This document shows positions 1-64,000 of a stretch of DNA of 64,000 nucleotides, piece after piece (position 1 is the stretch's first letter; the number at the start of each line of letters is the position of its first letter). A program made the translations under genes and the position numbers. The notes beneath the pieces were generated by a model, which was not told the origin of the DNA, ran no database searches, and saw only the letters and a program-made list of their open reading frames with translations. Source of the stretch: Mycobacterium sp. DL592 (lineage in GTDB: Bacteria > Actinomycetota > Actinomycetes > Mycobacteriales > Mycobacteriaceae). The DNA is taken from the NCBI RefSeq assembly GCF_011694515.1, contig NZ_CP050192.1:3854172-3918171 (forward strand), written 5' to 3'.

Positions 1-132
1 CAGTCACGTGGGCCACTACGTCCCCGGCAGACCAATCCCCACACAGACTCGGCGCCTGCCATTGCGCTCACGTTCATTCCTGAAAACTGTCGCACATCAG
101 CCGCCCGAGGCTCAGAACTTGTCACCCCCAGG

Positions 133-141
133 TGGCATACT
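133..141 (+). promoter_or_regulatory. Extended -10 promoter of the HNH gene
   Basis: An extended -10 element reads TGG-CATACT and ends 7 nt before the ATG at 149, so transcription probably starts at or next to the ATG and gives a leaderless mRNA, which is common in mycobacteria. I see no convincing -35 element and no Shine-Dalgarno sequence. This supports 149 as the start rather than the earlier in-frame codon at 8. Confidence 0.45.
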
Positions 142-148
142 AGAACAC

Positions 149-1552
149 ATGTTCGAATCCTTCGATGAGCCCGCGCTCCTCGACACCATGCGTCACGCTC
201 AGCGTCGCGAGCGGGTGGCCGTCGCCGAGCGAATCCTGGCTGCCGGACGGCTGGCTCAGCGTCGCATCAGCGAATCCGGCACCGACAATCGCGAGCAATG
301 GTGCATCGACAACTGGGAAGTGGTGGCCGCCGAGGTCGGCGCCGAATTGGGGATCAGCCGCAATCGCGCCTCGTCACAAATGCAGACCGGGCTGGACCTC
401 ATCGAACGGCTACCGAAATTCGCCGCAGTCTTCGCCGCTGGTGAGGTCGAGCTTCACATCGTGCGGGCCGCGCTGCATCGTACCGGGCTGATCACAGACG
501 ACGATGCCCTCGCCAGCATCGACGACCGCATCGCGACCAACGCGCCCAAGTGGAATGCACTGTCCCGGAACAAGATCACCGAGATCATCGACTGGTTCGT
601 TCGAGACCTCGATCCAGATGGAGTGCGCAACGAACGCCGTGCCGACGATGATCGTCACGTTGAAGTCGGACCCGGCCGTGACGGCATGTCTCAGCTCTGG
701 GGTTCTGTGCGCGCCCCCGACGCGGCGTTGTTCAGTCGCCGGCTCGATCAGCTCGCCGCCACGGTGTGCTCCGATGACCCCCGCACCAAGCGGCAACGCC
801 GGGCCGACGCACTGGCCGCGCTGGCGGCCGGCGCATCGACCATGGTCTGCGGCTGCGGCTCGAATGACTGCCCCGCCACCCAGACCAGCACCGCCGACAC
901 GGGACAGATCGTCATCCATCTCCTTGCCGAAGCCGAGACTGTCACCGGCAACGGCAACGCAGCCGGATTCGTCTCCGGTTTCGGTGCCGTCCCTGCAGAC
1001 ACGGTGCGGGCTTTGGCCGCCCGGGCTCGGCTGCGGACGGTGACCAGCAGCAAGGAGCTCAAGGCCGAGCCGAACTATCGGCCATCACCCGCCTTGGCCG
1101 AGTTCGTCCGCTGCCGCGACTTGACGTGCCGGTTCCCCGGCTGCGATCGGCTTGCCGAGGTGGCCGACATCGACCACACCGTGCCGTACCCCTTCGGTCC
1201 GACCCACCCGTCGAACCTCAAACTCCTGTGCCGGCTGCACCATCTGTTGAAGACCTTCTACGGGGGTCCCGGCGGGTGGGCTGACCAACAACTACCCGAC
1301 GGCACAGTCATCTGGACATCCCCGACCGGCCGTACCTACACCACGAAACCTCATGGGGCACTGTTCTTCCCGCAACTCTCGGTACCCACCGAGGAGTTGA
1401 CGCCGCCCACCACCCCGACACCCCTAAATCCGGGCCGAGGTCTCATGATGCCTACCCGCCGAAGAACCCGGACACAGGACCGGGCGGCGCGGATCCAATG
1501 GGAACGCAACCTCAACGAGGCGCGTGCGGCTGCTGATCCGCCGCCCTTCTAA
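149..1552 (+). CDS. 13E12-repeat family protein: DUF222 plus HNH endonuclease domain
   Basis: A 467-residue protein with the N-terminal helical DUF222 region typical of the actinobacterial 13E12 family and a C-terminal HNH nuclease fold. The HNH part has the Cys-rich stretch CRFPGC, the catalytic-type DIDHTVPYP and the CRLHHLLK helix. The family is present in many copies in mycobacterial and related genomes and is thought to be mobile or selfish, but its function is unproven. The start at 149 is preferred because an extended -10 box sits at leaderless spacing and because the residues before it look non-coding. The C-terminus (PTRRRTRTQDRAARIQ) is basic. The gene ends 9 nt before nei2. The nuclease prediction rests on the motif only. 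Confidence 0.88.
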   Translation: MFESFDEPALLDTMRHAQRRERVAVAERILAAGRLAQRRISESGTDNREQWCIDNWEVVAAEVGAELGISRNRASSQMQTGLDLIERLPKFAAVFAAGEVELHIVRAALHRTGLITDDDALASIDDRIATNAPKWNALSRNKITEIIDWFVRDLDPDGVRNERRADDDRHVEVGPGRDGMSQLWGSVRAPDAALFSRRLDQLAATVCSDDPRTKRQRRADALAALAAGASTMVCGCGSNDCPATQTSTADTGQIVIHLLAEAETVTGNGNAAGFVSGFGAVPADTVRALAARARLRTVTSSKELKAEPNYRPSPALAEFVRCRDLTCRFPGCDRLAEVADIDHTVPYPFGPTHPSNLKLLCRLHHLLKTFYGGPGGWADQQLPDGTVIWTSPTGRTYTTKPHGALFFPQLSVPTEELTPPTTPTPLNPGRGLMMPTRRRTRTQDRAARIQWERNLNEARAAADPPPF

Positions 1553-1561
1553 GCTGGAGCA

Positions 1562-2335
1562 GTGCCTGAGGGCGACACCGTTTTCCGCACCGCGGCCGAC
1601 CTGCGCGAGGCGCTGGTGGGTAAAACGCTGACCCGCTGTGACGTGAGGGTGCCGCAGTACGCGACCGTCAACCTTGCCGGCGACACCGTCGACGACGTAC
1701 TCTCCCGGGGCAAGCACCTGTTCATCCGGGTCGGCGCAGCCAGCATCCATTCGCATCTGAAGATGGACGGCAGCTGGCGCGTCGCCCCCCGGGGCACACC
1801 GACCAGGCAGGCCTACAAGATTCGAATCCTGTTGGAGACCGGAGATATTCAGGCCGCGGGCATCGACCTGGGCGTTCTGGAGATCCTCGACCGCGAACAC
1901 GATATGGACGCCGTCGCACACCTCGGCCCAGATCTGCTCGGCCCCGACTGGGACCCGAACCTCGCCGCGGCCAATCTCACCGCGGACCCTTCCCGGCCGA
2001 TCGCCGCCGCCCTGCTGGATCAACGTGTCATGGCCGGGGTGGGCAACGTGTACTGCAATGAGCTGTGTTTCGTGTTCGGCCGGCTACCCACCAGCCTCGT
2101 CGGGATCTTGAATGATCCGCTGCGGCTGGTGAATCGGGCCCGAGACATGCTGTGGGTCAATCGCTCACGGGTGAATCGCACCACCACCGGCAACCGCAGA
2201 ACCGGTCAGGAGTTGTGGGTGTACGGCCGCGCGGGGCAACCATGCCGACGCTGTGGAACACGCATCGAACGTGCGGAGTCCGCTGACGCCACCGGCGAGC
2301 GGGTTACGTACTGGTGTCCGTCGTGCCAACGCTGA
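1562..2335 (+). CDS. nei2: Nei2-type DNA glycosylase / AP lyase (Fpg/Nei family)
   Basis: A 257-residue base-excision-repair glycosylase of the Fpg/Nei family. It would excise oxidised pyrimidines and cut the abasic site. The mature N-terminus PEGD supplies the catalytic proline and glutamate, SRGKHLFI carries the conserved lysine, the middle region [11 protein letters not shown] is the helix-two-turn-helix, and the C-terminus has a four-cysteine zinc finger (CRRC ... CPSC). It closely matches M. tuberculosis Rv3297. The start is a GTG with CTGGAG just upstream. The 3' end overlaps the convergent DUF1269 gene by 32 nt. Confidence 0.92.
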
Positions 2336-2849
2336 TCGGGTGGCCGATCTCCGCCATCACCTTGGCCACCTCGTCCTCGAGCGAGTTGACCGTCGACTTG
2401 TCCATCCGCAAGGCCGTGGTCTTGGCCGCGCGATACAACGTCTTCTCCACCGGTTCCCGACCGTTCGGGTAGACCACGGCGAGCACCACACCGGTGCTGG
2501 CCTCCAGCGCCTCGCCGATCTCGTGGCGCAGGCCGATACGCAGTTCGTGCTCGGCGAAGGATGCGACGAGCACGCCGGCCGCCCCGCCGAGCAGAACGCC
2601 CAGCCCGACCGGCGGGATGAAGACGCCCAGCAGGAAACCCAGGCCGGCGCCGATCCCCGCACCGACCCGCCCGTGCCGGTTGTGTGCCTCGACGACGTGG
2701 GGCTGGCCGTCCTCGTCCTTGGTGACCAGAACCGCGGCGCGCAACTCCATGCCGTGCTTGATCCGCTTCTCCAACTCGTGGAAATCGGTTGTCGCACGGT
2801 CGAGATCGCCGTAAGCGGCTACCAGGATCAGCTCATGGTCGTCATCCAT
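2304..2849 (-). CDS. DUF1269 family protein with glycine-rich hydrophobic core
   Basis: A 181-residue protein of the DUF1269 family. Residues about 60-95 form a glycine-rich hydrophobic hairpin ([27 protein letters not shown]) of the glycine-zipper type, flanked by soluble alpha/beta segments. In other actinobacteria such proteins are often stress-inducible, but no activity is established. The gene is convergent with nei2 and overlaps its last 32 nt. I see no catalytic motif and cannot assign a reaction. Confidence 0.8.
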
Positions 2850-2921
2850 GGGTCCATAGTGACCCAGGTCACGTCACCGCGATAGGGGCCTAAAGCCACC
2901 CCGGCGAGGGCATTGCGGCCC

Positions 2922-3302
2922 TCAGCCGAGCATCCACTGCGATGTCGCCACCAGGTCGCCCTGCACCAGCGCGGCGGCGCGATGCTCGTGCACCTTCTGG
3001 TAGCCCGGGTCGAGCACCATGTCGACGAAGGCCTGCGGCGACGGGTACTCGACCACCAGGATCGCATCCCACCACGGCCGCTCGCCGTCGCCGATGACAT
3101 TGTGCGGAGTGGTGCCCGCGTAGCGAACGACACCGCCGACCCGCTCCAGGTGCGGCACCACCTCGCGGGAGTAGGTCAGGTAGTGCGCCAAGCCGTCGCC
3201 CTCGTGGAACTTCAGCAGGTTGATCATCACCACCGGCGCATCCGCGGGCAGGTTGGCGAACGCCTTGAGGTTCACCGGACGGTCGTCGACAGCATTGGAC
3301 AT
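2922..3302 (-). CDS. DUF1330 / EthD-like dimeric alpha-beta barrel protein
   Basis: A 126-residue protein. The VVMINLLKF opening strand and the WDAILVVEYPSPQAF segment are typical of DUF1330 proteins, a branch of the dimeric alpha-beta barrel (ferredoxin-like) fold. Such small proteins may bind or rearrange small substrates, but no reaction can be assigned. The ATG at 3302 is separated by a single nucleotide from the stop codon of the upstream alpha/beta hydrolase, so the two are almost certainly translated from one mRNA. The open frame continues further upstream, but that part is antisense-like and lies inside the hydrolase gene. Confidence 0.85.
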   Translation of the reverse strand: MSNAVDDRPVNLKAFANLPADAPVVMINLLKFHEGDGLAHYLTYSREVVPHLERVGGVVRYAGTTPHNVIGDGERPWWDAILVVEYPSPQAFVDMVLDPGYQKVHEHRAAALVQGDLVATSQWMLG

Positions 3303-3303
3303 T

Positions 3304-4176
3304 TCAATCTCCTTGAGCGGGTTGATTATTGACAGAAAGCGATGCGCCGATCCGCTGCCGCAGGAAGGGCAGCACGTGCGCGGCGACCCGATCGGTCTGT
3401 TCCAGCCACGCCCAGTGGCCGACGCCGGGCAGGATGTTGACCTGCACCCGCGGGAAGGCCTGGACCTGGCGATGCGCCTGCTCGACCGGCAGGTAAGAGT
3501 CGGCGTCGCCCCACACCACCAGGGCGTCATGGTCGTGTGCGCGCAGTCGTGGCGCCAAAGCCGCGACGTCGTCGACTCGGGTGGAGCGGTAGAGCTTGAG
3601 CACCGCGCGTTTGGTCTCGGCCGGCACCAGGTGCCGGGCGATGGTGTCGACCCACTCCCGCGACAGGCCACGGTTGTCCCGGCCCAGCACGGCCCGGGCC
3701 ACACCGAGCGTGGTCCGTCGCATCATCAGCTCGCCGAGCAGCGGTGTGCGCCAGATGCGCGCCATCCGGTGCCAGCGGTAGCCGATCATCACGCCGGTGT
3801 TGATCAGCGTGATGCTGCCGACCTGCTCGGGATGGTCCGCCGCCCAGGTCACCGCGAACGGGCCGCCGAAATCGTGGGCCACCAGGTGCACGCGCTCGAT
3901 ACCGAGCTGACGGATCAGGCTGTCGAGGAACCTCGCGTACCCGGCCACGGTGTAATCCCCGTCGGCGCGGGCGTCGGCGGCACCGAAACCCGGCAGATCG
4001 GGAGCGACGACGGTGGCGAACTCGGCGACGCGCGCCATCAACGGCATCCAGTCGGCGCCCGCATCGGGGTTGCCGTGCACGAACAACACCGCCTTACGAG
4101 GTGCGCCGTGGCCGCCGATGTGGACCGACGTGGTGAGACCGTCGACGGTGATTCGCCGGGTTGTGATCGACGTCAT
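3304..4176 (-). CDS. Alpha/beta hydrolase (haloalkane dehalogenase / epoxide hydrolase-like)
   Basis: A 290-residue alpha/beta-hydrolase. HGNPDAGADW forms the oxyanion-hole HGNP motif. The nucleophile elbow AHDFGG has Asp in place of Ser (G-x-D-x-G type), as in epoxide hydrolases and haloalkane dehalogenases. The C-terminal GVGHWAWLE supplies the catalytic His. An Asp nucleophile argues for hydrolysis of an epoxide or C-halogen bond rather than an ester, but the substrate is unknown. The start at 4176 is chosen because the upstream extension runs into the promoter shared with the AraC gene. It forms a two-gene operon with the DUF1330 gene and is divergent from the AraC regulator, its likely controller. 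Confidence 0.87.
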   Translation of the reverse strand: MTSITTRRITVDGLTTSVHIGGHGAPRKAVLFVHGNPDAGADWMPLMARVAEFATVVAPDLPGFGAADARADGDYTVAGYARFLDSLIRQLGIERVHLVAHDFGGPFAVTWAADHPEQVGSITLINTGVMIGYRWHRMARIWRTPLLGELMMRRTTLGVARAVLGRDNRGLSREWVDTIARHLVPAETKRAVLKLYRSTRVDDVAALAPRLRAHDHDALVVWGDADSYLPVEQAHRQVQAFPRVQVNILPGVGHWAWLEQTDRVAAHVLPFLRQRIGASLSVNNQPAQGD

Positions 4177-4210
4177 GGCGCCATGGTCCCGCACCCCGAC
4201 CGCTGGAGCC

Positions 4211-4239
4211 TTGACATTCGGCGACCAAAACTTGACATT
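4211..4239. promoter_or_regulatory. TTGACATT direct repeat, 21-bp period, between hydrolase and AraC genes
   Basis: TTGACATT occurs at 4211-4218 and again at 4232-4239, so the repeats are 21 bp apart, two helical turns. This is the usual spacing of paired AraC-family half-sites. It lies in the 70-bp region between the divergent hydrolase operon and the AraC gene, ending 7 nt before the latter's ATG. Binding by the adjacent regulator is inferred. Confidence 0.5.
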
Positions 4240-4246
4240 TGAGGAC

Positions 4247-5260
4247 ATGTCGATCGTGCGCGGCACATCGCTGTCGAACTATCCGCACCTCGTCAGCCAA
4301 CTCGGCGGTGACCCGGCCGCGCTGCTGACCGCGGCCGGGATAGACCCGTCCGCCGTCGGATGCCACGACGTGTTCGTCCCGCTGCCGCGGGTCGCGGTGG
4401 CCATCGAGTCGGCCGCCGCCGCGACGAACACTCCCGGCTTCGGCCGCCGGCTGGCGCAGTTGCAGGGCATCGAGATCCTCGGCCCGGTCGGCGTGGCCGC
4501 CCGCACCGCGGCCACCGTCGCCGACGCGTTGCGCATCTTCGAGAACTTCCTGTCCGCCTACAGCCCGGCGATCAGCCTGCGCACCACAACGCTCGACGAC
4601 CCGGAATGCACCTTCATCGAGTACCTGATGATCGGCCGCGACCTGCCCCTGCACCCGCAGGGCAATGAACTGTCGCTGGGCGTCACACTCCGGGTGCTGC
4701 GATTCCTGCTCGGCGACCGATACTCCCCGCTGTCGGTGCACATCCCGCACGAACCGCTGACCGCGGTCGACGACTACTGGGACTATTTCGGCTGCCGCCC
4801 GGTATTCGACCAGCACACAACAGGTTTCAGGATGGGTTTCACGATCCGCACCGCCGACCTGACCCGCCCGCTGCGGCCCGACAAACTCGCGCACGACGCG
4901 GTGGTCGGCTACCTGAGCACCATCACCACCGCCGAGCCGCGCATCGTGGCATCCGTCGCGACGCTGGTGCGCCAGCTGCTGCCCAGCGGCACCGTCACGC
5001 TCGACCTGGTTGCCGAACAACTCAACCTGCACCCCAAGGCATTACAGCGGCGACTGGCAGCCGACGACACCACCTTCGCCGCGATCGTCGACACCGTGCG
5101 CCGCGAGCTCGCTGAGCGCTACCTACGCGACACCCGAATGACGTTGGCACACTTGGCCCGAGAACTGGGCTACGCCGAGCAGAGCGTCCTCACCCGCAGT
5201 TGCCACAGATGGTTCGGCGGCGGCCCCGCCGCGTACCGTAAACAGTTACAGGACAGCTGA
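4247..5260 (+). CDS. AraC-family transcriptional regulator (Arabinose_bd-like N-terminus)
   Basis: A 337-residue regulator. Residues 1 to about 210 resemble the ligand-sensing N-terminal domain found in OruR/VirS-type AraC proteins. The C-terminal 90 residues hold two helix-turn-helix units (LDLVAEQLNLHPKALQRRL and MTLAHLARELGYAEQSVL). It is divergent from the hydrolase-DUF1330 operon, which it probably controls. Two TTGACATT repeats 21 bp apart sit just upstream. The start at 4247 has GAGG close before the ATG. Its last 15 nt overlap the convergent pseudouridine synthase gene. Confidence 0.9.
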   Translation: MSIVRGTSLSNYPHLVSQLGGDPAALLTAAGIDPSAVGCHDVFVPLPRVAVAIESAAAATNTPGFGRRLAQLQGIEILGPVGVAARTAATVADALRIFENFLSAYSPAISLRTTTLDDPECTFIEYLMIGRDLPLHPQGNELSLGVTLRVLRFLLGDRYSPLSVHIPHEPLTAVDDYWDYFGCRPVFDQHTTGFRMGFTIRTADLTRPLRPDKLAHDAVVGYLSTITTAEPRIVASVATLVRQLLPSGTVTLDLVAEQLNLHPKALQRRLAADDTTFAAIVDTVRRELAERYLRDTRMTLAHLARELGYAEQSVLTRSCHRWFGGGPAAYRKQLQDS

Positions 5261-6103
5261 ACTGCAGAAGCTGCGGCGCTCACCGGTGAACGGATCGTCG
5301 AACTCCAGCCGGTGTGCCAGCAGAGCCAGCGGCGCCGAGAAGTCGTCGGCGGCCACCTCGACGACCTCCGGGTAGAGCGGGTCGTTATCGATCGGAATGC
5401 CCAGCGACGCCATGTGCACCCGCAGCTGGTGCGTACGCCCGGTCCGCGGCGTGAGCCGGTAGCGTCCGTCACCGAGCGCCTCGATCAGCGTTTCGGCATT
5501 GGGCTCACCGGGTTCTTCCACGGCCTGGAAGTGGCCACGCCGCTTGATGATTCGGCTGCGCAGCAGCATAGGGAACTCGACGGTCGGCGGCACCGACGAG
5601 CGGGCCAAATAGGTCTTGCTCACCACACCCCGGGCGAACAGCGTCTGATACGCACCGCGAACCTCACGGCGGGCGGTAAACAACAGCACCCCCGCGGTGA
5701 GCCGGTCCAACCGGTGCGCCGGGCTCAGTTCAGGCAGATCGAGTTCGCGGCGCAGCCGCACCAGGGCGGTCTGCGCAACGTGTCGGCCGCGCGGCATGGT
5801 GGCCAGGAAATGCGGCTTGTCGACCACGACGATGTCGTCATCGCGGTGCAGCACCGGAATGTCGAAGGGCACCTCGACTTCGTCGGGCAGCTCCCGATAG
5901 AGGAAAACGTGCGCGCCGGCCGGCAGTGTCGCCGCCGCATCGATCAGCGTCCCATCGGCGTCGACCACTTCACCGGCGAGCACCTTGGCCCGCCCGTCCG
6001 GGCCGAATCGCCGCTCGAACTCGTCGGCCACATTGCCGCCCTGCAACCGCAGCCGCGCCGGCCCCAGACCGTCGCGCACCGGCAGTGGCGGGCGACGGCT
6101 CAC
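5246..6103 (-). CDS. RluA-family pseudouridine synthase
   Basis: A 285-residue RluA/RluD-type synthase that isomerises uridine in rRNA or tRNA. The catalytic block HRLDRLTAG carries the essential aspartate. PLHRDDDIVVVDKP-like and TGRTHQLRVHMASLG segments are the other family signatures. The target nucleotide cannot be read from the sequence. It corresponds to Rv3300c by context. The start overlaps the stop of glpD2 by 4 nt, so it is the distal gene of the glpD2 operon. The C-terminus overlaps the AraC gene end. Confidence 0.9.
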   Translation of the reverse strand: MSRRPPLPVRDGLGPARLRLQGGNVADEFERRFGPDGRAKVLAGEVVDADGTLIDAAATLPAGAHVFLYRELPDEVEVPFDIPVLHRDDDIVVVDKPHFLATMPRGRHVAQTALVRLRRELDLPELSPAHRLDRLTAGVLLFTARREVRGAYQTLFARGVVSKTYLARSSVPPTVEFPMLLRSRIIKRRGHFQAVEEPGEPNAETLIEALGDGRYRLTPRTGRTHQLRVHMASLGIPIDNDPLYPEVVEVAADDFSAPLALLAHRLEFDDPFTGERRSFCSSAVL

Positions 6104-7845
6104 ACCAACGGCACCGGTTCGAGAATCTCCGCGCGGGCCTCCGGCGCGGAGGCGCGCAGCGCGTCGGCCGAGGCGTCGTCGGGCTGGGCCTGCGACAGCA
6201 CCTCCGCTTCCACCCGCGCCAGATACGTCGCCACCTCGCGGGCGCAGTCGGCGTCACTCCAGCCCAGGATCGGGGCGACGATGTCGGCGACCTCGGCCGC
6301 GCAGTCCACCCCGCGGTGCGGGTACTCGATCGAGATCCGCATCCGCCGGGCCAGGATGTCCTCCAGGTGCAGCGCTCCCTCGGCGGCCGCCGCGTAAGCG
6401 GCCTCGACCTTCAGGTACACCGGGGCGTCGGTGATCGGCTCGAGCAGCTCCGGCCGGGCGACCGCGAGCGCCAGCACCTCCCCGATCAGCGAGCCGTAAC
6501 GGTCCAGCAGGTGGCGCACCCGGTAGGGGTGCAGGCCGTAGCGGGCACCGACCGTCTGGGTTTGGTTGACCAGCGCGAAGTAGCCGTCGGCGCCCATCAG
6601 CGGCACCTTCTCGGTGATCGACGGCGCCACCCGGGTCGGGATGTACTCGGCTGCGGCGTCCACCGCGTCCTCGGCCATCACCCGGTAGGTGGTGTACTTA
6701 CCGCCCGCGATGGCGACCAGCCCCGGTGAGGGCACCGCCACCGCATGCTCGCGGGACAGCTTCGAGGTCTCCTCGCTCTCCCCGGCCAGCAGCGGCCGAA
6801 GGCCCGCATACACCCCGTCGATGTCGTCGTGGGTGAGCGGGGTGGCCAGCACCGTGTTGACGGTGTCGAGGATGTAGTCGATGTCGACCTTGGTGGCCGC
6901 GGGGTGAGCCAGGTCGAGATTCCAGTCGGTGTCGGTGGTCCCGATGATCCAATGGGTGCCCCACGGGATGACGAACAGCACCGACTTCTCGGTGCGCAGA
7001 ATGATCGCCACCTCGGAGACGATCCGGTCGCGCGGGACCACGATGTGCACGCCCTTGGAGGCGCGCACCCGGAAGCGGCCGCGTTCCTTGCTCAGCGCCT
7101 GGACTTCGTCGGTCCACACCCCGGTCGCGTTGATCACCACGTGCCCGCGCACCTCGGTGACCGCGCCGTCCTCGGAATCACGAATGGACGCCCCCACCAC
7201 CCGGTCGCCCTCCCGCAGCAGCGACACCACCTGGGTGGAGGTGCGCACCACCGCGCCGTAGTGAGCGGCGGTACGAGCGACGGTCATGGTGTGACGGGCG
7301 TCGTCGACCACGGTGTCGAAATATCGGATGCCGCCGATCAGCGAGCTGCGCTTGAGTCCGGGTGCCAGCCGCAGCGCACCTGATTTGGTCAGATGCTTTT
7401 GTGCCGGAACGGATTTCGCGCCACCAAGCTGGTCGTAGAGGAAGATCCCCGCCGCGATGTATGGCCTCTCCCACACCCGCTTGGTCAACGGGAACAGGAA
7501 TGGCAGGGGCTTGACCAGATGCGGCGCCAGCGTCGTCAGCGACAGCTCCCGCTCGTGCAGCGCCTCGCGCACCAGGCCGAACTCCAGCTGTTCGAGGTAG
7601 CGAAGGCCACCGTGGAACATCTTCGAACTCCGGCTGGAGGTACCGGAGGCGAAGTCACGGGCCTCGACCAGAGCCACCTTCAGCCCGCGGGTCGCGGCAT
7701 CCAGGGCACAACCGGCGCCGACGACTCCGCCGCCGATGACGATGACGTCGAACTGTTCGCTACCCAGGCGTTCCCAGGCCTGTGCACGTTCCGACGGCCC
7801 GAGGGCGGTAAGGGCATTGCCCGGTCGAAGGATCGGGTCGCTCAT
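6100..7845 (-). CDS. glpD2: Aerobic glycerol-3-phosphate dehydrogenase
   Basis: A 581-residue FAD enzyme that oxidises sn-glycerol 3-phosphate to dihydroxyacetone phosphate and feeds electrons to the membrane quinone pool. The N-terminal IGGGVVGAGCALDAATRG is the FAD-binding dinucleotide fold, followed by the family signatures GTSSRSSKMFHGG and GLRYLEQ. AIAGGKYTTYR and PLMGAD lie in the second half. Length and order match GlpD2 (Rv3302c). It is transcribed after lpdA (10-nt gap) and overlaps the pseudouridine synthase gene by 4 nt. Confidence 0.95.
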   Translation of the reverse strand: MSDPILRPGNALTALGPSERAQAWERLGSEQFDVIVIGGGVVGAGCALDAATRGLKVALVEARDFASGTSSRSSKMFHGGLRYLEQLEFGLVREALHERELSLTTLAPHLVKPLPFLFPLTKRVWERPYIAAGIFLYDQLGGAKSVPAQKHLTKSGALRLAPGLKRSSLIGGIRYFDTVVDDARHTMTVARTAAHYGAVVRTSTQVVSLLREGDRVVGASIRDSEDGAVTEVRGHVVINATGVWTDEVQALSKERGRFRVRASKGVHIVVPRDRIVSEVAIILRTEKSVLFVIPWGTHWIIGTTDTDWNLDLAHPAATKVDIDYILDTVNTVLATPLTHDDIDGVYAGLRPLLAGESEETSKLSREHAVAVPSPGLVAIAGGKYTTYRVMAEDAVDAAAEYIPTRVAPSITEKVPLMGADGYFALVNQTQTVGARYGLHPYRVRHLLDRYGSLIGEVLALAVARPELLEPITDAPVYLKVEAAYAAAAEGALHLEDILARRMRISIEYPHRGVDCAAEVADIVAPILGWSDADCAREVATYLARVEAEVLSQAQPDDASADALRASAPEARAEILEPVPLV

Positions 7846-7855
7846 AGCCCCCAGG

Positions 7856-9277
7856 CTAGTCGAGATCGTCGTGTGCCATCAGCCGCCGCGCAGCCTCGAC
7901 GATCGAGCCGGACAACGACGGGTACACCGACAGCGTCTGGGCCAGGTCGGTCACCGAGATGCGGTTTTGCACCGCCAGGGCGATCGGCAGGATCAGTTCC
8001 GAGGCGATCGGCGCCACCACGACGCCGCCGATCACCACGCCCGTGGCGGGCCGGCAGAAGATCTTGACGAAGCCGCGCCGCAGCAACGACATCTTGGCCC
8101 TGGCGTTGGTGGTCAGCGGCAGCATGATGGTGCGGGCGGGCACGGTGCCGTCGTCGATGGCCGTCTGCGGCACCCCGACCGCCGCGATCTCCGGGCGGGT
8201 GAACGTCGCCGATGCCACCGTGCGCAGCCGGATCGGGGCCACCCCCTCGCCGAGGGCGTGATACATCGCGATGCGGCCCTGCATCGCCGCGACCGAAGCC
8301 AGCGGCAGCAGACCCGTGCAGTCGCCGGCGGCATAGATCCCCGCCGCCGACGTCCGTGAGACCCGGTCGACCGGAATGTAATTGCCCGGGCCCAGCTCGA
8401 CACCCACCCGCTCGAGGCCCAGCCCACTGGTGTTGGGCACCGACCCCACCGTCATCAGGGCGTGGCTCCCGTCGACCCTTCGGCCGTCGGCCATCGTCAC
8501 CCGCACGCCGTTCTCGGTGCGGACCACCGAATCGGCACGGGCATTCTTGACCAGCGTCACACCGCGCTCGGCGAAGGTCTCCTCCAGCACGGCGGCGGCG
8601 TCGCTGTCCTCGTGCGGCAGGATCTGGTCGCGGCTGGCCACCACAGTGACGTCCACCCCGAGCTCGGTGTAGGCGTTGCAGAACTCGGCCCCGGTGACAC
8701 CCGAACCGACGATCACCAGATGCTCTGGCAGATCCTGGAGGTCGTAGAGCTGCCGCCAGGTCAGGATCCGCTCCCCGTCGGGCACGGCGTTGGGCAACAC
8801 GCGCGGGCTCGCGCCGGTCGCAATCAGGACCACGTCGGCCTTGAGGATGCCGACCTGCCCGCCGGGTGTGGTGACTCTCACACGGTGGTGCGCCATGCCC
8901 GGCACGTCGTCGATCAGCTCACCGCGGCCCGCCACCACGTTGACCTTCTCCCGCAGCAGCTGGGTGCCGATGTCGGCGGACTGCGAACGGGCCAGCGTCT
9001 TGACCCGGTTGTTGATCTGCGTCAGCGAGATCTTGGCGTCGTCGATGCCGATGTCGAAGCCCAGGCCGGCGGCCCGCCGCAGCTCAGTGCGCACGCCGGT
9101 GGACGCGATGAAGGTCTTGGAGGGCACACAGTCGAAGAGCACGCAGGCCCCGCCGATGCCATCGGAGTCGACGACGGTGACCTCGGCGACGTCCTTGCCG
9201 CGGCCCGCGGCCACCAGCGCGGCCTCGTAGCCCGCCGGTCCGCCACCGATGATCACGATCCGCGTCGTCACGGGCAT
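7856..9277 (-). CDS. lpdA: LpdA-type flavoprotein disulfide reductase homologue / NAD(P)H:quinone reductase
   Basis: A 473-residue flavoprotein of the lipoamide dehydrogenase family. IIGGGPAGYEAA binds FAD, two cysteines lie six residues apart in GGACVLFDCVPSK (C45, C50), VIVGSGVTGAEFCNAYTELG binds NAD(P)H, and YAAGDCTG is the second FAD motif. The C-terminal HPTLSE-type segment that supplies the His-Glu dyad in true lipoamide dehydrogenases reads YPSLSG here, so both His and Glu are lost. This fits LpdA (Rv3303c), reported as a quinone reductase rather than a lipoamide dehydrogenase. It heads the lpdA-glpD2-rluA operon. Confidence 0.92.
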   Translation of the reverse strand: MPVTTRIVIIGGGPAGYEAALVAAGRGKDVAEVTVVDSDGIGGACVLFDCVPSKTFIASTGVRTELRRAAGLGFDIGIDDAKISLTQINNRVKTLARSQSADIGTQLLREKVNVVAGRGELIDDVPGMAHHRVRVTTPGGQVGILKADVVLIATGASPRVLPNAVPDGERILTWRQLYDLQDLPEHLVIVGSGVTGAEFCNAYTELGVDVTVVASRDQILPHEDSDAAAVLEETFAERGVTLVKNARADSVVRTENGVRVTMADGRRVDGSHALMTVGSVPNTSGLGLERVGVELGPGNYIPVDRVSRTSAAGIYAAGDCTGLLPLASVAAMQGRIAMYHALGEGVAPIRLRTVASATFTRPEIAAVGVPQTAIDDGTVPARTIMLPLTTNARAKMSLLRRGFVKIFCRPATGVVIGGVVVAPIASELILPIALAVQNRISVTDLAQTLSVYPSLSGSIVEAARRLMAHDDLD

Positions 9278-9332
9278 ATCTAATCACCGGAGTCGGTGCG
9301 CTCTCCTGCCTTGCACCCTTTAGGCTTGCCCC

Positions 9333-9815
9333 GTGCCGCTGTACGCCGCCTACGGATCCAACATGCATCCAGAGCAGATGCTGGAGCGGGCACCGCATTC
9401 CCCGATGGCAGGTACGGGCTGGCTGCACGGGTGGCGCCTGACCTTCGCCGGGGAGGACATCGGCTGGGAGGGCGCACTGGCCACCCTCGTCGAAGACCCC
9501 GACTCCAGCGTGTTCGTGGTGCTCTACGACATGACGCCGGCCGACGAGGAGACCCTGGATCGCTGGGAAGGCTCCGAGCTAGGCTTCCACAAGAAGATCC
9601 GCTGCCGCATCGACCGCGAATCATCGGACACCACAACCGATCCCGTGCTGGCCTGGCTGTATGTGGTGGACGCGTGGGAGGGTGGGCTGCCCTCGGCGCG
9701 TTACATCGGGGTGATGGCCGACGCGGCCGAGATCGCCGGCGCCCCGCCGGAGTACGTCCACGACCTGCGTACCCGCCCCGCCCGCAACATCGGCCCGGGC
9801 CACGGCGGCGGGTAG
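9333..9815 (+). CDS. Gamma-glutamylcyclotransferase-like protein
   Basis: A 160-residue protein of the gamma-glutamylcyclotransferase superfamily. YAAYGSNM near the N-terminus is the substrate-binding YGSNM loop, and acidic residues in the EDIGWEGALATL segment could supply the catalytic glutamate. Family members release 5-oxoproline from gamma-glutamyl amino acids or peptides, but the actual substrate here is unknown. It matches Rv3304 in position. The start is a GTG. It is divergent from lpdA and convergent with galE (3-nt gap). Confidence 0.82.
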   Translation: MPLYAAYGSNMHPEQMLERAPHSPMAGTGWLHGWRLTFAGEDIGWEGALATLVEDPDSSVFVVLYDMTPADEETLDRWEGSELGFHKKIRCRIDRESSDTTTDPVLAWLYVVDAWEGGLPSARYIGVMADAAEIAGAPPEYVHDLRTRPARNIGPGHGGG

Positions 9816-9818
9816 GGC

Positions 9819-10775
9819 TTAGCGCGAGCGGGTGAACTCCCAAGCGTCGGAGACGATCTGGTCGAGCTCGGTGTGCCGGGGCTGCCAGCCGAGTTCGGCG
9901 ATCGCCTTGGCGCTGGAGGCGATCAGCACGGCCGGGTCGCCAGCACGCCGCTCGACGTCACGCGCCGCGATCGGCTTGCCGACCACCCGCTCGCAGCACG
10001 CGATGACCTCGCGCACCGAGAAGCCCGTGCCGTTGCCCAGGTTGTAGATCCGGTGCGAGCCGGGCTGCGCGGTCTGCAACGCCAGCACATGAGCGTCGGC
10101 CAGGTCGCGCACATGGATGTAGTCGCGGATGCAGGTGCCGTCAGGGGTCGGCCAGTCGTTGCCGAACACCAGGATCTCGTCGCGGGCGCCGGTGGCGGCC
10201 TGCAGCACCAGCGGGATCAGGTGCGTCTCGGTGGCATGCCGCTCCCCCAGCCCGCCGTACGCGCCGGCCACATTGAAGTAGCGCAGGCTGGTGGCGGCCA
10301 GACCGTGCGCGGCCGCATACGAGGTGATCGCATGGTCGATGGCGAGCTTGGTGGCGCCGTAGGCGTTGGTCGGACGGGTCGGCGAGTCCTCGGTGATGGG
10401 CACCGACTCGGGCTCGCCGTAGGTCGCCGCGGTCGAGGAGAACACCAGCCGCGGCGTCCCGGCGGCGCGCATCGCTTCCAGCAGCTGCAGCGTCTTGACG
10501 ACGTTGCCGAACCAGTACAGCTCCGGGGACACCACCGACTCACCCACGAGCGACTTGGCCGCGAAATGCAATACGCCGTCGAAGGATCCGTCACCGAGCA
10601 ACCCCGGCGCGGCCTCGACCATATCGGCCTGCACGAACTGCGCACCCTCGGGCACCGCGTCGGCGTTGCCGGTCGACAGGTCGTCGACCACCACCACCTC
10701 GTGGCCCTCTTCGAGGAGCACCTTCGCGCAGACGCTACCGACATACCCGGCCCCGCCGGTCACCAATAGTTTCAT
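9819..10775 (-). CDS. galE: UDP-glucose 4-epimerase-like short-chain dehydrogenase
   Basis: A 318-residue extended SDR enzyme. TGGAGYVGS binds NAD, and the catalytic YxxxK is YGATK, preceded by the SSTAATYG strand. The [13 protein letters not shown] segment is typical of GalE. It would interconvert UDP-glucose and UDP-galactose, possibly for cell-wall arabinogalactan or for the polysaccharide locus in this window. The ATG overlaps the stop of amiA1 by 4 nt, so it is the last gene of the amiB1-amiA1-galE operon. In M. tuberculosis I do not recall a galE at this point, so this may be a local difference. Confidence 0.88.
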
Positions 10776-11944
10776 TCGAAATCCCCCGCCTGGTCGATGA
10801 CGTTCACCAGTACCCGCACCCCCACCGCCAGCGCCCGCTCATCCAAGTCGAATGTCGGCTGGTGCAGGTCCAGCTGCGGCCCCTCACCGCTCCACACCCC
10901 GAGGCGAGCCATCGCGCCGGGCACCTCTTCGAGGTACCAGGAGAAATCCTCGCCGCCACCGGACTGCTTGGTGTCGGCCAGCGCTCCGGGGTCGACGGCC
11001 TCGATGGCGTGCGTCATGATCTGGGTGGACCGCTCCTCGTTGACCACCGGCGGCACGCCGCGGTGGTATCGCAGCGAATGCTCGATGCCCAGCGGTGCCA
11101 GCAGACCCGAAACAATCTCGTGCACAAGGCCTTCCATCCCCACCCAGGTTTCCCGGCTGGCGGTGCGGACGGTACCGGCGAGTGTGCCCGTCTGCGGGAT
11201 CGCATTCGCCGCGACCCCGGCATTGGCCGCACCCCACACCATCACCGTGCTGTGCCGCGGATCGATGCGCCGGGACAGCACCCCGGGCAGCCCGGTGATC
11301 AGCGTGCCCATGCCGTAGACCAGATCCGAGGTCAGGTGCGGGCGCGAGGTGTGCCCGCCGGGCGAGTGCAGGGTGATCTCGATCGAGTCGGCCGCCGAGG
11401 TGATCGGCCCGGGGATGATCGCCACCCGGCCGACGGCCAGCCGGGGATCGCAGTGCAGGGCGAAGATTCGCGATACCCCGGCCAGGGCGCCCGCGGCGAT
11501 CGCGTCGATGGCACCACCGGGCATCAGTTCCTCGGCGGGCTGAAAGAGCAGCCGCACACCGACCGGCAGCTCAGGCACCGCGGCCAGCGCGGTCGCGGCG
11601 CCCAGCAGCATCGCGGTGTGGGCGTCATGCCCGCAGGCGTGCGCCACGTTCGGCACCGTCGACGAGTACGGCGCACCCGTCCGTTCGGCCATCGGCAACG
11701 CGTCCATATCGGCGCGCAGCGCGATCCGCGGCGCATGCTCCGGGCCGAAGTCGCACGTCAGCCCGGTCCCGCCCGGCAGCACCTTGGGGTTGAGTCCGGC
11801 ATCGACTAGGCGGTCGGCGACGAACTGGGTGGTGGCGAACTCCTGACGGCCCAGCTCGGGGTTGCGGTGGATATGCCGGCGCCACTCCACCAGATCGTCG
11901 AAGTGAGCGGCGAGCCAGGATTCGCACACGTCGGCGAGGCTCAT
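10772..11944 (-). CDS. amiA1: M20-family amidohydrolase AmiA1
   Basis: A 390-residue metal-dependent amidohydrolase of the M20D (hippurate hydrolase / IAA-amino acid hydrolase) group. Metal ligands are visible in [12 protein letters not shown], in EELMPGGA and in the C-terminal [12 protein letters not shown], with ADMDALPM between domains. It would cleave an N-acyl amino acid or similar amide, but the substrate is not known. It is paired with AmiB1 as in Rv3305c-Rv3306c, with a 4-nt overlap on each side. Confidence 0.9.
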
Positions 11945-13125
11945 GCGCGCACCCGCCGTTGCTGCAGTTCCAACACCCGGTCTCGTTCGGACGGCGTCTC
12001 GGCCAAGCGAACTACAGTGCGCGCCAACATGATTGCCCCCTCGGCGACGGCCCGGTCAGCACTGGGTCCGGCGGCCGCCACGGTGAAGCCAGGCTGGTGA
12101 ATGACCGCGCCGCCGGCGTCGATGCCGACCACGGGGTGGATGCCGGGCAGCAGCTGGGTGACGTTGCCCATGTCGGTGGAACCCAGCGGGAGTGCGGCCT
12201 CCACGTCGGCATGCACGGGCTGGCGCCCGAACCGGACCATCTCGTCGCGGAACACCTCCGCCAACCAGGTGTCCGGCTTGAGTTCGGCGTAGGCCGGCGC
12301 GGCCTCGACGATCGAATACTCGCAGCCGGTGGCCACCGCGCCGGCTGCAAAACAACCCCGCATCTTGTCCTCCAGCGCCAGCCGCGACGCGCCGTCGGCG
12401 GCCCGCATCGTGTACTGCAGCCGGGCCCGCCCCGGGATGATGTTGGTGGCCGCCCCGCCTTCAGTGACGATGCCGTGCGCCATCTGGCCGGGCGCCATCT
12501 GCTGGCGAAGCAGCCCGATCGCCACCTGCGCGACGGTTACCGCGTCGGCGGCGTTGACGCCCAGATACGGCGCGACGGCGGCGTGCGACTCGCGGCCGGT
12601 GTAGGTCACCGTCACCTCCGAGAGCGACAGCGAGCGGGCGGCCGCGATGTCGATCGGACCCGGGTGGATCATCACCGATGCGACGACGTCGTCGAACACA
12701 CCGGCGTCGATCAGCAGCGCCTTACCCCCACCGGACTCTTCGGCGGGCGTCCCGATCAGGGCAACGGTCAGCCCGAGATCGTCGGCCACCTCGGCCAGCG
12801 CCAGCGCCGCCCCCACCGCCGCCGACGCGATGATGTTGTGCCCGCAGGCGTGCCCGATGCCGGGTAGGGCGTCGTACTCCGCGCAGATCCCGATGACCAA
12901 CGGTCCGCTGCCGTAGTCGGCGCGGAAGGCGGTATTCAGTCCACCGGGCGCGGCACTGACCTCGAATCCGCGCTCGGCGACCAGCGCTTGGGCCTTCGCA
13001 CGGCTGCGGTGCTCCTCGAACGCCAGCTCAGGTTCGGCGTGAATCGAGTGCGACAACGCCACCAGGTCGCCACGACATGCGCCGACGACGTCCTCGACCC
13101 GGGTCGACGCAGTCAGCGTAGGCAT
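11941..13125 (-). CDS. amiB1: M20-family amidohydrolase AmiB1
   Basis: A 394-residue M20D amidohydrolase. [15 protein letters not shown] holds metal ligands, and [11 protein letters not shown] contains the catalytic acid and a further ligand. [10 protein letters not shown] and the N-terminal [10 protein letters not shown] segment resemble p-aminobenzoyl-glutamate hydrolase subunits (AbgA/AbgB), so a role in folate-fragment or peptide turnover is possible. It is the first gene of the amiB1-amiA1-galE operon and lies divergent from the purine nucleoside phosphorylase gene (37-bp gap). Confidence 0.9.
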
Positions 13126-13162
13126 CCCCGCAGTATCTCATTGCGGACTAGGCTCGCAGGCT

Positions 13163-13948
13163 GTGAGTCCAGACGCCGAGCACGCCGCAGCGGTGATCGC
13201 CGAACGCACCTCGGTGGCGCGCCACGACGTCGCCGTCATCCTCGGCTCGGGCTGGGCGCCGGCGGCCGACGCGCTGGGCACACCCGCTGCCGAAATCCCG
13301 ATGTCGGGCCTGCCCGGGTTCATCCCTCCTTCGGCGCTGGGGCACCGCGGGCGGGTGCTGTCGATCCCCCTGGGATCGCACAATGTGCTGGTCCTGCTCG
13401 GCCGGATTCACGCCTACGAGGGTCACGAACTGTGCGACGTCGTGCATCCGGTGCGGACTGCACGGGCGGCGGGCGCCGAGGTCGTGGTGTTGACCAATGC
13501 CGCAGGCGGGTTGCGCCCGGAGTATCAGGTCGGCCAGCCGGTGTTGATCAGCGACCACCTCAACCTGACCGCGCGCTCCCCGCTGGTGGGTGCGCATTTC
13601 GTCGACCTGGTCGACGCCTACTCACCGAGGCTGCGGGCCCTGGCCCGCGCGGTCGACCCATCGCTGGCCGAGGGTGTCTACGCGGGGCTGCCGGGGCCGC
13701 ACTACGAGACGCCGGCCGAGATCCGGATGCTGCGGACGCTGGGTGCGGACCTGGTGGGCATGTCGACGGTGCACGAGACGATCGCGGCCCGCGCCGCAGG
13801 TGCCGAGGTTCTGGGTCTGTCGCTGGTGACGAATCTGGCCGCCGGGATGACCGGCGAGCCGCTCAGTCACGCCGAGGTGCTGGCCGCCGGGCGGGCCTCG
13901 GCCAGCAAGATGGGCTCGCTGCTGGCTTCGGTGCTGGCGCGTCTCTGA
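13163..13948 (+). CDS. deoD: Purine nucleoside phosphorylase
   Basis: A 261-residue trimeric-type purine nucleoside phosphorylase that cleaves inosine or guanosine with phosphate to base plus ribose 1-phosphate. ILGSGWAP is the phosphate loop. [39 protein letters not shown] and GMSTVHETI are the PNP signatures, with Glu and Asn/Thr base-binding residues. It corresponds to Rv3307. The start is a GTG. Its last 82 nt overlap the convergent AbrB-type gene, an unusually long antisense overlap. Confidence 0.93.
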
Positions 13949-14979
13949 GTCAGCCGGGCATAGCCGCGGGCGAGCATCGGTGCGGCGAACAGCATCAGCA
14001 GCACCCGCAGCACCTGCGCGGCGACGATGAATGTGACGTTGGATCCGGTCTCCACGGCGGTTGCGAGCACCGCATAGATACCGCCCGGGCTGGTCGCCAG
14101 GTAGCCGTCGAGCATGCTCACCCCGGTCAGCTTCGCCAGCGCCACCCCGAGCCCGGCGGTCGCCACGTTCAGCAGCACGATCAGCCCGAGCGCGGTAGGC
14201 AACAGCCGTTCGATCGCGTGCAGCGACTCGCGGGTGAAGGCCACCCCGGCCTGCCAGCCGATGACCATGTAGGACACCTGGACGACAAGAGTGGGCACCA
14301 CGAGCCCGAACGACACTCCGCCGAGTTCCACCGCGACGGTCAGGGCCATCGGGCCCAGCAGCCCGGCGCCGGGCAATCGCACCAGCCGCGCCACCACCGA
14401 GCCGATGACGACCAGGCCGGCCAGCATCGCGATGCTGGCGTACCAGGGCGCTGACTGGCTGTGCGCCGCCGCGGCGGCACCTGTCGATCGTTCGGCGCGG
14501 AAGACCAGCGTGACGACGAGCGGCATCGACGCGGTGATGACGGCGACGCGCAGGTATTGCACGACGGCCACGATCCGGTCGTCGCCACCGAGTTCACGGG
14601 CGATGGCCACCAGACCCGACGCGCCGCCGGCCACCAGTGCCAGAGCTCCGGTGAGCGCGCTGACGTCGCGGCGCATCCCGAGCAACGCCCCGGCGCCGAT
14701 GCTCAACAGCAGGGTCACCAGGCTCAGCGCGACGACCACCGGCCAGTGCGGCCCGAGCGCACCGAGTGCGTCGGAGTGCACCATCGTGCCGATGTAGACA
14801 CCGAGGACGCCCTGGGCGGCCAAGCCCGCTTTCCGCGGTACGCCGGCAGGAGCGAGCCGCGCGATCGCCAGGCCCACGCCGACCAGCAACGCGGCGAACA
14901 AGGCCGCTGACGGGACGCCGAGCAGGTCTAGCGGCACAGTGACTCCGATCGTCACCAGAACCAGCAAAACCCATCGCAT
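13867..14979 (-). CDS. AbrB-family (PF05145-type) integral membrane protein
   Basis: A 370-residue membrane protein with about 10 hydrophobic segments and the two-repeat layout of the AbrB/AidB-like membrane family (once called ammonia monooxygenase-like). [17 protein letters not shown] and [14 protein letters not shown] are glycine-rich repeat signatures in the two halves. Its function is unknown, and transport is only inferred from topology. The start is set at 14979 because a -10 box TATACT lies 6 nt upstream inside a palindrome, giving a leaderless mRNA. It is divergent from a MarR regulator that probably controls it. The 3' end runs 82 nt into the deoD gene on the other strand. Confidence 0.82.
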
Positions 14980-14983
14980 ATTG

Positions 14984-14997
14984 CAAGTATAGCCTTG
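14984..14997. promoter_or_regulatory. Palindromic operator overlapping the AbrB-type gene -10 box
   Basis: CAAGTATAGCCTTG has the form CAAG-N6-CTTG. On the minus strand it contains TATACT at 14986-14991, 6 nt before the ATG at 14979. A near-copy in mirror orientation lies at 15048-15061. A protein bound here would cover the -10 element. Confidence 0.55.
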
Positions 14998-15047
14998 TGT
15001 TCTTGTCGGAGCCAACTCGGCATTTCGTGGACATACGAGCCAGATAC

Positions 15048-15061
15048 CAAGGTATAACTTG
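15048..15061. promoter_or_regulatory. Palindromic operator overlapping the MarR gene -10 box
   Basis: CAAGGTATAACTTG has the form CAAG-N6-CTTG and contains TATAAC at 15053-15058, 7 nt before the MarR ATG at 15066. Read on the minus strand it differs from the site at 14984-14997 at only a few central bases. The two are centred 64 bp apart. Autoregulation by the MarR protein is inferred. Confidence 0.55.
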
Positions 15062-15065
15062 TAAT

Positions 15066-15518
15066 ATGACGCTCAGCACCGCGGCTCCGGCCACCGAGCT
15101 CCGAGAGGCCATGATGGCCCTGGCCCGCCAACTGCGTCGGCACCGCCCGGACAACGGGCTGACGCTGAGCCAGCTCGAGTTGCTCGGTGACGTCAACCGG
15201 GCCGTCACCACCACCCCGGCCGAGGTGGCCGCCCGCCTCCAGGTCCGGGTGCAGTCGCTGACCGACAGCATCAACGAACTGGAGTCGCGAGGGCTGATCT
15301 CGCGGCGCCCCGACGAGACCGACCGCCGCCGCCAGCTGATCGAACTCACCGCTACGGGGCTCGAACTGCTCGTCCACGACCGCGCCCAGCGCGACGCCTG
15401 GCTGTCCGACGCCATGCGCGAGCACCTCAGCGACCTCGAGTTCAACCTGCTGATGCTCACCGCGCCGGTATTGCGCAAGCTGGCCGACGCCGACCACGGG
15501 GCACAATCAGTGCCGTGA
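15066..15518 (+). CDS. MarR-family transcriptional regulator
   Basis: A 150-residue winged-helix regulator. TLSQLELLGDVNRAVTTTPAEVAARL and the recognition helix region VQSLTDSINELESRGLI are followed by the wing motif RRPDETDRRRQLIELT, which is the canonical MarR DNA-binding signature with the conserved D-x-R-DRR. It is divergent from the AbrB-type membrane gene, its probable target. The start is placed at 15066, directly after a palindrome carrying TATAAC, so the mRNA is probably leaderless. The stop codon overlaps the GTG of pmmB by 4 nt, coupling the two. Confidence 0.9.
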   Translation: MTLSTAAPATELREAMMALARQLRRHRPDNGLTLSQLELLGDVNRAVTTTPAEVAARLQVRVQSLTDSINELESRGLISRRPDETDRRRQLIELTATGLELLVHDRAQRDAWLSDAMREHLSDLEFNLLMLTAPVLRKLADADHGAQSVP

Positions 15519-17128
15519 CACCCGAGGAATGGATCGCCCACGATCCCGACCCGGTCACCGCCGCCGAGTTGGCCGGCTGCGACCCCGACGAACTCGCCGC
15601 GCGGTTCGCCCGGCCGCTGAACTTCGGCACCGCCGGGCTGCGCGGGCCGGTGCGCGGTGGGCCCGACGCCATGAACGTGGCGGTGGTGACGCGGGCCAGC
15701 TGGGCGGTGGCCGCGGCGCTGAAGGATCGCTGCCTCGGCGGATCGACGGTCGTGGTCGGCCGAGACGCCCGCCACGGGTCGGATGCCTTCGCCGCAGCGA
15801 CCGCTGAAGTGCTTGCCGCCCAGGGATTTTCGGTGGTGGCACTGCCGGAACCGGTGCCGACGCCGGTGGTGGCCTATGCGGTGCGTGCGCTCGGAGCCGC
15901 CGCGGGTGTGCAGATCACCGCCTCACACAATCCGGCCGCTGACAACGGCTACAAGGTCTACTTCGACGGCGGCATGCAGATCATCTCGCCGACCGACCGG
16001 GACATCGAGGCCGCCATGGCCGCCGCCCCTGCCGCCGACGAGATTCCCCGCCAACCCGTCACCCCAGCTGACACCGAACTGGTCGAGCAGTACGTCCAGC
16101 GCGCGGCAGCGGTGCGGCGCGGCTCGGGCTCGGTACGGGTGGCACTGACGGCGATGCACGGGGTCGGTGGCGAGCTCGCACTGCGCGCGCTGGCCCTGGC
16201 CGGGTTCGACGACGTTCGCACGGTCACAAGCCAATTCGCGCCTGATCCCGACTTTCCGACGGTGGCGTTCCCCAATCCCGAAGAGCCCGGCGCCACCGAT
16301 GCCCTGCTGGAGCTGGCAGCACGCACCGGCGCACACGTCGCGGTTGCGCTGGATCCCGACGCCGACCGCTGCGCCGTCGGCATCCCCACCGTGGACGGCT
16401 GGCGGATGCTCTCGGGCAATGAAACAGGTTGGCTTCTCGGTGATTACATCCTCTCGACGCTACCGTCCGGCGCAGCCGCCACCAGCGTCGTCGCCAGCAG
16501 CATCGTGTCCTCTCAGCTGCTGGCCGCGATCGCGGCCGATCACGGTGCCCACCATGTGCAGACGCTGACCGGCTTCAAGTGGCTGGCTCGGGCCGATGCC
16601 GGCGTGGCCGGTGCGAACCTGGTGTACGCCTACGAGGAGGCGATCGGCCACTGCGTGGATCCGGCGGCGGTGCGTGACAAGGACGGCATCAGCGCCGCCG
16701 TGCTCGCCTGCGATCTCGTGGCATCCCTTGCCGCCCAAGGCTATTCGATACCCGATGCTCTGGACCGACTGGCACTGCGACACGGTGTACACACCACCGC
16801 CGCGCTCTCGCGTCGGGTCGGCGATCCGGCGCAGGCCGCGGCGATCATGGCCGGCCTACGGTCCAGCCCGCCCAATGAGCTGGCCGGGTTCCCCGTCACC
16901 GCCAGCGACCTTCTGCAGGCCCGTGGCCAGCAGCGCACCGACGCCCTCATCCTGTCCGGTGGCGACTGGCAGACCTCGGTACGGGTGGTCATCCGCCCGT
17001 CGGGCACCGAACCGAAGATCAAGTGCTACACCGAAGTTCGCCGGGCCGTCACCGGCGACCTGGCCGCAGCGCGCGCGGCGGCCCGCAGCATCGAAGAGCG
17101 GCTCCTCGACGCGGCGCGACGCTGGTAG
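15515..17128 (+). CDS. pmmB: Phosphomannomutase / phosphoglucomutase PmmB
   Basis: A 537-residue alpha-D-phosphohexomutase that moves phosphate between C1 and C6 of mannose or glucose. The catalytic phosphoserine loop is TASHNPAADNGYK, the metal loop DPDADRC, the sugar-specificity loop EEAIGHC, and the phosphate-binding loop RPSGTEPKIKCY, all in the expected order. It matches Rv3308. The product would feed GDP-mannose or glucan synthesis. The GTG start overlaps the MarR stop. Its stop codon directly abuts that of the convergent upp gene. Confidence 0.93.
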   Translation: MTPEEWIAHDPDPVTAAELAGCDPDELAARFARPLNFGTAGLRGPVRGGPDAMNVAVVTRASWAVAAALKDRCLGGSTVVVGRDARHGSDAFAAATAEVLAAQGFSVVALPEPVPTPVVAYAVRALGAAAGVQITASHNPAADNGYKVYFDGGMQIISPTDRDIEAAMAAAPAADEIPRQPVTPADTELVEQYVQRAAAVRRGSGSVRVALTAMHGVGGELALRALALAGFDDVRTVTSQFAPDPDFPTVAFPNPEEPGATDALLELAARTGAHVAVALDPDADRCAVGIPTVDGWRMLSGNETGWLLGDYILSTLPSGAAATSVVASSIVSSQLLAAIAADHGAHHVQTLTGFKWLARADAGVAGANLVYAYEEAIGHCVDPAAVRDKDGISAAVLACDLVASLAAQGYSIPDALDRLALRHGVHTTAALSRRVGDPAQAAAIMAGLRSSPPNELAGFPVTASDLLQARGQQRTDALILSGGDWQTSVRVVIRPSGTEPKIKCYTEVRRAVTGDLAAARAAARSIEERLLDAARRW

Positions 17129-17752
17129 TCAGCGCGGCCCGAACTGGCGGTCACCGGCATCGCCGAGACCGGGCACGATATAGGCGATGTCGTTGAGTCC
17201 GTCGTCGACCGCAGCGGTGAACAGCCTGGCCTCGGGAGCGGCTTTCTCCAGCGCCGCAATGCCTTCCGGTGCGCACACCACGCACACCACGGTGATGTCC
17301 ACCGCGCCGCGGCCGTGCAGCAGGCCGATCGTGTACGCCATCGACCCGCCGGTGGCCAGCATCGGGTCGAGCACCATCACCGGCTGGGCGCTCAGATCGG
17401 CGGGCAGCGACTCCAGGTAGGGCGTGGGCTGATGCGTGCTCTCGTCGCGTGCGACGCCGACGAACCCGACCTTGGCCTCGGGGATGAGCGCGTGCGCCTG
17501 GTCCACCATGCCCAGCCCGGCTCGCAGGACGGGCACCAGAAGTGGTGGCCGGGCCAGTCGCGCGCCGACGGTGTCCGTCAGCGGGGTCGTGATGGTGATC
17601 TCCTCGCAGAGCAGATTCCTGGTGGCCTCGTAGACGAGCATGTGGGTCAGGTCGCGCAACGCAGACCGGAATCCGGCGTTGTCGGTGCGCTCATCACGCA
17701 GCGTACTCAGCCGCGCGGAAGCCAGTGGGTGGTCGACGACAGTCACGTCCAT
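17129..17752 (-). CDS. upp: Uracil phosphoribosyltransferase
   Basis: A 207-residue enzyme that makes UMP from uracil and PRPP in pyrimidine salvage. The PRPP-binding loop is [21 protein letters not shown] is the N-terminal signature, and the C-terminal segment PGLGDAGDR is the uracil-binding flexible loop. Length is standard. It matches Rv3309c and marks the last conserved gene before the inserted 17.8-34.9 kb block. The next gene upstream on this strand ends 30 nt away, so read-through from that block is possible. Confidence 0.95.
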
Positions 17753-17782
17753 GCGGTGAGACTGTAGTGGCCGCGACGCCAG

Positions 17783-19447
17783 CTAGCTGTAGTTGAGGAC
17801 GGCTCGGCGCAGCGCGGCCAGGATGCTCTGGTGGTAGGCCGCGTGGTCGCCATCGGGCACCTCGACCAGTTCCGGCGGGGCCGGCGAAGTCCGCAGTCGG
17901 CGCAGCGCCTGCAATCCCTTGTTGGCGACGAACAGCTTGGTGTCATGCGGGCAGAGGATGACGGTGGCCGCCACCCCGCGATCCGCCAGCGCCGACAGCA
18001 CAACGTCGGGAGCCTGAACCACGCCGGTGTGGCCCAGTACGCGCCAGCACTGGGTAGGCAGCATGTTCTGGACCTTCCGGCGCATCCGGGCGCGCGAGGT
18101 CTGCTCCCAGTCGATTTCGTCGTCATCGCCAGGCAGGGTGCGGGCCCGCAGCACCTTCTTGATCCGCCACGACCACAGCAGGGTGTTGACGAACACTACC
18201 GAGTCGGCTCCGAGTTCACGGGCGCCGTAGGCCGCATACCAACTCCCCGAACACACTCCGGCGAACTGGACCCGCGTCGCCCCGCGGCGTGCGTGGGCGG
18301 TGGCGGCCAGCGCGTCCTGCGAGCCCCTGTCGGAGTAGACGTAGACCTCTTCGTCGCGTCCGGGCGGGCTGCTCTCCCCCGCCCCACGACGGTCCCAGCG
18401 CAGCGCGGTGCGACCCGTGGCCGCCACTTCGCGCGCCAGTTCCACCCATTCCCGGTTCGGTCCGTGGTGCGGATTGTTGGCGTTGGTGAAGAACATGACG
18501 ACCGAGTCGGTGGCGCCACTGTCGGGCAGCGTCCGGATGGCGAACATGTCGTGCGGGCTGATCCGCTCGATCTGCTCGATCACGACGCTGTCGCCGACGG
18601 GGATGCGTGCCGAGTCGGTGAACTCCAGAGTGACCGGCGTGCGTTCGTGGCCTACCTGTTGATCGAGCCACTCCGTGGCGGCGTCCACCGCGGCCAACGA
18701 GACGGGCACCAAAAGCCTTGAGGGCTGGGCGCATTGGGGGAACCCGTCGACGAGCACGGCGGTGGTGCGGGCAGATTCGACAAGAGCTCTGACGTTCTTG
18801 TCGTAGCCCTCCGAGCGGGTGATCACCAGCCGGTCGACGCCGCCGGCATCGGATCCGAGTGTGAGCCCACCGAATTCTTTAGCCGCATCGGGCGCCAGCC
18901 GGGCACCGATGGTGGACACCACGCCAGGCGGGACGTCGTCGTTACCGACGGCGATCTTGAAGAATGCGGTCTGCTCGCGCAGGTACCGCTGACCACTGCC
19001 AACGGGATCCCAGTAGACGACCCTGCTGATCGACGGGTGGCGGGCCAGCACACTGTCGAGGATCAGCGCACCTGCGCGCACCGCGACCGCCGAGATGTCG
19101 CTGACACCGGATTCACGCACGTAGTCCACGGCATGGCCGACGCTGGCCTGCCAGTCGCCGACCACGCCGGCACGGGTCTGGTCGAACGACGAGTCGCCGC
19201 TGCCCAGATAGTCGAACCGGAACACCAGCAAGCCGCGGGCTGCGAGTTCGTTGCCCAGCAGACGCAGCCCGCGCAGGGTGTCCGCGTGGTCTTTACCCAA
19301 CGACCCGCACACCAGGACCGCGCCGCGCACCTTCTGGTCGGCGGGCAGATGCGCGACGCCGAACAGGGGCGACTCAGCCGGGCCGAACCACGTCGGGCGC
19401 TCCACGACGTTGAGAATCGTGCGCGCGGACATCAGATCAGACATCAC
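17783..19447 (-). CDS. Tandem double alpha/beta-hydrolase (degenerate plus Cys-nucleophile modules)
   Basis: A 554-residue cytoplasmic-looking protein made of two alpha/beta-hydrolase halves. The first (about 20-265) has the oxyanion segment CGSLGKDHAD and FDYLGSGDS, but its elbow reads AVRAGA (122-127), with Arg where the nucleophile should be. The second (about 285-554) has RWDRRGAGES and an elbow G-V-C-S-G with Cys399 as likely nucleophile, then CPHDTKLF and the terminal DGDHAAY with the catalytic His. The two elbows recall the GLR-GA and GLCDG types seen in hydrolases 2 and 1 associated with exosortase-A polysaccharide clusters, so this looks like a fusion of the two. It follows the carrier-protein ligase by 19 nt and probably releases or transfers a carrier-bound group. 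The last point is inference. Confidence 0.75.
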   Translation of the reverse strand: MMSDLMSARTILNVVERPTWFGPAESPLFGVAHLPADQKVRGAVLVCGSLGKDHADTLRGLRLLGNELAARGLLVFRFDYLGSGDSSFDQTRAGVVGDWQASVGHAVDYVRESGVSDISAVAVRAGALILDSVLARHPSISRVVYWDPVGSGQRYLREQTAFFKIAVGNDDVPPGVVSTIGARLAPDAAKEFGGLTLGSDAGGVDRLVITRSEGYDKNVRALVESARTTAVLVDGFPQCAQPSRLLVPVSLAAVDAATEWLDQQVGHERTPVTLEFTDSARIPVGDSVVIEQIERISPHDMFAIRTLPDSGATDSVVMFFTNANNPHHGPNREWVELAREVAATGRTALRWDRRGAGESSPPGRDEEVYVYSDRGSQDALAATAHARRGATRVQFAGVCSGSWYAAYGARELGADSVVFVNTLLWSWRIKKVLRARTLPGDDDEIDWEQTSRARMRRKVQNMLPTQCWRVLGHTGVVQAPDVVLSALADRGVAATVILCPHDTKLFVANKGLQALRRLRTSPAPPELVEVPDGDHAAYHQSILAALRRAVLNYS

Positions 19448-19466
19448 CGTGTCTCAGTCATCGGCG

Positions 19467-20417
19467 TCACCAGCTCAGCGCCGCCTGCACTGACGGGGGC
19501 CAGGCATCCGGCTGCAGGCCGTGCGTACGCAATAGAGCCAGCGCAATGCGTTCCATTCCGAAGCCGACGCACGCGCTGTGGGCGACGGCGCCGTCGGCGG
19601 TGCGCAGACCGAACGTCTCACCGAAATGGTCGCGGTGGCAGTTGGCCGACACGATCGCGGTTCCGTCATCGAGGTCGCCGTACAGCCGGACGGTCAACTC
19701 GGTCTTGAGCCCCTCGTCGCGCTGGTTGGCGGCGAGCATCTTGCCCACCCGGCCGAAGAACGGGTCATTGGCGGGTACGGCTGCGGCATCGAGGCCGAGT
19801 TCCGCGAGCACCGCCATGCCGTGCCCGACCCAGGCGTCACGATGAGTCTCGGCCTGCTCAGCAGTCCCGACGATCACGAACTCGTGCATCCGGAATGCCT
19901 GCATACGTGCGGGGTCGATGGCCGGCTCGTGCCGAAAGCAGTAGCCGTAAATGTCCATCAGCTGGCCGCCGTCGGGCAGGACCTTCGGCAGCGTCGAGTA
20001 ACTGGGGTGGCAGGCCGCCGGCACGAGCATGGTGCCGGCCGGGTGCAGGTGGCCGTCCCACGGCCGGCCTGCGTCGCGATCGGCCAGCAGAGCCCGGTGG
20101 TCACGGTTGTCGCCGGTGAAGGTCGACACCGCGCCGGTCAGATTCGGAAAGGACGCGATGTAGTCGGTGTTCTCGAAGGCAGCCCGGGTGAACACGGGCG
20201 GGAAACGAAGAACCTTGGCGCGCTCGCCGTGCACCTGGCGGCCCTTGCGCCGGACCGCGACGTCGATCCCGTCGACGATCCGCTCGAAGTCTCCGCCACG
20301 CCCGTACAGGCCGTCGATGCCCATCGGCACCAACAGGCCGGCCTCGACCAACTCGGCGTGGAATTGCTGACGCGCCCGCTGCAACGGGTCGACCAGAACC
20401 TCACTGGTCGAACTCAC
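19467..20417 (-). CDS. Amino acid:[carrier protein] ligase, class II aaRS-like
   Basis: A 316-residue class II aminoacyl-tRNA-synthetase-like protein without a tRNA-binding arm. Motif 2 reads CFRHEPA with the conserved Arg, and motif 3 reads GFGMERIALAL. Cys136, Glu179 and Cys283 are in the places expected for the zinc site of SerRS-like amino acid:carrier-protein ligases such as the Bradyrhizobium Bll0957 type. Those enzymes activate Gly or Ala with ATP and load it on a phosphopantetheinylated carrier protein. A lone carrier protein gene, a phosphopantetheinyl transferase and a DUF1839 gene are all nearby, which supports the assignment. The start is a GTG. The amino acid used cannot be read from the sequence. 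Confidence 0.85.
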   Translation of the reverse strand: MSSTSEVLVDPLQRARQQFHAELVEAGLLVPMGIDGLYGRGGDFERIVDGIDVAVRRKGRQVHGERAKVLRFPPVFTRAAFENTDYIASFPNLTGAVSTFTGDNRDHRALLADRDAGRPWDGHLHPAGTMLVPAACHPSYSTLPKVLPDGGQLMDIYGYCFRHEPAIDPARMQAFRMHEFVIVGTAEQAETHRDAWVGHGMAVLAELGLDAAAVPANDPFFGRVGKMLAANQRDEGLKTELTVRLYGDLDDGTAIVSANCHRDHFGETFGLRTADGAVAHSACVGFGMERIALALLRTHGLQPDAWPPSVQAALSW

Positions 20418-20429
20418 GATCCCCCCTCT

Positions 20430-21635
20430 TCATCCCCGGTGAACGAACGCCAACTGGGCGTTGTTCGCGCGGATCCGGTCGTTGGACACCATCAGCTGAG
20501 GACCGAACGCGTCCCGCAACAGCCGGCTCATGGAGGCCTCGTGGTCCTCACGGTAGCCGTTGATGCCGATCAGTTGCAGCGCTCCGACGACCACATCGAC
20601 AACCGCAGCGGAAGCGCCCAGCTTCAAGTTGTTCATGGCAATGGTAAAACCGACCGTTGGTTCGGTTTGGCCCGACCGCAGAAATTCGTCGTAACGCTGC
20701 ACTTCTCGCATCACCAGCGACTCGAACGTCTGGTGAATGCCGGTCAGGTCGGCCAATTTGGCGGCGCCGGCCCCAATATCGGAACGTCCCGAGCGTGCGC
20801 CTTTGCGGATTACCTGGCGCGCCTTGATCAGCGCCGCGTCGGCGATACCCAGCCAGACCGAAGCCCACAGAGTATGCGAGGAAGGCAACATCGTGTACTC
20901 GGATATCGTCGAATAGTCGACCGGCACAATATTTTTCGACGACGTTCGACTCTTCAGCTGGAACCCGGGACTGCAGGTGCCGCGAAATCCCAGTACGTCC
21001 CAGGTGCTGGTTTTCTCCAGCGTCGTGTCAGGGGCCGGGCACACCAGCAGTACTTGGTCGTTGGCGGGGCTGTCCGGGCCGCGGCGCGCCGTGGTGCAGA
21101 TGTAGTCGGCGTACTCGGCGTAGGAGATCACCGGCGCGTTCTTCTCCAGCGTGACCTCGTCGCCGTCGACGAGCACCGCGCACGTCGAGGACCGCACGTC
21201 ACCGCCGGTGGAGATCTCGGTCGTCGCCGAGGCCAGCAGCGCTTCCCTGGCGGCGATCGTCGCGGTGAGTTGGGCAATCTCCCCGGTGCTGCCGTGGTGG
21301 GCCAGCGTCAGCGCCTGGGTGTGATGCATAGCGAAAACCATCGCCGCCGAACTGCACGCGCCACCGATCGCCCGCGCGGCGCTGGCTAACTCGCCGATGC
21401 GAACCGACCCACCGCCCAGAGCCTCGGGAATCGAACACGAGAGAAGCTTTGCCTCCTTCAGCGACTCCACAGCTTCCGAGGGGAACCGCGCCTTACGGTC
21501 GACATCGTCGGCCGCCGCGGCTGCCGCCTTGATCACGGCTGATAGCTGGGGGGAGGCAGACGTGGCCGGTCCGGGGGCGAGAAGACGGTCTTCCATGGGA
21601 GCTCTCGTGTTAGCTGAGACAGCATCGGCGCGCAT
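20430..21635 (-). CDS. Acyl-CoA-dehydrogenase-like flavoprotein of the carrier-protein module
   Basis: About 401 residues with acyl-CoA dehydrogenase architecture: helical N-terminus (RFPSEAVESLKEAKLL), a central beta-domain (ASATTEISTGGDV, GFRGTCSPGF) and a C-terminal helical bundle (SHTLWASVWLGIADAAL onward). Homologues such as PltE oxidise aminoacyl thioesters on carrier proteins, so a substrate loaded by the adjacent ligase is plausible. It lies 12 nt upstream of the ligase in the same operon and is divergent from the carrier protein gene. The start could instead be 21596 (388 residues). Neither has a strong ribosome-binding site. Parts of 20640-20960 are visibly more A/T-rich than the flanking genes. 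Confidence 0.8.
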   Translation of the reverse strand: MRADAVSANTRAPMEDRLLAPGPATSASPQLSAVIKAAAAAADDVDRKARFPSEAVESLKEAKLLSCSIPEALGGGSVRIGELASAARAIGGACSSAAMVFAMHHTQALTLAHHGSTGEIAQLTATIAAREALLASATTEISTGGDVRSSTCAVLVDGDEVTLEKNAPVISYAEYADYICTTARRGPDSPANDQVLLVCPAPDTTLEKTSTWDVLGFRGTCSPGFQLKSRTSSKNIVPVDYSTISEYTMLPSSHTLWASVWLGIADAALIKARQVIRKGARSGRSDIGAGAAKLADLTGIHQTFESLVMREVQRYDEFLRSGQTEPTVGFTIAMNNLKLGASAAVVDVVVGALQLIGINGYREDHEASMSRLLRDAFGPQLMVSNDRIRANNAQLAFVHRG

Positions 21636-21725
21636 CACTTCTGGACTACGGTACCAGGCAGCTAAGATGTTGCTGAGAATCGCATGGCGAACAATATGGC
21701 CGTGACAATCCCAGGGAGAAGGCGA

Positions 21726-21971
21726 ATGCAGGAGCGGATTCGTGAGGTCCTCGCGGCACATGGCCGCATGCCGGTCGATCCACACAGCATCGACAGCGAC
21801 GCCGACCTCTACAAGCTGGGGTTGACCTCGCACGCGTCGGTGAACGTAATGCTGGCATTGGAAGACGAATTCGATATCGAGTTTCCCGATGAGGCACTGA
21901 AGAAGTCGACGTTCGCATCGGTGACGAACATCGCCCGCGTGGTGGGCAGCCTCGCCGAATCGCCCGTGTGA
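21726..21971 (+). CDS. Stand-alone acyl/aminoacyl carrier protein
   Basis: An 81-residue carrier protein. DLYKLGLTSHASVNVML is the phosphopantetheine-attachment helix, with Ser35 in LTSHA in place of the usual DSL. The next helix (LALEDEFDIEFPDEAL) is acidic as in ACPs. The start at 21726 has a strong GGGAGAAGG ribosome-binding site, while two earlier in-frame ATGs lack one. Its stop overlaps the DUF1839 GTG by 4 nt. The adjacent ligase should load it and the AcpS-type transferase in the same operon should activate it. Confidence 0.88.
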   Translation: MQERIREVLAAHGRMPVDPHSIDSDADLYKLGLTSHASVNVMLALEDEFDIEFPDEALKKSTFASVTNIARVVGSLAESPV

Positions 21972-22918
21972 GCCTCGCAGTTTGCGCTGAGCCTGAAACT
22001 CACCGGCCACACTTCACGCATTCCCCCGAACGAATCTGGCCGGAGACGAATTGTTACTTCGATCTCTGGATCGAATTGCTGCATGCGCTCGGGCTGGACC
22101 CGGTGCCTTCTTTTGCCAGCGCGCTCTCGGCCGATCACGACGGGATGCACTGGTCGTTCCTCAAACCGCTGCCGGAAGACCTTCGTCGTCTCTACGGTCT
22201 CGAGGTAACCGAGGAGAACGTCTGGATGCCGGTTCTGGAGACCGTGGAGTCCGGTCCGCCGCGCGGGGTGCTGCACACCGTCGAGGTGGACAGCTGGTGG
22301 CTGCCTGACACCGCCGGCACCAGCTACCGAACCGAGCATGTCAAGACCACGATCGTGCCCACCCGGGTCGACCGGGACCGCAAGCTGATGTGGTACCTGC
22401 ACAACGCCGGCCTCTACGAGTTGCGCAACGATGACTTCGACGGAGTGTTCGGCGAGACCGACCCATCCGCGACGGTGCTGCTGCCCTACATCGAGGCGAT
22501 CCGCCGTTTCCCGGACCGCCGCGAGGATGACGCGCTGCTCCGGATCACCACCGAGCATCTGTCCCGGCGCCCGGACGGCAACCCGGTCGAGCGCCTGGCT
22601 GACGGACTCGGCCGGGCCGCCGAGTGGCTGCCCAGTGCCGGCATGCCGCGGTTTCATCGCTGGGCGTTCGCCAACCTGCGGCAGTGCGGTGCCACGGCTG
22701 AGCTGGCCGCGGACTTCGCCGTCCACCTCGACGGTGTCCGCCCGGGAACCGCGCACGCCGAGGGCCACTTCCGCGCTGTCGCATCCGGTGCCAAGTCGGT
22801 GCAGTTCAAGATGGCGCGCTTGGCCAACGGCCGGTCCGTCGACGTGGGGGCAGGCCTGGCCGAGATGGCGCGCGACTGGCAGACCGCCATGGACTCCCTT
22901 GCGGCCGCGGTGGGTTGA
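21968..22918 (+). CDS. DUF1839 family protein
   Basis: A 316-residue protein that I assign to DUF1839. The N-terminal NCYFDLWIELLHALGLDPV and DGMHWSFLKP segments, EVDSWWLPDTAGTSYR and the Tyr-Leu-His pattern YLHNAGLYEL look like a compact enzyme domain with conserved His, Trp and Asp residues. As far as I recall, members are found next to amino acid:carrier-protein ligases in proteobacteria. An aminoacyl transfer role is possible but unproven. The GTG start overlaps the carrier-protein stop by 4 nt, and its stop overlaps the start of the GH2-like gene. Confidence 0.75.
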   Translation: MSLAVCAEPETHRPHFTHSPERIWPETNCYFDLWIELLHALGLDPVPSFASALSADHDGMHWSFLKPLPEDLRRLYGLEVTEENVWMPVLETVESGPPRGVLHTVEVDSWWLPDTAGTSYRTEHVKTTIVPTRVDRDRKLMWYLHNAGLYELRNDDFDGVFGETDPSATVLLPYIEAIRRFPDRREDDALLRITTEHLSRRPDGNPVERLADGLGRAAEWLPSAGMPRFHRWAFANLRQCGATAELAADFAVHLDGVRPGTAHAEGHFRAVASGAKSVQFKMARLANGRSVDVGAGLAEMARDWQTAMDSLAAAVG

Positions 22919-25308
22919 CGGTGCTGGATCGCTGGCAGGTCGTCCGCACCCGGGCGGGCGAATTCGGCAAACCGGAGGAGCTGGCCGAACTGTGGCCGGA
23001 CGGGCTCGAACTCGACGGTGCCGCGCCGGTCGCCACCCTGGCCCCGGTTGACGACGACCATGACTGGTGGCATCGCGCGACACTGCTGGCCGACGAGCCG
23101 GTGGTCGTGGAGTTCGCCGGGTTGAGCTTTCCGGCAACGGTTTTCGTCGACGGGCAGCAGGCCGCTCAGTGCGTGTCGATGTTCCTGCCGGTGCGGGTTC
23201 CCGTCGGGCCCGGTGCGCACGACATCGCGGTGTGCTTCCACGCTCTCAACGGGTGGCTGACCACTCGGCGGCCGCGTGGGCGCTGGCGATCGAGCCTCGT
23301 CGGTCCGCCCGGCCTGCGCTGGGCTCGCACGACCCTGCTGGGCCGCGCCCCGGTCTACGGCGACGTACCGGTCCCGATCGGCTTCTGGCGTCCGGTGACC
23401 GTCACTGCCCAGCGGGCGGTGCTCGACATCGTCGTCACCCCCGATCCCGACAGCGGGATCGTTGAAGTCACCGGCAGTGCGCCGGGCGGGGAGCTGGCCT
23501 ACACGATCGAGGGGCCCGATGGCCTCGTGGTCACCGACGGCCGTGCCCCCGTCACCAATTGCGTATTCACCATCCGGGAACAGATCACGGCGCCCGAGCT
23601 GTGGTGGCCCCGCGGCTACGGCCCGCAGCCGCTGTACCGCCTGCGGCTGAGCCTCGACGGCCACCAGATCGCGCCGCGCACGTTCGGCTTCCGCTCGCTG
23701 AGCGCCCTCGAGACCGACGGCGGCTTCGGGTTGCGCGTCAACGGTGTCGACGTGTTCTGTCGCGGCGCGACCTGGTTCCCACCTGATCCGGTGGCCCTGA
23801 CCGTGGACGACGCGACGCTGCGCGGCCAGGTCAGCGCCCTCGCCGACGCCGGGGCGAACATGATCCGCATCGTCGGTGGGCTGGTCCCCGAGCAGCCGGA
23901 GTTCTTCGAGATCTGCGCCGAACTCGGCGTGCTGGTGTGGCAGGACGCCATGCTGGCCACCTTCGATCCGCCAGCCGAGCTGACCGGGGTGATCGTCGAG
24001 GAGGTCACCACCATCCTTCGGGCCGCCGCCGGAAACCCGGCCCTGGCCGTCGTCAGCGGCGGCAGCGAGACCCTGCAGCGACCGGAGATGCTCGGACTCG
24101 ACGCCGGCGCCCGCGCGATCGACCTGATCGACGTGGCCCTTCCCGAGGCCGTCGCGCAGACGGCGGCGGTTGCCTACGTGTGCTCGAGTCCGGCGCCGCC
24201 CCCAGGTGGCGACGACCTCGCGATCCGGCCGGACACCGGTGTCGCGCACTGGTTCGGAGTGGGCGGGTATCTGCGGCCGCTGTCCGATGTGCGCACCGCG
24301 GGGGTCCGCTTCGCCGCCGAGTGCCTGGCATTCGCCAATCCGCCGTCGGCCGCGGCCGTCGAACGGCACTTCGGGTCGGCTGCCGTCGCCGGCCACGACC
24401 CACGTTGGAAAGCCGGCGTGCCGCGCGACCGCGGCGCGTCATGGGATTTCGAGGACGTCCGCGACTTCTACGTCCGCGAGGTCTTCGGCGAGGACCCTGC
24501 CGCGGTCCGGCGAGTCGACCCGGAGCGTTATCTGGAGCTCGGCCGACTGGCCGTCGCCGAGGCCATGCTGCGGTGCTTCGGCTTCTGGCGGCGCGCCGAG
24601 TCGGGTTGCCGGGGTGCGCTGGTGCTCGCCGGCAAGGACGCCCGTCCCGGTGCCGGGTGGGGATTACTCGATGTCGACGGCGCGCCGAAAGCGGCGCTGC
24701 AGGCGTTGCGCCGGGTCTGGGCTGCCCAGTCGGTGGTGCTCTCCGACGAGGGGTTGTCCGGTATCCGCGTCGACGTCCACAACGACACCGCGACCGCAGC
24801 GGGCGGTGAACTGATCCTGGCCGCCACCGATGCCACCGGACAGCTCGTCGCCGAGGCGCACCGGGACATCGAGGTGCCTGCGCACTCGTCGCTGACATTC
24901 GTCGACTCGCAGCTGTCGGGGGTGTTCCGCGACCTGTCGCACGCTTTCCGGTTCGGACCGCCCACCGCAGACGCGGTCGAAGCCGTGGTGCGACTGGGCG
25001 AGCCTGCGCGGGTGCTGCGCGACGCGCTCGTCGTCCACCCACGCGGCACGCAGGTCCACACCGGTCTTCGCGCGGTCGCCGAGCACGTCGACGGATCCTG
25101 GGAACTGGAGATCAGCGCGGGCGTCGCGCTGCGCTACGTCTCGATCGACGCCCCCGGCTGGCGAACGTCGGACAACTACTTCCACCTGGCTGCCGGCCGG
25201 CCCTATCGGGTGCGACTCACCGCCGACACCGAGCCCAGCGCGCAGCCGGGCGGCGCGGTCGGTTCACCTGACTCCCACGCGCGCGCCGTCATCGAGGTTC
25301 CGCAGTGA
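22915..25308 (+). CDS. Glycoside hydrolase family 2-like (beta-mannosidase-type) protein
   Basis: A 797-residue protein with the GH2 layout: N-terminal jelly-roll (WWHRATLL, VFVDGQQAAQC), immunoglobulin-like domain (APELWWPRGYGPQPLYRL), a TIM-barrel (NGVDVFCRGATWFPPD, NMIRIVGG) and C-terminal beta domains. The acid/base GNNE motif is GGSE here (Glu385), and the likely nucleophile is Glu469 in RFAAECLAF. Both glutamates are kept although surrounding residues are divergent. There is no signal peptide, so it should act in the cytoplasm, perhaps on a glycan precursor. The start may be the TTG at 22915 (TTGA overlap with the previous stop) or GTG at 22921. Its stop overlaps the transferase gene. 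Confidence 0.75.
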   Translation: MTVLDRWQVVRTRAGEFGKPEELAELWPDGLELDGAAPVATLAPVDDDHDWWHRATLLADEPVVVEFAGLSFPATVFVDGQQAAQCVSMFLPVRVPVGPGAHDIAVCFHALNGWLTTRRPRGRWRSSLVGPPGLRWARTTLLGRAPVYGDVPVPIGFWRPVTVTAQRAVLDIVVTPDPDSGIVEVTGSAPGGELAYTIEGPDGLVVTDGRAPVTNCVFTIREQITAPELWWPRGYGPQPLYRLRLSLDGHQIAPRTFGFRSLSALETDGGFGLRVNGVDVFCRGATWFPPDPVALTVDDATLRGQVSALADAGANMIRIVGGLVPEQPEFFEICAELGVLVWQDAMLATFDPPAELTGVIVEEVTTILRAAAGNPALAVVSGGSETLQRPEMLGLDAGARAIDLIDVALPEAVAQTAAVAYVCSSPAPPPGGDDLAIRPDTGVAHWFGVGGYLRPLSDVRTAGVRFAAECLAFANPPSAAAVERHFGSAAVAGHDPRWKAGVPRDRGASWDFEDVRDFYVREVFGEDPAAVRRVDPERYLELGRLAVAEAMLRCFGFWRRAESGCRGALVLAGKDARPGAGWGLLDVDGAPKAALQALRRVWAAQSVVLSDEGLSGIRVDVHNDTATAAGGELILAATDATGQLVAEAHRDIEVPAHSSLTFVDSQLSGVFRDLSHAFRFGPPTADAVEAVVRLGEPARVLRDALVVHPRGTQVHTGLRAVAEHVDGSWELEISAGVALRYVSIDAPGWRTSDNYFHLAAGRPYRVRLTADTEPSAQPGGAVGSPDSHARAVIEVPQ

Positions 25309-25679
25309 TCGAGGGGATCCGGGTCGGCTGTGACGTAGTGGCCGTCAACGAGGTCGCCGAGTCGATGGCGACATTCGGCGATCGTTACCTGCAAAGGGTG
25401 TTCACCCCGGCCGAACTCGACGACTGCGCCGGATCGGCCGAACGGCTCGCCGCACGATTCGCCGCCAAGGAAGCCGTCATCAAGGTTTTCGCCGAACCGG
25501 ACGCGCATTTCCCGCTGCAGGAGATCGAGGTGCGCAGCACCGGATCGGCGCCGACGCTGCATTTGACCGGGGCAACCGCCGAGCGCGCCCGGGCACAGGG
25601 ATGGGGCCAGACTGAGGTCTCGCTGTCGCACGCAGAGTGCCACGCGATGGCCGTTGTGGTCGTGGCCTGCCAGAAATGA
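25305..25679 (+). CDS. AcpS-type 4'-phosphopantetheinyl transferase
   Basis: A 124-residue AcpS-like enzyme that would move phosphopantetheine from CoA to the carrier-protein serine. GCDVVAV near the N-terminus has the Mg-binding Asp10, and ARFAAKEAVIK has Glu56 and Lys. The C-terminal VSLSHAECHAMAVVV is the third signature. Mycobacteria already carry a housekeeping AcpS and PptT, so this copy looks dedicated to the local carrier protein. The GTG overlaps the GH2 stop by 4 nt, making it the last gene of the operon that begins with the carrier protein. Confidence 0.85.
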   Translation: MIEGIRVGCDVVAVNEVAESMATFGDRYLQRVFTPAELDDCAGSAERLAARFAAKEAVIKVFAEPDAHFPLQEIEVRSTGSAPTLHLTGATAERARAQGWGQTEVSLSHAECHAMAVVVVACQK

Positions 25680-25745
25680 CGCAGGCCGCGGTGGCCATTA
25701 TGCTTACCAGCAAGTTAACGACAGGCCACCCGGCAAATTTTGAGT

Positions 25746-25773
25746 GCAAGTATCGCGAAGTGATAACGCTTGC
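25746..25773. promoter_or_regulatory. Nested palindrome upstream of the Wzz-like gene
   Basis: GCAAG at 25746-25750 pairs with CTTGC at 25769-25773, and inside them TATC pairs with GATA around a 7-nt centre. The element lies in the 237-bp gap between the transferase gene and the Wzz-like gene, where the DNA is A/T-richer than its surroundings. It could be a regulator site for the polysaccharide operon or a leader hairpin. No promoter elements were assigned with confidence in this gap. Confidence 0.35.
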
Positions 25774-25916
25774 GACACAGGGTTGTTTCGTGTGCATGTG
25801 GCGTCGCGCGTCGACCGCCGGCTGGGCGACAGTTATTCTGGAGCAAAACTCGGGTAGTTCGCCGCGCCGAGTGGCTCCGCATACGACGAGCCTGACGAGA
25901 CATCTTTGGAGTGGCA

Positions 25917-27494
25917 ATGGGCAGGAGAGCACGGTCTGTGCTGTCACGATGGCTGACGCCGTTGTGGCCAGCGACCGTGGTGGGCATCGCTGTCGGCGCC
26001 ACCCTGGGCGCACTGGCGCTGCAGTCCTCGACCGCCGCACCGTCGGTCAGTGCCCTGATCCGGATCGCCCAACCGGTCGACCCCAACCAGATCATGACGA
26101 CGAATGCGCCGTCGGTGGAGTCGCAGGAGAGCTTCATCTCCGGTGAGGTCGCCTACCTGTCCTCACCCGGTTTCACCGCGTCGCTGCGCAGCGCCCTCAA
26201 CCAAGCTGACAACCCGAACCTGACCGCCACCCAGGATTCGCAGTCCTCGATCTTGACGTTGTCGGCGACGGCCCCGACCGCCACCCAGGCCACCACGGTC
26301 ATCGACACCGCACTGCGGCTGTACAGCGACCACGTGGTCGAGCAGAACCGGCAGCGCGAACAGGCCGCGATCGATGCTCTCAACGGCGTCATCGCCGGTT
26401 TGCGTGACCAGATCCGGATCGCAGCCGAAGGACCCAACGCGCCACCGCAGTACGACGAGCTGGGCAATCTGATCCCGCCACCGCCGGTGCCCGACACCAC
26501 CGGCTTCCAGGACCGCATCAACGACCTCCAGGCGCAGAAGCTGTCGCTCGACGTCCAGATGCTGCGCCCGCCAGGGGTGCAGGTGGTACAGGCGCCCATC
26601 GAGATGCCACCGGCCGGCGTCCCGCACTGGTGGCTGGGCGCGGTCGGCGGCGGCCTGCTCGGCGGCCTGCTGGCGTTGACGCTGGCCGTGGTGTGGCGCA
26701 AGCGGTCCGGAGTGATCACCTCGATGGCTGCCCTGGAGGGCGAGGTTGCCGGCGTGCTCTGGCCTGTGGTGCGGCTGCGCTCGCACGGCGAACGAGCGAA
26801 GGTCACCAACTCCGAGGCCGAGAACGCCCGCGCGGTCTACGCCCAGCTGCCCGCCGCGCGCGGCGCGTGCATCTTGGTGGTCGGAGCTTCGGCTCAATCC
26901 GGCACCGACGGCATGGCGCGGCTGCTCTCGTTCGCCGCAGCTGAGCACGGCCCCGTCGACACGATCCGGCAGCGCAAGGCCCAAGAGGTGATCGAACGGC
27001 GGATCCTGCCTCGCAGCCGCAACTCGACGACGGTCGTGATCGACGGCGGATCGCTGACCAACTCCTCGGCGCTACCGCGCGCGGCCGGCATGGCCACTCA
27101 CATCGTCATTGTGGCGATGATCGGATACGACTCCTACCGCCAGGCGCGCATGGTGATCGCGCTGGCCCGCGCACATGGTGTCCCGGTGTTCGCGGTCGGC
27201 GCCCGCCGCCGGTGGTGGAGCCTGGGCGGCCGGACTCGCACAGCAAAACCCGAGCCGATGCCGGAGACTCCTAGCGGAGGCCTGCACCGGGCACCCGCGG
27301 CGGTGCACGAGCACCACGAGATCGACGAGATCGACGAGATCGACGAGATCGACCAGATCGACCACACGGCGGACGATATGGCAGACGACGAGCACACGCG
27401 CTCGGACGAGATCACCGAAGACACATCGGGCAACAAGCACGGGGCGGAGAATGCAGACAGCCAGACTGAACGTCTGCAGCTGGAGAGCGCATGA
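25917..27494 (+). CDS. Wzz/CapA-type chain-length determinant with degenerate BY-kinase domain
   Basis: A 525-residue polysaccharide co-polymerase. A transmembrane helix at about 17-36, an extracytoplasmic region with a coiled-coil-like part (about 140-220) and Pro-rich segments, and a second helix at about 238-260 give the Wzz topology. The cytoplasmic part (about 310-430) has the BY-kinase fold, but the Walker A region reads GASAQSGTD without the GK(S/T) and Walker B is VVIDGG, so kinase activity is unlikely. The tail has EID repeats and is very acidic, with no Tyr cluster. ATG at 25917 has GGAG 5 nt upstream. The stop overlaps the GT2 start by 4 nt. Confidence 0.8.
   Translation: MGRRARSVLSRWLTPLWPATVVGIAVGATLGALALQSSTAAPSVSALIRIAQPVDPNQIMTTNAPSVESQESFISGEVAYLSSPGFTASLRSALNQADNPNLTATQDSQSSILTLSATAPTATQATTVIDTALRLYSDHVVEQNRQREQAAIDALNGVIAGLRDQIRIAAEGPNAPPQYDELGNLIPPPPVPDTTGFQDRINDLQAQKLSLDVQMLRPPGVQVVQAPIEMPPAGVPHWWLGAVGGGLLGGLLALTLAVVWRKRSGVITSMAALEGEVAGVLWPVVRLRSHGERAKVTNSEAENARAVYAQLPAARGACILVVGASAQSGTDGMARLLSFAAAEHGPVDTIRQRKAQEVIERRILPRSRNSTTVVIDGGSLTNSSALPRAAGMATHIVIVAMIGYDSYRQARMVIALARAHGVPVFAVGARRRWWSLGGRTRTAKPEPMPETPSGGLHRAPAAVHEHHEIDEIDEIDEIDQIDHTADDMADDEHTRSDEITEDTSGNKHGAENADSQTERLQLESA
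27318..27362 (+). repeat. 9-bp tandem repeat (GAGATCGAC x4 plus one variant) in the Wzz-like gene
   Basis: Four perfect copies of GAGATCGAC occupy 27318-27353, followed by CAGATCGAC to 27362. They encode EID four times, then QID, in the acidic cytoplasmic tail. As the unit is 9 bp, gain or loss of copies would keep the frame, so tail length could vary between strains. Confidence 0.8.
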
Positions 27495-28348
27495 GCGCTC
27501 CGGCCATCTCCCTGGTCTGTAGCACAGTCGGGCGGCCGGAAGCGCTCAAGCACCAACTGGACGCGCTGACCGCGGGGGAAATGGCCGAGCAGGTCGAGTT
27601 CGTGCTCATTGACCAGAGCGATGACCAACTCTGTGCCCAGCTGCTTCGCGACTACGACCCGCCCGGACCGTGGCACGTCACCACCAGCGGACGGGGCCTC
27701 TCAGTGGGACGTAACGTCGGCCTCGCGCTGGCCACCGCGCCGATCGTCGCCTTCCCCGATGACAACTGCTGGTACGGATCGGATACCGTCCGCAGGGTGC
27801 TCTCCGTGTTCGCAGAACGTCCCGACCTCCAGGGGCTGTCGGCCAAGCAGGTCGACGCCGACGGGTCGCCGTCGATGCTGCGCTGGCTGGATCACGAGGT
27901 CGAGATCAGCCGGACTAACTTCATGCGGACCTCGATCAGCAGCACTTTGTTCCTTCGCCGCGACGCCCTGCCGTCTGTGGCCCCGTTCGACGAAGGCATC
28001 GGTGCAGGCTCGCCCGGCTGGCGTGGAGCGGGCGAAGAATCGGATCTGATACTTCGCATGTTGGCTGCCGGGTCGAAGCTGCTGTACCGGCCCGATATCG
28101 TCGTCTACTCGGCCGATGACCGGGCAGAACCTGACGAGGACTACGTGGACAAGATGTTGCGCTACGGTGTCGGCCTCGGACACCTGTGGCGCAAGCATCG
28201 ACTGCCCGCGAGCCTGCTGGTCTATTACTCCGCCCGCAAGGTGGTGGGTACCGCTGTGCGCGCGGCGCGCGGCGACCGCATTCGCTCCCGGGCCGACCGC
28301 GCCTATCTGCGCGGCACGCTCGCCGGCTGGCGGGGCAGAAACCCGTGA
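27491..28348 (+). CDS. Family 2 glycosyltransferase
   Basis: A 285-residue GT-A fold glycosyltransferase. SLVCSTVGRPEAL opens the nucleotide-binding domain, SVGRNVGL and the metal-binding region FPDDNCWY (PDD as the DxD-like element) follow, and GAGEESDLILRML carries the acceptor-side ED motif. No membrane helix is present, so it probably acts on a lipid-linked precursor at the inner face of the membrane. Donor sugar is unknown. It overlaps both the Wzz-like gene and the flippase gene by 4 nt, placing it firmly in the polysaccharide operon. Confidence 0.87.
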   Translation: MSAPAISLVCSTVGRPEALKHQLDALTAGEMAEQVEFVLIDQSDDQLCAQLLRDYDPPGPWHVTTSGRGLSVGRNVGLALATAPIVAFPDDNCWYGSDTVRRVLSVFAERPDLQGLSAKQVDADGSPSMLRWLDHEVEISRTNFMRTSISSTLFLRRDALPSVAPFDEGIGAGSPGWRGAGEESDLILRMLAAGSKLLYRPDIVVYSADDRAEPDEDYVDKMLRYGVGLGHLWRKHRLPASLLVYYSARKVVGTAVRAARGDRIRSRADRAYLRGTLAGWRGRNP

Positions 28349-29688
28349 CCCAGGGCCATGAGGCGACCGCCGAGCTCAAGCGCAGCTTTTCCTGGCGGGT
28401 AGTGGCCGCGGCTGCGGGGATGATCGCCACGTTCCTGCTCACGGTCATCGTGGTGCGCACACTCGACGACAAGGACGCGGCGGGATTCTTCGCGATCCTG
28501 GCCGCACTGTCCATCGGACCGCTGGTCGGGCGGCTGGGATTGGGCCCCAACGTGGTTCGGCTGATTCCAGCCGAACCGGACCACGACAAGCGCCGCATCA
28601 TCGCCGGCACCCACCTTCGCGCGACAGCGCTGCTGACTTTGCCGTCGGCGCCCGTGGTGGCGTTCTTTGCGACCGCTGGCCTGGTCGGTCACGGTGACTT
28701 CATCCCCGCGTTCTTCCTCACCACCGCGATCATCATGATCGAGACACTGCGACTGATGCTCAGCGACATCTTCGCTGCGTACGGGCGGGTGCCTGCCTCG
28801 GTGGCGACCATGCACTACATCCGCAGCACGATGGTGCTGCCCGTGGTCGGTGTGGTGGCGTTCGCCTTGGAGCGCCCGACCCTGACGGTACTTCTGTCGG
28901 CCTATGTGGCGGTTGCGGCCGTGCAGTTCCTCGTCGCCCTGGCATTCGCGCGGCGCGACGTCGCGATCTCGAAGTCGGTTGGCATTGCGTCACTGCGCGC
29001 CGCAATCGGTAACGGAACCCGGCTGTTCAGCCTGGAGTTGTCGTCGTTCCTGATGATGTCGGGCACCATCTGGCTGGCAAATATGGCGTTCTCACCCGTC
29101 ACCGCCACCCACTACTCGGCGGCGGCCACCATCGCCATGCAGGTCACCATCCTGGAAAGCCTTGCCGCCCTTGCTGTTACACCACCCGCAGCACGATTGT
29201 GGGCGGACAGCAAGAAGGAGCACGTGGTGCGACTGTTGTCGAACGTCGCCACAGTCAACACCGCCGTCACGATCTGCCTGGTTATCGCGCTCGGCCTGTT
29301 CGGCGGGATTGCGCTGCAGACGGCGTACGGTCCGTCGATGCGCGATGCGGCCACGCTGCTGGTGATCCTCGCCGCCAGCGGCATCGTGCAGGCGGCGCTG
29401 AACGTCAACATCTCGCTGCTCATCATCGGCGGCTTCATCAACGAGGTCAGCCGCACCGCGGTGATCGTGCTGGCGATCGTGCTGCCCTGCGCCATCGTCG
29501 CGGCCATCGTTGGCGGACCGCTGCCGTTGGCGATCGTGTCCTCGTGCGGAGTGGCCCTGCTGTCGGTCGCCGAATGGCTCACCGCGCGACGCGTGCTGGA
29601 TCAAGCCCCGCATGCACACCGTCATCTCATCGCGGCCGCCCGCGAACTGCTGGAGCGCCCGCCCGGTTCGGTGGCGCTCGGCACGTGA
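28345..29688 (+). CDS. Wzx-type polysaccharide flippase (MOP superfamily)
   Basis: A 447-residue membrane protein with about 12 hydrophobic segments, beginning with the cytoplasmic SFSWRVVAAAAGMI and FLLTVIVVRTLDDKDAAGFFAIL segment typical of Wzx/RfbX-like exporters. It would flip lipid-linked oligosaccharide units across the membrane. The GTG at 28345 overlaps the GT2 stop by 4 nt. An earlier in-frame start inside the GT2 gene gives a non-homologous-looking N-terminus and is rejected. Its stop overlaps the Wzy start. Confidence 0.82.
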   Translation: MTQGHEATAELKRSFSWRVVAAAAGMIATFLLTVIVVRTLDDKDAAGFFAILAALSIGPLVGRLGLGPNVVRLIPAEPDHDKRRIIAGTHLRATALLTLPSAPVVAFFATAGLVGHGDFIPAFFLTTAIIMIETLRLMLSDIFAAYGRVPASVATMHYIRSTMVLPVVGVVAFALERPTLTVLLSAYVAVAAVQFLVALAFARRDVAISKSVGIASLRAAIGNGTRLFSLELSSFLMMSGTIWLANMAFSPVTATHYSAAATIAMQVTILESLAALAVTPPAARLWADSKKEHVVRLLSNVATVNTAVTICLVIALGLFGGIALQTAYGPSMRDAATLLVILAASGIVQAALNVNISLLIIGGFINEVSRTAVIVLAIVLPCAIVAAIVGGPLPLAIVSSCGVALLSVAEWLTARRVLDQAPHAHRHLIAAARELLERPPGSVALGT

Positions 29689-31031
29689 GCAAGCACGCCG
29701 CGCCCACCACCAGTCCGCAGGTCTGGTTCCTCTCGCCGATCGCGGTGACCCTGGTGGTCGCGATGGTTTCGATGCTGCCCACAGCGCTGATCGGAGACGC
29801 CGCATTCCGGGAGTTGTGGCGCACACCGAAATCGATCACGCCCGAGACACTGCTGCTGTTCGCGTGCGGCGCTCTGGCGCTGTCGTTCGGTGCCTTGGTC
29901 TCGATGGCCTCGGTACAACAGCGTCCGCTGACCGTGCGGTGGCCGGCCCTCGATGCAAAATCGCTGGACCTCATGCAGCGAGCCAGCACAGTACTCACCG
30001 GCTTGACGGTGTTCGGCTACGCCGGCTTCGGCTTCTTGATCCTGCGTTCGGGGTTGTCGTTGAGCCAACTCGTCGCCGGACCCTACGCGGACGGCCCGCC
30101 AGTACGCGACACCATCGGAACCGTTCCGGGTGTCACCACATTGACCCAGTGCGGTATGGCCGCGGTCATCGTCTCCTCGATCCTGCTGACCCAGCATTTC
30201 TCGCGTGGCGAGCTGCTGAAAATCCTTACCGTGGTGGGCCTTTCGCTGCCACGGTCGTTCCTGTTCTCGGAGCGGCTGGCCGTCCTCGAAGTGGTCGTGC
30301 CCGTGGTGGTGATCCTGTGTGCGTGGCTGTCGTTGAGTCCCGGCCCTCGCCGCACGGCATCGGCACTGGCCCCGGTGATCGGCCTGCCGCTGGTGATCGT
30401 GATTTTTGGTGTCTTCGAGTACTTCCGGTCGTGGTCCTACTTTCGGACCAGGACCAACAGCAGCTTCGTCGAGTTCACCCTGGAGCGCCTGGCCGGTTAC
30501 TACACCACGGCACTGAACAACGGCCATCTGGTCTATACGTATCTGAACTGGCCGGGCCGCTGGCCCTACGACACGTTGGAGGCGTTCTGGGTGGCGCCCG
30601 GCATCGAGCAGTTCGGCCTGTACACCCGCCTGACCGGTCACGAGCTGCCTTACTCCGGCAAGTCCCAAGCGGTCACCCCGCTGACCGAAGTGCTCACCCA
30701 GCACGGCAATCCGGAATTCAACAACCCGTCGGGATACGTTGCGCCGTTCATCGACTACGGCTCGGTCGGCGGACTGGTCTTCCTGTTCGTGATCGGCTTG
30801 TTGTCGGGGTTCCTCTACCGCGGATTCTGCGGCGGCAAGCCGTTCGGCCTCCTGCTCTACCCGATCATGTTCACCGGTCTGCTCGAACTGCCGCGGTACA
30901 TGTACTGGTCACAGGGGCGCACCACCTACACCTTGTTGGCGTTGATCATCCTCGCCGTGATGTTGAGCCGGAGACAAGCGAAATCGACTGCGCCGCAGAT
31001 CTATCCGACACTGAGCGGCTTACCGTCCTGA
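29685..31031 (+). CDS. Wzy-like polysaccharide polymerase
   Basis: A 448-residue protein with about 11 transmembrane segments. A large extracytoplasmic loop (about 260-365) contains FRSWSYFRTRTNSSFVEF, YYTTALNNGHLVY and GNPEFNNPSGY, a layout typical of O-antigen/EPS polymerases. Wzy proteins share little sequence, so the call rests on topology and on its place directly after the Wzx gene (4-nt overlap) and below the Wzz-like gene. Its last 31 nt overlap the convergent beta-helix lipoprotein gene. Confidence 0.78.
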   Translation: MSKHAAPTTSPQVWFLSPIAVTLVVAMVSMLPTALIGDAAFRELWRTPKSITPETLLLFACGALALSFGALVSMASVQQRPLTVRWPALDAKSLDLMQRASTVLTGLTVFGYAGFGFLILRSGLSLSQLVAGPYADGPPVRDTIGTVPGVTTLTQCGMAAVIVSSILLTQHFSRGELLKILTVVGLSLPRSFLFSERLAVLEVVVPVVVILCAWLSLSPGPRRTASALAPVIGLPLVIVIFGVFEYFRSWSYFRTRTNSSFVEFTLERLAGYYTTALNNGHLVYTYLNWPGRWPYDTLEAFWVAPGIEQFGLYTRLTGHELPYSGKSQAVTPLTEVLTQHGNPEFNNPSGYVAPFIDYGSVGGLVFLFVIGLLSGFLYRGFCGGKPFGLLLYPIMFTGLLELPRYMYWSQGRTTYTLLALIILAVMLSRRQAKSTAPQIYPTLSGLPS

Positions 31032-32101
31032 GTCCAGTCCGTCGTCGCGAACGTGCCGGCCGGCGCATTGGTGACGAACGGTGTCACCGCTGACCCGTCC
31101 AGCCGGAGGCCGCTGAATTCGATACCGGCGACCGTGCCGTGATCGACGATCAGCCCGACATCACGCTGGGCGGATTCCGGGGTTCCGGTGACGGACAGCC
31201 GGGACAAACGAACGTTGGTCAGCGATACGTCGTCGCGGCCACCGTAAACCAAGATGGCGCCGTTGACGGTGCTGGAGTCGTGGTTGGCGGCGGTCACCGT
31301 GCCGTCGGCGATGCTGACGTCGCTAACCGACCCGGTGTTGTAGGGGTCGCCCTCGGTGGCCACGTAGATGCCCGCGGCCGCGGTGTCGTTGACGCTGATG
31401 TTGCGCGCGCTGATGTGTTCGCCGCCTACGACGGCCAGCCCGCGCCCGTTGGTGGTGCCGTTGACGACAGGCCCGGTGATGGTGATGTGCTGGCAGGGCG
31501 GCTCACTGCCGTAGGAGACCACCGCCACCCCGTCGTCGCCGGTACCTGCCGTGGAGATGCGGGTCAGGGTGCCGTCGGTGGCTCCACCGGTGACGTGCAC
31601 GCCGTCGGCACGGGTATTGGCCACCCGGATGTCGGACAGCTTGAAATTGTGCGCGCCCTGGACGAAGACGCCTGCAGCGGCGGACCCGTTGACGGTGATG
31701 TCGTCGAGCGTGACGCCCTGGGTGCCCAGGACGGCGAGCTTCTGCTGATTGGGCGCGCCCCAGCGTTTGCCCTCGGTTGGTGCGGTCAGAGTGAGGTTCC
31801 GGACGGTCACGTTGTCGGCGACCACCTGCACCGAGGACGTTTCGTCGTTGAGGGCCTGCAGAGTGGCGCCGTGGCCGTCGATGGTGACACCGGGCACGCT
31901 GATCTTGAGGACACCGCCGTGGCCGTACGTGCGCTGGTCCAGCGTCAGCGTCTGGCCCGGCTGCAGGCCGTCGAACCGTTGCTGCAGCGTCGCGGTCTCG
32001 TCAGCCAGCGGCGCGGACTGGGCGGGCGCAGCGGTGCTCTGACAGCCCACGAGCAGACCGCAGGCGGCCAGGAATGCGAGGCCGGTTCTGGAGATGCTCA
32101 T
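31001..32101 (-). CDS. Lipoprotein with parallel beta-helix, possible polysaccharide-acting enzyme
   Basis: A 366-residue lipoprotein. A signal peptide ends in the lipobox LVGC (Cys20). From about 55 to 330 the sequence consists of repeated short strands (for example VTIDGHGATL, VTVRNLTLT, GVFVQGAHNFKLSDI) that form a right-handed parallel beta-helix. NTRADGV (Asp166), GDDGVAV (Asp189-Asp190) and NGRGLAV lie where GH28 pectinases have NTD, DD and GHG, so a hydrolase, lyase or epimerase acting on the exported polymer is plausible. The His of GHG is replaced by Arg220. It is transcribed 4-nt-overlapping after the GT4 gene. Confidence 0.75.
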   Translation of the reverse strand: MSISRTGLAFLAACGLLVGCQSTAAPAQSAPLADETATLQQRFDGLQPGQTLTLDQRTYGHGGVLKISVPGVTIDGHGATLQALNDETSSVQVVADNVTVRNLTLTAPTEGKRWGAPNQQKLAVLGTQGVTLDDITVNGSAAAGVFVQGAHNFKLSDIRVANTRADGVHVTGGATDGTLTRISTAGTGDDGVAVVSYGSEPPCQHITITGPVVNGTTNGRGLAVVGGEHISARNISVNDTAAAGIYVATEGDPYNTGSVSDVSIADGTVTAANHDSSTVNGAILVYGGRDDVSLTNVRLSRLSVTGTPESAQRDVGLIVDHGTVAGIEFSGLRLDGSAVTPFVTNAPAGTFATTDWTQDGKPLSVG

Positions 32102-33147
32102 CCCGCCATGCTACGAATCGCCGCCAAAACGCTGTCCGCGGACGTGACCCAGGAGTAGCGGGAGGCGTTGCGGTGGCCGAGGTCGACGAGCTTGTCCGCT
32201 GCCGAATGGTCACCATCGAGGACATCGGCGTGGCGCAGCAGGGCTGAAGGCTGCTGCGGGTCGAAGTACAGCGCGCCGTCCCCGCCGACTTCGGGTATCG
32301 AGGCCCGGTCGGAGGCGATCACCGGGCAACCCAGGGTCTGCGCTTCGAGCAGTGGCAGGCCGAAACCCTCGTAGAACGACGGGAAGACCAACGCGGTGGC
32401 GTGCTCGTAAAGCCAGCGCAGTTCGGCATCGGTCAAGCGCTGGGCGACCACGACATTGTCGGCGAGGTCGGCGGCGATGCCGGCGTACACCCGGCTGTCA
32501 CCGCCGGCACCGACGACCACCACATGGCGCCCCGAAGCGGCGAGGGCCGCGGCCGGGGCTACCACGTTCTTGTGCCGGGCCAGCGTGCCGACCAGAAGGT
32601 AGGTGCCCGGATGCCAGGGCAGATCGGGCTGGCGGGCGGGCACCCTGGTCAGCGAGTCGGCCGCGCACCCCACCACCAGGAATCGCGACGGCTTGACCCG
32701 AAGCACCTCGGCCAGCTCCCCCTTGCTGAACTCCGAGACCGTCATCAGCCGGCGGGCGGTGCGGGCCAGTAGCAGGTAAGCGAGCAGATAGAAGGCGACG
32801 AAGGCTTTGCGGTAGGTCTCCGGGAAGCGGAACGGGGTGGCGTCGTGGAACGTCACGAATTGGCGGGTCTTGAGCAGCGGCGCCATGCCACCGAAGTTGA
32901 GCAGCAGGCGTCCCGCGGTGGCGATCGGCAGGTAGAGCTGCTCAAACGCCATCCCCGCCAGCGGGGCGCGCCGCACGGTGATGTTCGGCGCGATGGCCCA
33001 GGACGGAATCCGGGCACCTTTGGGGACATGCAACACGAAGTCGATGCCGTGGTCGGCTACAACGTGGCGGGCCAACTCCTCGGAATAGCGCTGTACGCCG
33101 GTGAAAGGTTGCCCCAGCCACTTGCCGTTGATGTGTGCCGAGGGCAT
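32098..33147 (-). CDS. Family 4 glycosyltransferase
   Basis: A 349-residue GT-B fold enzyme of the GT4 type. INGKWLGQPFTGVQRYSEEL is the N-terminal acceptor-side signature, GTLARHKN opens the donor domain, and FPSFYEGFGLPLLEAQ gives the E-x7-E retaining-enzyme motif. No membrane helix is seen. It is close to mannosyl/rhamnosyl transferases of polysaccharide loci. Donor and acceptor are unknown. It is the first gene of a two-gene operon with the beta-helix lipoprotein and is divergent from the next GT4 gene. Confidence 0.87.
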   Translation of the reverse strand: MPSAHINGKWLGQPFTGVQRYSEELARHVVADHGIDFVLHVPKGARIPSWAIAPNITVRRAPLAGMAFEQLYLPIATAGRLLLNFGGMAPLLKTRQFVTFHDATPFRFPETYRKAFVAFYLLAYLLLARTARRLMTVSEFSKGELAEVLRVKPSRFLVVGCAADSLTRVPARQPDLPWHPGTYLLVGTLARHKNVVAPAAALAASGRHVVVVGAGGDSRVYAGIAADLADNVVVAQRLTDAELRWLYEHATALVFPSFYEGFGLPLLEAQTLGCPVIASDRASIPEVGGDGALYFDPQQPSALLRHADVLDGDHSAADKLVDLGHRNASRYSWVTSADSVLAAIRSMAG

Positions 33148-33197
33148 TGCGCCATCCTAGCGAGCAACGATGGTTCCGGGCAGGCTAGGCTTAGCCG

Positions 33198-34310
33198 GTG
33201 AACAGCGCACCGACGATCGCGATCGTCCATGAGCGCCTGACAGAGTTTGCCGGTTCCGAGCAGGTGGTCGAACAGCTCGCCGCCGAATGGCCGTCGGCGC
33301 GAATCCACGTGCCGATCGCCGCCCCGGGTTCCGACCGTGGCGCGATGCAGGGCCGCGCCGCGGTCACCCCGGCCGATCGGGTGCACCGGCTCATCGGCCG
33401 CCGATCCCACGCCGTGCTTTTACCCTCGTTCATACCGGCCTTCAAGCACATGGACTTCGGTGACGTCGACGCCGTCGTCATCAGTCACCATTCCGCCGCC
33501 CTGTCCGCCGTCCACGCCACCACTGACCGGCCGACGGTGGCCTATGTGCATTCGCCGGCCCGCTGGGCGTGGGACCCCGCGATGCGTGAGGGTGAGGCAT
33601 CGGGGTTCGCTGGGCGCACCGCGTTGACCGGATTAGCCGCCCTTATCCGCCGTGCAGAGGCACAGGCGGCACCGAAGCTCACCCAGATTGTGGCGAACTC
33701 GTCCGAAGTTGCGGCGCGGATCCGCCGATGGTGGGGGCGCGACGCCGCCGTCGTACATCCGCCCGTCAACACCGACCTGTTCACCCCCGACGACACCGGC
33801 GAGCGCGAGGACTTCTTCTTACTCGCCGGTCGGCTGGTGCCTTACAAGCGGCCAGATCTGGCCATCGCCGCAGCGAATGCCGCCGGGGTTCCGCTGGTGG
33901 TCGCCGGGGAGGGACGCAGGCTGGCGGAATGCCAGGCCGTCGCCGGACCGAAGACCATATTCCTGGGCCGGGTGTCCGACGAGGAGATGCTGAGACTGCA
34001 ACGGCGGGCCCGCGCACTGCTGATGCCTGGCATCGAGGACTTCGGCATCGTGCCGGTGGAGTCGATGGCGTGCGGCACGCCGGTGATCGCGACCGGAGCC
34101 GGCGGAGCCTTGGACTCGGTGGTGCCGGGCCTGAGCGGCCAGTTGGTCGAGCCGGGAACCGATCGTCAGATCGTCGCCGGTTTCACCGAAGCGCTGCGCA
34201 CGTTCGATGGCACCCAGTTCGACAGCAAGCAGGTGCGCAAACATGCTGAGCAGTTCTCGCACGCCCGGTTCCGCGAGCAGATGCGCGCGGTGGTCGACTC
34301 AGTGCTGTGA
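33198..34310 (+). CDS. Family 4 glycosyltransferase (WbaZ/WbdA-like)
   Basis: A 370-residue GT-B enzyme. IVHERLTEFAGSEQVVEQL is the N-terminal glycine-loop region of the GT4 mannosyltransferase group, AYVHSPARWAWDP and NSSEVAARI are family signatures, and IEDFGIVPVESMACGTPV contains the E-x7-E motif. It probably adds a hexose such as mannose to the repeat unit. The GTG at 33198 is 50 bp from the divergent GT4 gene, so both may share a regulatory region. Its stop is 3 nt from the convergent DUF218 gene end. Confidence 0.86.
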   Translation: MNSAPTIAIVHERLTEFAGSEQVVEQLAAEWPSARIHVPIAAPGSDRGAMQGRAAVTPADRVHRLIGRRSHAVLLPSFIPAFKHMDFGDVDAVVISHHSAALSAVHATTDRPTVAYVHSPARWAWDPAMREGEASGFAGRTALTGLAALIRRAEAQAAPKLTQIVANSSEVAARIRRWWGRDAAVVHPPVNTDLFTPDDTGEREDFFLLAGRLVPYKRPDLAIAAANAAGVPLVVAGEGRRLAECQAVAGPKTIFLGRVSDEEMLRLQRRARALLMPGIEDFGIVPVESMACGTPVIATGAGGALDSVVPGLSGQLVEPGTDRQIVAGFTEALRTFDGTQFDSKQVRKHAEQFSHARFREQMRAVVDSVL

Positions 34311-34313
34311 TTT

Positions 34314-34868
34314 TCAGCACCCCACCAGCAGGGCCTTGCCCAAGGCGAAGTACTGGTAGGTGTAGGTCACGACCCAGCGCGGCAGCGAGTAGTCGTAGGT
34401 CCTCGGCACCGGCGCCATCGTGACCGTTCCGCCGAAGCACTGGTCGAAGATGTAGCGGGCCCGGACCATGTGGAAGTTCCACGACACCACGATCACGTGA
34501 GTCCAGTTGCGTTCCTTGGCAAGTCGCGCCGTGAACATCGCCTCACCGCGAGTGGTGTACGGGTCCGGGCGAAAGCACACGACCGTGATCGTCGCGGTGC
34601 CCGACGCGCAGGCCTGGGCGAACTCCGCGCTGGCTTGCGGGTCGTTCTCGTAGGAGTTGGACAGCACGACGGTGCTTGCGTAACCCTGCTTCGCCAGGCT
34701 CAGCCCGTACTGCAGGCGGCCGTCGTTCTCGCCGCCGAGGACGACGATCGCGTCGGCCTTGACCAGCGGATCGGCATGCGACCGGGTGAACAGGAAGTAC
34801 CCGGCGATGCCGGGCGCGATGACGAGAGCCACCGCTACCACAGCCAACACGCGACGCAGTCTGGCCAC
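34314..34868 (-). CDS. DUF218 / YdcF-SanA-type membrane-anchored protein
   Basis: A 184-residue protein with one N-terminal transmembrane helix (about 5-28) and a DUF218 domain. KADAIVVLGGENDGR, VVLSNSYENDP, PDPYTTRGEAMFTARLA and IVVSWNFHMVRARYIF are the domain's conserved blocks, including T-R-G-E and S-x-x-H-M-x-R. Relatives (SanA, ElyC, YdcF) are linked to envelope or lipid-carrier metabolism. Acting on an undecaprenyl-type carrier would fit the neighbouring polysaccharide genes but is inferred. It is the last gene before the conserved Rv3311 homologue. Confidence 0.85.
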   Translation of the reverse strand: MARLRRVLAVVAVALVIAPGIAGYFLFTRSHADPLVKADAIVVLGGENDGRLQYGLSLAKQGYASTVVLSNSYENDPQASAEFAQACASGTATITVVCFRPDPYTTRGEAMFTARLAKERNWTHVIVVSWNFHMVRARYIFDQCFGGTVTMAPVPRTYDYSLPRWVVTYTYQYFALGKALLVGC

Positions 34869-34911
34869 GGGGGCAGGTTACCGGTCAGGGAGCGTCGTTA
34901 GGCTGTGCGGC

Positions 34912-36171
34912 ATGTCTGCTGAGCTCGTTCCGGTCCGCTTGAGCGTGACCGCCGGTGACCTGTACACCCTGTGGGCGCCCCGCTGGCGCGACGCCGGCGA
35001 CGAGTGGGAGGCGTTCCTGGGCAAAGACGACGATCTCTACGCCTTCGAGTCAGTGGCCGACCTGGCCGCCTTCGTGCGGACCAACACCGACAACGACCTG
35101 ACCGACCATCCCGCGTGGGAGGCCCTGACCACGGCCAACGCCCACAAGCTCAACCCCGGCCCCTCGGGCGTAGCCGACCTCATCGCGGTCGAGGAGCTGC
35201 TGGCCGACAAGCCCACCGAGGAGTCGGTGACCGCGTTGACGAACACGCTGGCCGTGGTGTCGTCGATCGGCTCGGTCTGCGAGCTGCCCGCGGTGACCCG
35301 GTTCTTCAACGGCAATCCCAACCTGGGTCTGGTCTCCGGCGGCATCGAGCAGTTCACCGGCAAGTCCGGGCTGAAGCGCTGGAGCGTCATCGGTGACATC
35401 GTGGCGCGCGGTTGGGACGGTGTACTGGCGGCCGTCGACGAGGTGATCGCGACGCCCGAGGTCGACGAGAAGGCCTCGAAGCTGGCCGCCGAGGAACTCG
35501 AGGAACCATACGAGGAGGAAGAGGTCGAAGAACTCGACGACGCCGACGCCTCCGACGAGGAGGCCGAGGATTCTGAAGCCGCGGCCGTGGTCGCACCGGC
35601 GCACAAGGTAGTGCTCGGCAGCGACGAGGAGTTCTGGGCCGAGGTTGGCATCGACCCCGTGCGCATCATGACCGGCTCGGGCACGCTCTACACGTTGCGC
35701 TGCTACTTCGACGACCGGCCGATCTTCCTGGGCCGCAACGGCCGCATCAGTGTGTTCCCCTCGGAGCGGACGCTGGCCCGCTACCTGGCCGACGAACATG
35801 ACCACGACCTGTCCGATCTGAGCACCTACGACGACATCCGCACCGCGGCCACCGACGGCTCGCTGCGGGTGGAGGTCACCGACGACAACATCTACGTGCT
35901 GACCGGACTGGTGGACGACATCGCCGACGGGCCCGACGCGATCGATCGTGACCAGCTCGACCTGGCCGTGGAGTTGCTGCGCGATATCGGCGACTACTCC
36001 GAAGAGGACACCGTCGACCGGCTGCTGGCCGACGACAAGCCGCTGGGCAGGTTGTTCAACCACGTGCTCGAGCCCGACGAGAACCCGCGCCCCGGCCCGC
36101 CATATGCGGCAGCGGTGAAAGACTGGGAAGAGATCGAGCGGTTCGTGGAGTCGCGGCTGCGCCCCGAGTGA
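34912..36171 (+). CDS. Conserved mycobacterial protein, Rv3311 homologue
   Basis: A 419-residue soluble protein with two similar halves. Each half begins with a LxxLW/YTLRCY-like strand (TAGDLYTLWAPRW, GSGTLYTLRCYFD) followed by an ASVADLAAFVRT or SERTLARYLAD segment, so the protein looks internally duplicated. A highly acidic linker (about 190-225) joins them. I do not know its function. It is the next conserved gene after upp in M. tuberculosis order once sapM is skipped, and therefore marks the right edge of the inserted block. The ATG is preceded by no clear ribosome-binding site. Confidence 0.85.
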   Translation: MSAELVPVRLSVTAGDLYTLWAPRWRDAGDEWEAFLGKDDDLYAFESVADLAAFVRTNTDNDLTDHPAWEALTTANAHKLNPGPSGVADLIAVEELLADKPTEESVTALTNTLAVVSSIGSVCELPAVTRFFNGNPNLGLVSGGIEQFTGKSGLKRWSVIGDIVARGWDGVLAAVDEVIATPEVDEKASKLAAEELEEPYEEEEVEELDDADASDEEAEDSEAAAVVAPAHKVVLGSDEEFWAEVGIDPVRIMTGSGTLYTLRCYFDDRPIFLGRNGRISVFPSERTLARYLADEHDHDLSDLSTYDDIRTAATDGSLRVEVTDDNIYVLTGLVDDIADGPDAIDRDQLDLAVELLRDIGDYSEEDTVDRLLADDKPLGRLFNHVLEPDENPRPGPPYAAAVKDWEEIERFVESRLRPE

Positions 36172-36185
36172 GGCGTGGCCCGTTT

Positions 36186-39100
36186 CTAGCGGGCCGGGTT
36201 GCCGTCGGTCTCGGTGATCGCGATGCGCTCAGGGAGACAGGGATATTCGCCGGTCGGCTGCGGGAAGTCCTCGAGGACTGACTCGAGCACCTCGGCGGCG
36301 GCGAGCTCACACTCCTCGGGCATCTCCTCGATATCACCGTCGCGTTCCAGCAGGGCGACGCCTCCCCCGCCCGCCACCGCGGCAGCTGCGGCGGCTTTGG
36401 CGGCTTTGGCGGCGGCCTTCTTCTTCTCCTGATACCTGACGCTGGGCGGCTTGGACGGCCACCAGTTCTTCTCACCGACCAAGACGGCCATCGCGGGCAC
36501 GGTGAGGGTTCGCACGACGAAGGTGTCCAGCAGCAGGCCGACACCGATCACGAAGCCCATCTGCACCGCGGTCAGGATGCTGCTGAAGGTGAAGGCGAGC
36601 ATGGAGGCCGCGAAGATCAGGCCGGCGGAGGTGATGACGCCGCCGGTGGCGCCCACGGTACGGATCACCGCCGAGCGCACACCGTACTTCGCTTCGTCCC
36701 GGATGCGGGATATCAGCAGCAGGTTGTAGTCGGCACCGACGGCGACAAGAACCATGAAGGCCATGCCCGGCACACCCCAGGACAGACCCTGACCAAGGAT
36801 GAACTGAAACACGATGACGCCGATACCGAGTGCCGCGGCGTACGAAATGACCACCGAGGCAACGAGATACAACGGAGCGACGAGTGCGCGCAGCACCACG
36901 ACGAGGATCACGAACACCACAGACAGAGTCATGATCATGATGAAGCGGAAGTCCCAGTTGTAATAGGAGCGCAGGTCGGCGTTGACCGCCGAGAGCCCCA
37001 CCATCGAGATCTTGGCGTCGGCGAGTGTGGTGTTGGGCCGGGAGTCGTTGGCGATCCGCAGGATGTCGTGGATCTGGTTCATCGCCTCGGCGCTGAACGG
37101 GTTGTAAGCCGTCTGCACCAGGTAGCGGGCCGAGTGACCGTCGTCGGAGATGAAGATCTTGGCGGCCTTCTTGAACTCCTCCTGCGACAGAATCTGCGGC
37201 GGAATGTAGAAGCCCGACATCGGCGGGTCAGCCGCCTCGCGCTTCATCGCAAGCAGGAAGGCCGAGGCCTGGTCCAGACCGTTGCCCAGGTTTCGGGTCT
37301 GGTCGACGAGCAGTTGGACACCCATCGCCAGCTGACGGCTCGAGTCGGCCAGCAGATTGGCGCCGTCGACAGTCTCGTTGAGCTTCTTCTCCACCCCGCC
37401 GGGCTCACCGACACCGAGCGCGCGGGCGGCGGCGGTGGCCCGCTGGATGTTCTTGCTCAGACCGCTCACCAGGTCGTCGAGCTTCTGATTGCCCTCGGTG
37501 GCCTGCAGTTGGCGGCCGATGTCGGCGATGGCGGCGAACGCCTCGGAGTTGCTCGCGTCGACGATCTTCTGCAGATCGGCCCGGGAGTTCACGCACGCCG
37601 GGTCGCCGTCACAGACCGGACTTTGGTTGAGCGCGTTGAGCATTGGCTGCGCCCATCCGGTGACGTCGGTGATCTGGGTCATGTTCAGCCCCAGCGCGTC
37701 GCCGAGGGACCGCATGTTCTTCATCAGCGCGGCGGTCTTGTCGATCTGGTCAAGTGTGGTTGTGCCACCGACCTTTTGCGACATGGCATCGAGTGCGGAG
37801 GCCAGGCTGCGGACACTGGCCAGCGACCCGACGAGCTGATTGCGGATCTGGTCCAGGACGTCGGCCATCTTGTCGGCGCCGCCGGTGAGCAGCGACAGTT
37901 TGTCATCGTTGCTCGAGATCAGATTGGAGGCATCGCCGAGCTTGGTACCGACCTCACCGGCCTGCCAGGTGGCCTTGGCCTGCTCGAGCATCTGCCCGGT
38001 GGGCCGGGTGATGCCGCGGATCATGTCGATGTTGGGCAGCTGGGAGATCCGCTGGGCCATCTGTTCCATGTCGGCCAGCGCCTTGGGGGTACGCAGGTCG
38101 GTGTTGGGCGATTGGATGAACAGGAACTGCTGCAGGGTGCTGCTGATCGGGAAGTGCTTGTCCATCACTTCGTAGGCCCGGTTACTCGCTGAATCGGGCG
38201 GCAGGTTCTTGCGGTCGTCGTAATTGAAGTTGGTCAGCAGGGCGCAGGCGGCCAGGCCGAGCAGGATGACGAGGCTGGTCGTCAGCAGCGCGCGCGGCCT
38301 GCGCACGATCATCACCGCCGAGCGCTTCCAGAACTTTCCGGTGAGGTCGCGTTTGCGGGGCTTGATCCAGCCACGGCGCCCGGCGATCACGATGAACGCG
38401 GGCAGCAGGGTGATGGCGCCCAGGAAGCCGATGGCGATGGTGACGGTCATGGCCGGACCCACCGTGGCGAACACCGCGAGCTTGGTGAACGACATGCCCA
38501 GGAAGGTCAGAGCGACGGTTCCCGCCGAGCCGGCGATGACTTCACCGATGGAGTGCAGGGCGTCGACGAGGGCGTCATCTGAGGAGACGCCGGTCTTCAT
38601 GATCTCCTGATATCGACTGAACAGGAAGACGGCATAGTCGATGCCGGCACCCATGATCATGCCGGTCATGATCATGATGGTCTGGGAGCCGATGGCCAGC
38701 CCGTGCTCACCGAGGATGGCCACCAACTGCTGGGCGACGACCAGCGAGATGCCGATGGTCAGCAGCGGCATGACCATGGCCACGAAACTTCGATAAACCA
38801 GGATGAGAATGCCGAAGACCATGATCACCGTGGCACCCTCGATCATGTGCTGATCGTTGACACCGATCTGGTTCATGTCTTCCATCGTCGCGGAGCCACC
38901 GACCACGTTGACCTGCAGCGATGAGCCGGCCGTCGCCTCCTTGACGGTCTTGAGGACCTCGCGGTAGGCCTCCTGGCCCGTCGGGGTGCCCATGGTCCCG
39001 GACATGCTGACCGGAAGGTTCCACGCCTTCTGGTCCTTGCTCGTCATGACCTCGCGCAGCTCCGGGGTGTTGATGAAGTCCTGAACGGACGACACCTTCG

Positions 39101-39443
39101 GGTTTTCCTTGAGCTTGGCGACGAGATTGCGGTAGGTGGCCTCCTGTTCGGGGCCCAGACCCGCGTCGTTGCTGAGGATGATCGCAGCGAAGTTACTGGT
39201 GTCGGCTTCCTTGAATGCCTCCTGCATCTGTTTGCCCGCGACGAGCACGGGCGCGGTCTTGGGAAGGAAGTCCGGGGAGTTCCTGGCGGCCACCGTGAAC
39301 AGGGGGGTGACGAACGTCAGCAGTGCCACGGCAGCAGCAACCCACGCCACGATCACAAGGACCGGATGGCGGACGATGAACCGGCCCAGCATCGTGAAGA
39401 CGTTGTGCGGGAACACGCGCTTGAGTGCGGCGCGTATGGGCAT
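36186..39443 (-). CDS. MmpL-family RND transporter
   Basis: A 1085-residue RND transporter with about 12 transmembrane segments and two large extracytoplasmic loops. Both transmembrane halves keep the proton-relay Asp-Tyr pairs (GAGIDYAVFLFSR, GADYNLLLISR). MmpL proteins export lipids, glycopeptidolipids or siderophores in mycobacteria. The C-terminal tail of about 90 residues is unusual in being Lys/Ala-rich and then acidic (EKKKAAAKAAKAAA ... ITETDGNPAR). No MmpS gene lies nearby, so it may act alone or with a distant partner. In M. tuberculosis this interval holds Rv3312c and the mtp pilin gene. Cargo is unknown. Confidence 0.9.
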   Translation of the reverse strand: MPIRAALKRVFPHNVFTMLGRFIVRHPVLVIVAWVAAAVALLTFVTPLFTVAARNSPDFLPKTAPVLVAGKQMQEAFKEADTSNFAAIILSNDAGLGPEQEATYRNLVAKLKENPKVSSVQDFINTPELREVMTSKDQKAWNLPVSMSGTMGTPTGQEAYREVLKTVKEATAGSSLQVNVVGGSATMEDMNQIGVNDQHMIEGATVIMVFGILILVYRSFVAMVMPLLTIGISLVVAQQLVAILGEHGLAIGSQTIMIMTGMIMGAGIDYAVFLFSRYQEIMKTGVSSDDALVDALHSIGEVIAGSAGTVALTFLGMSFTKLAVFATVGPAMTVTIAIGFLGAITLLPAFIVIAGRRGWIKPRKRDLTGKFWKRSAVMIVRRPRALLTTSLVILLGLAACALLTNFNYDDRKNLPPDSASNRAYEVMDKHFPISSTLQQFLFIQSPNTDLRTPKALADMEQMAQRISQLPNIDMIRGITRPTGQMLEQAKATWQAGEVGTKLGDASNLISSNDDKLSLLTGGADKMADVLDQIRNQLVGSLASVRSLASALDAMSQKVGGTTTLDQIDKTAALMKNMRSLGDALGLNMTQITDVTGWAQPMLNALNQSPVCDGDPACVNSRADLQKIVDASNSEAFAAIADIGRQLQATEGNQKLDDLVSGLSKNIQRATAAARALGVGEPGGVEKKLNETVDGANLLADSSRQLAMGVQLLVDQTRNLGNGLDQASAFLLAMKREAADPPMSGFYIPPQILSQEEFKKAAKIFISDDGHSARYLVQTAYNPFSAEAMNQIHDILRIANDSRPNTTLADAKISMVGLSAVNADLRSYYNWDFRFIMIMTLSVVFVILVVVLRALVAPLYLVASVVISYAAALGIGVIVFQFILGQGLSWGVPGMAFMVLVAVGADYNLLLISRIRDEAKYGVRSAVIRTVGATGGVITSAGLIFAASMLAFTFSSILTAVQMGFVIGVGLLLDTFVVRTLTVPAMAVLVGEKNWWPSKPPSVRYQEKKKAAAKAAKAAAAAAVAGGGGVALLERDGDIEEMPEECELAAAEVLESVLEDFPQPTGEYPCLPERIAITETDGNPAR

Positions 39444-39551
39444 CAGACAAAGGTACCTGGAGTAGTAGCCAAGGACGGCATCACCGCAGCTCAGCTATGG
39501 TAACGAATGGTGCTCAATTGCGCGAGTGCCCGGTGCGAAGCCACCGCCGTT

Positions 39552-40640
39552 CTAGCCTATCAGCACCGCGTAGCGGGGCTTGATCACCTCGTCGATGATC
39601 GCCAGCCGTTCGTCGAAGTGCAGAAACGCTGACTTCATCGCGTTGATGGTGAACCGTTCGAGGTCACTCCATCCGTAGCCGAAGGCCTCGACCAGGCGGA
39701 ACATCTCCTGGCTCATGGTGGTGTCGCTCATCAGCCGGTTGTCGGTGTTGACGGTGACCCGGAATCGCAGCCTTGCCAGCAGGTCGAAGGGGTGGCTGGC
39801 GATGCTGTCCACCGCCCCGGTCTGCACGTTGGAACTCGGGCACATCTCCAGCGGGATCCGCTTGTCCCGAAGGATCGCCGCCAGCGGGCCCAGCACCGCG
39901 GTCCCGTCGAGTGCCACTTCGATGTCGTCGACGATGCGCACCCCGTGCCCGAGCCGGTCGGCCCCGCAGAACGCCAGCGCCTCCTGAATGGACGGCAGGC
40001 CGAATGCCTCCCCCGCATGAATAGTGAAGCGCGCATTGTTGGCGCGCATGTATTCGAAGGCATCCAGATGCCGGGTGGGCGGATACCCGGCCTCGGCACC
40101 GGCGATGTCGAAGCCGACCACACCCTTGTCGCGGAACCGCACGGCCAGCTCCGCGATCTCGCGCGACCGCGCCGCATGCCGCATCGCGGTCACCAGACAG
40201 CGCACCACGATCGGGTGTCCTCCGGCGGCCGCCGCCTTCTCCCCGTCGGCGAATCCGGCCAGCACGGCGTCGACGACGTCGTCGAGTGACAGGCCGCCGT
40301 CGATGTGCAATTCGGGGGCGAACCGCACCTCGGCGTAGACGACGTTGTCGGCGGCCAGGTCCTCCACACACTCGAAGGCGACCCGGTGCAACGCCTCCGG
40401 CGTCTGCATGACGGCCACGGTGTGGGCGAACGGTTCGAGGTAGCGCACCAGTGAGCCGCTGTGCGCGGCGGTGCGGAAGAACGTCGCAAGGGCGGCTTCG
40501 TCGGTGGCGGGCAGCCCGTCGTATCCGATCTGGCCGGCGATGTCGAGGACGGTCGAGGGCCGCAGCCCGCCGTCGAGGTGGTCATGCAGCAGGGCCTTGG
40601 GTGCCTGGCCGATCATGTCCAGGGTCAGCGGTGTGGTCAT
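39552..40640 (-). CDS. add: Adenosine deaminase
   Basis: A 362-residue zinc enzyme that deaminates adenosine and deoxyadenosine to inosine. The metal ligands are seen in LLHDHLDGG (H-x-H), IHAGEAFG (catalytic Glu region), LGHGVRI and [11 protein letters not shown], with [10 protein letters not shown] between. It matches Rv3313c. The ATG overlaps the deoA stop by one base (TGATG), so translation is coupled in the cdd-deoA-add operon of nucleoside salvage. Confidence 0.94.
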
Positions 40641-42001
40641 CAGACGATCCGATCGATGATCAGGGGGCGAGGCTGCACCGGCGGGCAGGAGCGCAGCGAC
40701 CCGGGGATGGACACAGTGGCATCGATGCTCCAGCCGCCGTCCAGTTCGGCCAGCGCTCCGGGGAAGCGGTCCGGGGTGTCGGTGTAGAGCGTGAATAGCG
40801 GCTCACCTGCGATGACCGGCTCACCCGGCCTGCGGTGGATGCGCATCCCGGCCCCGGATTGCACGCGCTCCCCCGCGCTGGCACGGCCTGCGCCGAGCCG
40901 CCACACTGCCAGCCCCACCGCCATCGCGTCGATATCCCCCATTGTGCCGCCCGTGGGTGCCGTCACGGTTTCGGAATGGGCACCGATCGGTAGCGGGGCG
41001 TCGACATCGCCGCCCTGGGCGGCCACGAGTGCCCGGAACCGGTCCATCGCGGTGCCGTCGCGCAAGGTCTGCGCCGGATCGCACCGGTCGACCCCGGCCA
41101 GCTCGAGCATCTCCGCGGCCAGCCGGATCGTCAGCTCCACCACATCGGCGGGCCCGCCACCAGCCAGCACCTCCAGCGACTCGGCGACCTCCAGCGCATT
41201 GCCGACCGTACGGCCCAGCGGGACATTCATATCGGTGAGTAGCGCCCGGGTCGGCACCCCGTGGGCGCGGCCCAGTTCCACCATGGTGGCCGCCAGCTCG
41301 CGCGACTCGGCTTCGGTCTTCAGGAAGGCGCCGCGGCCGACCTTGACGTCGAGCACCAGCGAGTCGGCACCCTCGGCGAGCTTCTTGCTCATCACCGAGC
41401 TGGCGATCAACGGCAGCGACTCCGTGGTGCCGGTGACATCGCGCAGGGCATAGATCTTGCGGTCGGCGGGGGCCAGCTCACCGGCGGCGAAGATAGCCGC
41501 GCCGACCTCGGACAGTTGTTGGCGCACTTGGGCATTGGAGATCTCGGCGGTGAACCCGGGTATGGATTCCAGCTTGTCCAGCGTGCCGCCGGTGTGCCCG
41601 AGCCCGCGACCGGCAGCCTGGGGAACGGCCGCCCCGCAGGCGGCGACTACCGGAACCAGCGGGATGGTGATCTTGTCGCCGACACCGCCGGTGGAGTGTT
41701 TGTCGACCGTCGGCAGGCGTTTGCCGTCGCGGCGCAGATCGCTGAAGTCCAGCCGCACACCCGAGGCGATCATCGCCGATGTCCAGCGGGCGATCTCGGC
41801 GCGGTCCATACCCTTCAGGAAGATCGCCATCAGAAGGGCCGACATCTGTTCGTCGGCCACCCGCCCGTGGGTGTAGCCGTCGATCACCCAGTCGATGGCG
41901 GCGTCGGAGAGCCGGCCGCCGTCGCGCTTGGTGCGGATGACCGTCGGAGCGTCGAACTGGCGCGACGCCGGGTCGGGCGCGTCGAATGTGAACTGGGTCA
42001 C
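40640..42001 (-). CDS. deoA: Thymidine phosphorylase
   Basis: A 453-residue pyrimidine nucleoside phosphorylase that splits thymidine or deoxyuridine with phosphate. [17 protein letters not shown] is the phosphate/substrate signature, and [16 protein letters not shown] and VSTNDVNAPLGRT-like segments follow. It matches Rv3314c. The GTG at 42001 overlaps the cdd stop by 4 nt. The frame is open for another 230 bases upstream, but that part lies within cdd and is not coding. Confidence 0.93.
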
Positions 42002-42411
42002 GGCTTTTCCCGCCGGACGCGGTCGAGGTCGTCGGGCCCGAACGCGTCGGGCAGCAATTCGGCCAGGCTCCGCGGTCGGTCGACGTGGTCGACCAGTAAT
42101 TCCGGCCCGCCGTGCTCCAGAAGTAGCTGTCGGCAGCGCCCGCACGGCATCAGTGCGGCGCCGGTGGCATCGACCACCGCGATGGCCACCAACCGGCCCC
42201 CACCACCGGAAATAAGGGCGCAGACCACCGCACACTCGGCACAGAGACCTACGCCATATGAGACATTCTCCACATTGCAGCCCACGACAACCCGACCATC
42301 GTCGACCAGGGCGGCAGCACCCACCGGGAACTGCGAATAGGGCGCGTAGGCATGCTCTGACACAGCAATTGCTTTCTGCTGCAATACTTTCCAGTCGATA
42401 GCCGTCGTCAT
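41998..42411 (-). CDS. cdd: Cytidine deaminase
   Basis: A 137-residue homotetrameric-type cytidine deaminase that converts cytidine to uridine. The zinc site is seen as CAEC plus PCGRC, with the catalytic Glu in CAECAVVCA. NVENVSYGVGLCAE is the substrate-binding segment. It matches Rv3315c and is the first gene of the cdd-deoA-add operon. It is divergent from sdhC across a 147-bp region containing the small palindrome GAATGCATTC at 42436-42445, of uncertain meaning. Confidence 0.93.
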   Translation of the reverse strand: MTTAIDWKVLQQKAIAVSEHAYAPYSQFPVGAAALVDDGRVVVGCNVENVSYGVGLCAECAVVCALISGGGGRLVAIAVVDATGAALMPCGRCRQLLLEHGGPELLVDHVDRPRSLAELLPDAFGPDDLDRVRREKP

Positions 42412-42558
42412 GCTCGCCTCGTCACCACCGTTTCTGAATGCATTCCGAGCTGCTCATCGCAGCCGGCCCCGGAGGACTTCAGTCACCACAACGTAATTCT
42501 TCGGACCCTATGAACGGAGTTAGAGTCCAATAGTGACAGGCCCAGCGTTGGAGGCGTG

Positions 42559-42978
42559 ATGAGTACCGCGTCAACAGTGCCTGCCCCTCGCGAGAAATCC
42601 GCGGGGCGGCGGCGCACCCTCTACCGAGGCGACCCCGGTATGTGGTCGTGGGTGTTGCACCGGATCACCGGCGCCACCGTGTTCTTCTTTCTGTTCGTCC
42701 ACGTCCTGGATACCGCCCTGGTGCGGGTCAGTCCGCAGGCCTACAACTCCGTCGTCGAGACCTACAAGACGCCGATCATCGGCCTGATGGAGATCGGCCT
42801 GGTGGCCGCGGTGCTCTACCACGCGCTCAACGGCGTCCGGATCATCCTGATCGACTTCTGGTGGAAGGGTCCCCGCTACCAACGCCAGATGCTGTGGGCC
42901 GTCGCGGGACTGTGGCTGCTGGTGATGGTGCCCTCGCTGGTGATCATCGGCATGCACATGGCGGAGCGGTTCCTGTGA
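42559..42978 (+). CDS. sdhC: Succinate dehydrogenase cytochrome b subunit SdhC
   Basis: A 139-residue membrane anchor with three transmembrane helices. VLHRITGATVFFFLFVHVLD contains the heme- and quinone-region His and Arg, and LYHALNGVRIILID is the second conserved His segment. With SdhD it anchors SdhAB and binds quinone. The start is ATG 42559 rather than the adjacent GTG at 42556, because GGAGG at 42550-42554 then has proper spacing. The stop overlaps the sdhD GTG by 4 nt. Confidence 0.93.
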   Translation: MSTASTVPAPREKSAGRRRTLYRGDPGMWSWVLHRITGATVFFFLFVHVLDTALVRVSPQAYNSVVETYKTPIIGLMEIGLVAAVLYHALNGVRIILIDFWWKGPRYQRQMLWAVAGLWLLVMVPSLVIIGMHMAERFL

Positions 42979-43436
42979 GCGCGCCCGAAAGCCGGCTCGG
43001 GCCGCCGGCCCCGATCCTGGAACGCAACCACGACCGGCCGGCCGGGCTGGACAACCCGCGCGCCCCGCGCCGCCGCAGCGGCATGCCCAACTTCGAGAAG
43101 TACGCCTGGCTGTTCATGCGTTTCTCCGGGGTGGTGCTGATCTTCCTTGCCCTCGGTCACCTGTTCATCGGGTTGATGTGGGACGGCGGGGTATACCGCA
43201 TCGACTTCAACTATGTCGCGCAGCGCTGGGCCTCCCCGTTCTGGCAGACGTGGGACCTGCTGCTGTTGTGGCTGGCCCAGCTGCACGGCGGCAACGGCAT
43301 GCGCACGATCATCTCCGACTACGCACGCAAGGACTCCACCAAGTTCTGGCTGAATTCGCTGCTGGTGGTTTCGATGCTCATCGTCTTGGTGGTGGGCACC
43401 TACGTTCTGCTGACTTTCGACCCGAACATCTCCTAG
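42975..43436 (+). CDS. sdhD: Succinate dehydrogenase membrane anchor SdhD
   Basis: A 153-residue anchor subunit with three transmembrane helices and a proline-rich cytoplasmic N-terminus. Helix one (WLFMRFSGVVLIFLALGHLF) carries the conserved Arg-Phe-Ser and His. QLHGGNGMRTIISDYAR is the second signature, with His and the quinone-site Asp-Tyr. It matches Rv3317. The GTG overlaps sdhC by 4 nt and the gene ends 10 nt before sdhA. Confidence 0.92.
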   Translation: MSAPESRLGPPAPILERNHDRPAGLDNPRAPRRRSGMPNFEKYAWLFMRFSGVVLIFLALGHLFIGLMWDGGVYRIDFNYVAQRWASPFWQTWDLLLLWLAQLHGGNGMRTIISDYARKDSTKFWLNSLLVVSMLIVLVVGTYVLLTFDPNIS

Positions 43437-43446
43437 GGGCGGTCAC

Positions 43447-45201
43447 ATGATTACCGAACATCGTTACGACGTCGTCATCGTCGGTGCCGGCGGTGCCGGA
43501 ATGCGCGCGGCCGTCGAAGCCGGCCCGCGGGTTCGCACCGCGGTGCTGACCAAGCTGTACCCGACGCGCAGCCACACCGGCGCTGCCCAGGGCGGCATGT
43601 GCGCGGCACTGGCCAACGTCGAAGAAGACAACTGGGAGTGGCACACCTTCGACACCGTCAAGGGCGGCGACTACCTCGCCGACCAGGACGCGGTCGAGAT
43701 CATGTGCAAAGAGGCCATCGACGCGGTCTACGACCTCGAGAAGATGGGGATGCCGTTCAACCGCACCCCCGAGGGCCGTATCGACCAGCGCCGGTTCGGC
43801 GGGCACACCCGCGACCACGGCAAAGCGCCGGTGCGCCGGGCCTGCTATGCCGCCGACCGCACCGGCCACATGATCCTGCAGACGCTGTACCAAAACTGCG
43901 TCAAGCACGACGTCGAGTTCTTCAACGAGTTCTACGCGCTGGACATCGCGCTCACCGAGACCCCGAGTGGCCCGGTGGCCACCGGCGTCATCGCCTACGA
44001 ACTGGCCACCGGTGACATCCACGTCTTCCACGCCAAGGCCATCGTGTTCGCCACCGGCGGCTCGGGCCGGATGTACAAGACCACCTCGAACGCCCACACG
44101 CTGACCGGCGACGGGCTGGGCATTGTGTTCCGCAAGGGACTTCCGTTGGAGGACATGGAGTTTCACCAGTTCCATCCGACCGGACTGGCGGGGTTGGGCA
44201 TCCTCATCTCCGAGGCGGTGCGCGGCGAGGGCGGCCGGCTGCTCAACGGCGAGGGTGAGCGCTTCATGGAGCGCTACGCCCCGACCATCGTCGACCTGGC
44301 ACCGCGCGACATCGTCGCCCGCTCCATGGTTCTCGAGGTGCTCGAAGGCCGCGGGGCCGGGCCGCACAAGGACTACGTCTACATCGACGTGCGCCACCTC
44401 GGCGAGGACGTGCTCGAGGCCAAACTGCCCGACATCACCGAGTTCGCCCGCACCTACCTCGGTGTGGACCCGGTGACCGAGCTGGTGCCGGTCTACCCCA
44501 CCTGCCACTACGTGATGGGCGGCATTCCGACCAACGTCAACGGTCAGGTACTGCGCGACAACACCAACGTGGTTCCCGGCCTGTACGCAGCCGGTGAATG
44601 CGCATGTGTGTCGGTGCACGGCGCCAACCGGCTGGGCACCAACTCGCTACTCGACATCAACGTCTTCGGCCGCCGCGCCGGGATCGCGGCCGCCAACTAC
44701 GCACTGAACCACGACTTCGTCGACCTGCCGTCGGCGCCGGCGGGCATGGTCGTCGACTGGGTGGGCAACATCCTCTCCGAGCACGGCAACGAGCGGGTCG
44801 CCGACATCCGCACCGAACTGCAACAGTCGATGGACAACAACGCCGCGGTGTTCCGCACCGAGGAGACCCTCAAGCAGGCGATGACCGACATCCACGCGCT
44901 CAAGGAGCGCTACGCCCGAATCTCGGTGCACGACAAGGGGAAGCGTTACAACAGCGACCTCCTGGAGGCCATCGAGCTGGGCTTCCTGCTGGAGCTGGCC
45001 GAGGTCACCGTGGCCGGCGCACTCAACCGCAAGGAATCCCGCGGCGGCCATGCCCGCGAGGACTACCCCAACCGCGACGACACCAACTACATGCGTCACA
45101 CCATGGCCTACAAGGAAGGCAGCGAGCTGCTCAGCGACATCCGGCTGGACTACAAGCCGGTGGTGCAGACCCGCTACGAGCCGATGGAGCGGAAGTACTG
45201 A
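43447..45201 (+). CDS. sdhA: Succinate dehydrogenase flavoprotein subunit
   Basis: A 584-residue FAD subunit that oxidises succinate to fumarate. VGAGGAGMRAAVEA binds FAD, SHTGAAQGGM contains the His used for covalent FAD, FHPTGLAGLG and GGRLLNGEGERFMERY are active-site segments, and HGANRLGTNSLLD is the C-terminal FAD motif. It matches Rv3318. The stop is one base before the sdhB ATG, so the four genes form a single operon. Confidence 0.96.
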   Translation: MITEHRYDVVIVGAGGAGMRAAVEAGPRVRTAVLTKLYPTRSHTGAAQGGMCAALANVEEDNWEWHTFDTVKGGDYLADQDAVEIMCKEAIDAVYDLEKMGMPFNRTPEGRIDQRRFGGHTRDHGKAPVRRACYAADRTGHMILQTLYQNCVKHDVEFFNEFYALDIALTETPSGPVATGVIAYELATGDIHVFHAKAIVFATGGSGRMYKTTSNAHTLTGDGLGIVFRKGLPLEDMEFHQFHPTGLAGLGILISEAVRGEGGRLLNGEGERFMERYAPTIVDLAPRDIVARSMVLEVLEGRGAGPHKDYVYIDVRHLGEDVLEAKLPDITEFARTYLGVDPVTELVPVYPTCHYVMGGIPTNVNGQVLRDNTNVVPGLYAAGECACVSVHGANRLGTNSLLDINVFGRRAGIAAANYALNHDFVDLPSAPAGMVVDWVGNILSEHGNERVADIRTELQQSMDNNAAVFRTEETLKQAMTDIHALKERYARISVHDKGKRYNSDLLEAIELGFLLELAEVTVAGALNRKESRGGHAREDYPNRDDTNYMRHTMAYKEGSELLSDIRLDYKPVVQTRYEPMERKY

Positions 45202-45202
45202 C

Positions 45203-45979
45203 ATGACGATTGCGCCAGAGGTCGACACCCGCGAACCCGCCTTGCCGCCCATCCCGGACGGCGCGGTGATGGTGACGCTGAAGATCGCCCGGTTCAATCC
45301 CGAGGATCCGGATGCCGCCGGATTCCAGAGCTTCCGGGTGCCATGCCTGCCCAGCGACCGGCTGCTGAACCTGCTGATCTACGTCAAGAGCTACCTGGAC
45401 GGCACGCTGACGTTCCGCCGGTCGTGCGCGCACGGCGTGTGCGGATCGGATGCGATGCGGATCAACGGCGTCAATCGGCTGGCCTGCAAGGTGCTGATGC
45501 GCGATCTGCTGCCCAAGAAGGACAAGCCGCTCACGATCACCATCGAGCCGATTCGCGGGCTGCCCGTGGAGAAGGACCTCGTGGTCAACATGGAGCCGTT
45601 CTTCGACGCCTACCGCGCGGTCAAGCCGTACCTGATGACCTCGGGCAATTCGCCCACCCGCGAACGCATTCAGAGCCCGACCGACCGGGCCCGCTACGAC
45701 GACACCACCAAGTGCATCCTGTGCGCGTGCTGCACGACGAGCTGCCCGGTGTTCTGGAACGAGGGCTCGTACTTCGGCCCAGCGGCGATCGTCAACGCCC
45801 ACCGGTTCATTTTCGACAGCCGCGACGAGGGTGCCGCCGAGCGGCTGGAGATCCTCAACGAAGTCGACGGGGTGTGGCGCTGCCGCACCACCTTCAACTG
45901 CACCGAAGCATGTCCGCGCGGCATCGAGGTCACCAAGGCGATCCAGGAGGTCAAGCGCGCGCTGATGTTCGCGCGCTGA
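45203..45979 (+). CDS. sdhB: Succinate dehydrogenase iron-sulfur subunit
   Basis: A 258-residue subunit that passes electrons from SdhA to quinone. The [2Fe-2S] ligands are in SCAHGVCGSDAM with a later LACK, the [4Fe-4S] cluster in CILCACCTTSCP, and the remaining cluster in CRTTFNCTEACPRGI. Length and motif order are standard. It ends the sdhCDAB operon. The 34-base gap to the convergent FadD17-like gene holds no clear terminator. Confidence 0.96.
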   Translation: MTIAPEVDTREPALPPIPDGAVMVTLKIARFNPEDPDAAGFQSFRVPCLPSDRLLNLLIYVKSYLDGTLTFRRSCAHGVCGSDAMRINGVNRLACKVLMRDLLPKKDKPLTITIEPIRGLPVEKDLVVNMEPFFDAYRAVKPYLMTSGNSPTRERIQSPTDRARYDDTTKCILCACCTTSCPVFWNEGSYFGPAAIVNAHRFIFDSRDEGAAERLEILNEVDGVWRCRTTFNCTEACPRGIEVTKAIQEVKRALMFAR

Positions 45980-46013
45980 CACCCCCAAGACCCCTGCCGG
46001 CTGTGCGGTTTCG

Positions 46014-47591
46014 TCAGCCGACCACCTGATAGCTGGTCGCGCGCGCCGCCCGCTCCCAGAGCACGCCGGCGCCGGCCGTCACACCGGCGGCACTGAGCTC
46101 ACGCTTGAGGATCTTGTTAGTCGCGGTGTGCGGCAGGTCGTCATTGAAGCGGACGTAGCGCGGCCACGCCTTGGGTGACAGGTCGGGCTGGGCGGCGAGG
46201 AAATCCTCGAAGTCCTTGGGCGTCAACGACTCCCCTTGGCGCAGCACGATGGCGGCCATCACCGCATCGCCGACGGTCTCGTCGGGCACCGCGTAGACGG
46301 CGACCTGGTTGACCTGCGGAATGCGTTGCAGCACCCGTTCGATCGGGGCCGCCGCCAGGTTCTCGCCGTCGACCCGCATCCAATCCGCGGTCCGCCCGGC
46401 CAGATAGATCCAGCCGTCGGCGTCGCGGTAGGCCAGATCGCCGGTCCAGTACATGCCGTGGCGCAGCCGCTCGGAGGTGGCGTCGGGGTCGTTGTAGTAC
46501 CCGGTGAAGGGCCCCGCGCCGTCGGTGTTCACGAGCTCGCCGACTGCCTCGTCGAAGTTCAGCAGGTTTCCGTCGGCGTCGAATTCGGCTGTGGCGCATT
46601 CGGTGCGCGTCTCCGGGTCGTAGATCGACACACCCGGCCAGCCCTTGCCGATAGACCCCGGTGGCGTGCCGTCCTCGCGGACGACGACGACGGCGAACTC
46701 GCTGGAGCCGAAGCCGTCGACGATGCGGCAGCCGAACCGCCTTGAGAATTCGGCGATGTCGCGGTCGGTGGCCTCGTTGCCGTACATGACGCGCAGCGGG
46801 TTGTCGGCGTCGTCGGGCTGCTCGGGTGTGGCCAGCACCAGGGCCAGCGGCTTGCCGACGTAGTTCATGAATGTCGCGCCGTAGTGCCGGATGTCGGACA
46901 GCAGCCGCGATACCGAGAACTTCACCGGCACCATGGCCGCCTTACCCGCGACGGCCACCGACCAGCCCGCGGCCACCCCGTTGGAGTGGAACAGCGGCAT
47001 CGACAGGTAACAGACGTCGTCGGCCGTGATGTCGAGTTGGGCGGCCAGACTCAGGCCGCACATCACGCTCATGGCGTGGGCGAACGGCACCGCCTTCGGG
47101 TTGCCGCTCGTGCCGGAGGTGAAGATCATCATGAAGGGGTCGGTGCCGCTGACCTCCCGATGTGGGACAAGCGGTTCGGCGGCAGCGACGGCTGCGGCGT
47201 AGTCGGGGCCGGTGACGTCGACGACGATCAGACCGGTCAGATCCAGGCCATCCAGCAGCGGTGCGTGGTCGCTGTCGACGAGCAGCAGCTGGCAGTCCGA
47301 GCGGCGGATGTCCGACACCAGCCCTTCACCACGGCGGGTGGTGTTGATACCGCACAGCACATAGCCACCCAGGGCGGCGGCGGCCATCGCCCGGGTGTAG
47401 GCGGGCGAATTCGTCAGCAACGCGCCGATATGCAGGGGACGGTCCGGGTCGGCCATCGCGATAAGAGCCGACGCCTCGGCGGCCGCGTCGGCCAGATGCT
47501 CACGCCACGTCCAGCTCCGCTCCGGCGACAGCACCGCGATGCCGTCGTCGGCCATCCGTTCGCGCAGCAGCGCCTGGACAGTGTCGATCAT
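46014..47591 (-). CDS. fadD17: FadD17-like acyl-CoA synthetase
   Basis: A 525-residue adenylate-forming ligase that activates a carboxylic acid to its CoA thioester. MIFTSGTSGNPKAVPF is the AMP/ATP P-loop, YGNEATDRD and the DGFGSSE motif bind adenylate, YWTGDLAYRDADGW is the hinge, and TATNKILKREL has the catalytic Lys. The sequence resembles FadD17 (Rv3506), which acts on steroid side-chain acids. It is last in the seven-gene operon, and its start overlaps the DUF35 gene by 4 nt. Confidence 0.85.
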   Translation of the reverse strand: MIDTVQALLRERMADDGIAVLSPERSWTWREHLADAAAEASALIAMADPDRPLHIGALLTNSPAYTRAMAAAALGGYVLCGINTTRRGEGLVSDIRRSDCQLLLVDSDHAPLLDGLDLTGLIVVDVTGPDYAAAVAAAEPLVPHREVSGTDPFMMIFTSGTSGNPKAVPFAHAMSVMCGLSLAAQLDITADDVCYLSMPLFHSNGVAAGWSVAVAGKAAMVPVKFSVSRLLSDIRHYGATFMNYVGKPLALVLATPEQPDDADNPLRVMYGNEATDRDIAEFSRRFGCRIVDGFGSSEFAVVVVREDGTPPGSIGKGWPGVSIYDPETRTECATAEFDADGNLLNFDEAVGELVNTDGAGPFTGYYNDPDATSERLRHGMYWTGDLAYRDADGWIYLAGRTADWMRVDGENLAAAPIERVLQRIPQVNQVAVYAVPDETVGDAVMAAIVLRQGESLTPKDFEDFLAAQPDLSPKAWPRYVRFNDDLPHTATNKILKRELSAAGVTAGAGVLWERAARATSYQVVG

Positions 47592-47998
47592 GATGCCGGC
47601 CGGTAGCGCAGCAGTGTCGTACCGGAAGCGGCGTCATCGCAGAACACCGGTTCCAGCCGCATGCCGATGCGGATGTCTTCGGGGTCGACGTCGACGAGCT
47701 CGGTCGAAAACCGGGGGCCGGCATCCCACTGCACCACGGCGAGCAGCTGCGGCAACGCATCGGCCCAGGGCGGTCCGGTCGGCCGTCGGGCAATCGTGTA
47801 GGTGTATAGCGTTGCCGCTCCGTCGATTTCGCGCCATTCCAGATCGTCGGCCAGCGTGCCCGGCGCCAGGGTGCGCGGGTAGAAGGCGTAGCGGCCCGAC
47901 GACGGCGAGTACTGGATCAGGATGCGGTGCTGGGTCAGCCCGTCCCAGAAGGGCTGCGATACCGGCGTCGGCTCGGGCATCGGGATCGGTTCGGCCAT
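47588..47998 (-). CDS. DUF35 OB-fold protein lacking the zinc-ribbon cysteines
   Basis: A 136-residue DUF35 (OB-fold) protein. In the steroid pathway, DUF35 domains bind the Ltp aldolase/thiolase, as in the ChsH2-Ltp2 complex, and are required for its activity. This protein starts with QPFWDGLTQHRILIQYS and carries YPRTLAPGT and YTYTIARRP. The usual CxxC pairs of the rubredoxin-like finger are absent (QYSPSSGRYAFYP). So the OB fold is retained and zinc binding is probably lost. It sits between the Ltp gene (1-nt overlap) and the FadD17-like gene (4-nt overlap). Confidence 0.82.
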   Translation of the reverse strand: MAEPIPMPEPTPVSQPFWDGLTQHRILIQYSPSSGRYAFYPRTLAPGTLADDLEWREIDGAATLYTYTIARRPTGPPWADALPQLLAVVQWDAGPRFSTELVDVDPEDIRIGMRLEPVFCDDAASGTTLLRYRPAS

Positions 47999-49197
47999 CA
48001 GTCCCCTCCGAGGACGAGCGCAACCTGTTCACTCATGATGCCGCCGGTGCCCGCCACGAACGCGACGTCGGCATCGGGGACCTGTGCGGCCGCCGAGCGG
48101 CCCATCAGCTGGCGGGCGGCATCGACGACATGGTGCATGCCACCGGACATTCCGGCCTGACCGTAGGACAGTTGCCCGCCCGCGGTGTTGAGCGGGAAGT
48201 CACCCCGAAACGTCAAGTCCCGCTCCTTGATCCACGTCATACCCTGCCCCTTCGGGCAGAACCCGGCGTCCTCCAGGGTCATCAGCACAGTGATGGTGTA
48301 GCAGTCGTAGATCGAGGCCACGTCGACGTCGGCCGGTGTGCGTCCGGCCATGTCGAACGCGCGGGCTGCGGCCCTGGCGATCGGGGTGACCATCGGATCG
48401 TCGGCATAGGTCATGGTCTTGAAGGAGATGTGCTCGCCGAAGCCGGTGATCCACACCGGGCGATGCCGCGCGCGCCGCGCCAGGTCTGCGTTGGCGATCA
48501 GCACACCGGTGCCGCCGTGCACCGGCATCACGGTCTCCAGCATGTGGATCGGGTCGGCGATCATCGGGCTGGCCAGCACGTCGGCCTCAGACAGGGGCTG
48601 ACCGTGAAACACCGCGCCCGGGTGAGCGCAGGCGTTGGTGCGCTGATCCACCGCGATCTTCGCCAGTGCCGACGGGTCGTAGCCGTATTGGGCGCCGTAG
48701 CGCTGCGCGATCTGCGCGAACGGCGCGTTCTGGCCGAGATTGCCGTACGGGATCTCGTACTCGGCCTGTGGTGATCCGTAGTTGTTGCTCGACGCCCCAA
48801 ACCAATTCGGGTTCGTGGCGGGCCGTCGCGCCGACCGCGGCAGGTTGCGCGAGCCGGGCACCACGGCCAGCACGGCGTCACACAGTCCGAGTTCGACGGC
48901 GACGGCGGCACGCCAGACCATAGCGGCTGAGGTGGCCCCGCCGAGGTCGACCCGTTCACCGAAGTCGATCGGCAGCCCGAGGTACTCCGACAGCGTCGCC
49001 GGGACGAACATGTCGGATTCGGCCAACCCGTGCGAGATCAGCCCGTTGACCACTCCGGCGTCGAGCCCCGCGTCGTCGAGGACCATCTTGGCCAGTGCCG
49101 CGTACTGGTCGAGGGTGAACTGCTCGGGGCGGGTCGGCTTGCGCTGCGCGGGCAGCTCGGCGATCCCGACGATCGCCGCCTCACCGGCCAGCCGCAT
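47998..49197 (-). CDS. Thiolase-like lipid-transfer protein (Ltp / SCP-x type)
   Basis: A 399-residue thiolase-superfamily protein. AAIVGIAELPAQ opens the first domain, HGLAESDMFVP and LGGATSAAMVWRA follow, and the C-terminal half has SIYDCYTITVLMTLEDAGFC and AGGQLSYGQAGMSGGMHHV with the catalytic Tyr/His region. The Cys of classical thiolases is not in its usual place, as in aldolase-type Ltp proteins such as Ltp2. It may cleave a beta-hydroxyacyl or beta-ketoacyl steroid side chain. Which Ltp it equals (Ltp3 or Ltp4) I cannot tell. It lies 1 nt overlapped between the hydratase and DUF35 genes. Confidence 0.8.
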   Translation of the reverse strand: MRLAGEAAIVGIAELPAQRKPTRPEQFTLDQYAALAKMVLDDAGLDAGVVNGLISHGLAESDMFVPATLSEYLGLPIDFGERVDLGGATSAAMVWRAAVAVELGLCDAVLAVVPGSRNLPRSARRPATNPNWFGASSNNYGSPQAEYEIPYGNLGQNAPFAQIAQRYGAQYGYDPSALAKIAVDQRTNACAHPGAVFHGQPLSEADVLASPMIADPIHMLETVMPVHGGTGVLIANADLARRARHRPVWITGFGEHISFKTMTYADDPMVTPIARAAARAFDMAGRTPADVDVASIYDCYTITVLMTLEDAGFCPKGQGMTWIKERDLTFRGDFPLNTAGGQLSYGQAGMSGGMHHVVDAARQLMGRSAAAQVPDADVAFVAGTGGIMSEQVALVLGGD

Positions 49198-49634
49198 CAG
49201 GAAACACCTTCGCGCAGCGGCAGTTCCACGGTTGCCGTACCCGGCATCAGGATGTCGGCGTCCCGGCGGCCAAAGATGTCGAGATTGACAAGTCCCCTGC
49301 CGTGCTCAAGTCGCTTGCCGGTGACGGTGCCGCCGAACGTCAGCGGCTGCCCGGGAAGCGCGACACCACGGTTCTGCACCGAGTACTCGACGAGCCGGCC
49401 TGCGCCACCGATCCAATCGGTGACGGCGCGGGCCAACAGTGCGGCCTGTAGCGGGCCCTGGACCAGAACATCGTCATAGCCCTCGACCTCGCGCGCCCAG
49501 TCCTTGTCATAGTGGATGCGATGACCGTTGTAGGTTGCGGCGCTGAAGAAGAACATCTGTGTCTCGTCGACGGTCACGGTGAGCGATGTCAGGCTGTCGC
49601 CGGGCGCGACGTCGTCGTAGAACAGCTGAGTCAT
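49197..49634 (-). CDS. MaoC/HTD2-like enoyl-CoA hydratase subunit, hot-dog fold
   Basis: A 145-residue hot-dog fold protein. TQMFFFSAATYNGHRIHYD matches the HTD2/mesaconyl-CoA hydratase type, where NGHRIH replaces the DxNPxH of MaoC. VLVQGPLQAALLA is the helix that covers the active site. With the preceding hot-dog protein it probably forms a heteromeric hydratase for a bulky enoyl-CoA, as ChsH1-ChsH2 do in the igr operon. It overlaps the preceding gene by 4 nt and the Ltp gene by 1 nt. Confidence 0.82.
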   Translation of the reverse strand: MTQLFYDDVAPGDSLTSLTVTVDETQMFFFSAATYNGHRIHYDKDWAREVEGYDDVLVQGPLQAALLARAVTDWIGGAGRLVEYSVQNRGVALPGQPLTFGGTVTGKRLEHGRGLVNLDIFGRRDADILMPGTATVELPLREGVS

Positions 49635-50131
49635 GGTCGGGCAATCATCGACGTCGTGGCCTCGGCCACCAGTTGACGGTGTTGGTTGCGGTAGACGGTG
49701 CGCCAGGTGACCAGGACGAACCTGCCTGAGCGACCGTCTTTTTCGACGATCGACTCCACAGTGCGCACCATCTCGATCTCGTCGCGGTGGTAGGCGGGCA
49801 GGTGGAACGTGAAGCTCTCCCCGCCCGCCATCCGCCGCGGCGCCTTCGGAAAGGCGAGACTTCCCGACACCGCACCGGAGGAGCCGTCCGGGCGCAGCGC
49901 GCTGCGCGGGGTGACGCCCAGGATGGCGTACTGCAGGTACAGCGGCGGGCAGATGATGTCGCGATAACCGTTGGCGCGGGCATAGTCCGGGTCGAACCAC
50001 AGCGGGTTGTCGTCGCCGACGGCCACGGCCCACCGCTGCCAGTCCCGGCGAAGGACATCCCCGGTGGCGGTGGCCGCGACGGTGCCGACCCGAGCGGCCG
50101 TATCGGCGTCGACCAGGCTGTCTGCGGTCAC
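49631..50131 (-). CDS. FAS1-like / MaoC N-terminal-type dehydratase domain protein, hot-dog fold
   Basis: A 166-residue hot-dog protein of the FAS1-like dehydratase type. WAVAVGDDNPLWFDPDYARANGY is the typical N-terminal helix and PPLYLQYAILG follows. GGESFTFHLPAYHRDEI is a hot-dog strand pair. On its own it usually lacks full catalytic residues and pairs with a second hot-dog protein, which is encoded directly downstream with a 4-nt overlap. A GTG start overlaps the FadE27-like stop by 4 nt. Confidence 0.82.
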   Translation of the reverse strand: MTADSLVDADTAARVGTVAATATGDVLRRDWQRWAVAVGDDNPLWFDPDYARANGYRDIICPPLYLQYAILGVTPRSALRPDGSSGAVSGSLAFPKAPRRMAGGESFTFHLPAYHRDEIEMVRTVESIVEKDGRSGRFVLVTWRTVYRNQHRQLVAEATTSMIARP

Positions 50132-51234
50132 AACCCGTCCTTGCGGCGCAGCCGGTCGGTCACCGCCGTGCGGCTGACCTGGTCGTCGTCAAGCCAGGTG
50201 GCCGCAACGTCGGCTCCCCCGCCGAGGGTGGAGAAGACCCGCGCCCGCTCCGACCACAGATACAGGTCGGTCTCGACCACGTAGCCCATCCCGCCGTGCA
50301 GCTGGTGGGCGTCCAACGTCGCCCACTTGGCGGCGGTGGCGGAATGCATTCGCGCGATGGCGGTTTCGCGGACCGCCACCCGCCCTCGGCTCAGCGCGAA
50401 CACCGCCGCCTGCGCGGCGAGCCGGGCCGCGGCCAGCGCGATGTGCATGTCGGCCACGATGTGCTGGGCGGCCTGGAAGGACGCGATCGGCCTGCCGAAC
50501 TGCTGACGCATGGAGGTGTAGGCCACCGTGCGGTCGAGCACGGCCTCGCCGACACCGACGAGGTCCAGTGAGCTCAGTGCGATCGCGGTGTTGGCGGTGC
50601 GGCGAAGCTCGTCGCGGCCCAACGGCTCGCCGTCGCCGAGCACGTCGTCGGGAACAACGTCGTCGAACCGCACGCACGAGGAGTGGTGACCGCCCATCAC
50701 CGCCAGCGACCGCTGGGTCACACCCGGGCTGTCCAGAGCGCAGACGAATCCCAGGGTCCGGCCGGAGGCGTCCATCCCGGACACCACGATGAGGTCTGCG
50801 TCGGTCGCGTCGGAGACGAAATCGGCTGTGCCGGTGAGCCGCCATTCACCCTGTTTGGTGCGGTCGGCCCGCAGGGTGGCGGTGACGTCGGCGGCGTCAT
50901 AGACGTTCCACAATGCGGTAGTGGCCGAGGTGGCACCACTGGCGAGGTCGGCAAGCCATCGTTTGCGCGAGCTGTCACCGCCGAGCAGGTCGATCGCCTG
51001 AGCGGCGATCACGGTGCTGTAGACCAACGACGGGCACAGCGCCCGGCCGGCCTCCCGCGCGAAGACGCCGAGATCGGCGAGCGTTCCGCCGGATCCGCCG
51101 TACTGCTCGCAGATGCCCAGTCCCAGGATGCCCGCGGCGGCCAGCGCCTGGATGGTGTCGTCCTTGCGGGTGGCCAGCAGTCCACGCAGCATCGATGCGA
51201 GGTCGCGTTCGTCCTGTCCGGCAACGAGTTTCAT
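50128..51234 (-). CDS. fadE27: Acyl-CoA dehydrogenase, FadE27-like subunit
   Basis: A 368-residue acyl-CoA dehydrogenase fold protein that differs from FadE26 in having a shortened beta-domain. GLGICEQYGGSGGTLADLGVF starts the helical domain, YTSMRQQFGRPIASFQAAQH is the family signature, and HGGMGYVVETDLYLW is the C-terminal block. In the cholesterol pathway FadE26-FadE27 form an alpha2beta2 enzyme (ChsE4-ChsE5), in which the second subunit lacks part of the FAD site. It follows the FadE26-like gene by one base, so the same assembly is likely. The symbol is given on family resemblance. Confidence 0.82.
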   Translation of the reverse strand: MKLVAGQDERDLASMLRGLLATRKDDTIQALAAAGILGLGICEQYGGSGGTLADLGVFAREAGRALCPSLVYSTVIAAQAIDLLGGDSSRKRWLADLASGATSATTALWNVYDAADVTATLRADRTKQGEWRLTGTADFVSDATDADLIVVSGMDASGRTLGFVCALDSPGVTQRSLAVMGGHHSSCVRFDDVVPDDVLGDGEPLGRDELRRTANTAIALSSLDLVGVGEAVLDRTVAYTSMRQQFGRPIASFQAAQHIVADMHIALAAARLAAQAAVFALSRGRVAVRETAIARMHSATAAKWATLDAHQLHGGMGYVVETDLYLWSERARVFSTLGGGADVAATWLDDDQVSRTAVTDRLRRKDGL

Positions 51235-51235
51235 G

Positions 51236-52414
51236 TCACCGACCGTACGACGGCATGGCGTGGCCGCGCTGGGCGATCACGTCGCGCAGCACTTCGTTGG
51301 TACCGCCGCCGAAACGCATCAGCGGCGCGAATCGGTAGAGCTTCTCGAAACGGCCACCCGCCGGGGCTTCCGGGTTTCGGTGGGCCAGAAGACCTTCGGC
51401 GCCCAGCAGGTCGATGCCCAGGTCTGCGATGCGCTGGCGCAGTTCGCTGCTGAACACCTTCTCGACGCTGACCTGCACCGTGGGGATCACCCCGTCGGAC
51501 AGCATCGACGACGCCTCGTAGCCCATCAGGGCGGCGACCTCGACGTCGGCCTCAGCCTGGGCGAGCCGGCGCCGGACCGCGGGGTTGTCGATGGGCACCG
51601 TCCCGTCGCGGCGCGGCATGCGCGCCAGCACCTGCAACTCGTCGAGCGCACGGCGCAGGTCGCCGGCGTTGGTCAGGGCGCCGCGCTCCAGGTCTAGCGC
51701 ACCGGTGATGTAGGACCAGCCGCGGTTCTCCTCGCCGATGAGATTGGTCGCCGGCACCCGGACGTCGTCGAAGAACACCTCGTTGGTGCGGTAGCCGGAC
51801 CAGGCGATCAGCGGGCGGATCTTCACCCCGGGGCTGTCCACCGGGACGACGATCACCGAGATTCCCCGGTGCCGCTGCGCGCTGGGGTCGGTGCGCACGC
51901 ACAACCACTCGTGGGTGGATCGCTGTGCGCCGCTGTTCCAGATCTTGGATCCGTTGATCACCCACTCGTCGCCGTCGCGGACCGCACGGGTCCGCAGCGA
52001 CGCCAGGTCGGTACCGGCGTCGGGCTCGGAATAGCCAAGGGCACAAGTCATTTCGCCGCGGGCGATCAGCGGCAGGAATTCACGCTTGTTCTGTTCGGTG
52101 CCGTGCCTCATGATCATCGGCGCGATCGAAGTGACCGTCAGATCCGGCCCCGGCGCGCCCCAGTACTCGAACTCCGACATCAGCAGATGCAGGTATATCG
52201 GCCCCAGCCCCAGCCCGCCGTACTCGGCCGGCCAGTTCAGTCCGAACCAGCCCTTGGCGCCGAGTTTGCGGCGGAATGCCGCGACCTCGCCGCCGGGGTG
52301 CTCGAGGTTGTGCTCGGCGATCTCGGCGCGCAGCGCGTCAGTGACGTTCTCGCGCAGGAATTCACGCACCTCGGCCAACCAGGCGAGCTGGTCTGCGTCG
52401 AGGTCGAAATCCAC
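51236..52414 (-). CDS. fadE26: Acyl-CoA dehydrogenase, FadE26-like subunit
   Basis: A 392-residue acyl-CoA dehydrogenase. GWFGLNWPAEYGGLGL, ALGYSEPDAGTDLASL (FAD/substrate loop), VNGSKIWNSGAQ and the C-terminal MRFGGGTNEVLRDVIAQRG are intact, so this is probably the catalytic subunit. It would introduce the first double bond in an acyl-CoA side chain of a steroid. It heads a seven-gene operon to the FadD17-like gene, with all junctions at 4 nt or less. The GTG start lies 11 nt after a CTAAC-N6-GTTAG palindrome, a likely operator. Confidence 0.87.
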   Translation of the reverse strand: MDFDLDADQLAWLAEVREFLRENVTDALRAEIAEHNLEHPGGEVAAFRRKLGAKGWFGLNWPAEYGGLGLGPIYLHLLMSEFEYWGAPGPDLTVTSIAPMIMRHGTEQNKREFLPLIARGEMTCALGYSEPDAGTDLASLRTRAVRDGDEWVINGSKIWNSGAQRSTHEWLCVRTDPSAQRHRGISVIVVPVDSPGVKIRPLIAWSGYRTNEVFFDDVRVPATNLIGEENRGWSYITGALDLERGALTNAGDLRRALDELQVLARMPRRDGTVPIDNPAVRRRLAQAEADVEVAALMGYEASSMLSDGVIPTVQVSVEKVFSSELRQRIADLGIDLLGAEGLLAHRNPEAPAGGRFEKLYRFAPLMRFGGGTNEVLRDVIAQRGHAMPSYGR

Positions 52415-52425
52415 AATTGGGTACC

Positions 52426-52441
52426 CTAACCGATTAGTTAG
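52426..52441. promoter_or_regulatory. CTAAC-N6-GTTAG palindrome upstream of the FadE26-like operon
   Basis: CTAACCGATTAGTTAG has two 5-bp arms and a 6-bp centre and lies 11 nt before the GTG of the first gene. Its symmetry suits a TetR-type dimer. It differs from the usual KstR pattern, in which AAC and GTT are 2 bp apart, so KstR control is not shown. No regulator gene lies next to it. Confidence 0.45.
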
Positions 52442-52507
52442 TCCGTCAACCCATCATTGCGTCGGATCGCCGTGTCACATTTCCGGGCCGCCGGGCATCT
52501 AGAGGGT

Positions 52508-53092
52508 ATGACCACCACAACACGACTCGAACCACTGCCCCCGGCCAAGGCCACCCCGTTGATTCGGCTGATGTACCGCTGGACAAGGCGACGCTTCGGC
52601 GAGGTGCCCGAACCGCTGGCCGTCTATGCCCACCACCGGCGGCTGTTGCTGGCCAACTCCGTACACGAGGGTCTGCTGACGCGAGGGTCCACCGTGCTGC
52701 CCGCCTCGGTCCGCGAGCTCGCGGTGTTCTGGACTGCCCGCACCGTCGGCTGCTCGTGGTGCGTGGACTTCGGCGCGATGTTGATGCGCCTCGAGGGCCT
52801 CGACGTCGACCGCCTCAAGCACATCGACGACTACCGCAGTTCCCCGTTGTACACCGACGACGAGCGAGCCGCGATCGCCTACGCCGACGCCATGACGACA
52901 GATCCGCACACCGTGACCGATGACCAGGTTGACGACCTCCGGCGCCGGTTCGGCGCCGCGGGCGTGGTCGAGCTGACCTATCAGATCGGGGTGGAAAACA
53001 TGCGTGCCAGGATGAACGCCGCTCTCGGCATTACCGAGCAGGGCTTCGGCTCGGGTGAGGTATGCCGGGTTCCGTGGGCGGACCGCCAATAA
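52508..53092 (+). CDS. Carboxymuconolactone decarboxylase (AhpD-like) family protein
   Basis: A 194-residue CMD-family protein. SVRELAVFWTARTVGCSWCVDFGAML has the CxxC pair and nearby His/Glu of AhpD-like peroxidase partners, and ELTYQIGVENMRARMNAALG is the C-terminal family block. Activity could be peroxidatic or decarboxylating, but the sequence does not decide. The start at 52508 has GAGGG 3-7 nt before the ATG and is preferred over an earlier in-frame codon. It is divergent from the FadE26-like operon by 93 bp. Confidence 0.83.
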   Translation: MTTTTRLEPLPPAKATPLIRLMYRWTRRRFGEVPEPLAVYAHHRRLLLANSVHEGLLTRGSTVLPASVRELAVFWTARTVGCSWCVDFGAMLMRLEGLDVDRLKHIDDYRSSPLYTDDERAAIAYADAMTTDPHTVTDDQVDDLRRRFGAAGVVELTYQIGVENMRARMNAALGITEQGFGSGEVCRVPWADRQ

Positions 53093-53242
53093 ACCGCTTG
53101 ATCCGTCAATTAGGCCCGATAGAGCCACTGATTTCGTCGCCATGTAACTTCAGCGAAAACAATTCCGCACATTCCGCGCGCATCTGCCACTGAAACCGTA
53201 GTCTCGTCTAGTTCTGACCGCGGCGTTCAAGCAGGAGATGCC

Positions 53243-54985
53243 ATGAGTAAAGGCGAGCTAACGCTCGACCCCGGTGCAGCCGGGAATTCGACCTCAGTAG
53301 AAAGCAAGGGCCTCAAGGGCGGTGCGCTGGGCCTGTTGTCCAGCGTCGTCGTCGGCATGGCCTCCACCGCTCCGGCATACTCGCTGGCAGCAAGCCTGGG
53401 CCTGATCGTCGCCAGTGGCGGCGCGCTGCTGGCCGGCGTCAAGGCCCCGGCGATCGTGCTCCTGGCGTTCATCCCGATGTACATGATCGCGGTCGCCTAC
53501 CAGGAGCTGAACAAGGCCGAGCCGGACTGCGGCACCACGTTCACCTGGGCGACGCGCGCATTCGGGCCGCTGGTCGGCTGGATGGGCGGTTGGGGCATCA
53601 TCGCCGCCGACGTGATCGTGATGGCCAACCTGGCCCAGGTCGCCGGGGCCTACTCCTTCACCTTCGTCGGCGACCTGGGCTGGAGCTCTGCCGCAGACCT
53701 GGCCAGCAGCACACTGTGGTCGACGGTTGCCGGCGTCATCTGGATCATCGTGATGACCTATATCTGTTATCGCGGCATCGAGGTCTCGGCCCGTATTCAG
53801 TACGGCTTGCTCGGAATCGAACTCGTGGTGCTGATCGTGTTCTCCGCCGTGGCCCTGTTCAAGGTCTACACCCACAAGGCCGAGGGCTACTCCCTGACGC
53901 CGTCACTCAGTTGGTTCTGGCCGGGCGGCCTCGATTTCGGCACCGTCGTCGCGCCGGCCATTCTGGCCGCCATCTTCATCTACTGGGGTTGGGACACCGC
54001 AGTGGCCTGCAATGAAGAGTCCGACGACCCGGGTCGCACGCCTGGCCGCGCCGCCGTCATCTCCACCTTCCTGCTGCTGGCCACCTACGCCCTGGTCTCG
54101 GTCTCGGCCGTCGCGTTCGCCGGCGTCGGCACCGACGGCATCGGCCTGGGCAACTCGGAGAACTCCGCCGATGTCTTCGCCGCGATCGGTCCTCCACTGT
54201 TCGGCGACAGCATTCTGGGCAAGATCGGGCTGCTGTTGCTGTCCGCGTCGATCCTGACCTCGGCGTCGGCGTCGACCCAGACGACCGTCCTGCCCACGGC
54301 CCGGACCACGCTGTCGATGGGCGTCTACAAGGCGCTGCCGACCTCGTTCGCCAAGATCCACCGCACCTACCTGACCCCCTCGGTCTCCACGATCGTGATG
54401 GGCTTGGTATCGATCCTGTTCTACGTGTTGTTCACCCTGGTCAGCCGAAACCTGTTGACCGCGCTGATCGGTTCGGTCGGCCTGATGATCGCGTTCTACT
54501 ACGGCCTGACCGGCTTCGCGTGCGCCTGGTTCTACCGCAAGAGCCTCACCAAGTCGACGCGCGACTTCGTGATGCGCGGGGCGGTACCGCTCGCCGGCGG
54601 CGTTCTGCTGCTGGTCATCTTCATCTACGGCCTGATCCAGTACGCCAAGCCGGACTGGCTCACTGATGACCAGGGCAACAACGTCACCATCTTCGGGTTC
54701 GGCGCGGTCGCAGTGGTTGGCGTCGGCGCACTGGTCCTGGGCGTGGTGCTGATGGTCGTGCAGTGGATCACAGCGCCGGACTTCTTCCAGGGCCGCACCC
54801 TGTCGCGGCGCTCGAGTGCGGACCTCGTCCTCACCCCGGCCACCGCGGTGGAGCCGATGTTCGGTCTGCCGGACTCCGGTGACATGCCGACCGTGATCGC
54901 ACCGGACCTGTCGAACCTGCCGCCGGGCGAGACCGCGATCAACCCCGAGACGGGCGAGGAGTTCACCAAGAGCCCGCAGGCCTAG
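53243..54985 (+). CDS. APC-family amino acid/amine permease
   Basis: A 580-residue permease with about 12-14 transmembrane segments. SSVVVGMASTAPAYSLAASLG is the N-terminal unwound-helix signature of APC transporters, and PDCGTTFTWATRAFGPLVGWMGGW follows. The C-terminal tail of about 60 residues is polar and Pro-rich. Substrate may be an amino acid, GABA or a polyamine, since the genes opposite and downstream encode gamma-glutamyltransferase, an aminoaldehyde dehydrogenase and a class III aminotransferase. A good AGGAGA ribosome-binding site precedes the ATG. The 150-bp gap upstream has A/T-richer stretches but no promoter I could place confidently. Confidence 0.88.
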   Translation: MSKGELTLDPGAAGNSTSVESKGLKGGALGLLSSVVVGMASTAPAYSLAASLGLIVASGGALLAGVKAPAIVLLAFIPMYMIAVAYQELNKAEPDCGTTFTWATRAFGPLVGWMGGWGIIAADVIVMANLAQVAGAYSFTFVGDLGWSSAADLASSTLWSTVAGVIWIIVMTYICYRGIEVSARIQYGLLGIELVVLIVFSAVALFKVYTHKAEGYSLTPSLSWFWPGGLDFGTVVAPAILAAIFIYWGWDTAVACNEESDDPGRTPGRAAVISTFLLLATYALVSVSAVAFAGVGTDGIGLGNSENSADVFAAIGPPLFGDSILGKIGLLLLSASILTSASASTQTTVLPTARTTLSMGVYKALPTSFAKIHRTYLTPSVSTIVMGLVSILFYVLFTLVSRNLLTALIGSVGLMIAFYYGLTGFACAWFYRKSLTKSTRDFVMRGAVPLAGGVLLLVIFIYGLIQYAKPDWLTDDQGNNVTIFGFGAVAVVGVGALVLGVVLMVVQWITAPDFFQGRTLSRRSSADLVLTPATAVEPMFGLPDSGDMPTVIAPDLSNLPPGETAINPETGEEFTKSPQA

Positions 54986-54991
54986 GCCGAG

Positions 54992-55026
54992 TGCGCCGAG
55001 CGCCACCCCGTGTGGCGCTCGGCGCA
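54992..55026. terminator. Perfect 15-bp hairpin, bidirectional terminator candidate
   Basis: TGCGCCGAGCGCCAC at 54992-55006 pairs perfectly with 55012-55026 across a 5-nt loop. It lies in the 52-bp gap between the stops of two convergent genes (permease and DUF1275), where a shared terminator is expected. No U-run follows on either strand, as is usual for high-G+C actinobacteria. Confidence 0.75.
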
Positions 55027-55037
55027 GCCACCCTGGG

Positions 55038-55712
55038 TCAGCGGCCGTGCCAGGCCGCGTGGCCGATCACAGCAACGACAGCGGTCAGCACAGCGGCCAG
55101 ATAGACCGGACAGCCGGGGCCACTGAGCCGCAACAACAGAGCTCCGCAGAACGCTCCGGCGATGATGACGACGATGGCCCACAACCGGCGGTGGGTCAGC
55201 CACAGCCAACCGGGCCCGAACAGCGTTTCGCTCGCGTATGCGGTCAGCGTCGAGGTCACCACGACCGTGGTGATGTCGGCGACCGCCAGCATCCGCGCTG
55301 TCGCGGCCTGAGCACCCATCAGGATCGCCAGTATCGCGGCCAGTCCGACGCTGAGCCCGGTGTGCGTGTCGAGGGCGACGACGGTCAGCACTGATGCCAC
55401 CGCGGCCATGACGACGGCACCGGTGGCGAACACGGCGGTGACCACCGGTTCCCATCCGCCGCGGCGCCGCTGCAACAGCCGGCCGACGGCAGCGGCACCC
55501 ACCACATAGGCGCCCAGCGCCACCGCCGGACCGGCGACGGGCAGGCCGTCCTCACCGGCCATACCCATCCCGAGGATCACGACGTTGCCGGTCATGTTGC
55601 CGGTGAACACCCGGTCCAGCGCGAGATAGCCCACCGCGTCGAGCAATCCGGTGACGAAGGTCAGCGCGAGCATGAGCCACAGCTGAAGATGCTGACGAAT
55701 CAAACCGCTCAC
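55038..55712 (-). CDS. DUF1275 (YoaK-type) membrane protein
   Basis: A 224-residue membrane protein with about 6 transmembrane segments. TFVTGLLDAVGYLALDRVFTGNMTGNVVILGMG is the DUF1275 signature region, and MLAVADITTVVVTSTLTAYASE is the conserved second block. Function is unknown. The start is the GTG at 55712, overlapping the gamma-glutamyltransferase stop by 4 nt. The open frame continues upstream, but the residues there look non-coding. It probably shares the mRNA of gamma-glutamyltransferase. Confidence 0.85.
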   Translation of the reverse strand: MSGLIRQHLQLWLMLALTFVTGLLDAVGYLALDRVFTGNMTGNVVILGMGMAGEDGLPVAGPAVALGAYVVGAAAVGRLLQRRRGGWEPVVTAVFATGAVVMAAVASVLTVVALDTHTGLSVGLAAILAILMGAQAATARMLAVADITTVVVTSTLTAYASETLFGPGWLWLTHRRLWAIVVIIAGAFCGALLLRLSGPGCPVYLAAVLTAVVAVIGHAAWHGR

Positions 55713-57271
55713 GATTGCGGCCGCGCGTAGTGCGCCACCACCGCCGAACCGTCCGAACGTGGGTCGGATGCAGCCGTGACCGAGCCAGCGGAGTCGACGA
55801 AGACCACGTTGGCCTGTCCGAGCGCTTCGGTTCGAGGTGGCACCTCGGTTGGGTCGAAGCCCGCGCGACGAATCGATGCCTTCGCCGCCAGCGGCAGGTC
55901 GGCCTCGACAGTCACGGTGTCGGGCCCGCCGCCGCACTGGTTGCCGACGACGGCACGGGGCGCTGCAACCGCATCGACTGCACCGGCCCCGCCGAGCGCC
56001 CGGAGAAGGATCTGGGCGAGGATCTGCGGCTGCCCCTGACCACCCATCGTGGACAGCACATGGGCGATCCGGCCCTGTCGCAACGTCATTGCGGGCATCA
56101 GCGTGTGCGCCGGTCGTTTTCGCGGACCGATGAGGTTGGCCGACGACGGGTCGAGGCTGAACCCGCACCCACGGTTGTGGAAGAGCACACCGGTGGCCGG
56201 ATCGATCAGCCCCGACCCGAACGCGTAGTAGACGCTCTGGATCAGAGATACCGCGTAGCCCTCGCTGTCGACTGCGGCGATACCGACGGTGTCCCCCCGC
56301 GGAGTGCCCGGCGGAGCGGCGGCCAGCCCCCGCGGCCCGTCTCTGAGGTCAAGCTCGATATCGGCGAACCGCGGATCGGCCAGCTTGCTGTCACGAATCT
56401 CGTTGCCCTGGTGGAAGGCACGCACGAGGTGGCCCAGTCCGTCGCCGACCGGGTCGTCGATGCGCTGCTCGTACATCGCAGCCAGCGCACTCAGCAGCAG
56501 GAAGCCTTGGCTGTTCGGCGGGCTGGTGAGCACTGTGAGTCCATCGAAGTCCATACTGAGGGGCTCCTGCAGCTGCGGCTGAAAATCCGCGAAATCGTCT
56601 GTGCCCAAGACAGATTCGTGAGATCGCAGATGAGCCACCATCTGCTCGGTGAGGACTCCCGTATAGAACGCGTCTGGCCCACCGGCTTGCAGGGTCGCCA
56701 GCGTGTCGGCCAGCGCCGGCTGCCGCAGCACATCACCGACACCCAACGGCACGCCGTGCGGCCGGAACACCCGATCGAAATCGTCGGTGCCGATGAGGTC
56801 GGCGTTGTCGGGGTCGACGAGGTGAGTGGCCAACGACGGCGCCACCGCGACGCCGTCTCGGGCGAGAGCCTGCGCGGCGCTGAGCGTCGCACTCCAGGAC
56901 GTGCGGGAACCGAAGCCGCGCATCGTTTCCCAACCCCGCACTCCCCCTGGGACGGTGACCGGGGCGGCGCCACGCGCCGGCAGTGTGTCGCCGTGGCGGG
57001 CCCGCAGCGCTGCAGCATCCACCCCTGCGCCCGCCCATCCCGATGCGTTGACACAGCGAACCGCGCCATCGGGCGTCCGGATCAGGGCGAAAAGGTCACC
57101 GCCCAGGGCAACGTTGTGCGGGTAGACCACGGTCAGCACCGCGGCAGCGGCGATGGCGGCGTCGATCGCCGTGCCGCCGTCGCGCAGCACGGCGATCCCG
57201 GCATCGGTGGCCAGGACATGTGGGGTAGCCAGCGCTGATTGTGCCGGCTGCCCGCCACGATCGGCAGACAC
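55709..57271 (-). CDS. Gamma-glutamyltransferase-like Ntn hydrolase
   Basis: A 520-residue protein of the gamma-glutamyltranspeptidase family, which matures by self-cleavage before a Thr. The likely nucleophile is Thr in GDTVGIAAVDSEG. NPHNVALGGD-like (VYPHNVALGGDLF) and PRGGTP-like (GTPRGDTV) segments, and STMGGQGQPQILAQ near the C-terminus, are family features. No signal peptide is visible, so it may be cytoplasmic, unlike secreted GGTs. It could remove gamma-glutamyl groups from an amine or peptide. It lies between the aminoaldehyde dehydrogenase (34-nt gap) and DUF1275 gene. The start is a GTG. Confidence 0.87.
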   Translation of the reverse strand: MSADRGGQPAQSALATPHVLATDAGIAVLRDGGTAIDAAIAAAAVLTVVYPHNVALGGDLFALIRTPDGAVRCVNASGWAGAGVDAAALRARHGDTLPARGAAPVTVPGGVRGWETMRGFGSRTSWSATLSAAQALARDGVAVAPSLATHLVDPDNADLIGTDDFDRVFRPHGVPLGVGDVLRQPALADTLATLQAGGPDAFYTGVLTEQMVAHLRSHESVLGTDDFADFQPQLQEPLSMDFDGLTVLTSPPNSQGFLLLSALAAMYEQRIDDPVGDGLGHLVRAFHQGNEIRDSKLADPRFADIELDLRDGPRGLAAAPPGTPRGDTVGIAAVDSEGYAVSLIQSVYYAFGSGLIDPATGVLFHNRGCGFSLDPSSANLIGPRKRPAHTLMPAMTLRQGRIAHVLSTMGGQGQPQILAQILLRALGGAGAVDAVAAPRAVVGNQCGGGPDTVTVEADLPLAAKASIRRAGFDPTEVPPRTEALGQANVVFVDSAGSVTAASDPRSDGSAVVAHYARPQS

Positions 57272-57305
57272 GAGAACTTCACTCCTTCAGCGGATTGTGC
57301 CTCCG

Positions 57306-58808
57306 CTAGCGCAGCGTGAAGATGGTTCGGTGCCAACCCTTTTCGGCCACACCGGTGATATCGCTCATCACGTGCTTGATGGTGAGGTACTCCTCGAAGG
57401 AGTAGTCGCTCATGTCCTTGCCGAAGCCGGAGGCGCCGACACCGCCGTGCGGCATCTCGCTGATGATCGGGATGTGGTCGTTGATCCACACACAGCCGGC
57501 GTTGATCTCCCGCGAGGCCCGCTGGGCACGGTAGACGTCGCGGGTCCACGCCGAGGCCGCCAGGCCGTACTCGGTGTCATTGGCCTGGCGCAGCGCGTCG
57601 TCGTCACCGTCGTGCGGCCGGGCCACCAGGACCGGGCCGAAGATCTCGTTGCGGTAGACCTCGGAGGTCTCGGCCACGTCGGCGATCAGCGTCGGCCGAT
57701 AGAAGTAGCCGGGCAGATCCGGCACCTTCCCGCCGGCCACAATGCGACCGCCTTCCTTGGGTGCGTCGGCGACCATGGTGGCCACCCGGTCGCGGTGCAT
57801 CTTGGAGATCAGCGGGCCCAGGTCGGTGTCGGGGTCCTGCGGGTCGCCCACGACGATCTTGTTCATCAGTTCGGCCACCCCGGCGACGAAGTCGTCGTAG
57901 AGATTGCGCGCGACGATCGCCCGGGTGGCCGCCGTGCAGTCCTGCCCGGAGTTGATCAGCGCGCCTGCCACCGCGCCGTGGATCGCGGCGTCGAGGTCGG
58001 CGTCCTCGAAGACCACGAACGGCGCCTTGCCGCCGAGCTCAAGCTGGGTGCGATGCCCGTAGACGGCGGCCGCGGCCATCACCCGCCGACCGACAGCGGT
58101 CGAGCCGGTGAAGGTGACGACGTCGACGTCCTTGTGCCCGGCCAGCGCGGTGCCGACGTCGATGCCGGAGCCGGTGACGACGTTGAACACCCCGTCGGGC
58201 AGGCCCGCCTCGGTGGCCAGTCGGGCCAGGGTCAGCGTGGTCAGCGGCGTCAGCTCGGCAGGCTTGATCACCACCGAACAGCCCGCGGCCAGGGCCGGGA
58301 TCACCTTCCACACCGCCATCTGCAGCGGGTAGTTCCACGGCGTGATGGTCGCGACCACGCCGACGGCCTCGCGGCGGATGGACGACGTGTGGTCACCGGA
58401 GTACTCCGCGGAGGCCTTGCCCTCCAGGTGGCGGGCGGCACCGGCGAAGAAGGAGATGTTGTCGATGCTGCCGGGCACGTCGAACTCGGTGGCCAACCGC
58501 ACCGGCTTACCGGTTTGGCTGACCTCCTCGGCGGCGATCTCGTCGGCGTGGGCTTGCGCGAGTTCGGCCAGCTTGGCCAGCACGGCTGAGCGCTCCGCCG
58601 GGGTGGCGGTCTTCCAGGCGGGTAGCGCGGCCCGTGCCGAGGCCACCGCGACGTCGACGTCGGCGGCAGTGGCGAGGGCCAGTTCGGCGGCGGGGTCGCC
58701 GGTGGCCGGATTGAGCACCTGGTGGGTGGTTCCTCCGGTCACCACAGCAGCGCCATCGATCCAGCTACTAGGCACAATTCTGGTCTTGTCAGAGGTCAGT
58801 GCAGTCAC
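57306..58808 (-). CDS. Gamma-aminobutyraldehyde-type dehydrogenase (PatD-like)
   Basis: A 500-residue NAD(P)-dependent aldehyde dehydrogenase. TPWNYPLQMAVWKV and TFTGSTAVGRRV bind the cofactor, LELGGKAPFVVFEDAD holds the general-base Glu, and SGQDCTAATR contains the catalytic Cys, with the QDCTA sequence typical of PatD/ABALDH. It would oxidise 4-aminobutanal to GABA. The class III aminotransferase downstream of the divergent Lrp gene could supply that aldehyde from putrescine. The start is the GTG at 58808, facing the Lrp gene across a 116-bp region with a CCGTTG-N7-CAACGG palindrome. Confidence 0.87.
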   Translation of the reverse strand: MTALTSDKTRIVPSSWIDGAAVVTGGTTHQVLNPATGDPAAELALATAADVDVAVASARAALPAWKTATPAERSAVLAKLAELAQAHADEIAAEEVSQTGKPVRLATEFDVPGSIDNISFFAGAARHLEGKASAEYSGDHTSSIRREAVGVVATITPWNYPLQMAVWKVIPALAAGCSVVIKPAELTPLTTLTLARLATEAGLPDGVFNVVTGSGIDVGTALAGHKDVDVVTFTGSTAVGRRVMAAAAVYGHRTQLELGGKAPFVVFEDADLDAAIHGAVAGALINSGQDCTAATRAIVARNLYDDFVAGVAELMNKIVVGDPQDPDTDLGPLISKMHRDRVATMVADAPKEGGRIVAGGKVPDLPGYFYRPTLIADVAETSEVYRNEIFGPVLVARPHDGDDDALRQANDTEYGLAASAWTRDVYRAQRASREINAGCVWINDHIPIISEMPHGGVGASGFGKDMSDYSFEEYLTIKHVMSDITGVAEKGWHRTIFTLR

Positions 58809-58890
58809 ACGGCAACGGTAGCCGACCCCGATCCGTCGTGCTACGCATTCCCACACTCAAGGTGGGTGCTGACGACCAATTTCATCGATC

Positions 58891-58909
58891 CCGTTGCCTA
58901 AAACAACGG
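58891..58909. promoter_or_regulatory. CCGTTG-N7-CAACGG palindrome between dehydrogenase and Lrp genes
   Basis: The 6-bp arms at 58891-58896 and 58904-58909 are perfect inverted repeats around CCTAAAA. The site is 15 nt upstream of the Lrp gene's ATG at 58925 and about 80 nt from the dehydrogenase start. Its size and A/T centre fit an Lrp/AsnC-type operator. Autoregulation is inferred. Confidence 0.55.
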
Positions 58910-58924
58910 ATTCCGTGCACAATC

Positions 58925-59446
58925 ATGGGCATGCGAGACTCGGGTGTGCCGACCAACCGGTTTCCCGTCCGCACCGTCGGGGCGGGCGCTGCGGCATCGG
59001 CCCAACTCGACGAGATGTCGAAGTCCATCATCGAAAAGTTGCAGCAGGACGGGCGGCGATCTTACGCCGGAATCGGTAAGGCCGTCGGCCTGTCCGAGGC
59101 GGCGGTGCGCCAGCGCGTGCAGCGTTTGATCGACTCCGGGGTGATGCAGATCGTCGCGGTGACCGATCCGATGCAACTCGGCTTCGCCCGCCAGGCGATG
59201 ATCGGCATCCGCTGCACCGGTGACACCACCAAGGTCGCCGACAAGCTGGCGCAGATCGATGCCGTGGACTACGTCGTGCTCACCGCGGGCACCTTCGACG
59301 CCATCGTCGAAGTGGTGTGTGAGGACGACGCCGAGCTGCTCGAACTGCTCAACACCGAAATCCGCGCGGTTCCCGGCGTGATCTCCACCGAGACGCTGGT
59401 CTACCTGAAACTCGTTAAACAACAATACAATTGGGGTACCCGATGA
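58925..59446 (+). CDS. Lrp/AsnC-family transcriptional regulator
   Basis: A 173-residue regulator. The N-terminal helix-turn-helix (MSKSIIEKLQQDGRRSYAGI and LSEAAVRQRVQRLIDSGVMQ) is followed by the RAM ligand-binding domain (ARQAMIGIRC, VDYVVLTAGTFDAIVEVVC). About 30 extra residues precede the HTH, which is longer than usual. Start may be 58925 or 58931. No ribosome-binding site is clear and a leaderless mRNA is possible. The stop overlaps the aminotransferase ATG by 4 nt, and it is divergent from the dehydrogenase, so it probably controls this amine-catabolic group. Confidence 0.9.
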   Translation: MGMRDSGVPTNRFPVRTVGAGAAASAQLDEMSKSIIEKLQQDGRRSYAGIGKAVGLSEAAVRQRVQRLIDSGVMQIVAVTDPMQLGFARQAMIGIRCTGDTTKVADKLAQIDAVDYVVLTAGTFDAIVEVVCEDDAELLELLNTEIRAVPGVISTETLVYLKLVKQQYNWGTR

Positions 59447-60849
59447 CATCCACCGCCAGCCAGAACCTGACCGCCGATCTCGGCGCCAAGGCGGACCGGC
59501 ACCTGTGGGGCCATTTCGCCCGACACGGAGCCGGTATTACGCCGCCGATCATCACACGCGGCGACGGCGTCTACATCTACGACAGCGACGGCAAGCGCTA
59601 CATCGACGGCCTATCGGGGCTGTTCGTCGTGCAGGTCGGCCACGGCCGGGAGGAGATCGCCGAGGCCGCCAAGAAGCAGGCCGAGACCCTCGGGTTCTTC
59701 CCGCTGTGGTCCTACGCCACCCCGCCCGCCATCGAGCTGGCCGAGCGGCTTGCCGGTTACGCTCCGGGCGATCTGAACCGGGTGTTCTTCACCACCGGTG
59801 GCGGCGACGCCGTCGAGTCGGCCTGGAAGTTGGCCAAGCAGTACTTCAAGCTGACCGGTAAGCCGGGCAAGTACAAGGTCATCTCGCGCAGCATCGCCTA
59901 CCACGGCACGCCCCACGGCGCGCTGGCCATCACCGGCCTGCCCACGTTCAAGGCGCCGTTCGAGCCGATCACGCCCGGCGGCTTCCGGGTGCCCAACACC
60001 AACTTCTACCGCGCGCCCGAAGGCCACGACACCGACATCAAGGAGTTCGGCCAATGGGCGGCCAACCGGATCGCCGAGGCCATCGAGATGGAGGGTCCCG
60101 ACTCGGTAGCCGCCGTGTTCCTCGAGCCGGTTCAGAACGCCGGCGGCTGCTTCCCGCCGCCGCCCGGATACTTCGAGCGCGTCCGCGAGATCTGCGACGA
60201 GTACGACGTCCTGCTGGTTTCGGATGAGACGATCTGTGCGTTCGGCCGCATCGGATCGATGTTCGCCTGCAACGACTTCGGCTACGTGCCCGACATCATC
60301 ACCTGCGCGAAGGGTCTGACGTCGGGCTACGCCCCGCTCGGTGCGATGATCGCCTCCGACAGGCTCTTCGAGCCGTTCAACGACGGCCAGACCACGTTCG
60401 CCCACGGGTACACCTGGGGCGGGCATCCGGTCGCGGCCGCTGTCGCGATGGCCAACCTCGACGTCTTCGAACGCGAGGGCCTCAACGACCATGTGAAGAC
60501 GACGGCACCGGCGTTCCGGGCCACCCTGGAGAAGCTGCTCGACCTGCCGATCGTCGGTGACGTCCGCGGCGAGGGCTTCTTCTACGGCATCGAGCTGGTC
60601 AAGGACAAGGCCACCAAGGCCGTCCTCGACGACGAGCTGTCCGAGTGGCTGCTGCGCAGCTTCCTGTCTGTCGAGCTATTCGAGGCGGGTTTGTATTGCC
60701 GCGCCGACGACCGCGGCGACTCGGTGGTGCAGCTGGCCCCGCCGCTGATCAGCGACCAGGCCTTGTTCGACGAGATCGAGCAGATCCTGCGCCGGGTGTT
60801 CACCCAGGCCTGGGATCACCTGCAGACGCGTGGGGATGCCTGGCATTAA
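59443..60849 (+). CDS. Class III PLP-dependent aminotransferase
   Basis: A 468-residue omega-aminotransferase. FFTTGGGDAVESAWKLAKQY is the PLP phosphate region, EPVQNAGGCFPPPPGY follows, VSDETICAFGRIGSMFA includes the PLP-binding Asp, and TCAKGLTSGYAPLGAM contains the Schiff-base Lys. The enzyme would move an amino group from a diamine or omega-amino acid to pyruvate or 2-oxoglutarate. It matches Rv3329 in position. Coupled translation with the Lrp regulator and the nearby aminobutyraldehyde dehydrogenase point to putrescine or GABA breakdown. Confidence 0.9.
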   Translation: MTSTASQNLTADLGAKADRHLWGHFARHGAGITPPIITRGDGVYIYDSDGKRYIDGLSGLFVVQVGHGREEIAEAAKKQAETLGFFPLWSYATPPAIELAERLAGYAPGDLNRVFFTTGGGDAVESAWKLAKQYFKLTGKPGKYKVISRSIAYHGTPHGALAITGLPTFKAPFEPITPGGFRVPNTNFYRAPEGHDTDIKEFGQWAANRIAEAIEMEGPDSVAAVFLEPVQNAGGCFPPPPGYFERVREICDEYDVLLVSDETICAFGRIGSMFACNDFGYVPDIITCAKGLTSGYAPLGAMIASDRLFEPFNDGQTTFAHGYTWGGHPVAAAVAMANLDVFEREGLNDHVKTTAPAFRATLEKLLDLPIVGDVRGEGFFYGIELVKDKATKAVLDDELSEWLLRSFLSVELFEAGLYCRADDRGDSVVQLAPPLISDQALFDEIEQILRRVFTQAWDHLQTRGDAWH

Positions 60850-61831
60850 GCCGACCATCGATCCGGTCCGGTGGCAGCCGCCGCCGGTTGAGCCGCTGCC
60901 CGAGTTCGGGCCTGCAGAGCTGACGATCGTCGCGGTGCCCGGTGATCAACCCGAGGACATCGTCGTCGACGCGGACGGCGCGCTGTGGACCGGTCTGGTC
61001 GACGGCCGCGTCGTCCGCATCGACCCCGACGACGGCACCACCACGATCGGTACGACGGCGGGTCGGCCACTGGGGATGACGGTGGCCCGCGACGGCCGGC
61101 TGCTGATCTGCACCAGCCCGGGCGGGCTGGTGGCGATGGACCGCAGCACCGGTGATATCCAGGTGCTGGCCGAGTCGGTGGCGGGCAGGCGTCTGCAGTT
61201 CTGCTCCAACGTTGCCGAATTGCCAGACGGCACAATCTATTTCACCGAATCCACCGCAAAGTTCCGCTTCGAGCACTTCAAGGGCGCGATCTTCGAGTCG
61301 CGCGGCGACGGCGGATTGTTCCGGCTCGACCCGGACGGCACGGTGAGCACCGTGCTGGAGAACCTGTACTTCGCGAACGGCCTGACGCCGACGATTGACG
61401 GGTCGGCCCTGGTGTTCGCCGAGACCCAGGCGCGGCGGTTGTCGAAGTACTGGCTGAGCGGGCCGAAGGCAGGCACGGTCACGCCGCTGGCGGTGAACCT
61501 GCCCGGGATGCCCGACAACCTGTCGACGGGTGCCGACGGGCGGATCTGGTGCGCGATGGTGTCGGCGCGCAACGTCGCCTCGGACTTCTTGTCGTCGCGC
61601 TCGCCGCGGCTGCGCACCCTGTTGTGGAAGCTGCCCGACAAGCTGCAGCCGCAGATCGTGCCGACGGTGTGGGCGGTGGCGTTCGACCCCGATAGCGGGG
61701 CTGCGGTGTCGGGGGTGCACATGAAGCATCCGGACTTCGGTCTCGTCACCGGATTGGTCGAGCGTGAGGGCCGGTTGTGGCTGGCCACGATCGGGCATTC
61801 GGCGGTCGCACACTGCGCGCTGCCAAGCTAA
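60836..61831 (+). CDS. SMP-30/strictosidine-synthase-like beta-propeller protein
   Basis: A 331-residue protein with a six-bladed beta-propeller pattern. [56 protein letters not shown] and [18 protein letters not shown] are the repeated blades of the SMP-30/strictosidine synthase superfamily. Relatives are lactonases or esterases. No signal peptide is seen, and substrate is unknown. The start could be GTG 60830 instead of ATG 60836. Either way the gene overlaps the aminotransferase stop by about 14-20 nt, so the two are cotranscribed. Confidence 0.83.
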
Positions 61832-61907
61832 CAATTGCATCAATAACCACACCAGTAACAGCGCGGCTCCGCGGATTCTCGCCGGAAATCCCCTACCCTT
61901 CGAGTCG

Positions 61908-63152
61908 ATGGCGACCTCGAAGACCTTGCTGCGCAGCGCTGCCGCGCTGGCCGCGGCCCTCTGCGTTGTCGGCACGCCCGCGATCGCGTGGGCCGAGCCG
62001 AACGCGGGACCCGACCCCAACACCTGCCCGTACAAGGTGTCGACCCCACCTGCCGTCGACTCCTCGGAGGTCCCCCAAGCCGGGGACCCGCCGATGCCGC
62101 TGCCGGTGCCGGCCAAGCCGGTCGGCGGTGACGCCCTGGCCAGTTGCGGGGTGATCGTCGCACCGAACACGCCGCCGGTGCCCGATGACGTCTCGGCCGA
62201 GTCGTGGTTGGTCGCCGACCTGGACACCGGCGAGATCATCGCGGCGCGCGACCCGCACGCCCGGCATCGGCCCGCCAGCATCATCAAGGTGCTCACCGCG
62301 ATGCAGGCCATCAATGAGCTGCCGCTGAACAAGATGGTCGAGGGCACCCAGGACGACGCCAACGCCGAGGGCACCCGGGTGGGCGTCGACGTCGGCGGCC
62401 ACTACACGGTCAACGACCTGCTGCACGGCTTGCTGATGCATTCGGGCAACGACGCCGCCCACGCGCTGGCTGCACAGCTGGGCGGCATGGACACCACGGT
62501 GCAGAAGGTCAACGTGCTGGCCCGCAAGCTCGGTGGCGCCGACACCCGTGCGGCCACCCCCTCGGGTCTCGACGGGCCGGGAATGAGCACGTCGGCCTAC
62601 GACATCGGGCTGTTCTACCGGTATGCCTGGCAGAACCCGGCTTTCGCGAACATCGTGGCCACCCAGAAGTACGACTTCCCCGGGCATCCGGCCAAGCCCG
62701 GCGAGGACGGCGACCATCCCGGGTATCAGCTGGAGAACGACAACCAGCTGCTCTACAACTATCCGGGCGCGCTCGGCGGCAAGACCGGGTACACCGACGA
62801 CGCCGGCCAGACGTTCGTCGGTGCGGCACAGCGCGACGGCCGACGGCTGGTGGCGGTGCTGCTGCGCGGAACCCGTCAGCCGATCGCACCTTGGGAGCAG
62901 GCGGCGCATCTACTCGACTACGGTTTCGCAACTCCGCCGGGTACCGCAGTCGGCACGCTGATCGATCCCGATCCGTCGCTCAAGCCGCCCAAGCCTGACG
63001 CCGATGCCGCCAAAGCCACTGCCGCACCGCTGATCCCGGCGGCCGACGCGATGCCGGTGCGCATCGGCGTCGCGGTGGTCGGCACCGGCATCGTGTTCAT
63101 GCTGATCATGGGGGCGCGCTCGATCAACCGCAGGCCGGTGCGCGGCCGGTAG
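61908..63152 (+). CDS. dacB1: D-alanyl-D-alanine carboxypeptidase DacB1
   Basis: A 414-residue penicillin-binding protein that trims the terminal D-Ala of peptidoglycan stem peptides. A Sec signal peptide ends near Ala29 (AIAWA). The three active-site motifs are S124-I-I-K127, S179-G-N181 and K292-T-G294. A Pro-rich linker and a C-terminal membrane helix (about 388-406, [19 protein letters not shown]) anchor it outside the membrane. It matches Rv3330. The start at 61908 gives the signal peptide directly. The upstream 76 bp is A/T-richer and likely holds the promoter. Confidence 0.93.
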
Positions 63153-63192
63153 GACGGGCGCGTTTCGGGCGGCGCCGGGAAGTTGGCACACC

Positions 63193-63309
63193 TTTTTGCC
63201 CGCCTCCGAGCGACTTTGGCGCGCCGTCGGGATCTCGGCTGCCGAGTACGCCACCGCCCCATCTACCGCGCGAGTCGTCTACCAAAAGTCGCTCAGAGGC
63301 GGGCAAAAA
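63193..63309. repeat. Long inverted repeat between dacB1 and the YihY-type gene
   Basis: The arms 63193-63217 and 63285-63309 are 25 nt each and differ at one base. Each begins with TTTTTGCCCGCCTC on its own outward side. They flank a 67-nt spacer. The genes on both sides converge, so the repeat may form a large stem that ends transcription. It could also be a small repetitive element of the genome. Confidence 0.7.
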
Positions 63310-63335
63310 TCACTATGCCCCGAAGCCCGACGAAC

Positions 63336-64000
63336 CTACCGACCGCCCCGCCATAGCCGCGAAAGACCAAGCCCGCCAAGGGCACCCACTGCCATGGCAC
63401 CCAACCACTGCCGCGTCGAAAGACCCTCGTCGGGACCCACCCGCGGCGAGATGACCGCCGGCGCGGGTGCGGGCACCGGCTCCGGGCGCAGCTCCGCGGC
63501 CGACGTGGCCGCCCACGCGGTGGCGAACAGAATCAGCCGGGCCGTGATGTAGGCGAACACCATCAGACCGAGCACCGGCCCGAACGTCGCACCGGCCGGG
63601 CCGTGCACCACCGCACGCAGATAGAACGACCCCACCAGCTTGAAGATCTCGAACGCCACCGCCGCCAGCAGACCGGCGCGCACACTGCTGCGGAAGCTGA
63701 TCGACTCACGCGGTAGCCGCGCGATCATCCAGGTGAACAACAGCCACGACACCCCGAACGACATCAGCATCGAGAGCACCCGAAGTCCGGAATTCAGGCC
63801 CGGAACATCATGCACGCCAAGCCATTCCAACACCCTGGTCATCAGCGACGGATCGCCCAGCGCGGTCAGCGCGATCGTCAGAATGATCGCGACGAACACC
63901 GACAGCAGCGCCAACAGGTCCGACAGTTTGGTGCGCACGAAGCCCAGCGGGTCACCGCGCTGCTCACCCCACATCTGGGTCAGGGCCTCCCGCAGATTGG
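63336..64000 (-). CDS. YihY/BrkB-family membrane protein, cut by window end
   Basis: The C-terminal 220 residues of a YihY/BrkB (UPF0761-type) membrane protein, matching Rv3335c by context. The frame runs on through the window edge upstream (NLREALTQMWGEQ), so the N-terminus is missing and the true start lies beyond 64000. Five hydrophobic segments are visible, including LLALLSVFVAIILTIAL and the conserved FLRxVVHGPAG-like FYLRAVVHGPAGATFGPV region. A Pro-rich cytoplasmic stretch and a final short hydrophobic segment (GAMAVGALGGLGLSRL) end the protein. Function is unknown; the early RNase BN label for the family is not supported. Confidence 0.87.
   Translation of the reverse strand, partial: NLREALTQMWGEQRGDPLGFVRTKLSDLLALLSVFVAIILTIALTALGDPSLMTRVLEWLGVHDVPGLNSGLRVLSMLMSFGVSWLLFTWMIARLPRESISFRSSVRAGLLAAVAFEIFKLVGSFYLRAVVHGPAGATFGPVLGLMVFAYITARLILFATAWAATSAAELRPEPVPAPAPAVISPRVGPDEGLSTRQWLGAMAVGALGGLGLSRLWRGGR

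Follow-up and report, generated by a model that had tools for sequence, protein, structure and literature searches.

A possible tRNA-free route for aminoacylation of an exported polysaccharide in a mycobacterial genomic insert, with DUF1839 as predicted transferase

The interval between upp and the Rv3311 homologue in Mycobacterium sp. DL592 raises the question of why genes for activating an amino acid on a carrier protein should lie beside genes for a Wzx/Wzy-type polysaccharide, and of whether the two sets act together. The initial annotation of the window (by which is meant the whole 64,000-nucleotide stretch of DNA analysed) had read fifteen genes here as one system, and its frames and coordinates stand: upp, at 17129-17752, is the upstream neighbour of the block, the Rv3311 homologue corresponds to NCBIfam SatS (731 bits against a cut-off of 700), and the fifteen frames between them have no internal stops and GC3 values of 0.77-0.90. 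However, the last of the fifteen does not belong. In the sister genome G009 (locus L143) the segments matching window positions 14048-17769 and 34317-36167 align by blastn 17 bp apart, implying an insert with approximate limits 17770..34316, reaching from upp to the DUF218 gene (YdcF-like, PF02698; 34314..34868, minus strand), which is thus left outside. Since G009 and G136, both with an empty site, carry this gene too (65-68% identity), it is rejected as a member of the block and regarded as resident at the site, so that fourteen genes remain. Gene starts were taken from a longest-frame caller, and the longest frames of the flavoprotein and Wzy genes reach too far upstream.

Most of the families named at the outset score above curated cut-offs. 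The amino acid:[carrier protein] ligase (19467..20417, minus strand) matches NF005479 with 428.2 bits (cut-off 357) and the PDB entry for Bll0957 with an E-value of 1e-68; its residues C136, E179 and C283, each kept at 95% or more in 60 sequences, align with C131, E176 and C279 of Bll0957 (after subtraction of a 20-residue tag), which we take to be zinc ligands of the Cys/Glu/Cys type. The acyl carrier protein (21684..21971, plus strand; NF005480, 101 bits against 72) has Ser49 within a GLTS motif, conserved to at least 95% in 55 sequences, and an AcpS-type phosphopantetheinyl transferase is encoded at 25305..25679 on the plus strand (PF01648, 48.5 bits against 25). The flavoprotein (20430..21635, minus strand, starting at 21635 or 21596) has the acyl-CoA-dehydrogenase fold (Pfam Acyl-CoA_dh_N/M/1, the N domain scoring 40.2 bits against 22.9), and DnmZ is among its PDB matches. 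The catalytic Glu of acyl-CoA dehydrogenases sits in a C-terminal YEG(T) motif; of 70 sequences, 68 have Val at the corresponding position and two have Ile, so that ordinary dehydrogenase chemistry is rejected for this protein and a monooxygenase-type activity becomes likelier.

Two hydrolytic enzymes accompany these genes. The double alpha/beta hydrolase (17783..19447, minus strand) resembles hydrolases 2 and 1 of exosortase A/EPS loci, but its scores lie far below the cut-offs (TIGR03101, 66.1 against 202.75 bits; TIGR03100, 54.5 against 168.45 bits), so that membership of those families is rejected; no exosortase family was matched among the fourteen insert genes. Conservation across 45 sequences retains a G-x-C-x-G motif (Cys399) and His535 in its second half, while no nucleophile motif was found in the first. 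The GH2 beta-mannosidase-like enzyme (22915..25308, plus strand; E-value 8.5e-27 to a PDB beta-mannosidase) has E385 and E469, presumably the two catalytic glutamates, aligned with Glu residues of PDB beta-mannosidases and conserved to at least 95% in 47 sequences.

One gene of the block went unnamed in the initial annotation; at 21968..22918 on the plus strand, it encodes a 316-residue protein that belongs to DUF1839 (PF08893, 343 bits against 22.5). Structure comparison gives this protein a CcbD/BtrH-like aminoacyl transferase fold over its entire length; at E<=0.001 Foldseek returned AziU3 and CtaG only, CcbD coming from a second look with VIA, and both lists leave room for families outside them. 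Searching PDB sequences with the DUF1839 profile gave only EspG5 (E 0.5-0.6). Cys29 and His124 are each present in 155 of 157 aligned sequences, a set made up of 117 of the 120 homologues among the matches listed (280-360 residues; one of them the window's own protein again), the window's protein itself and those of 39 loci. In the model Cys29 begins a helix (29-40) and His124 lies just ahead of a strand (126-135), positions taken from the model itself rather than from a residue-by-residue superposition. Whereas the third catalytic residue of CcbD is a Glu, and that of CtaG presumably Asp144 (to judge from variant names), its counterpart in DUF1839 is represented by candidates from the alignment only, namely His145 (157/157), Asp135 (153/157) and Asn146 (148/157). 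On the basis of this model DUF1839 is predicted to be a CcbD-like aminoacyl-carrier:amine N-acyltransferase, although a shared fold does not by itself show function. Identity to the lincosamide condensing enzymes CcbD and LmbD is 15%, and the ligase partner here is a class II aminoacyl-tRNA synthetase homologue rather than an NRPS-type adenylation enzyme as with CcbD/LmbD.

The remaining insert genes form the polysaccharide cassette. Wzy (29679..31031, plus strand, starting a few codons into the longest frame) is recognised as an oligosaccharide repeat unit polymerase by TIGR04370 (56.9 bits against 40), with no Pfam match at E<=0.01. The Wzx-like flippase (28345..29688, plus strand, from a candidate GTG at 28345) is less secure: the naming of homologues as O-antigen/teichoic acid export proteins and about 11 transmembrane segments by hydropathy are consistent with it, but the match to NF041503 is 16.7 bits against 300, none of seven candidates examined has a Pfam match, PF01943 was found in 2 of 90 homologues, and hhalign against a PF01943-positive Wzx set gave a P of only 0.18. 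The protein first called Wzz-like (25911..27494, plus strand) likewise has no Pfam match; its structure model, of middling quality (pLDDT 71, pTM 0.40), matches Wzc and Wzz structures with a loose full-length superposition (rmsd 7-9 over 330-370 residues), which points to a Wzc-type co-polymerase. Its kinase-like domain reads GASAQSGT at the Walker A site in the window, with the Lys missing in all seven rows compared. PDB sequence searches with the Wzx and Wzz profiles gave nothing useful. There are in addition a GT2 glycosyltransferase (27491..28348, plus strand; PF00535, 29.2 bits), two of family GT4 (32098..33147, minus strand, and 33198..34310, plus strand; PF00534, 65.5 and 80.9 bits respectively) and a beta-helix lipoprotein (31001..32101, minus strand; PF13229, 30.5 bits) with a lipobox-like LLVGC in its translation. 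The cassette thus has in common with the Wzx/Wzy-dependent pathway a TIGR04370 polymerase, a flippase-like protein, a Wzc-type co-polymerase and glycosyltransferases, but differs in the missing Walker A Lys and in that profile searches found no initiating sugar-phosphate transferase among the fourteen genes; five PF02397 initiating transferases are encoded elsewhere in the genome. A DegT/WecE enzyme supplying a 4-amino-dideoxy sugar as acceptor is rejected, the best DegT match genome-wide being partial and of 33 bits, which leaves other amino sugars as candidates.

How far the two sets of genes keep company was assessed in a sample of 148 genomes of the genus. A ligase match at E<=0.001 occurs in fifteen, of which seven, the window's included, are clear ligase loci (71-100% identity); three matches of 27-34% identity and five that extend over no more than 62 residues and contain an in-frame stop were set aside, and tblastn found no other block gene at the weak matches L120-L122. 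A polymerase-type gene was read within 20 kb in all seven clear loci, of TIGR04370 type in three and of Wzy_C type (similar to L009:925-2781, a match to the O-antigen ligase family PF04932) in four, which favours co-occurrence; against it, of the seven genomes in the genus that encode this Wzy, four (L116-L119) gave no ligase match. DUF1839 accompanies the ligase in only three of seven loci (the window, L113 and L115), the others (L110, L111, L112 and L114) being a minimal variant without DUF1839, flavoprotein or GH2, from which it follows that DUF1839 cannot be the transferase everywhere. Across the family, 80 of 91 relatives were kept and 66 of the 80 loci, those of at least 20 kb, were used. 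Glycosyltransferase or Wz genes, detected not with Pfam but with iterated profiles that we started from proteins of the window and the loci, accompany 16 of 20 DUF1839 loci, as against 3 of 20 control stretches picked by hand on the same contigs; with such profiles Wzx was found in 10 and Wzy in 9 of 80 named ligase loci.

A different picture comes from plasmids. PLSDB holds 87 records with a ligase match, from which fifteen regions were chosen by hand, three of them lacking annotation and the gene tables being incomplete. In the eleven annotated proteobacterial regions the set of carrier, flavoprotein, ligase and DUF1839 is constant, and glycan export genes are mostly not beside it: one region (Shinella) has an O-antigen-ligase/GumC pair within 14 kb, one a GT9 gene with a sulfotransferase, and one ArnT with an LTA-synthase-like gene. 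Together with the Wzy genomes lacking a ligase, this tells against the single joint system first proposed and in favour of two modules that have been combined; it is, in part, the outcome that the initial annotation had itself named as refuting its proposal.

For that combination the family assignments, the DUF1839 fold with its conserved Cys and His, the recurring gene sets and the empty site are observed, while we infer an order of steps, an amino acid, an acceptor and a polymer, as well as any parts played by GH2 and the double hydrolase. AcpS would arm the carrier, and the ligase would charge it with an amino acid as thioester, with oxidation of the carrier-bound aminoacyl group by the flavoprotein as a possible next step. 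DUF1839 would then accept this group on Cys29 and use it to acylate an amine, so that an amide results; in the source mycobacterium the amine would most likely be that of a repeat-unit sugar, the unit being built, flipped and polymerised by the three glycosyltransferases, Wzx, Wzy and the Wzc-type co-polymerase. The part of the initial reading in which aminoacyl-thioester chemistry is aimed at a glycan is supported by the fold that DUF1839 shares with CcbD, an enzyme that transfers amino acids from a carrier to an amino sugar, and also by the polymerase and family counts above. That an autonomous aminoacyl-transfer module and a Wzx/Wzy-type cassette jointly explain the insert has, in our estimation, about an even chance. 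The full chain from ligase through carrier and flavoprotein to a DUF1839-formed amide on an amino sugar of the Wzy unit, as a tRNA-free and Dlt-unrelated aminoacylation of exported polysaccharide in mycobacteria and relatives, is put forward more tentatively. In Dlt D-alanylation, too, a carrier-bound amino acid goes to an envelope glycan; here, however, the predicted transferase is soluble, CcbD-like and amide-forming, and no membrane-bound DltB-like acyltransferase family was found among the fourteen genes.

The joint aminoacyl-glycan idea is itself not new. These ligases were reportedly the subject of a study by Mocibob in 2010. In the same year a note in proof by Iyer et al. (PMC2922099) described ligase, carrier, redox enzyme, a conserved but uncharacterised protein (e.g. 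Atu2574), glycosidase and liposaccharide genes together, a set with counterparts here, DUF1839 perhaps being that of the uncharacterised protein, and predicted that an amine on a surface sugar becomes aminoacylated. That note names neither a Wzx/Wzy cassette nor a transferase fold, whereas here the module sits in a Wzx/Wzy island and the candidate transferase is modelled with a CcbD-type fold. No paper was found joining any two of DUF1839, Atu2573 and bll0957, and none of the papers compared mentions carrier-protein ligases together with polysaccharide; the accessible portion of the lipocone paper (PMC12419801) mentions neither acyl carrier protein nor DUF1839, and titles and abstract beginnings yielded no description of a mycobacterial Wzx/Wzy polymer. 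The role of the ligases, a puzzle since 2010, is called unknown in the accessible text of a 2022 review (PMC9437257). The DUF1839 fold match suggests a testable job for them, since it puts an enzyme type that is carrier-dependent and acylates amino sugars into the ligase operon and so offers a concrete and cheap in vitro test; if the proposal is true, polysaccharide aminoacylation would be a biological role of these ligases, and mycobacteria would possess a decorated Wzx/Wzy polymer.

The plasmid regions also lend weight to a different product, namely a soluble small molecule, either a sugar or some other amine that has been aminoacylated and perhaps N-oxidised as well, made by a CcbD-like route and trimmed by GH2 and hydrolase, the polysaccharide neighbours in Mycobacteriales merely co-residing in a variable island. 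Some proteobacterial modules adjoin nif genes or plasmid replication/transfer genes, CcbD as a close solved fold relative serves an antibiotic pathway, as do AziU3 and CtaG, and GH2 has no hydrophobic segment by hydropathy; yet the enrichment of glycan genes in the family and the polymerase near every clear genus ligase locus speak against it, as does the result that profile searches matched no NRPS or small-molecule exporter family among the fourteen genes, and we consider it less likely than the combination of modules, though not negligible.

Decoration of the neighbouring polymer, the reading preferred here, also fits better with the recurrence of the ligase beside polymerases of both types than does aminoacylation of some other envelope component (a glycolipid, another glycan or a protein) with the Wzy polymer left undecorated. 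The similar Wzx/Wzy cassettes without ligase in L116-L119 indicate that the polymer can do without the module, and the five initiating transferases elsewhere suggest further glycans, but this alternative seems to us rather improbable. Least credible of all, and very improbable indeed, is a decaying or silent insertion without working product: the upp-satS interval certainly differs in length within the genus, the examples read spanning some 30 bp to some 20 kb, but all fourteen insert frames are open with GC3 of 0.77-0.87, five neighbouring gene pairs overlap by 4 bp, and, so far as the stretches available for G098, L002 and L005 extend, each has a similar block next to upp.

The window lies in a single-contig mycobacterial genome of 5.10 Mb (G000 C1:3854172-3918171), in which 15 open frames with GC3 values of 0.77-0.90 separate upp from the Rv3311 homologue (SatS in NCBIfam), five adjoining pairs sharing 4-base overlaps (carrier/DUF1839, DUF1839/GH2, GH2/AcpS, Wzc-like/GT2 and beta-helix/GT4a). 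The upp-satS gap is 635-642 bp in eight genomes of the genus and 29-31 bp in six others. In G009, a genome of the former group, blastn aligns window 14048-17769 and 34317-36167 to sequences separated by just 17 bp; DUF218 is on the side towards satS, and G136 has the same arrangement. Since the flanks adjoin in this way, the insert is taken to run from about 17770 to 34316 and to hold fourteen genes, DUF218, which the initial annotation had counted as a block member, being a resident gene. Within the extent of the stretches available, a similar block also adjoins upp in G098, in Mycobacterium sp. M26 (L002) and in L005, a groundwater MAG. In genomes G114 and G077 the interval is 20.4 kb and 9.1 kb respectively (L146-L148) and no block gene sought there was matched; the site is therefore variable, and seems to take different insertions. 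The block itself is a real, inserted island. Beyond the SatS gene, window 36186-39443 encodes a 1085-aa protein, MmpL/RND-like by eye, in a region common to the empty-site genome G009 (blastn 36445-39456).

Most of the family names first proposed by eye were recovered above cut-offs (ligase, carrier, AcpS, Wzy, GT2, two GT4, beta-helix, DUF218), and the GH2-like enzyme, in which both glutamates are conserved, is backed by Pfam and by beta-mannosidases in the PDB. Wzx was matched only weakly (NCBIfam, 16.7 bits); its homologues are named as O-antigen/teichoic acid export proteins, with PF01943 found in 2/90. Judged from a structure model of middling quality, the co-polymerase is Wzc-like across both parts; it does not carry the Walker A Lys. 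Alignment of the ligase with Bll0957 spans 28-313 (E 1e-68), and its Cys136, Glu179 and Cys283 are retained. By fold, the flavoprotein is a member of the acyl-CoA dehydrogenase family, and its PDB matches include nitrososynthases (4zxv DnmZ, 3mxl) and DszC together with many dehydrogenases, which score best. With nitrososynthases and DszC among the matches and Val or Ile at the catalytic Glu position in 70/70 sequences, oxidation of the bound group is the more likely predicted activity, rather than ordinary desaturation. In the double hydrolase, Cys399 of the second half stands within GxCxG; the enzyme may act as a thioesterase or as a further acyltransferase.

Whether the two halves of the block form one unit, as was originally proposed, receives a mixed answer. 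A clear ligase occurs in 7/148 genus genomes, and a polymerase-type gene was read within 20 kb at all seven loci (three like the window Wzy, four of the Wzy_C type); however, no ligase match was found in four of the seven genus genomes with a window-type Wzy, and DUF1839 is present at only 3/7 of the ligase loci. Glycosyltransferase/Wz genes accompany 16/20 family DUF1839 loci as against 3/20 control stretches from the same genomes (Fisher p 8.8e-5); Wzx, an initiating transferase and Wzy were found at five, five and two of these twenty loci respectively and in none of the controls, while Wzz was found in neither set of 20. Across 80 named ligase loci, scored with our own profiles over flanks of up to 10 kb, Wzx is seen in only 10 and Wzy in only 9, with some glycan gene in 59. 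The minimal module also occurs among polysaccharide genes on a Tsukamurella plasmid. In 11 annotated proteobacterial plasmid regions (three more, unannotated, lie outside this count) the order carrier-flavoprotein-ligase-DUF1839 is invariant, with GH2 next in 10 and a hydrolase adjoining in 6; glycan-type genes there comprise an O-antigen-ligase/GumC pair, GT9 with a sulfotransferase, and ArnT- with LTA-synthase-like genes, each in one region. On these counts, for and against, the module is autonomous, yet is joined with glycan genes in many Mycobacteriales. On a Rhizobium gallicum plasmid (L186) five module genes are flanked by nif genes on one side and by an ACC deaminase gene on the other, adjoining a gene named exopolysaccharide production repressor.

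DUF1839 occurs in 47/201 family genomes and 12/31 genera, with the ligase within the same 20 kb at 18 of twenty family loci. In the phylum sample it occurs in 3/396 genomes, all three with a ligase match; ligase matches number 10/396, four above cut-off. Among 66 ligase loci with full flanks, flavoprotein, DUF1839 and GH2 are all present in 42, flavoprotein with DUF1839 in 1, flavoprotein alone in 17 and none of the three in 6; the 17 may partly reflect a flank effect, since at two Rhodococcus loci (L038, L041) a distance of 5-9 kb separates the ligase from DUF1839 and GH2. The minimal variant lacks DUF1839, flavoprotein and GH2; it has the ligase, the carrier and the double hydrolase, and at most loci AcpS, for which no match was found in L012 and L078. 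Its loci (L007, L009, L011, L012, L015, L078, L110, L111, L112, L114, L182) lie near glycan genes. Two ligase loci labelled as an Acidobacteriaceae MAG (L017) and Kitasatospora arboriphila (L018) resemble Mycobacteriales loci, L018 matching Williamsia muralis L019 in gene layout; these contigs are possibly mislabelled or contaminant.

Iyer et al. (2010; PMC2922099) had already tied the ligase neighbourhood to liposaccharide genes in a note in proof, predicting that a conserved uncharacterised protein amide-ligates the amino acid to a surface sugar, and that a redox enzyme performs a monooxygenation step; a 2022 review (PMC9437257) calls the role of the ligase unknown. This type of system had been predicted earlier but, as far as could be seen, not demonstrated, and none of the papers listed by the literature searches was seen to deal with the module in mycobacteria. 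The present analysis adds the structural link between DUF1839 and CcbD with the residue conservation of DUF1839, the mycobacterial Wzx/Wzy setting with its empty site, and the distribution evidence for and against a joint system.

Further glycan loci in this genome are suggested by the presence of five PF02397 initiating sugar-phosphate transferases (C1:3166893, 3816994, 4199860, 4224744 and 4410495), one of them about 54 kb from the block.
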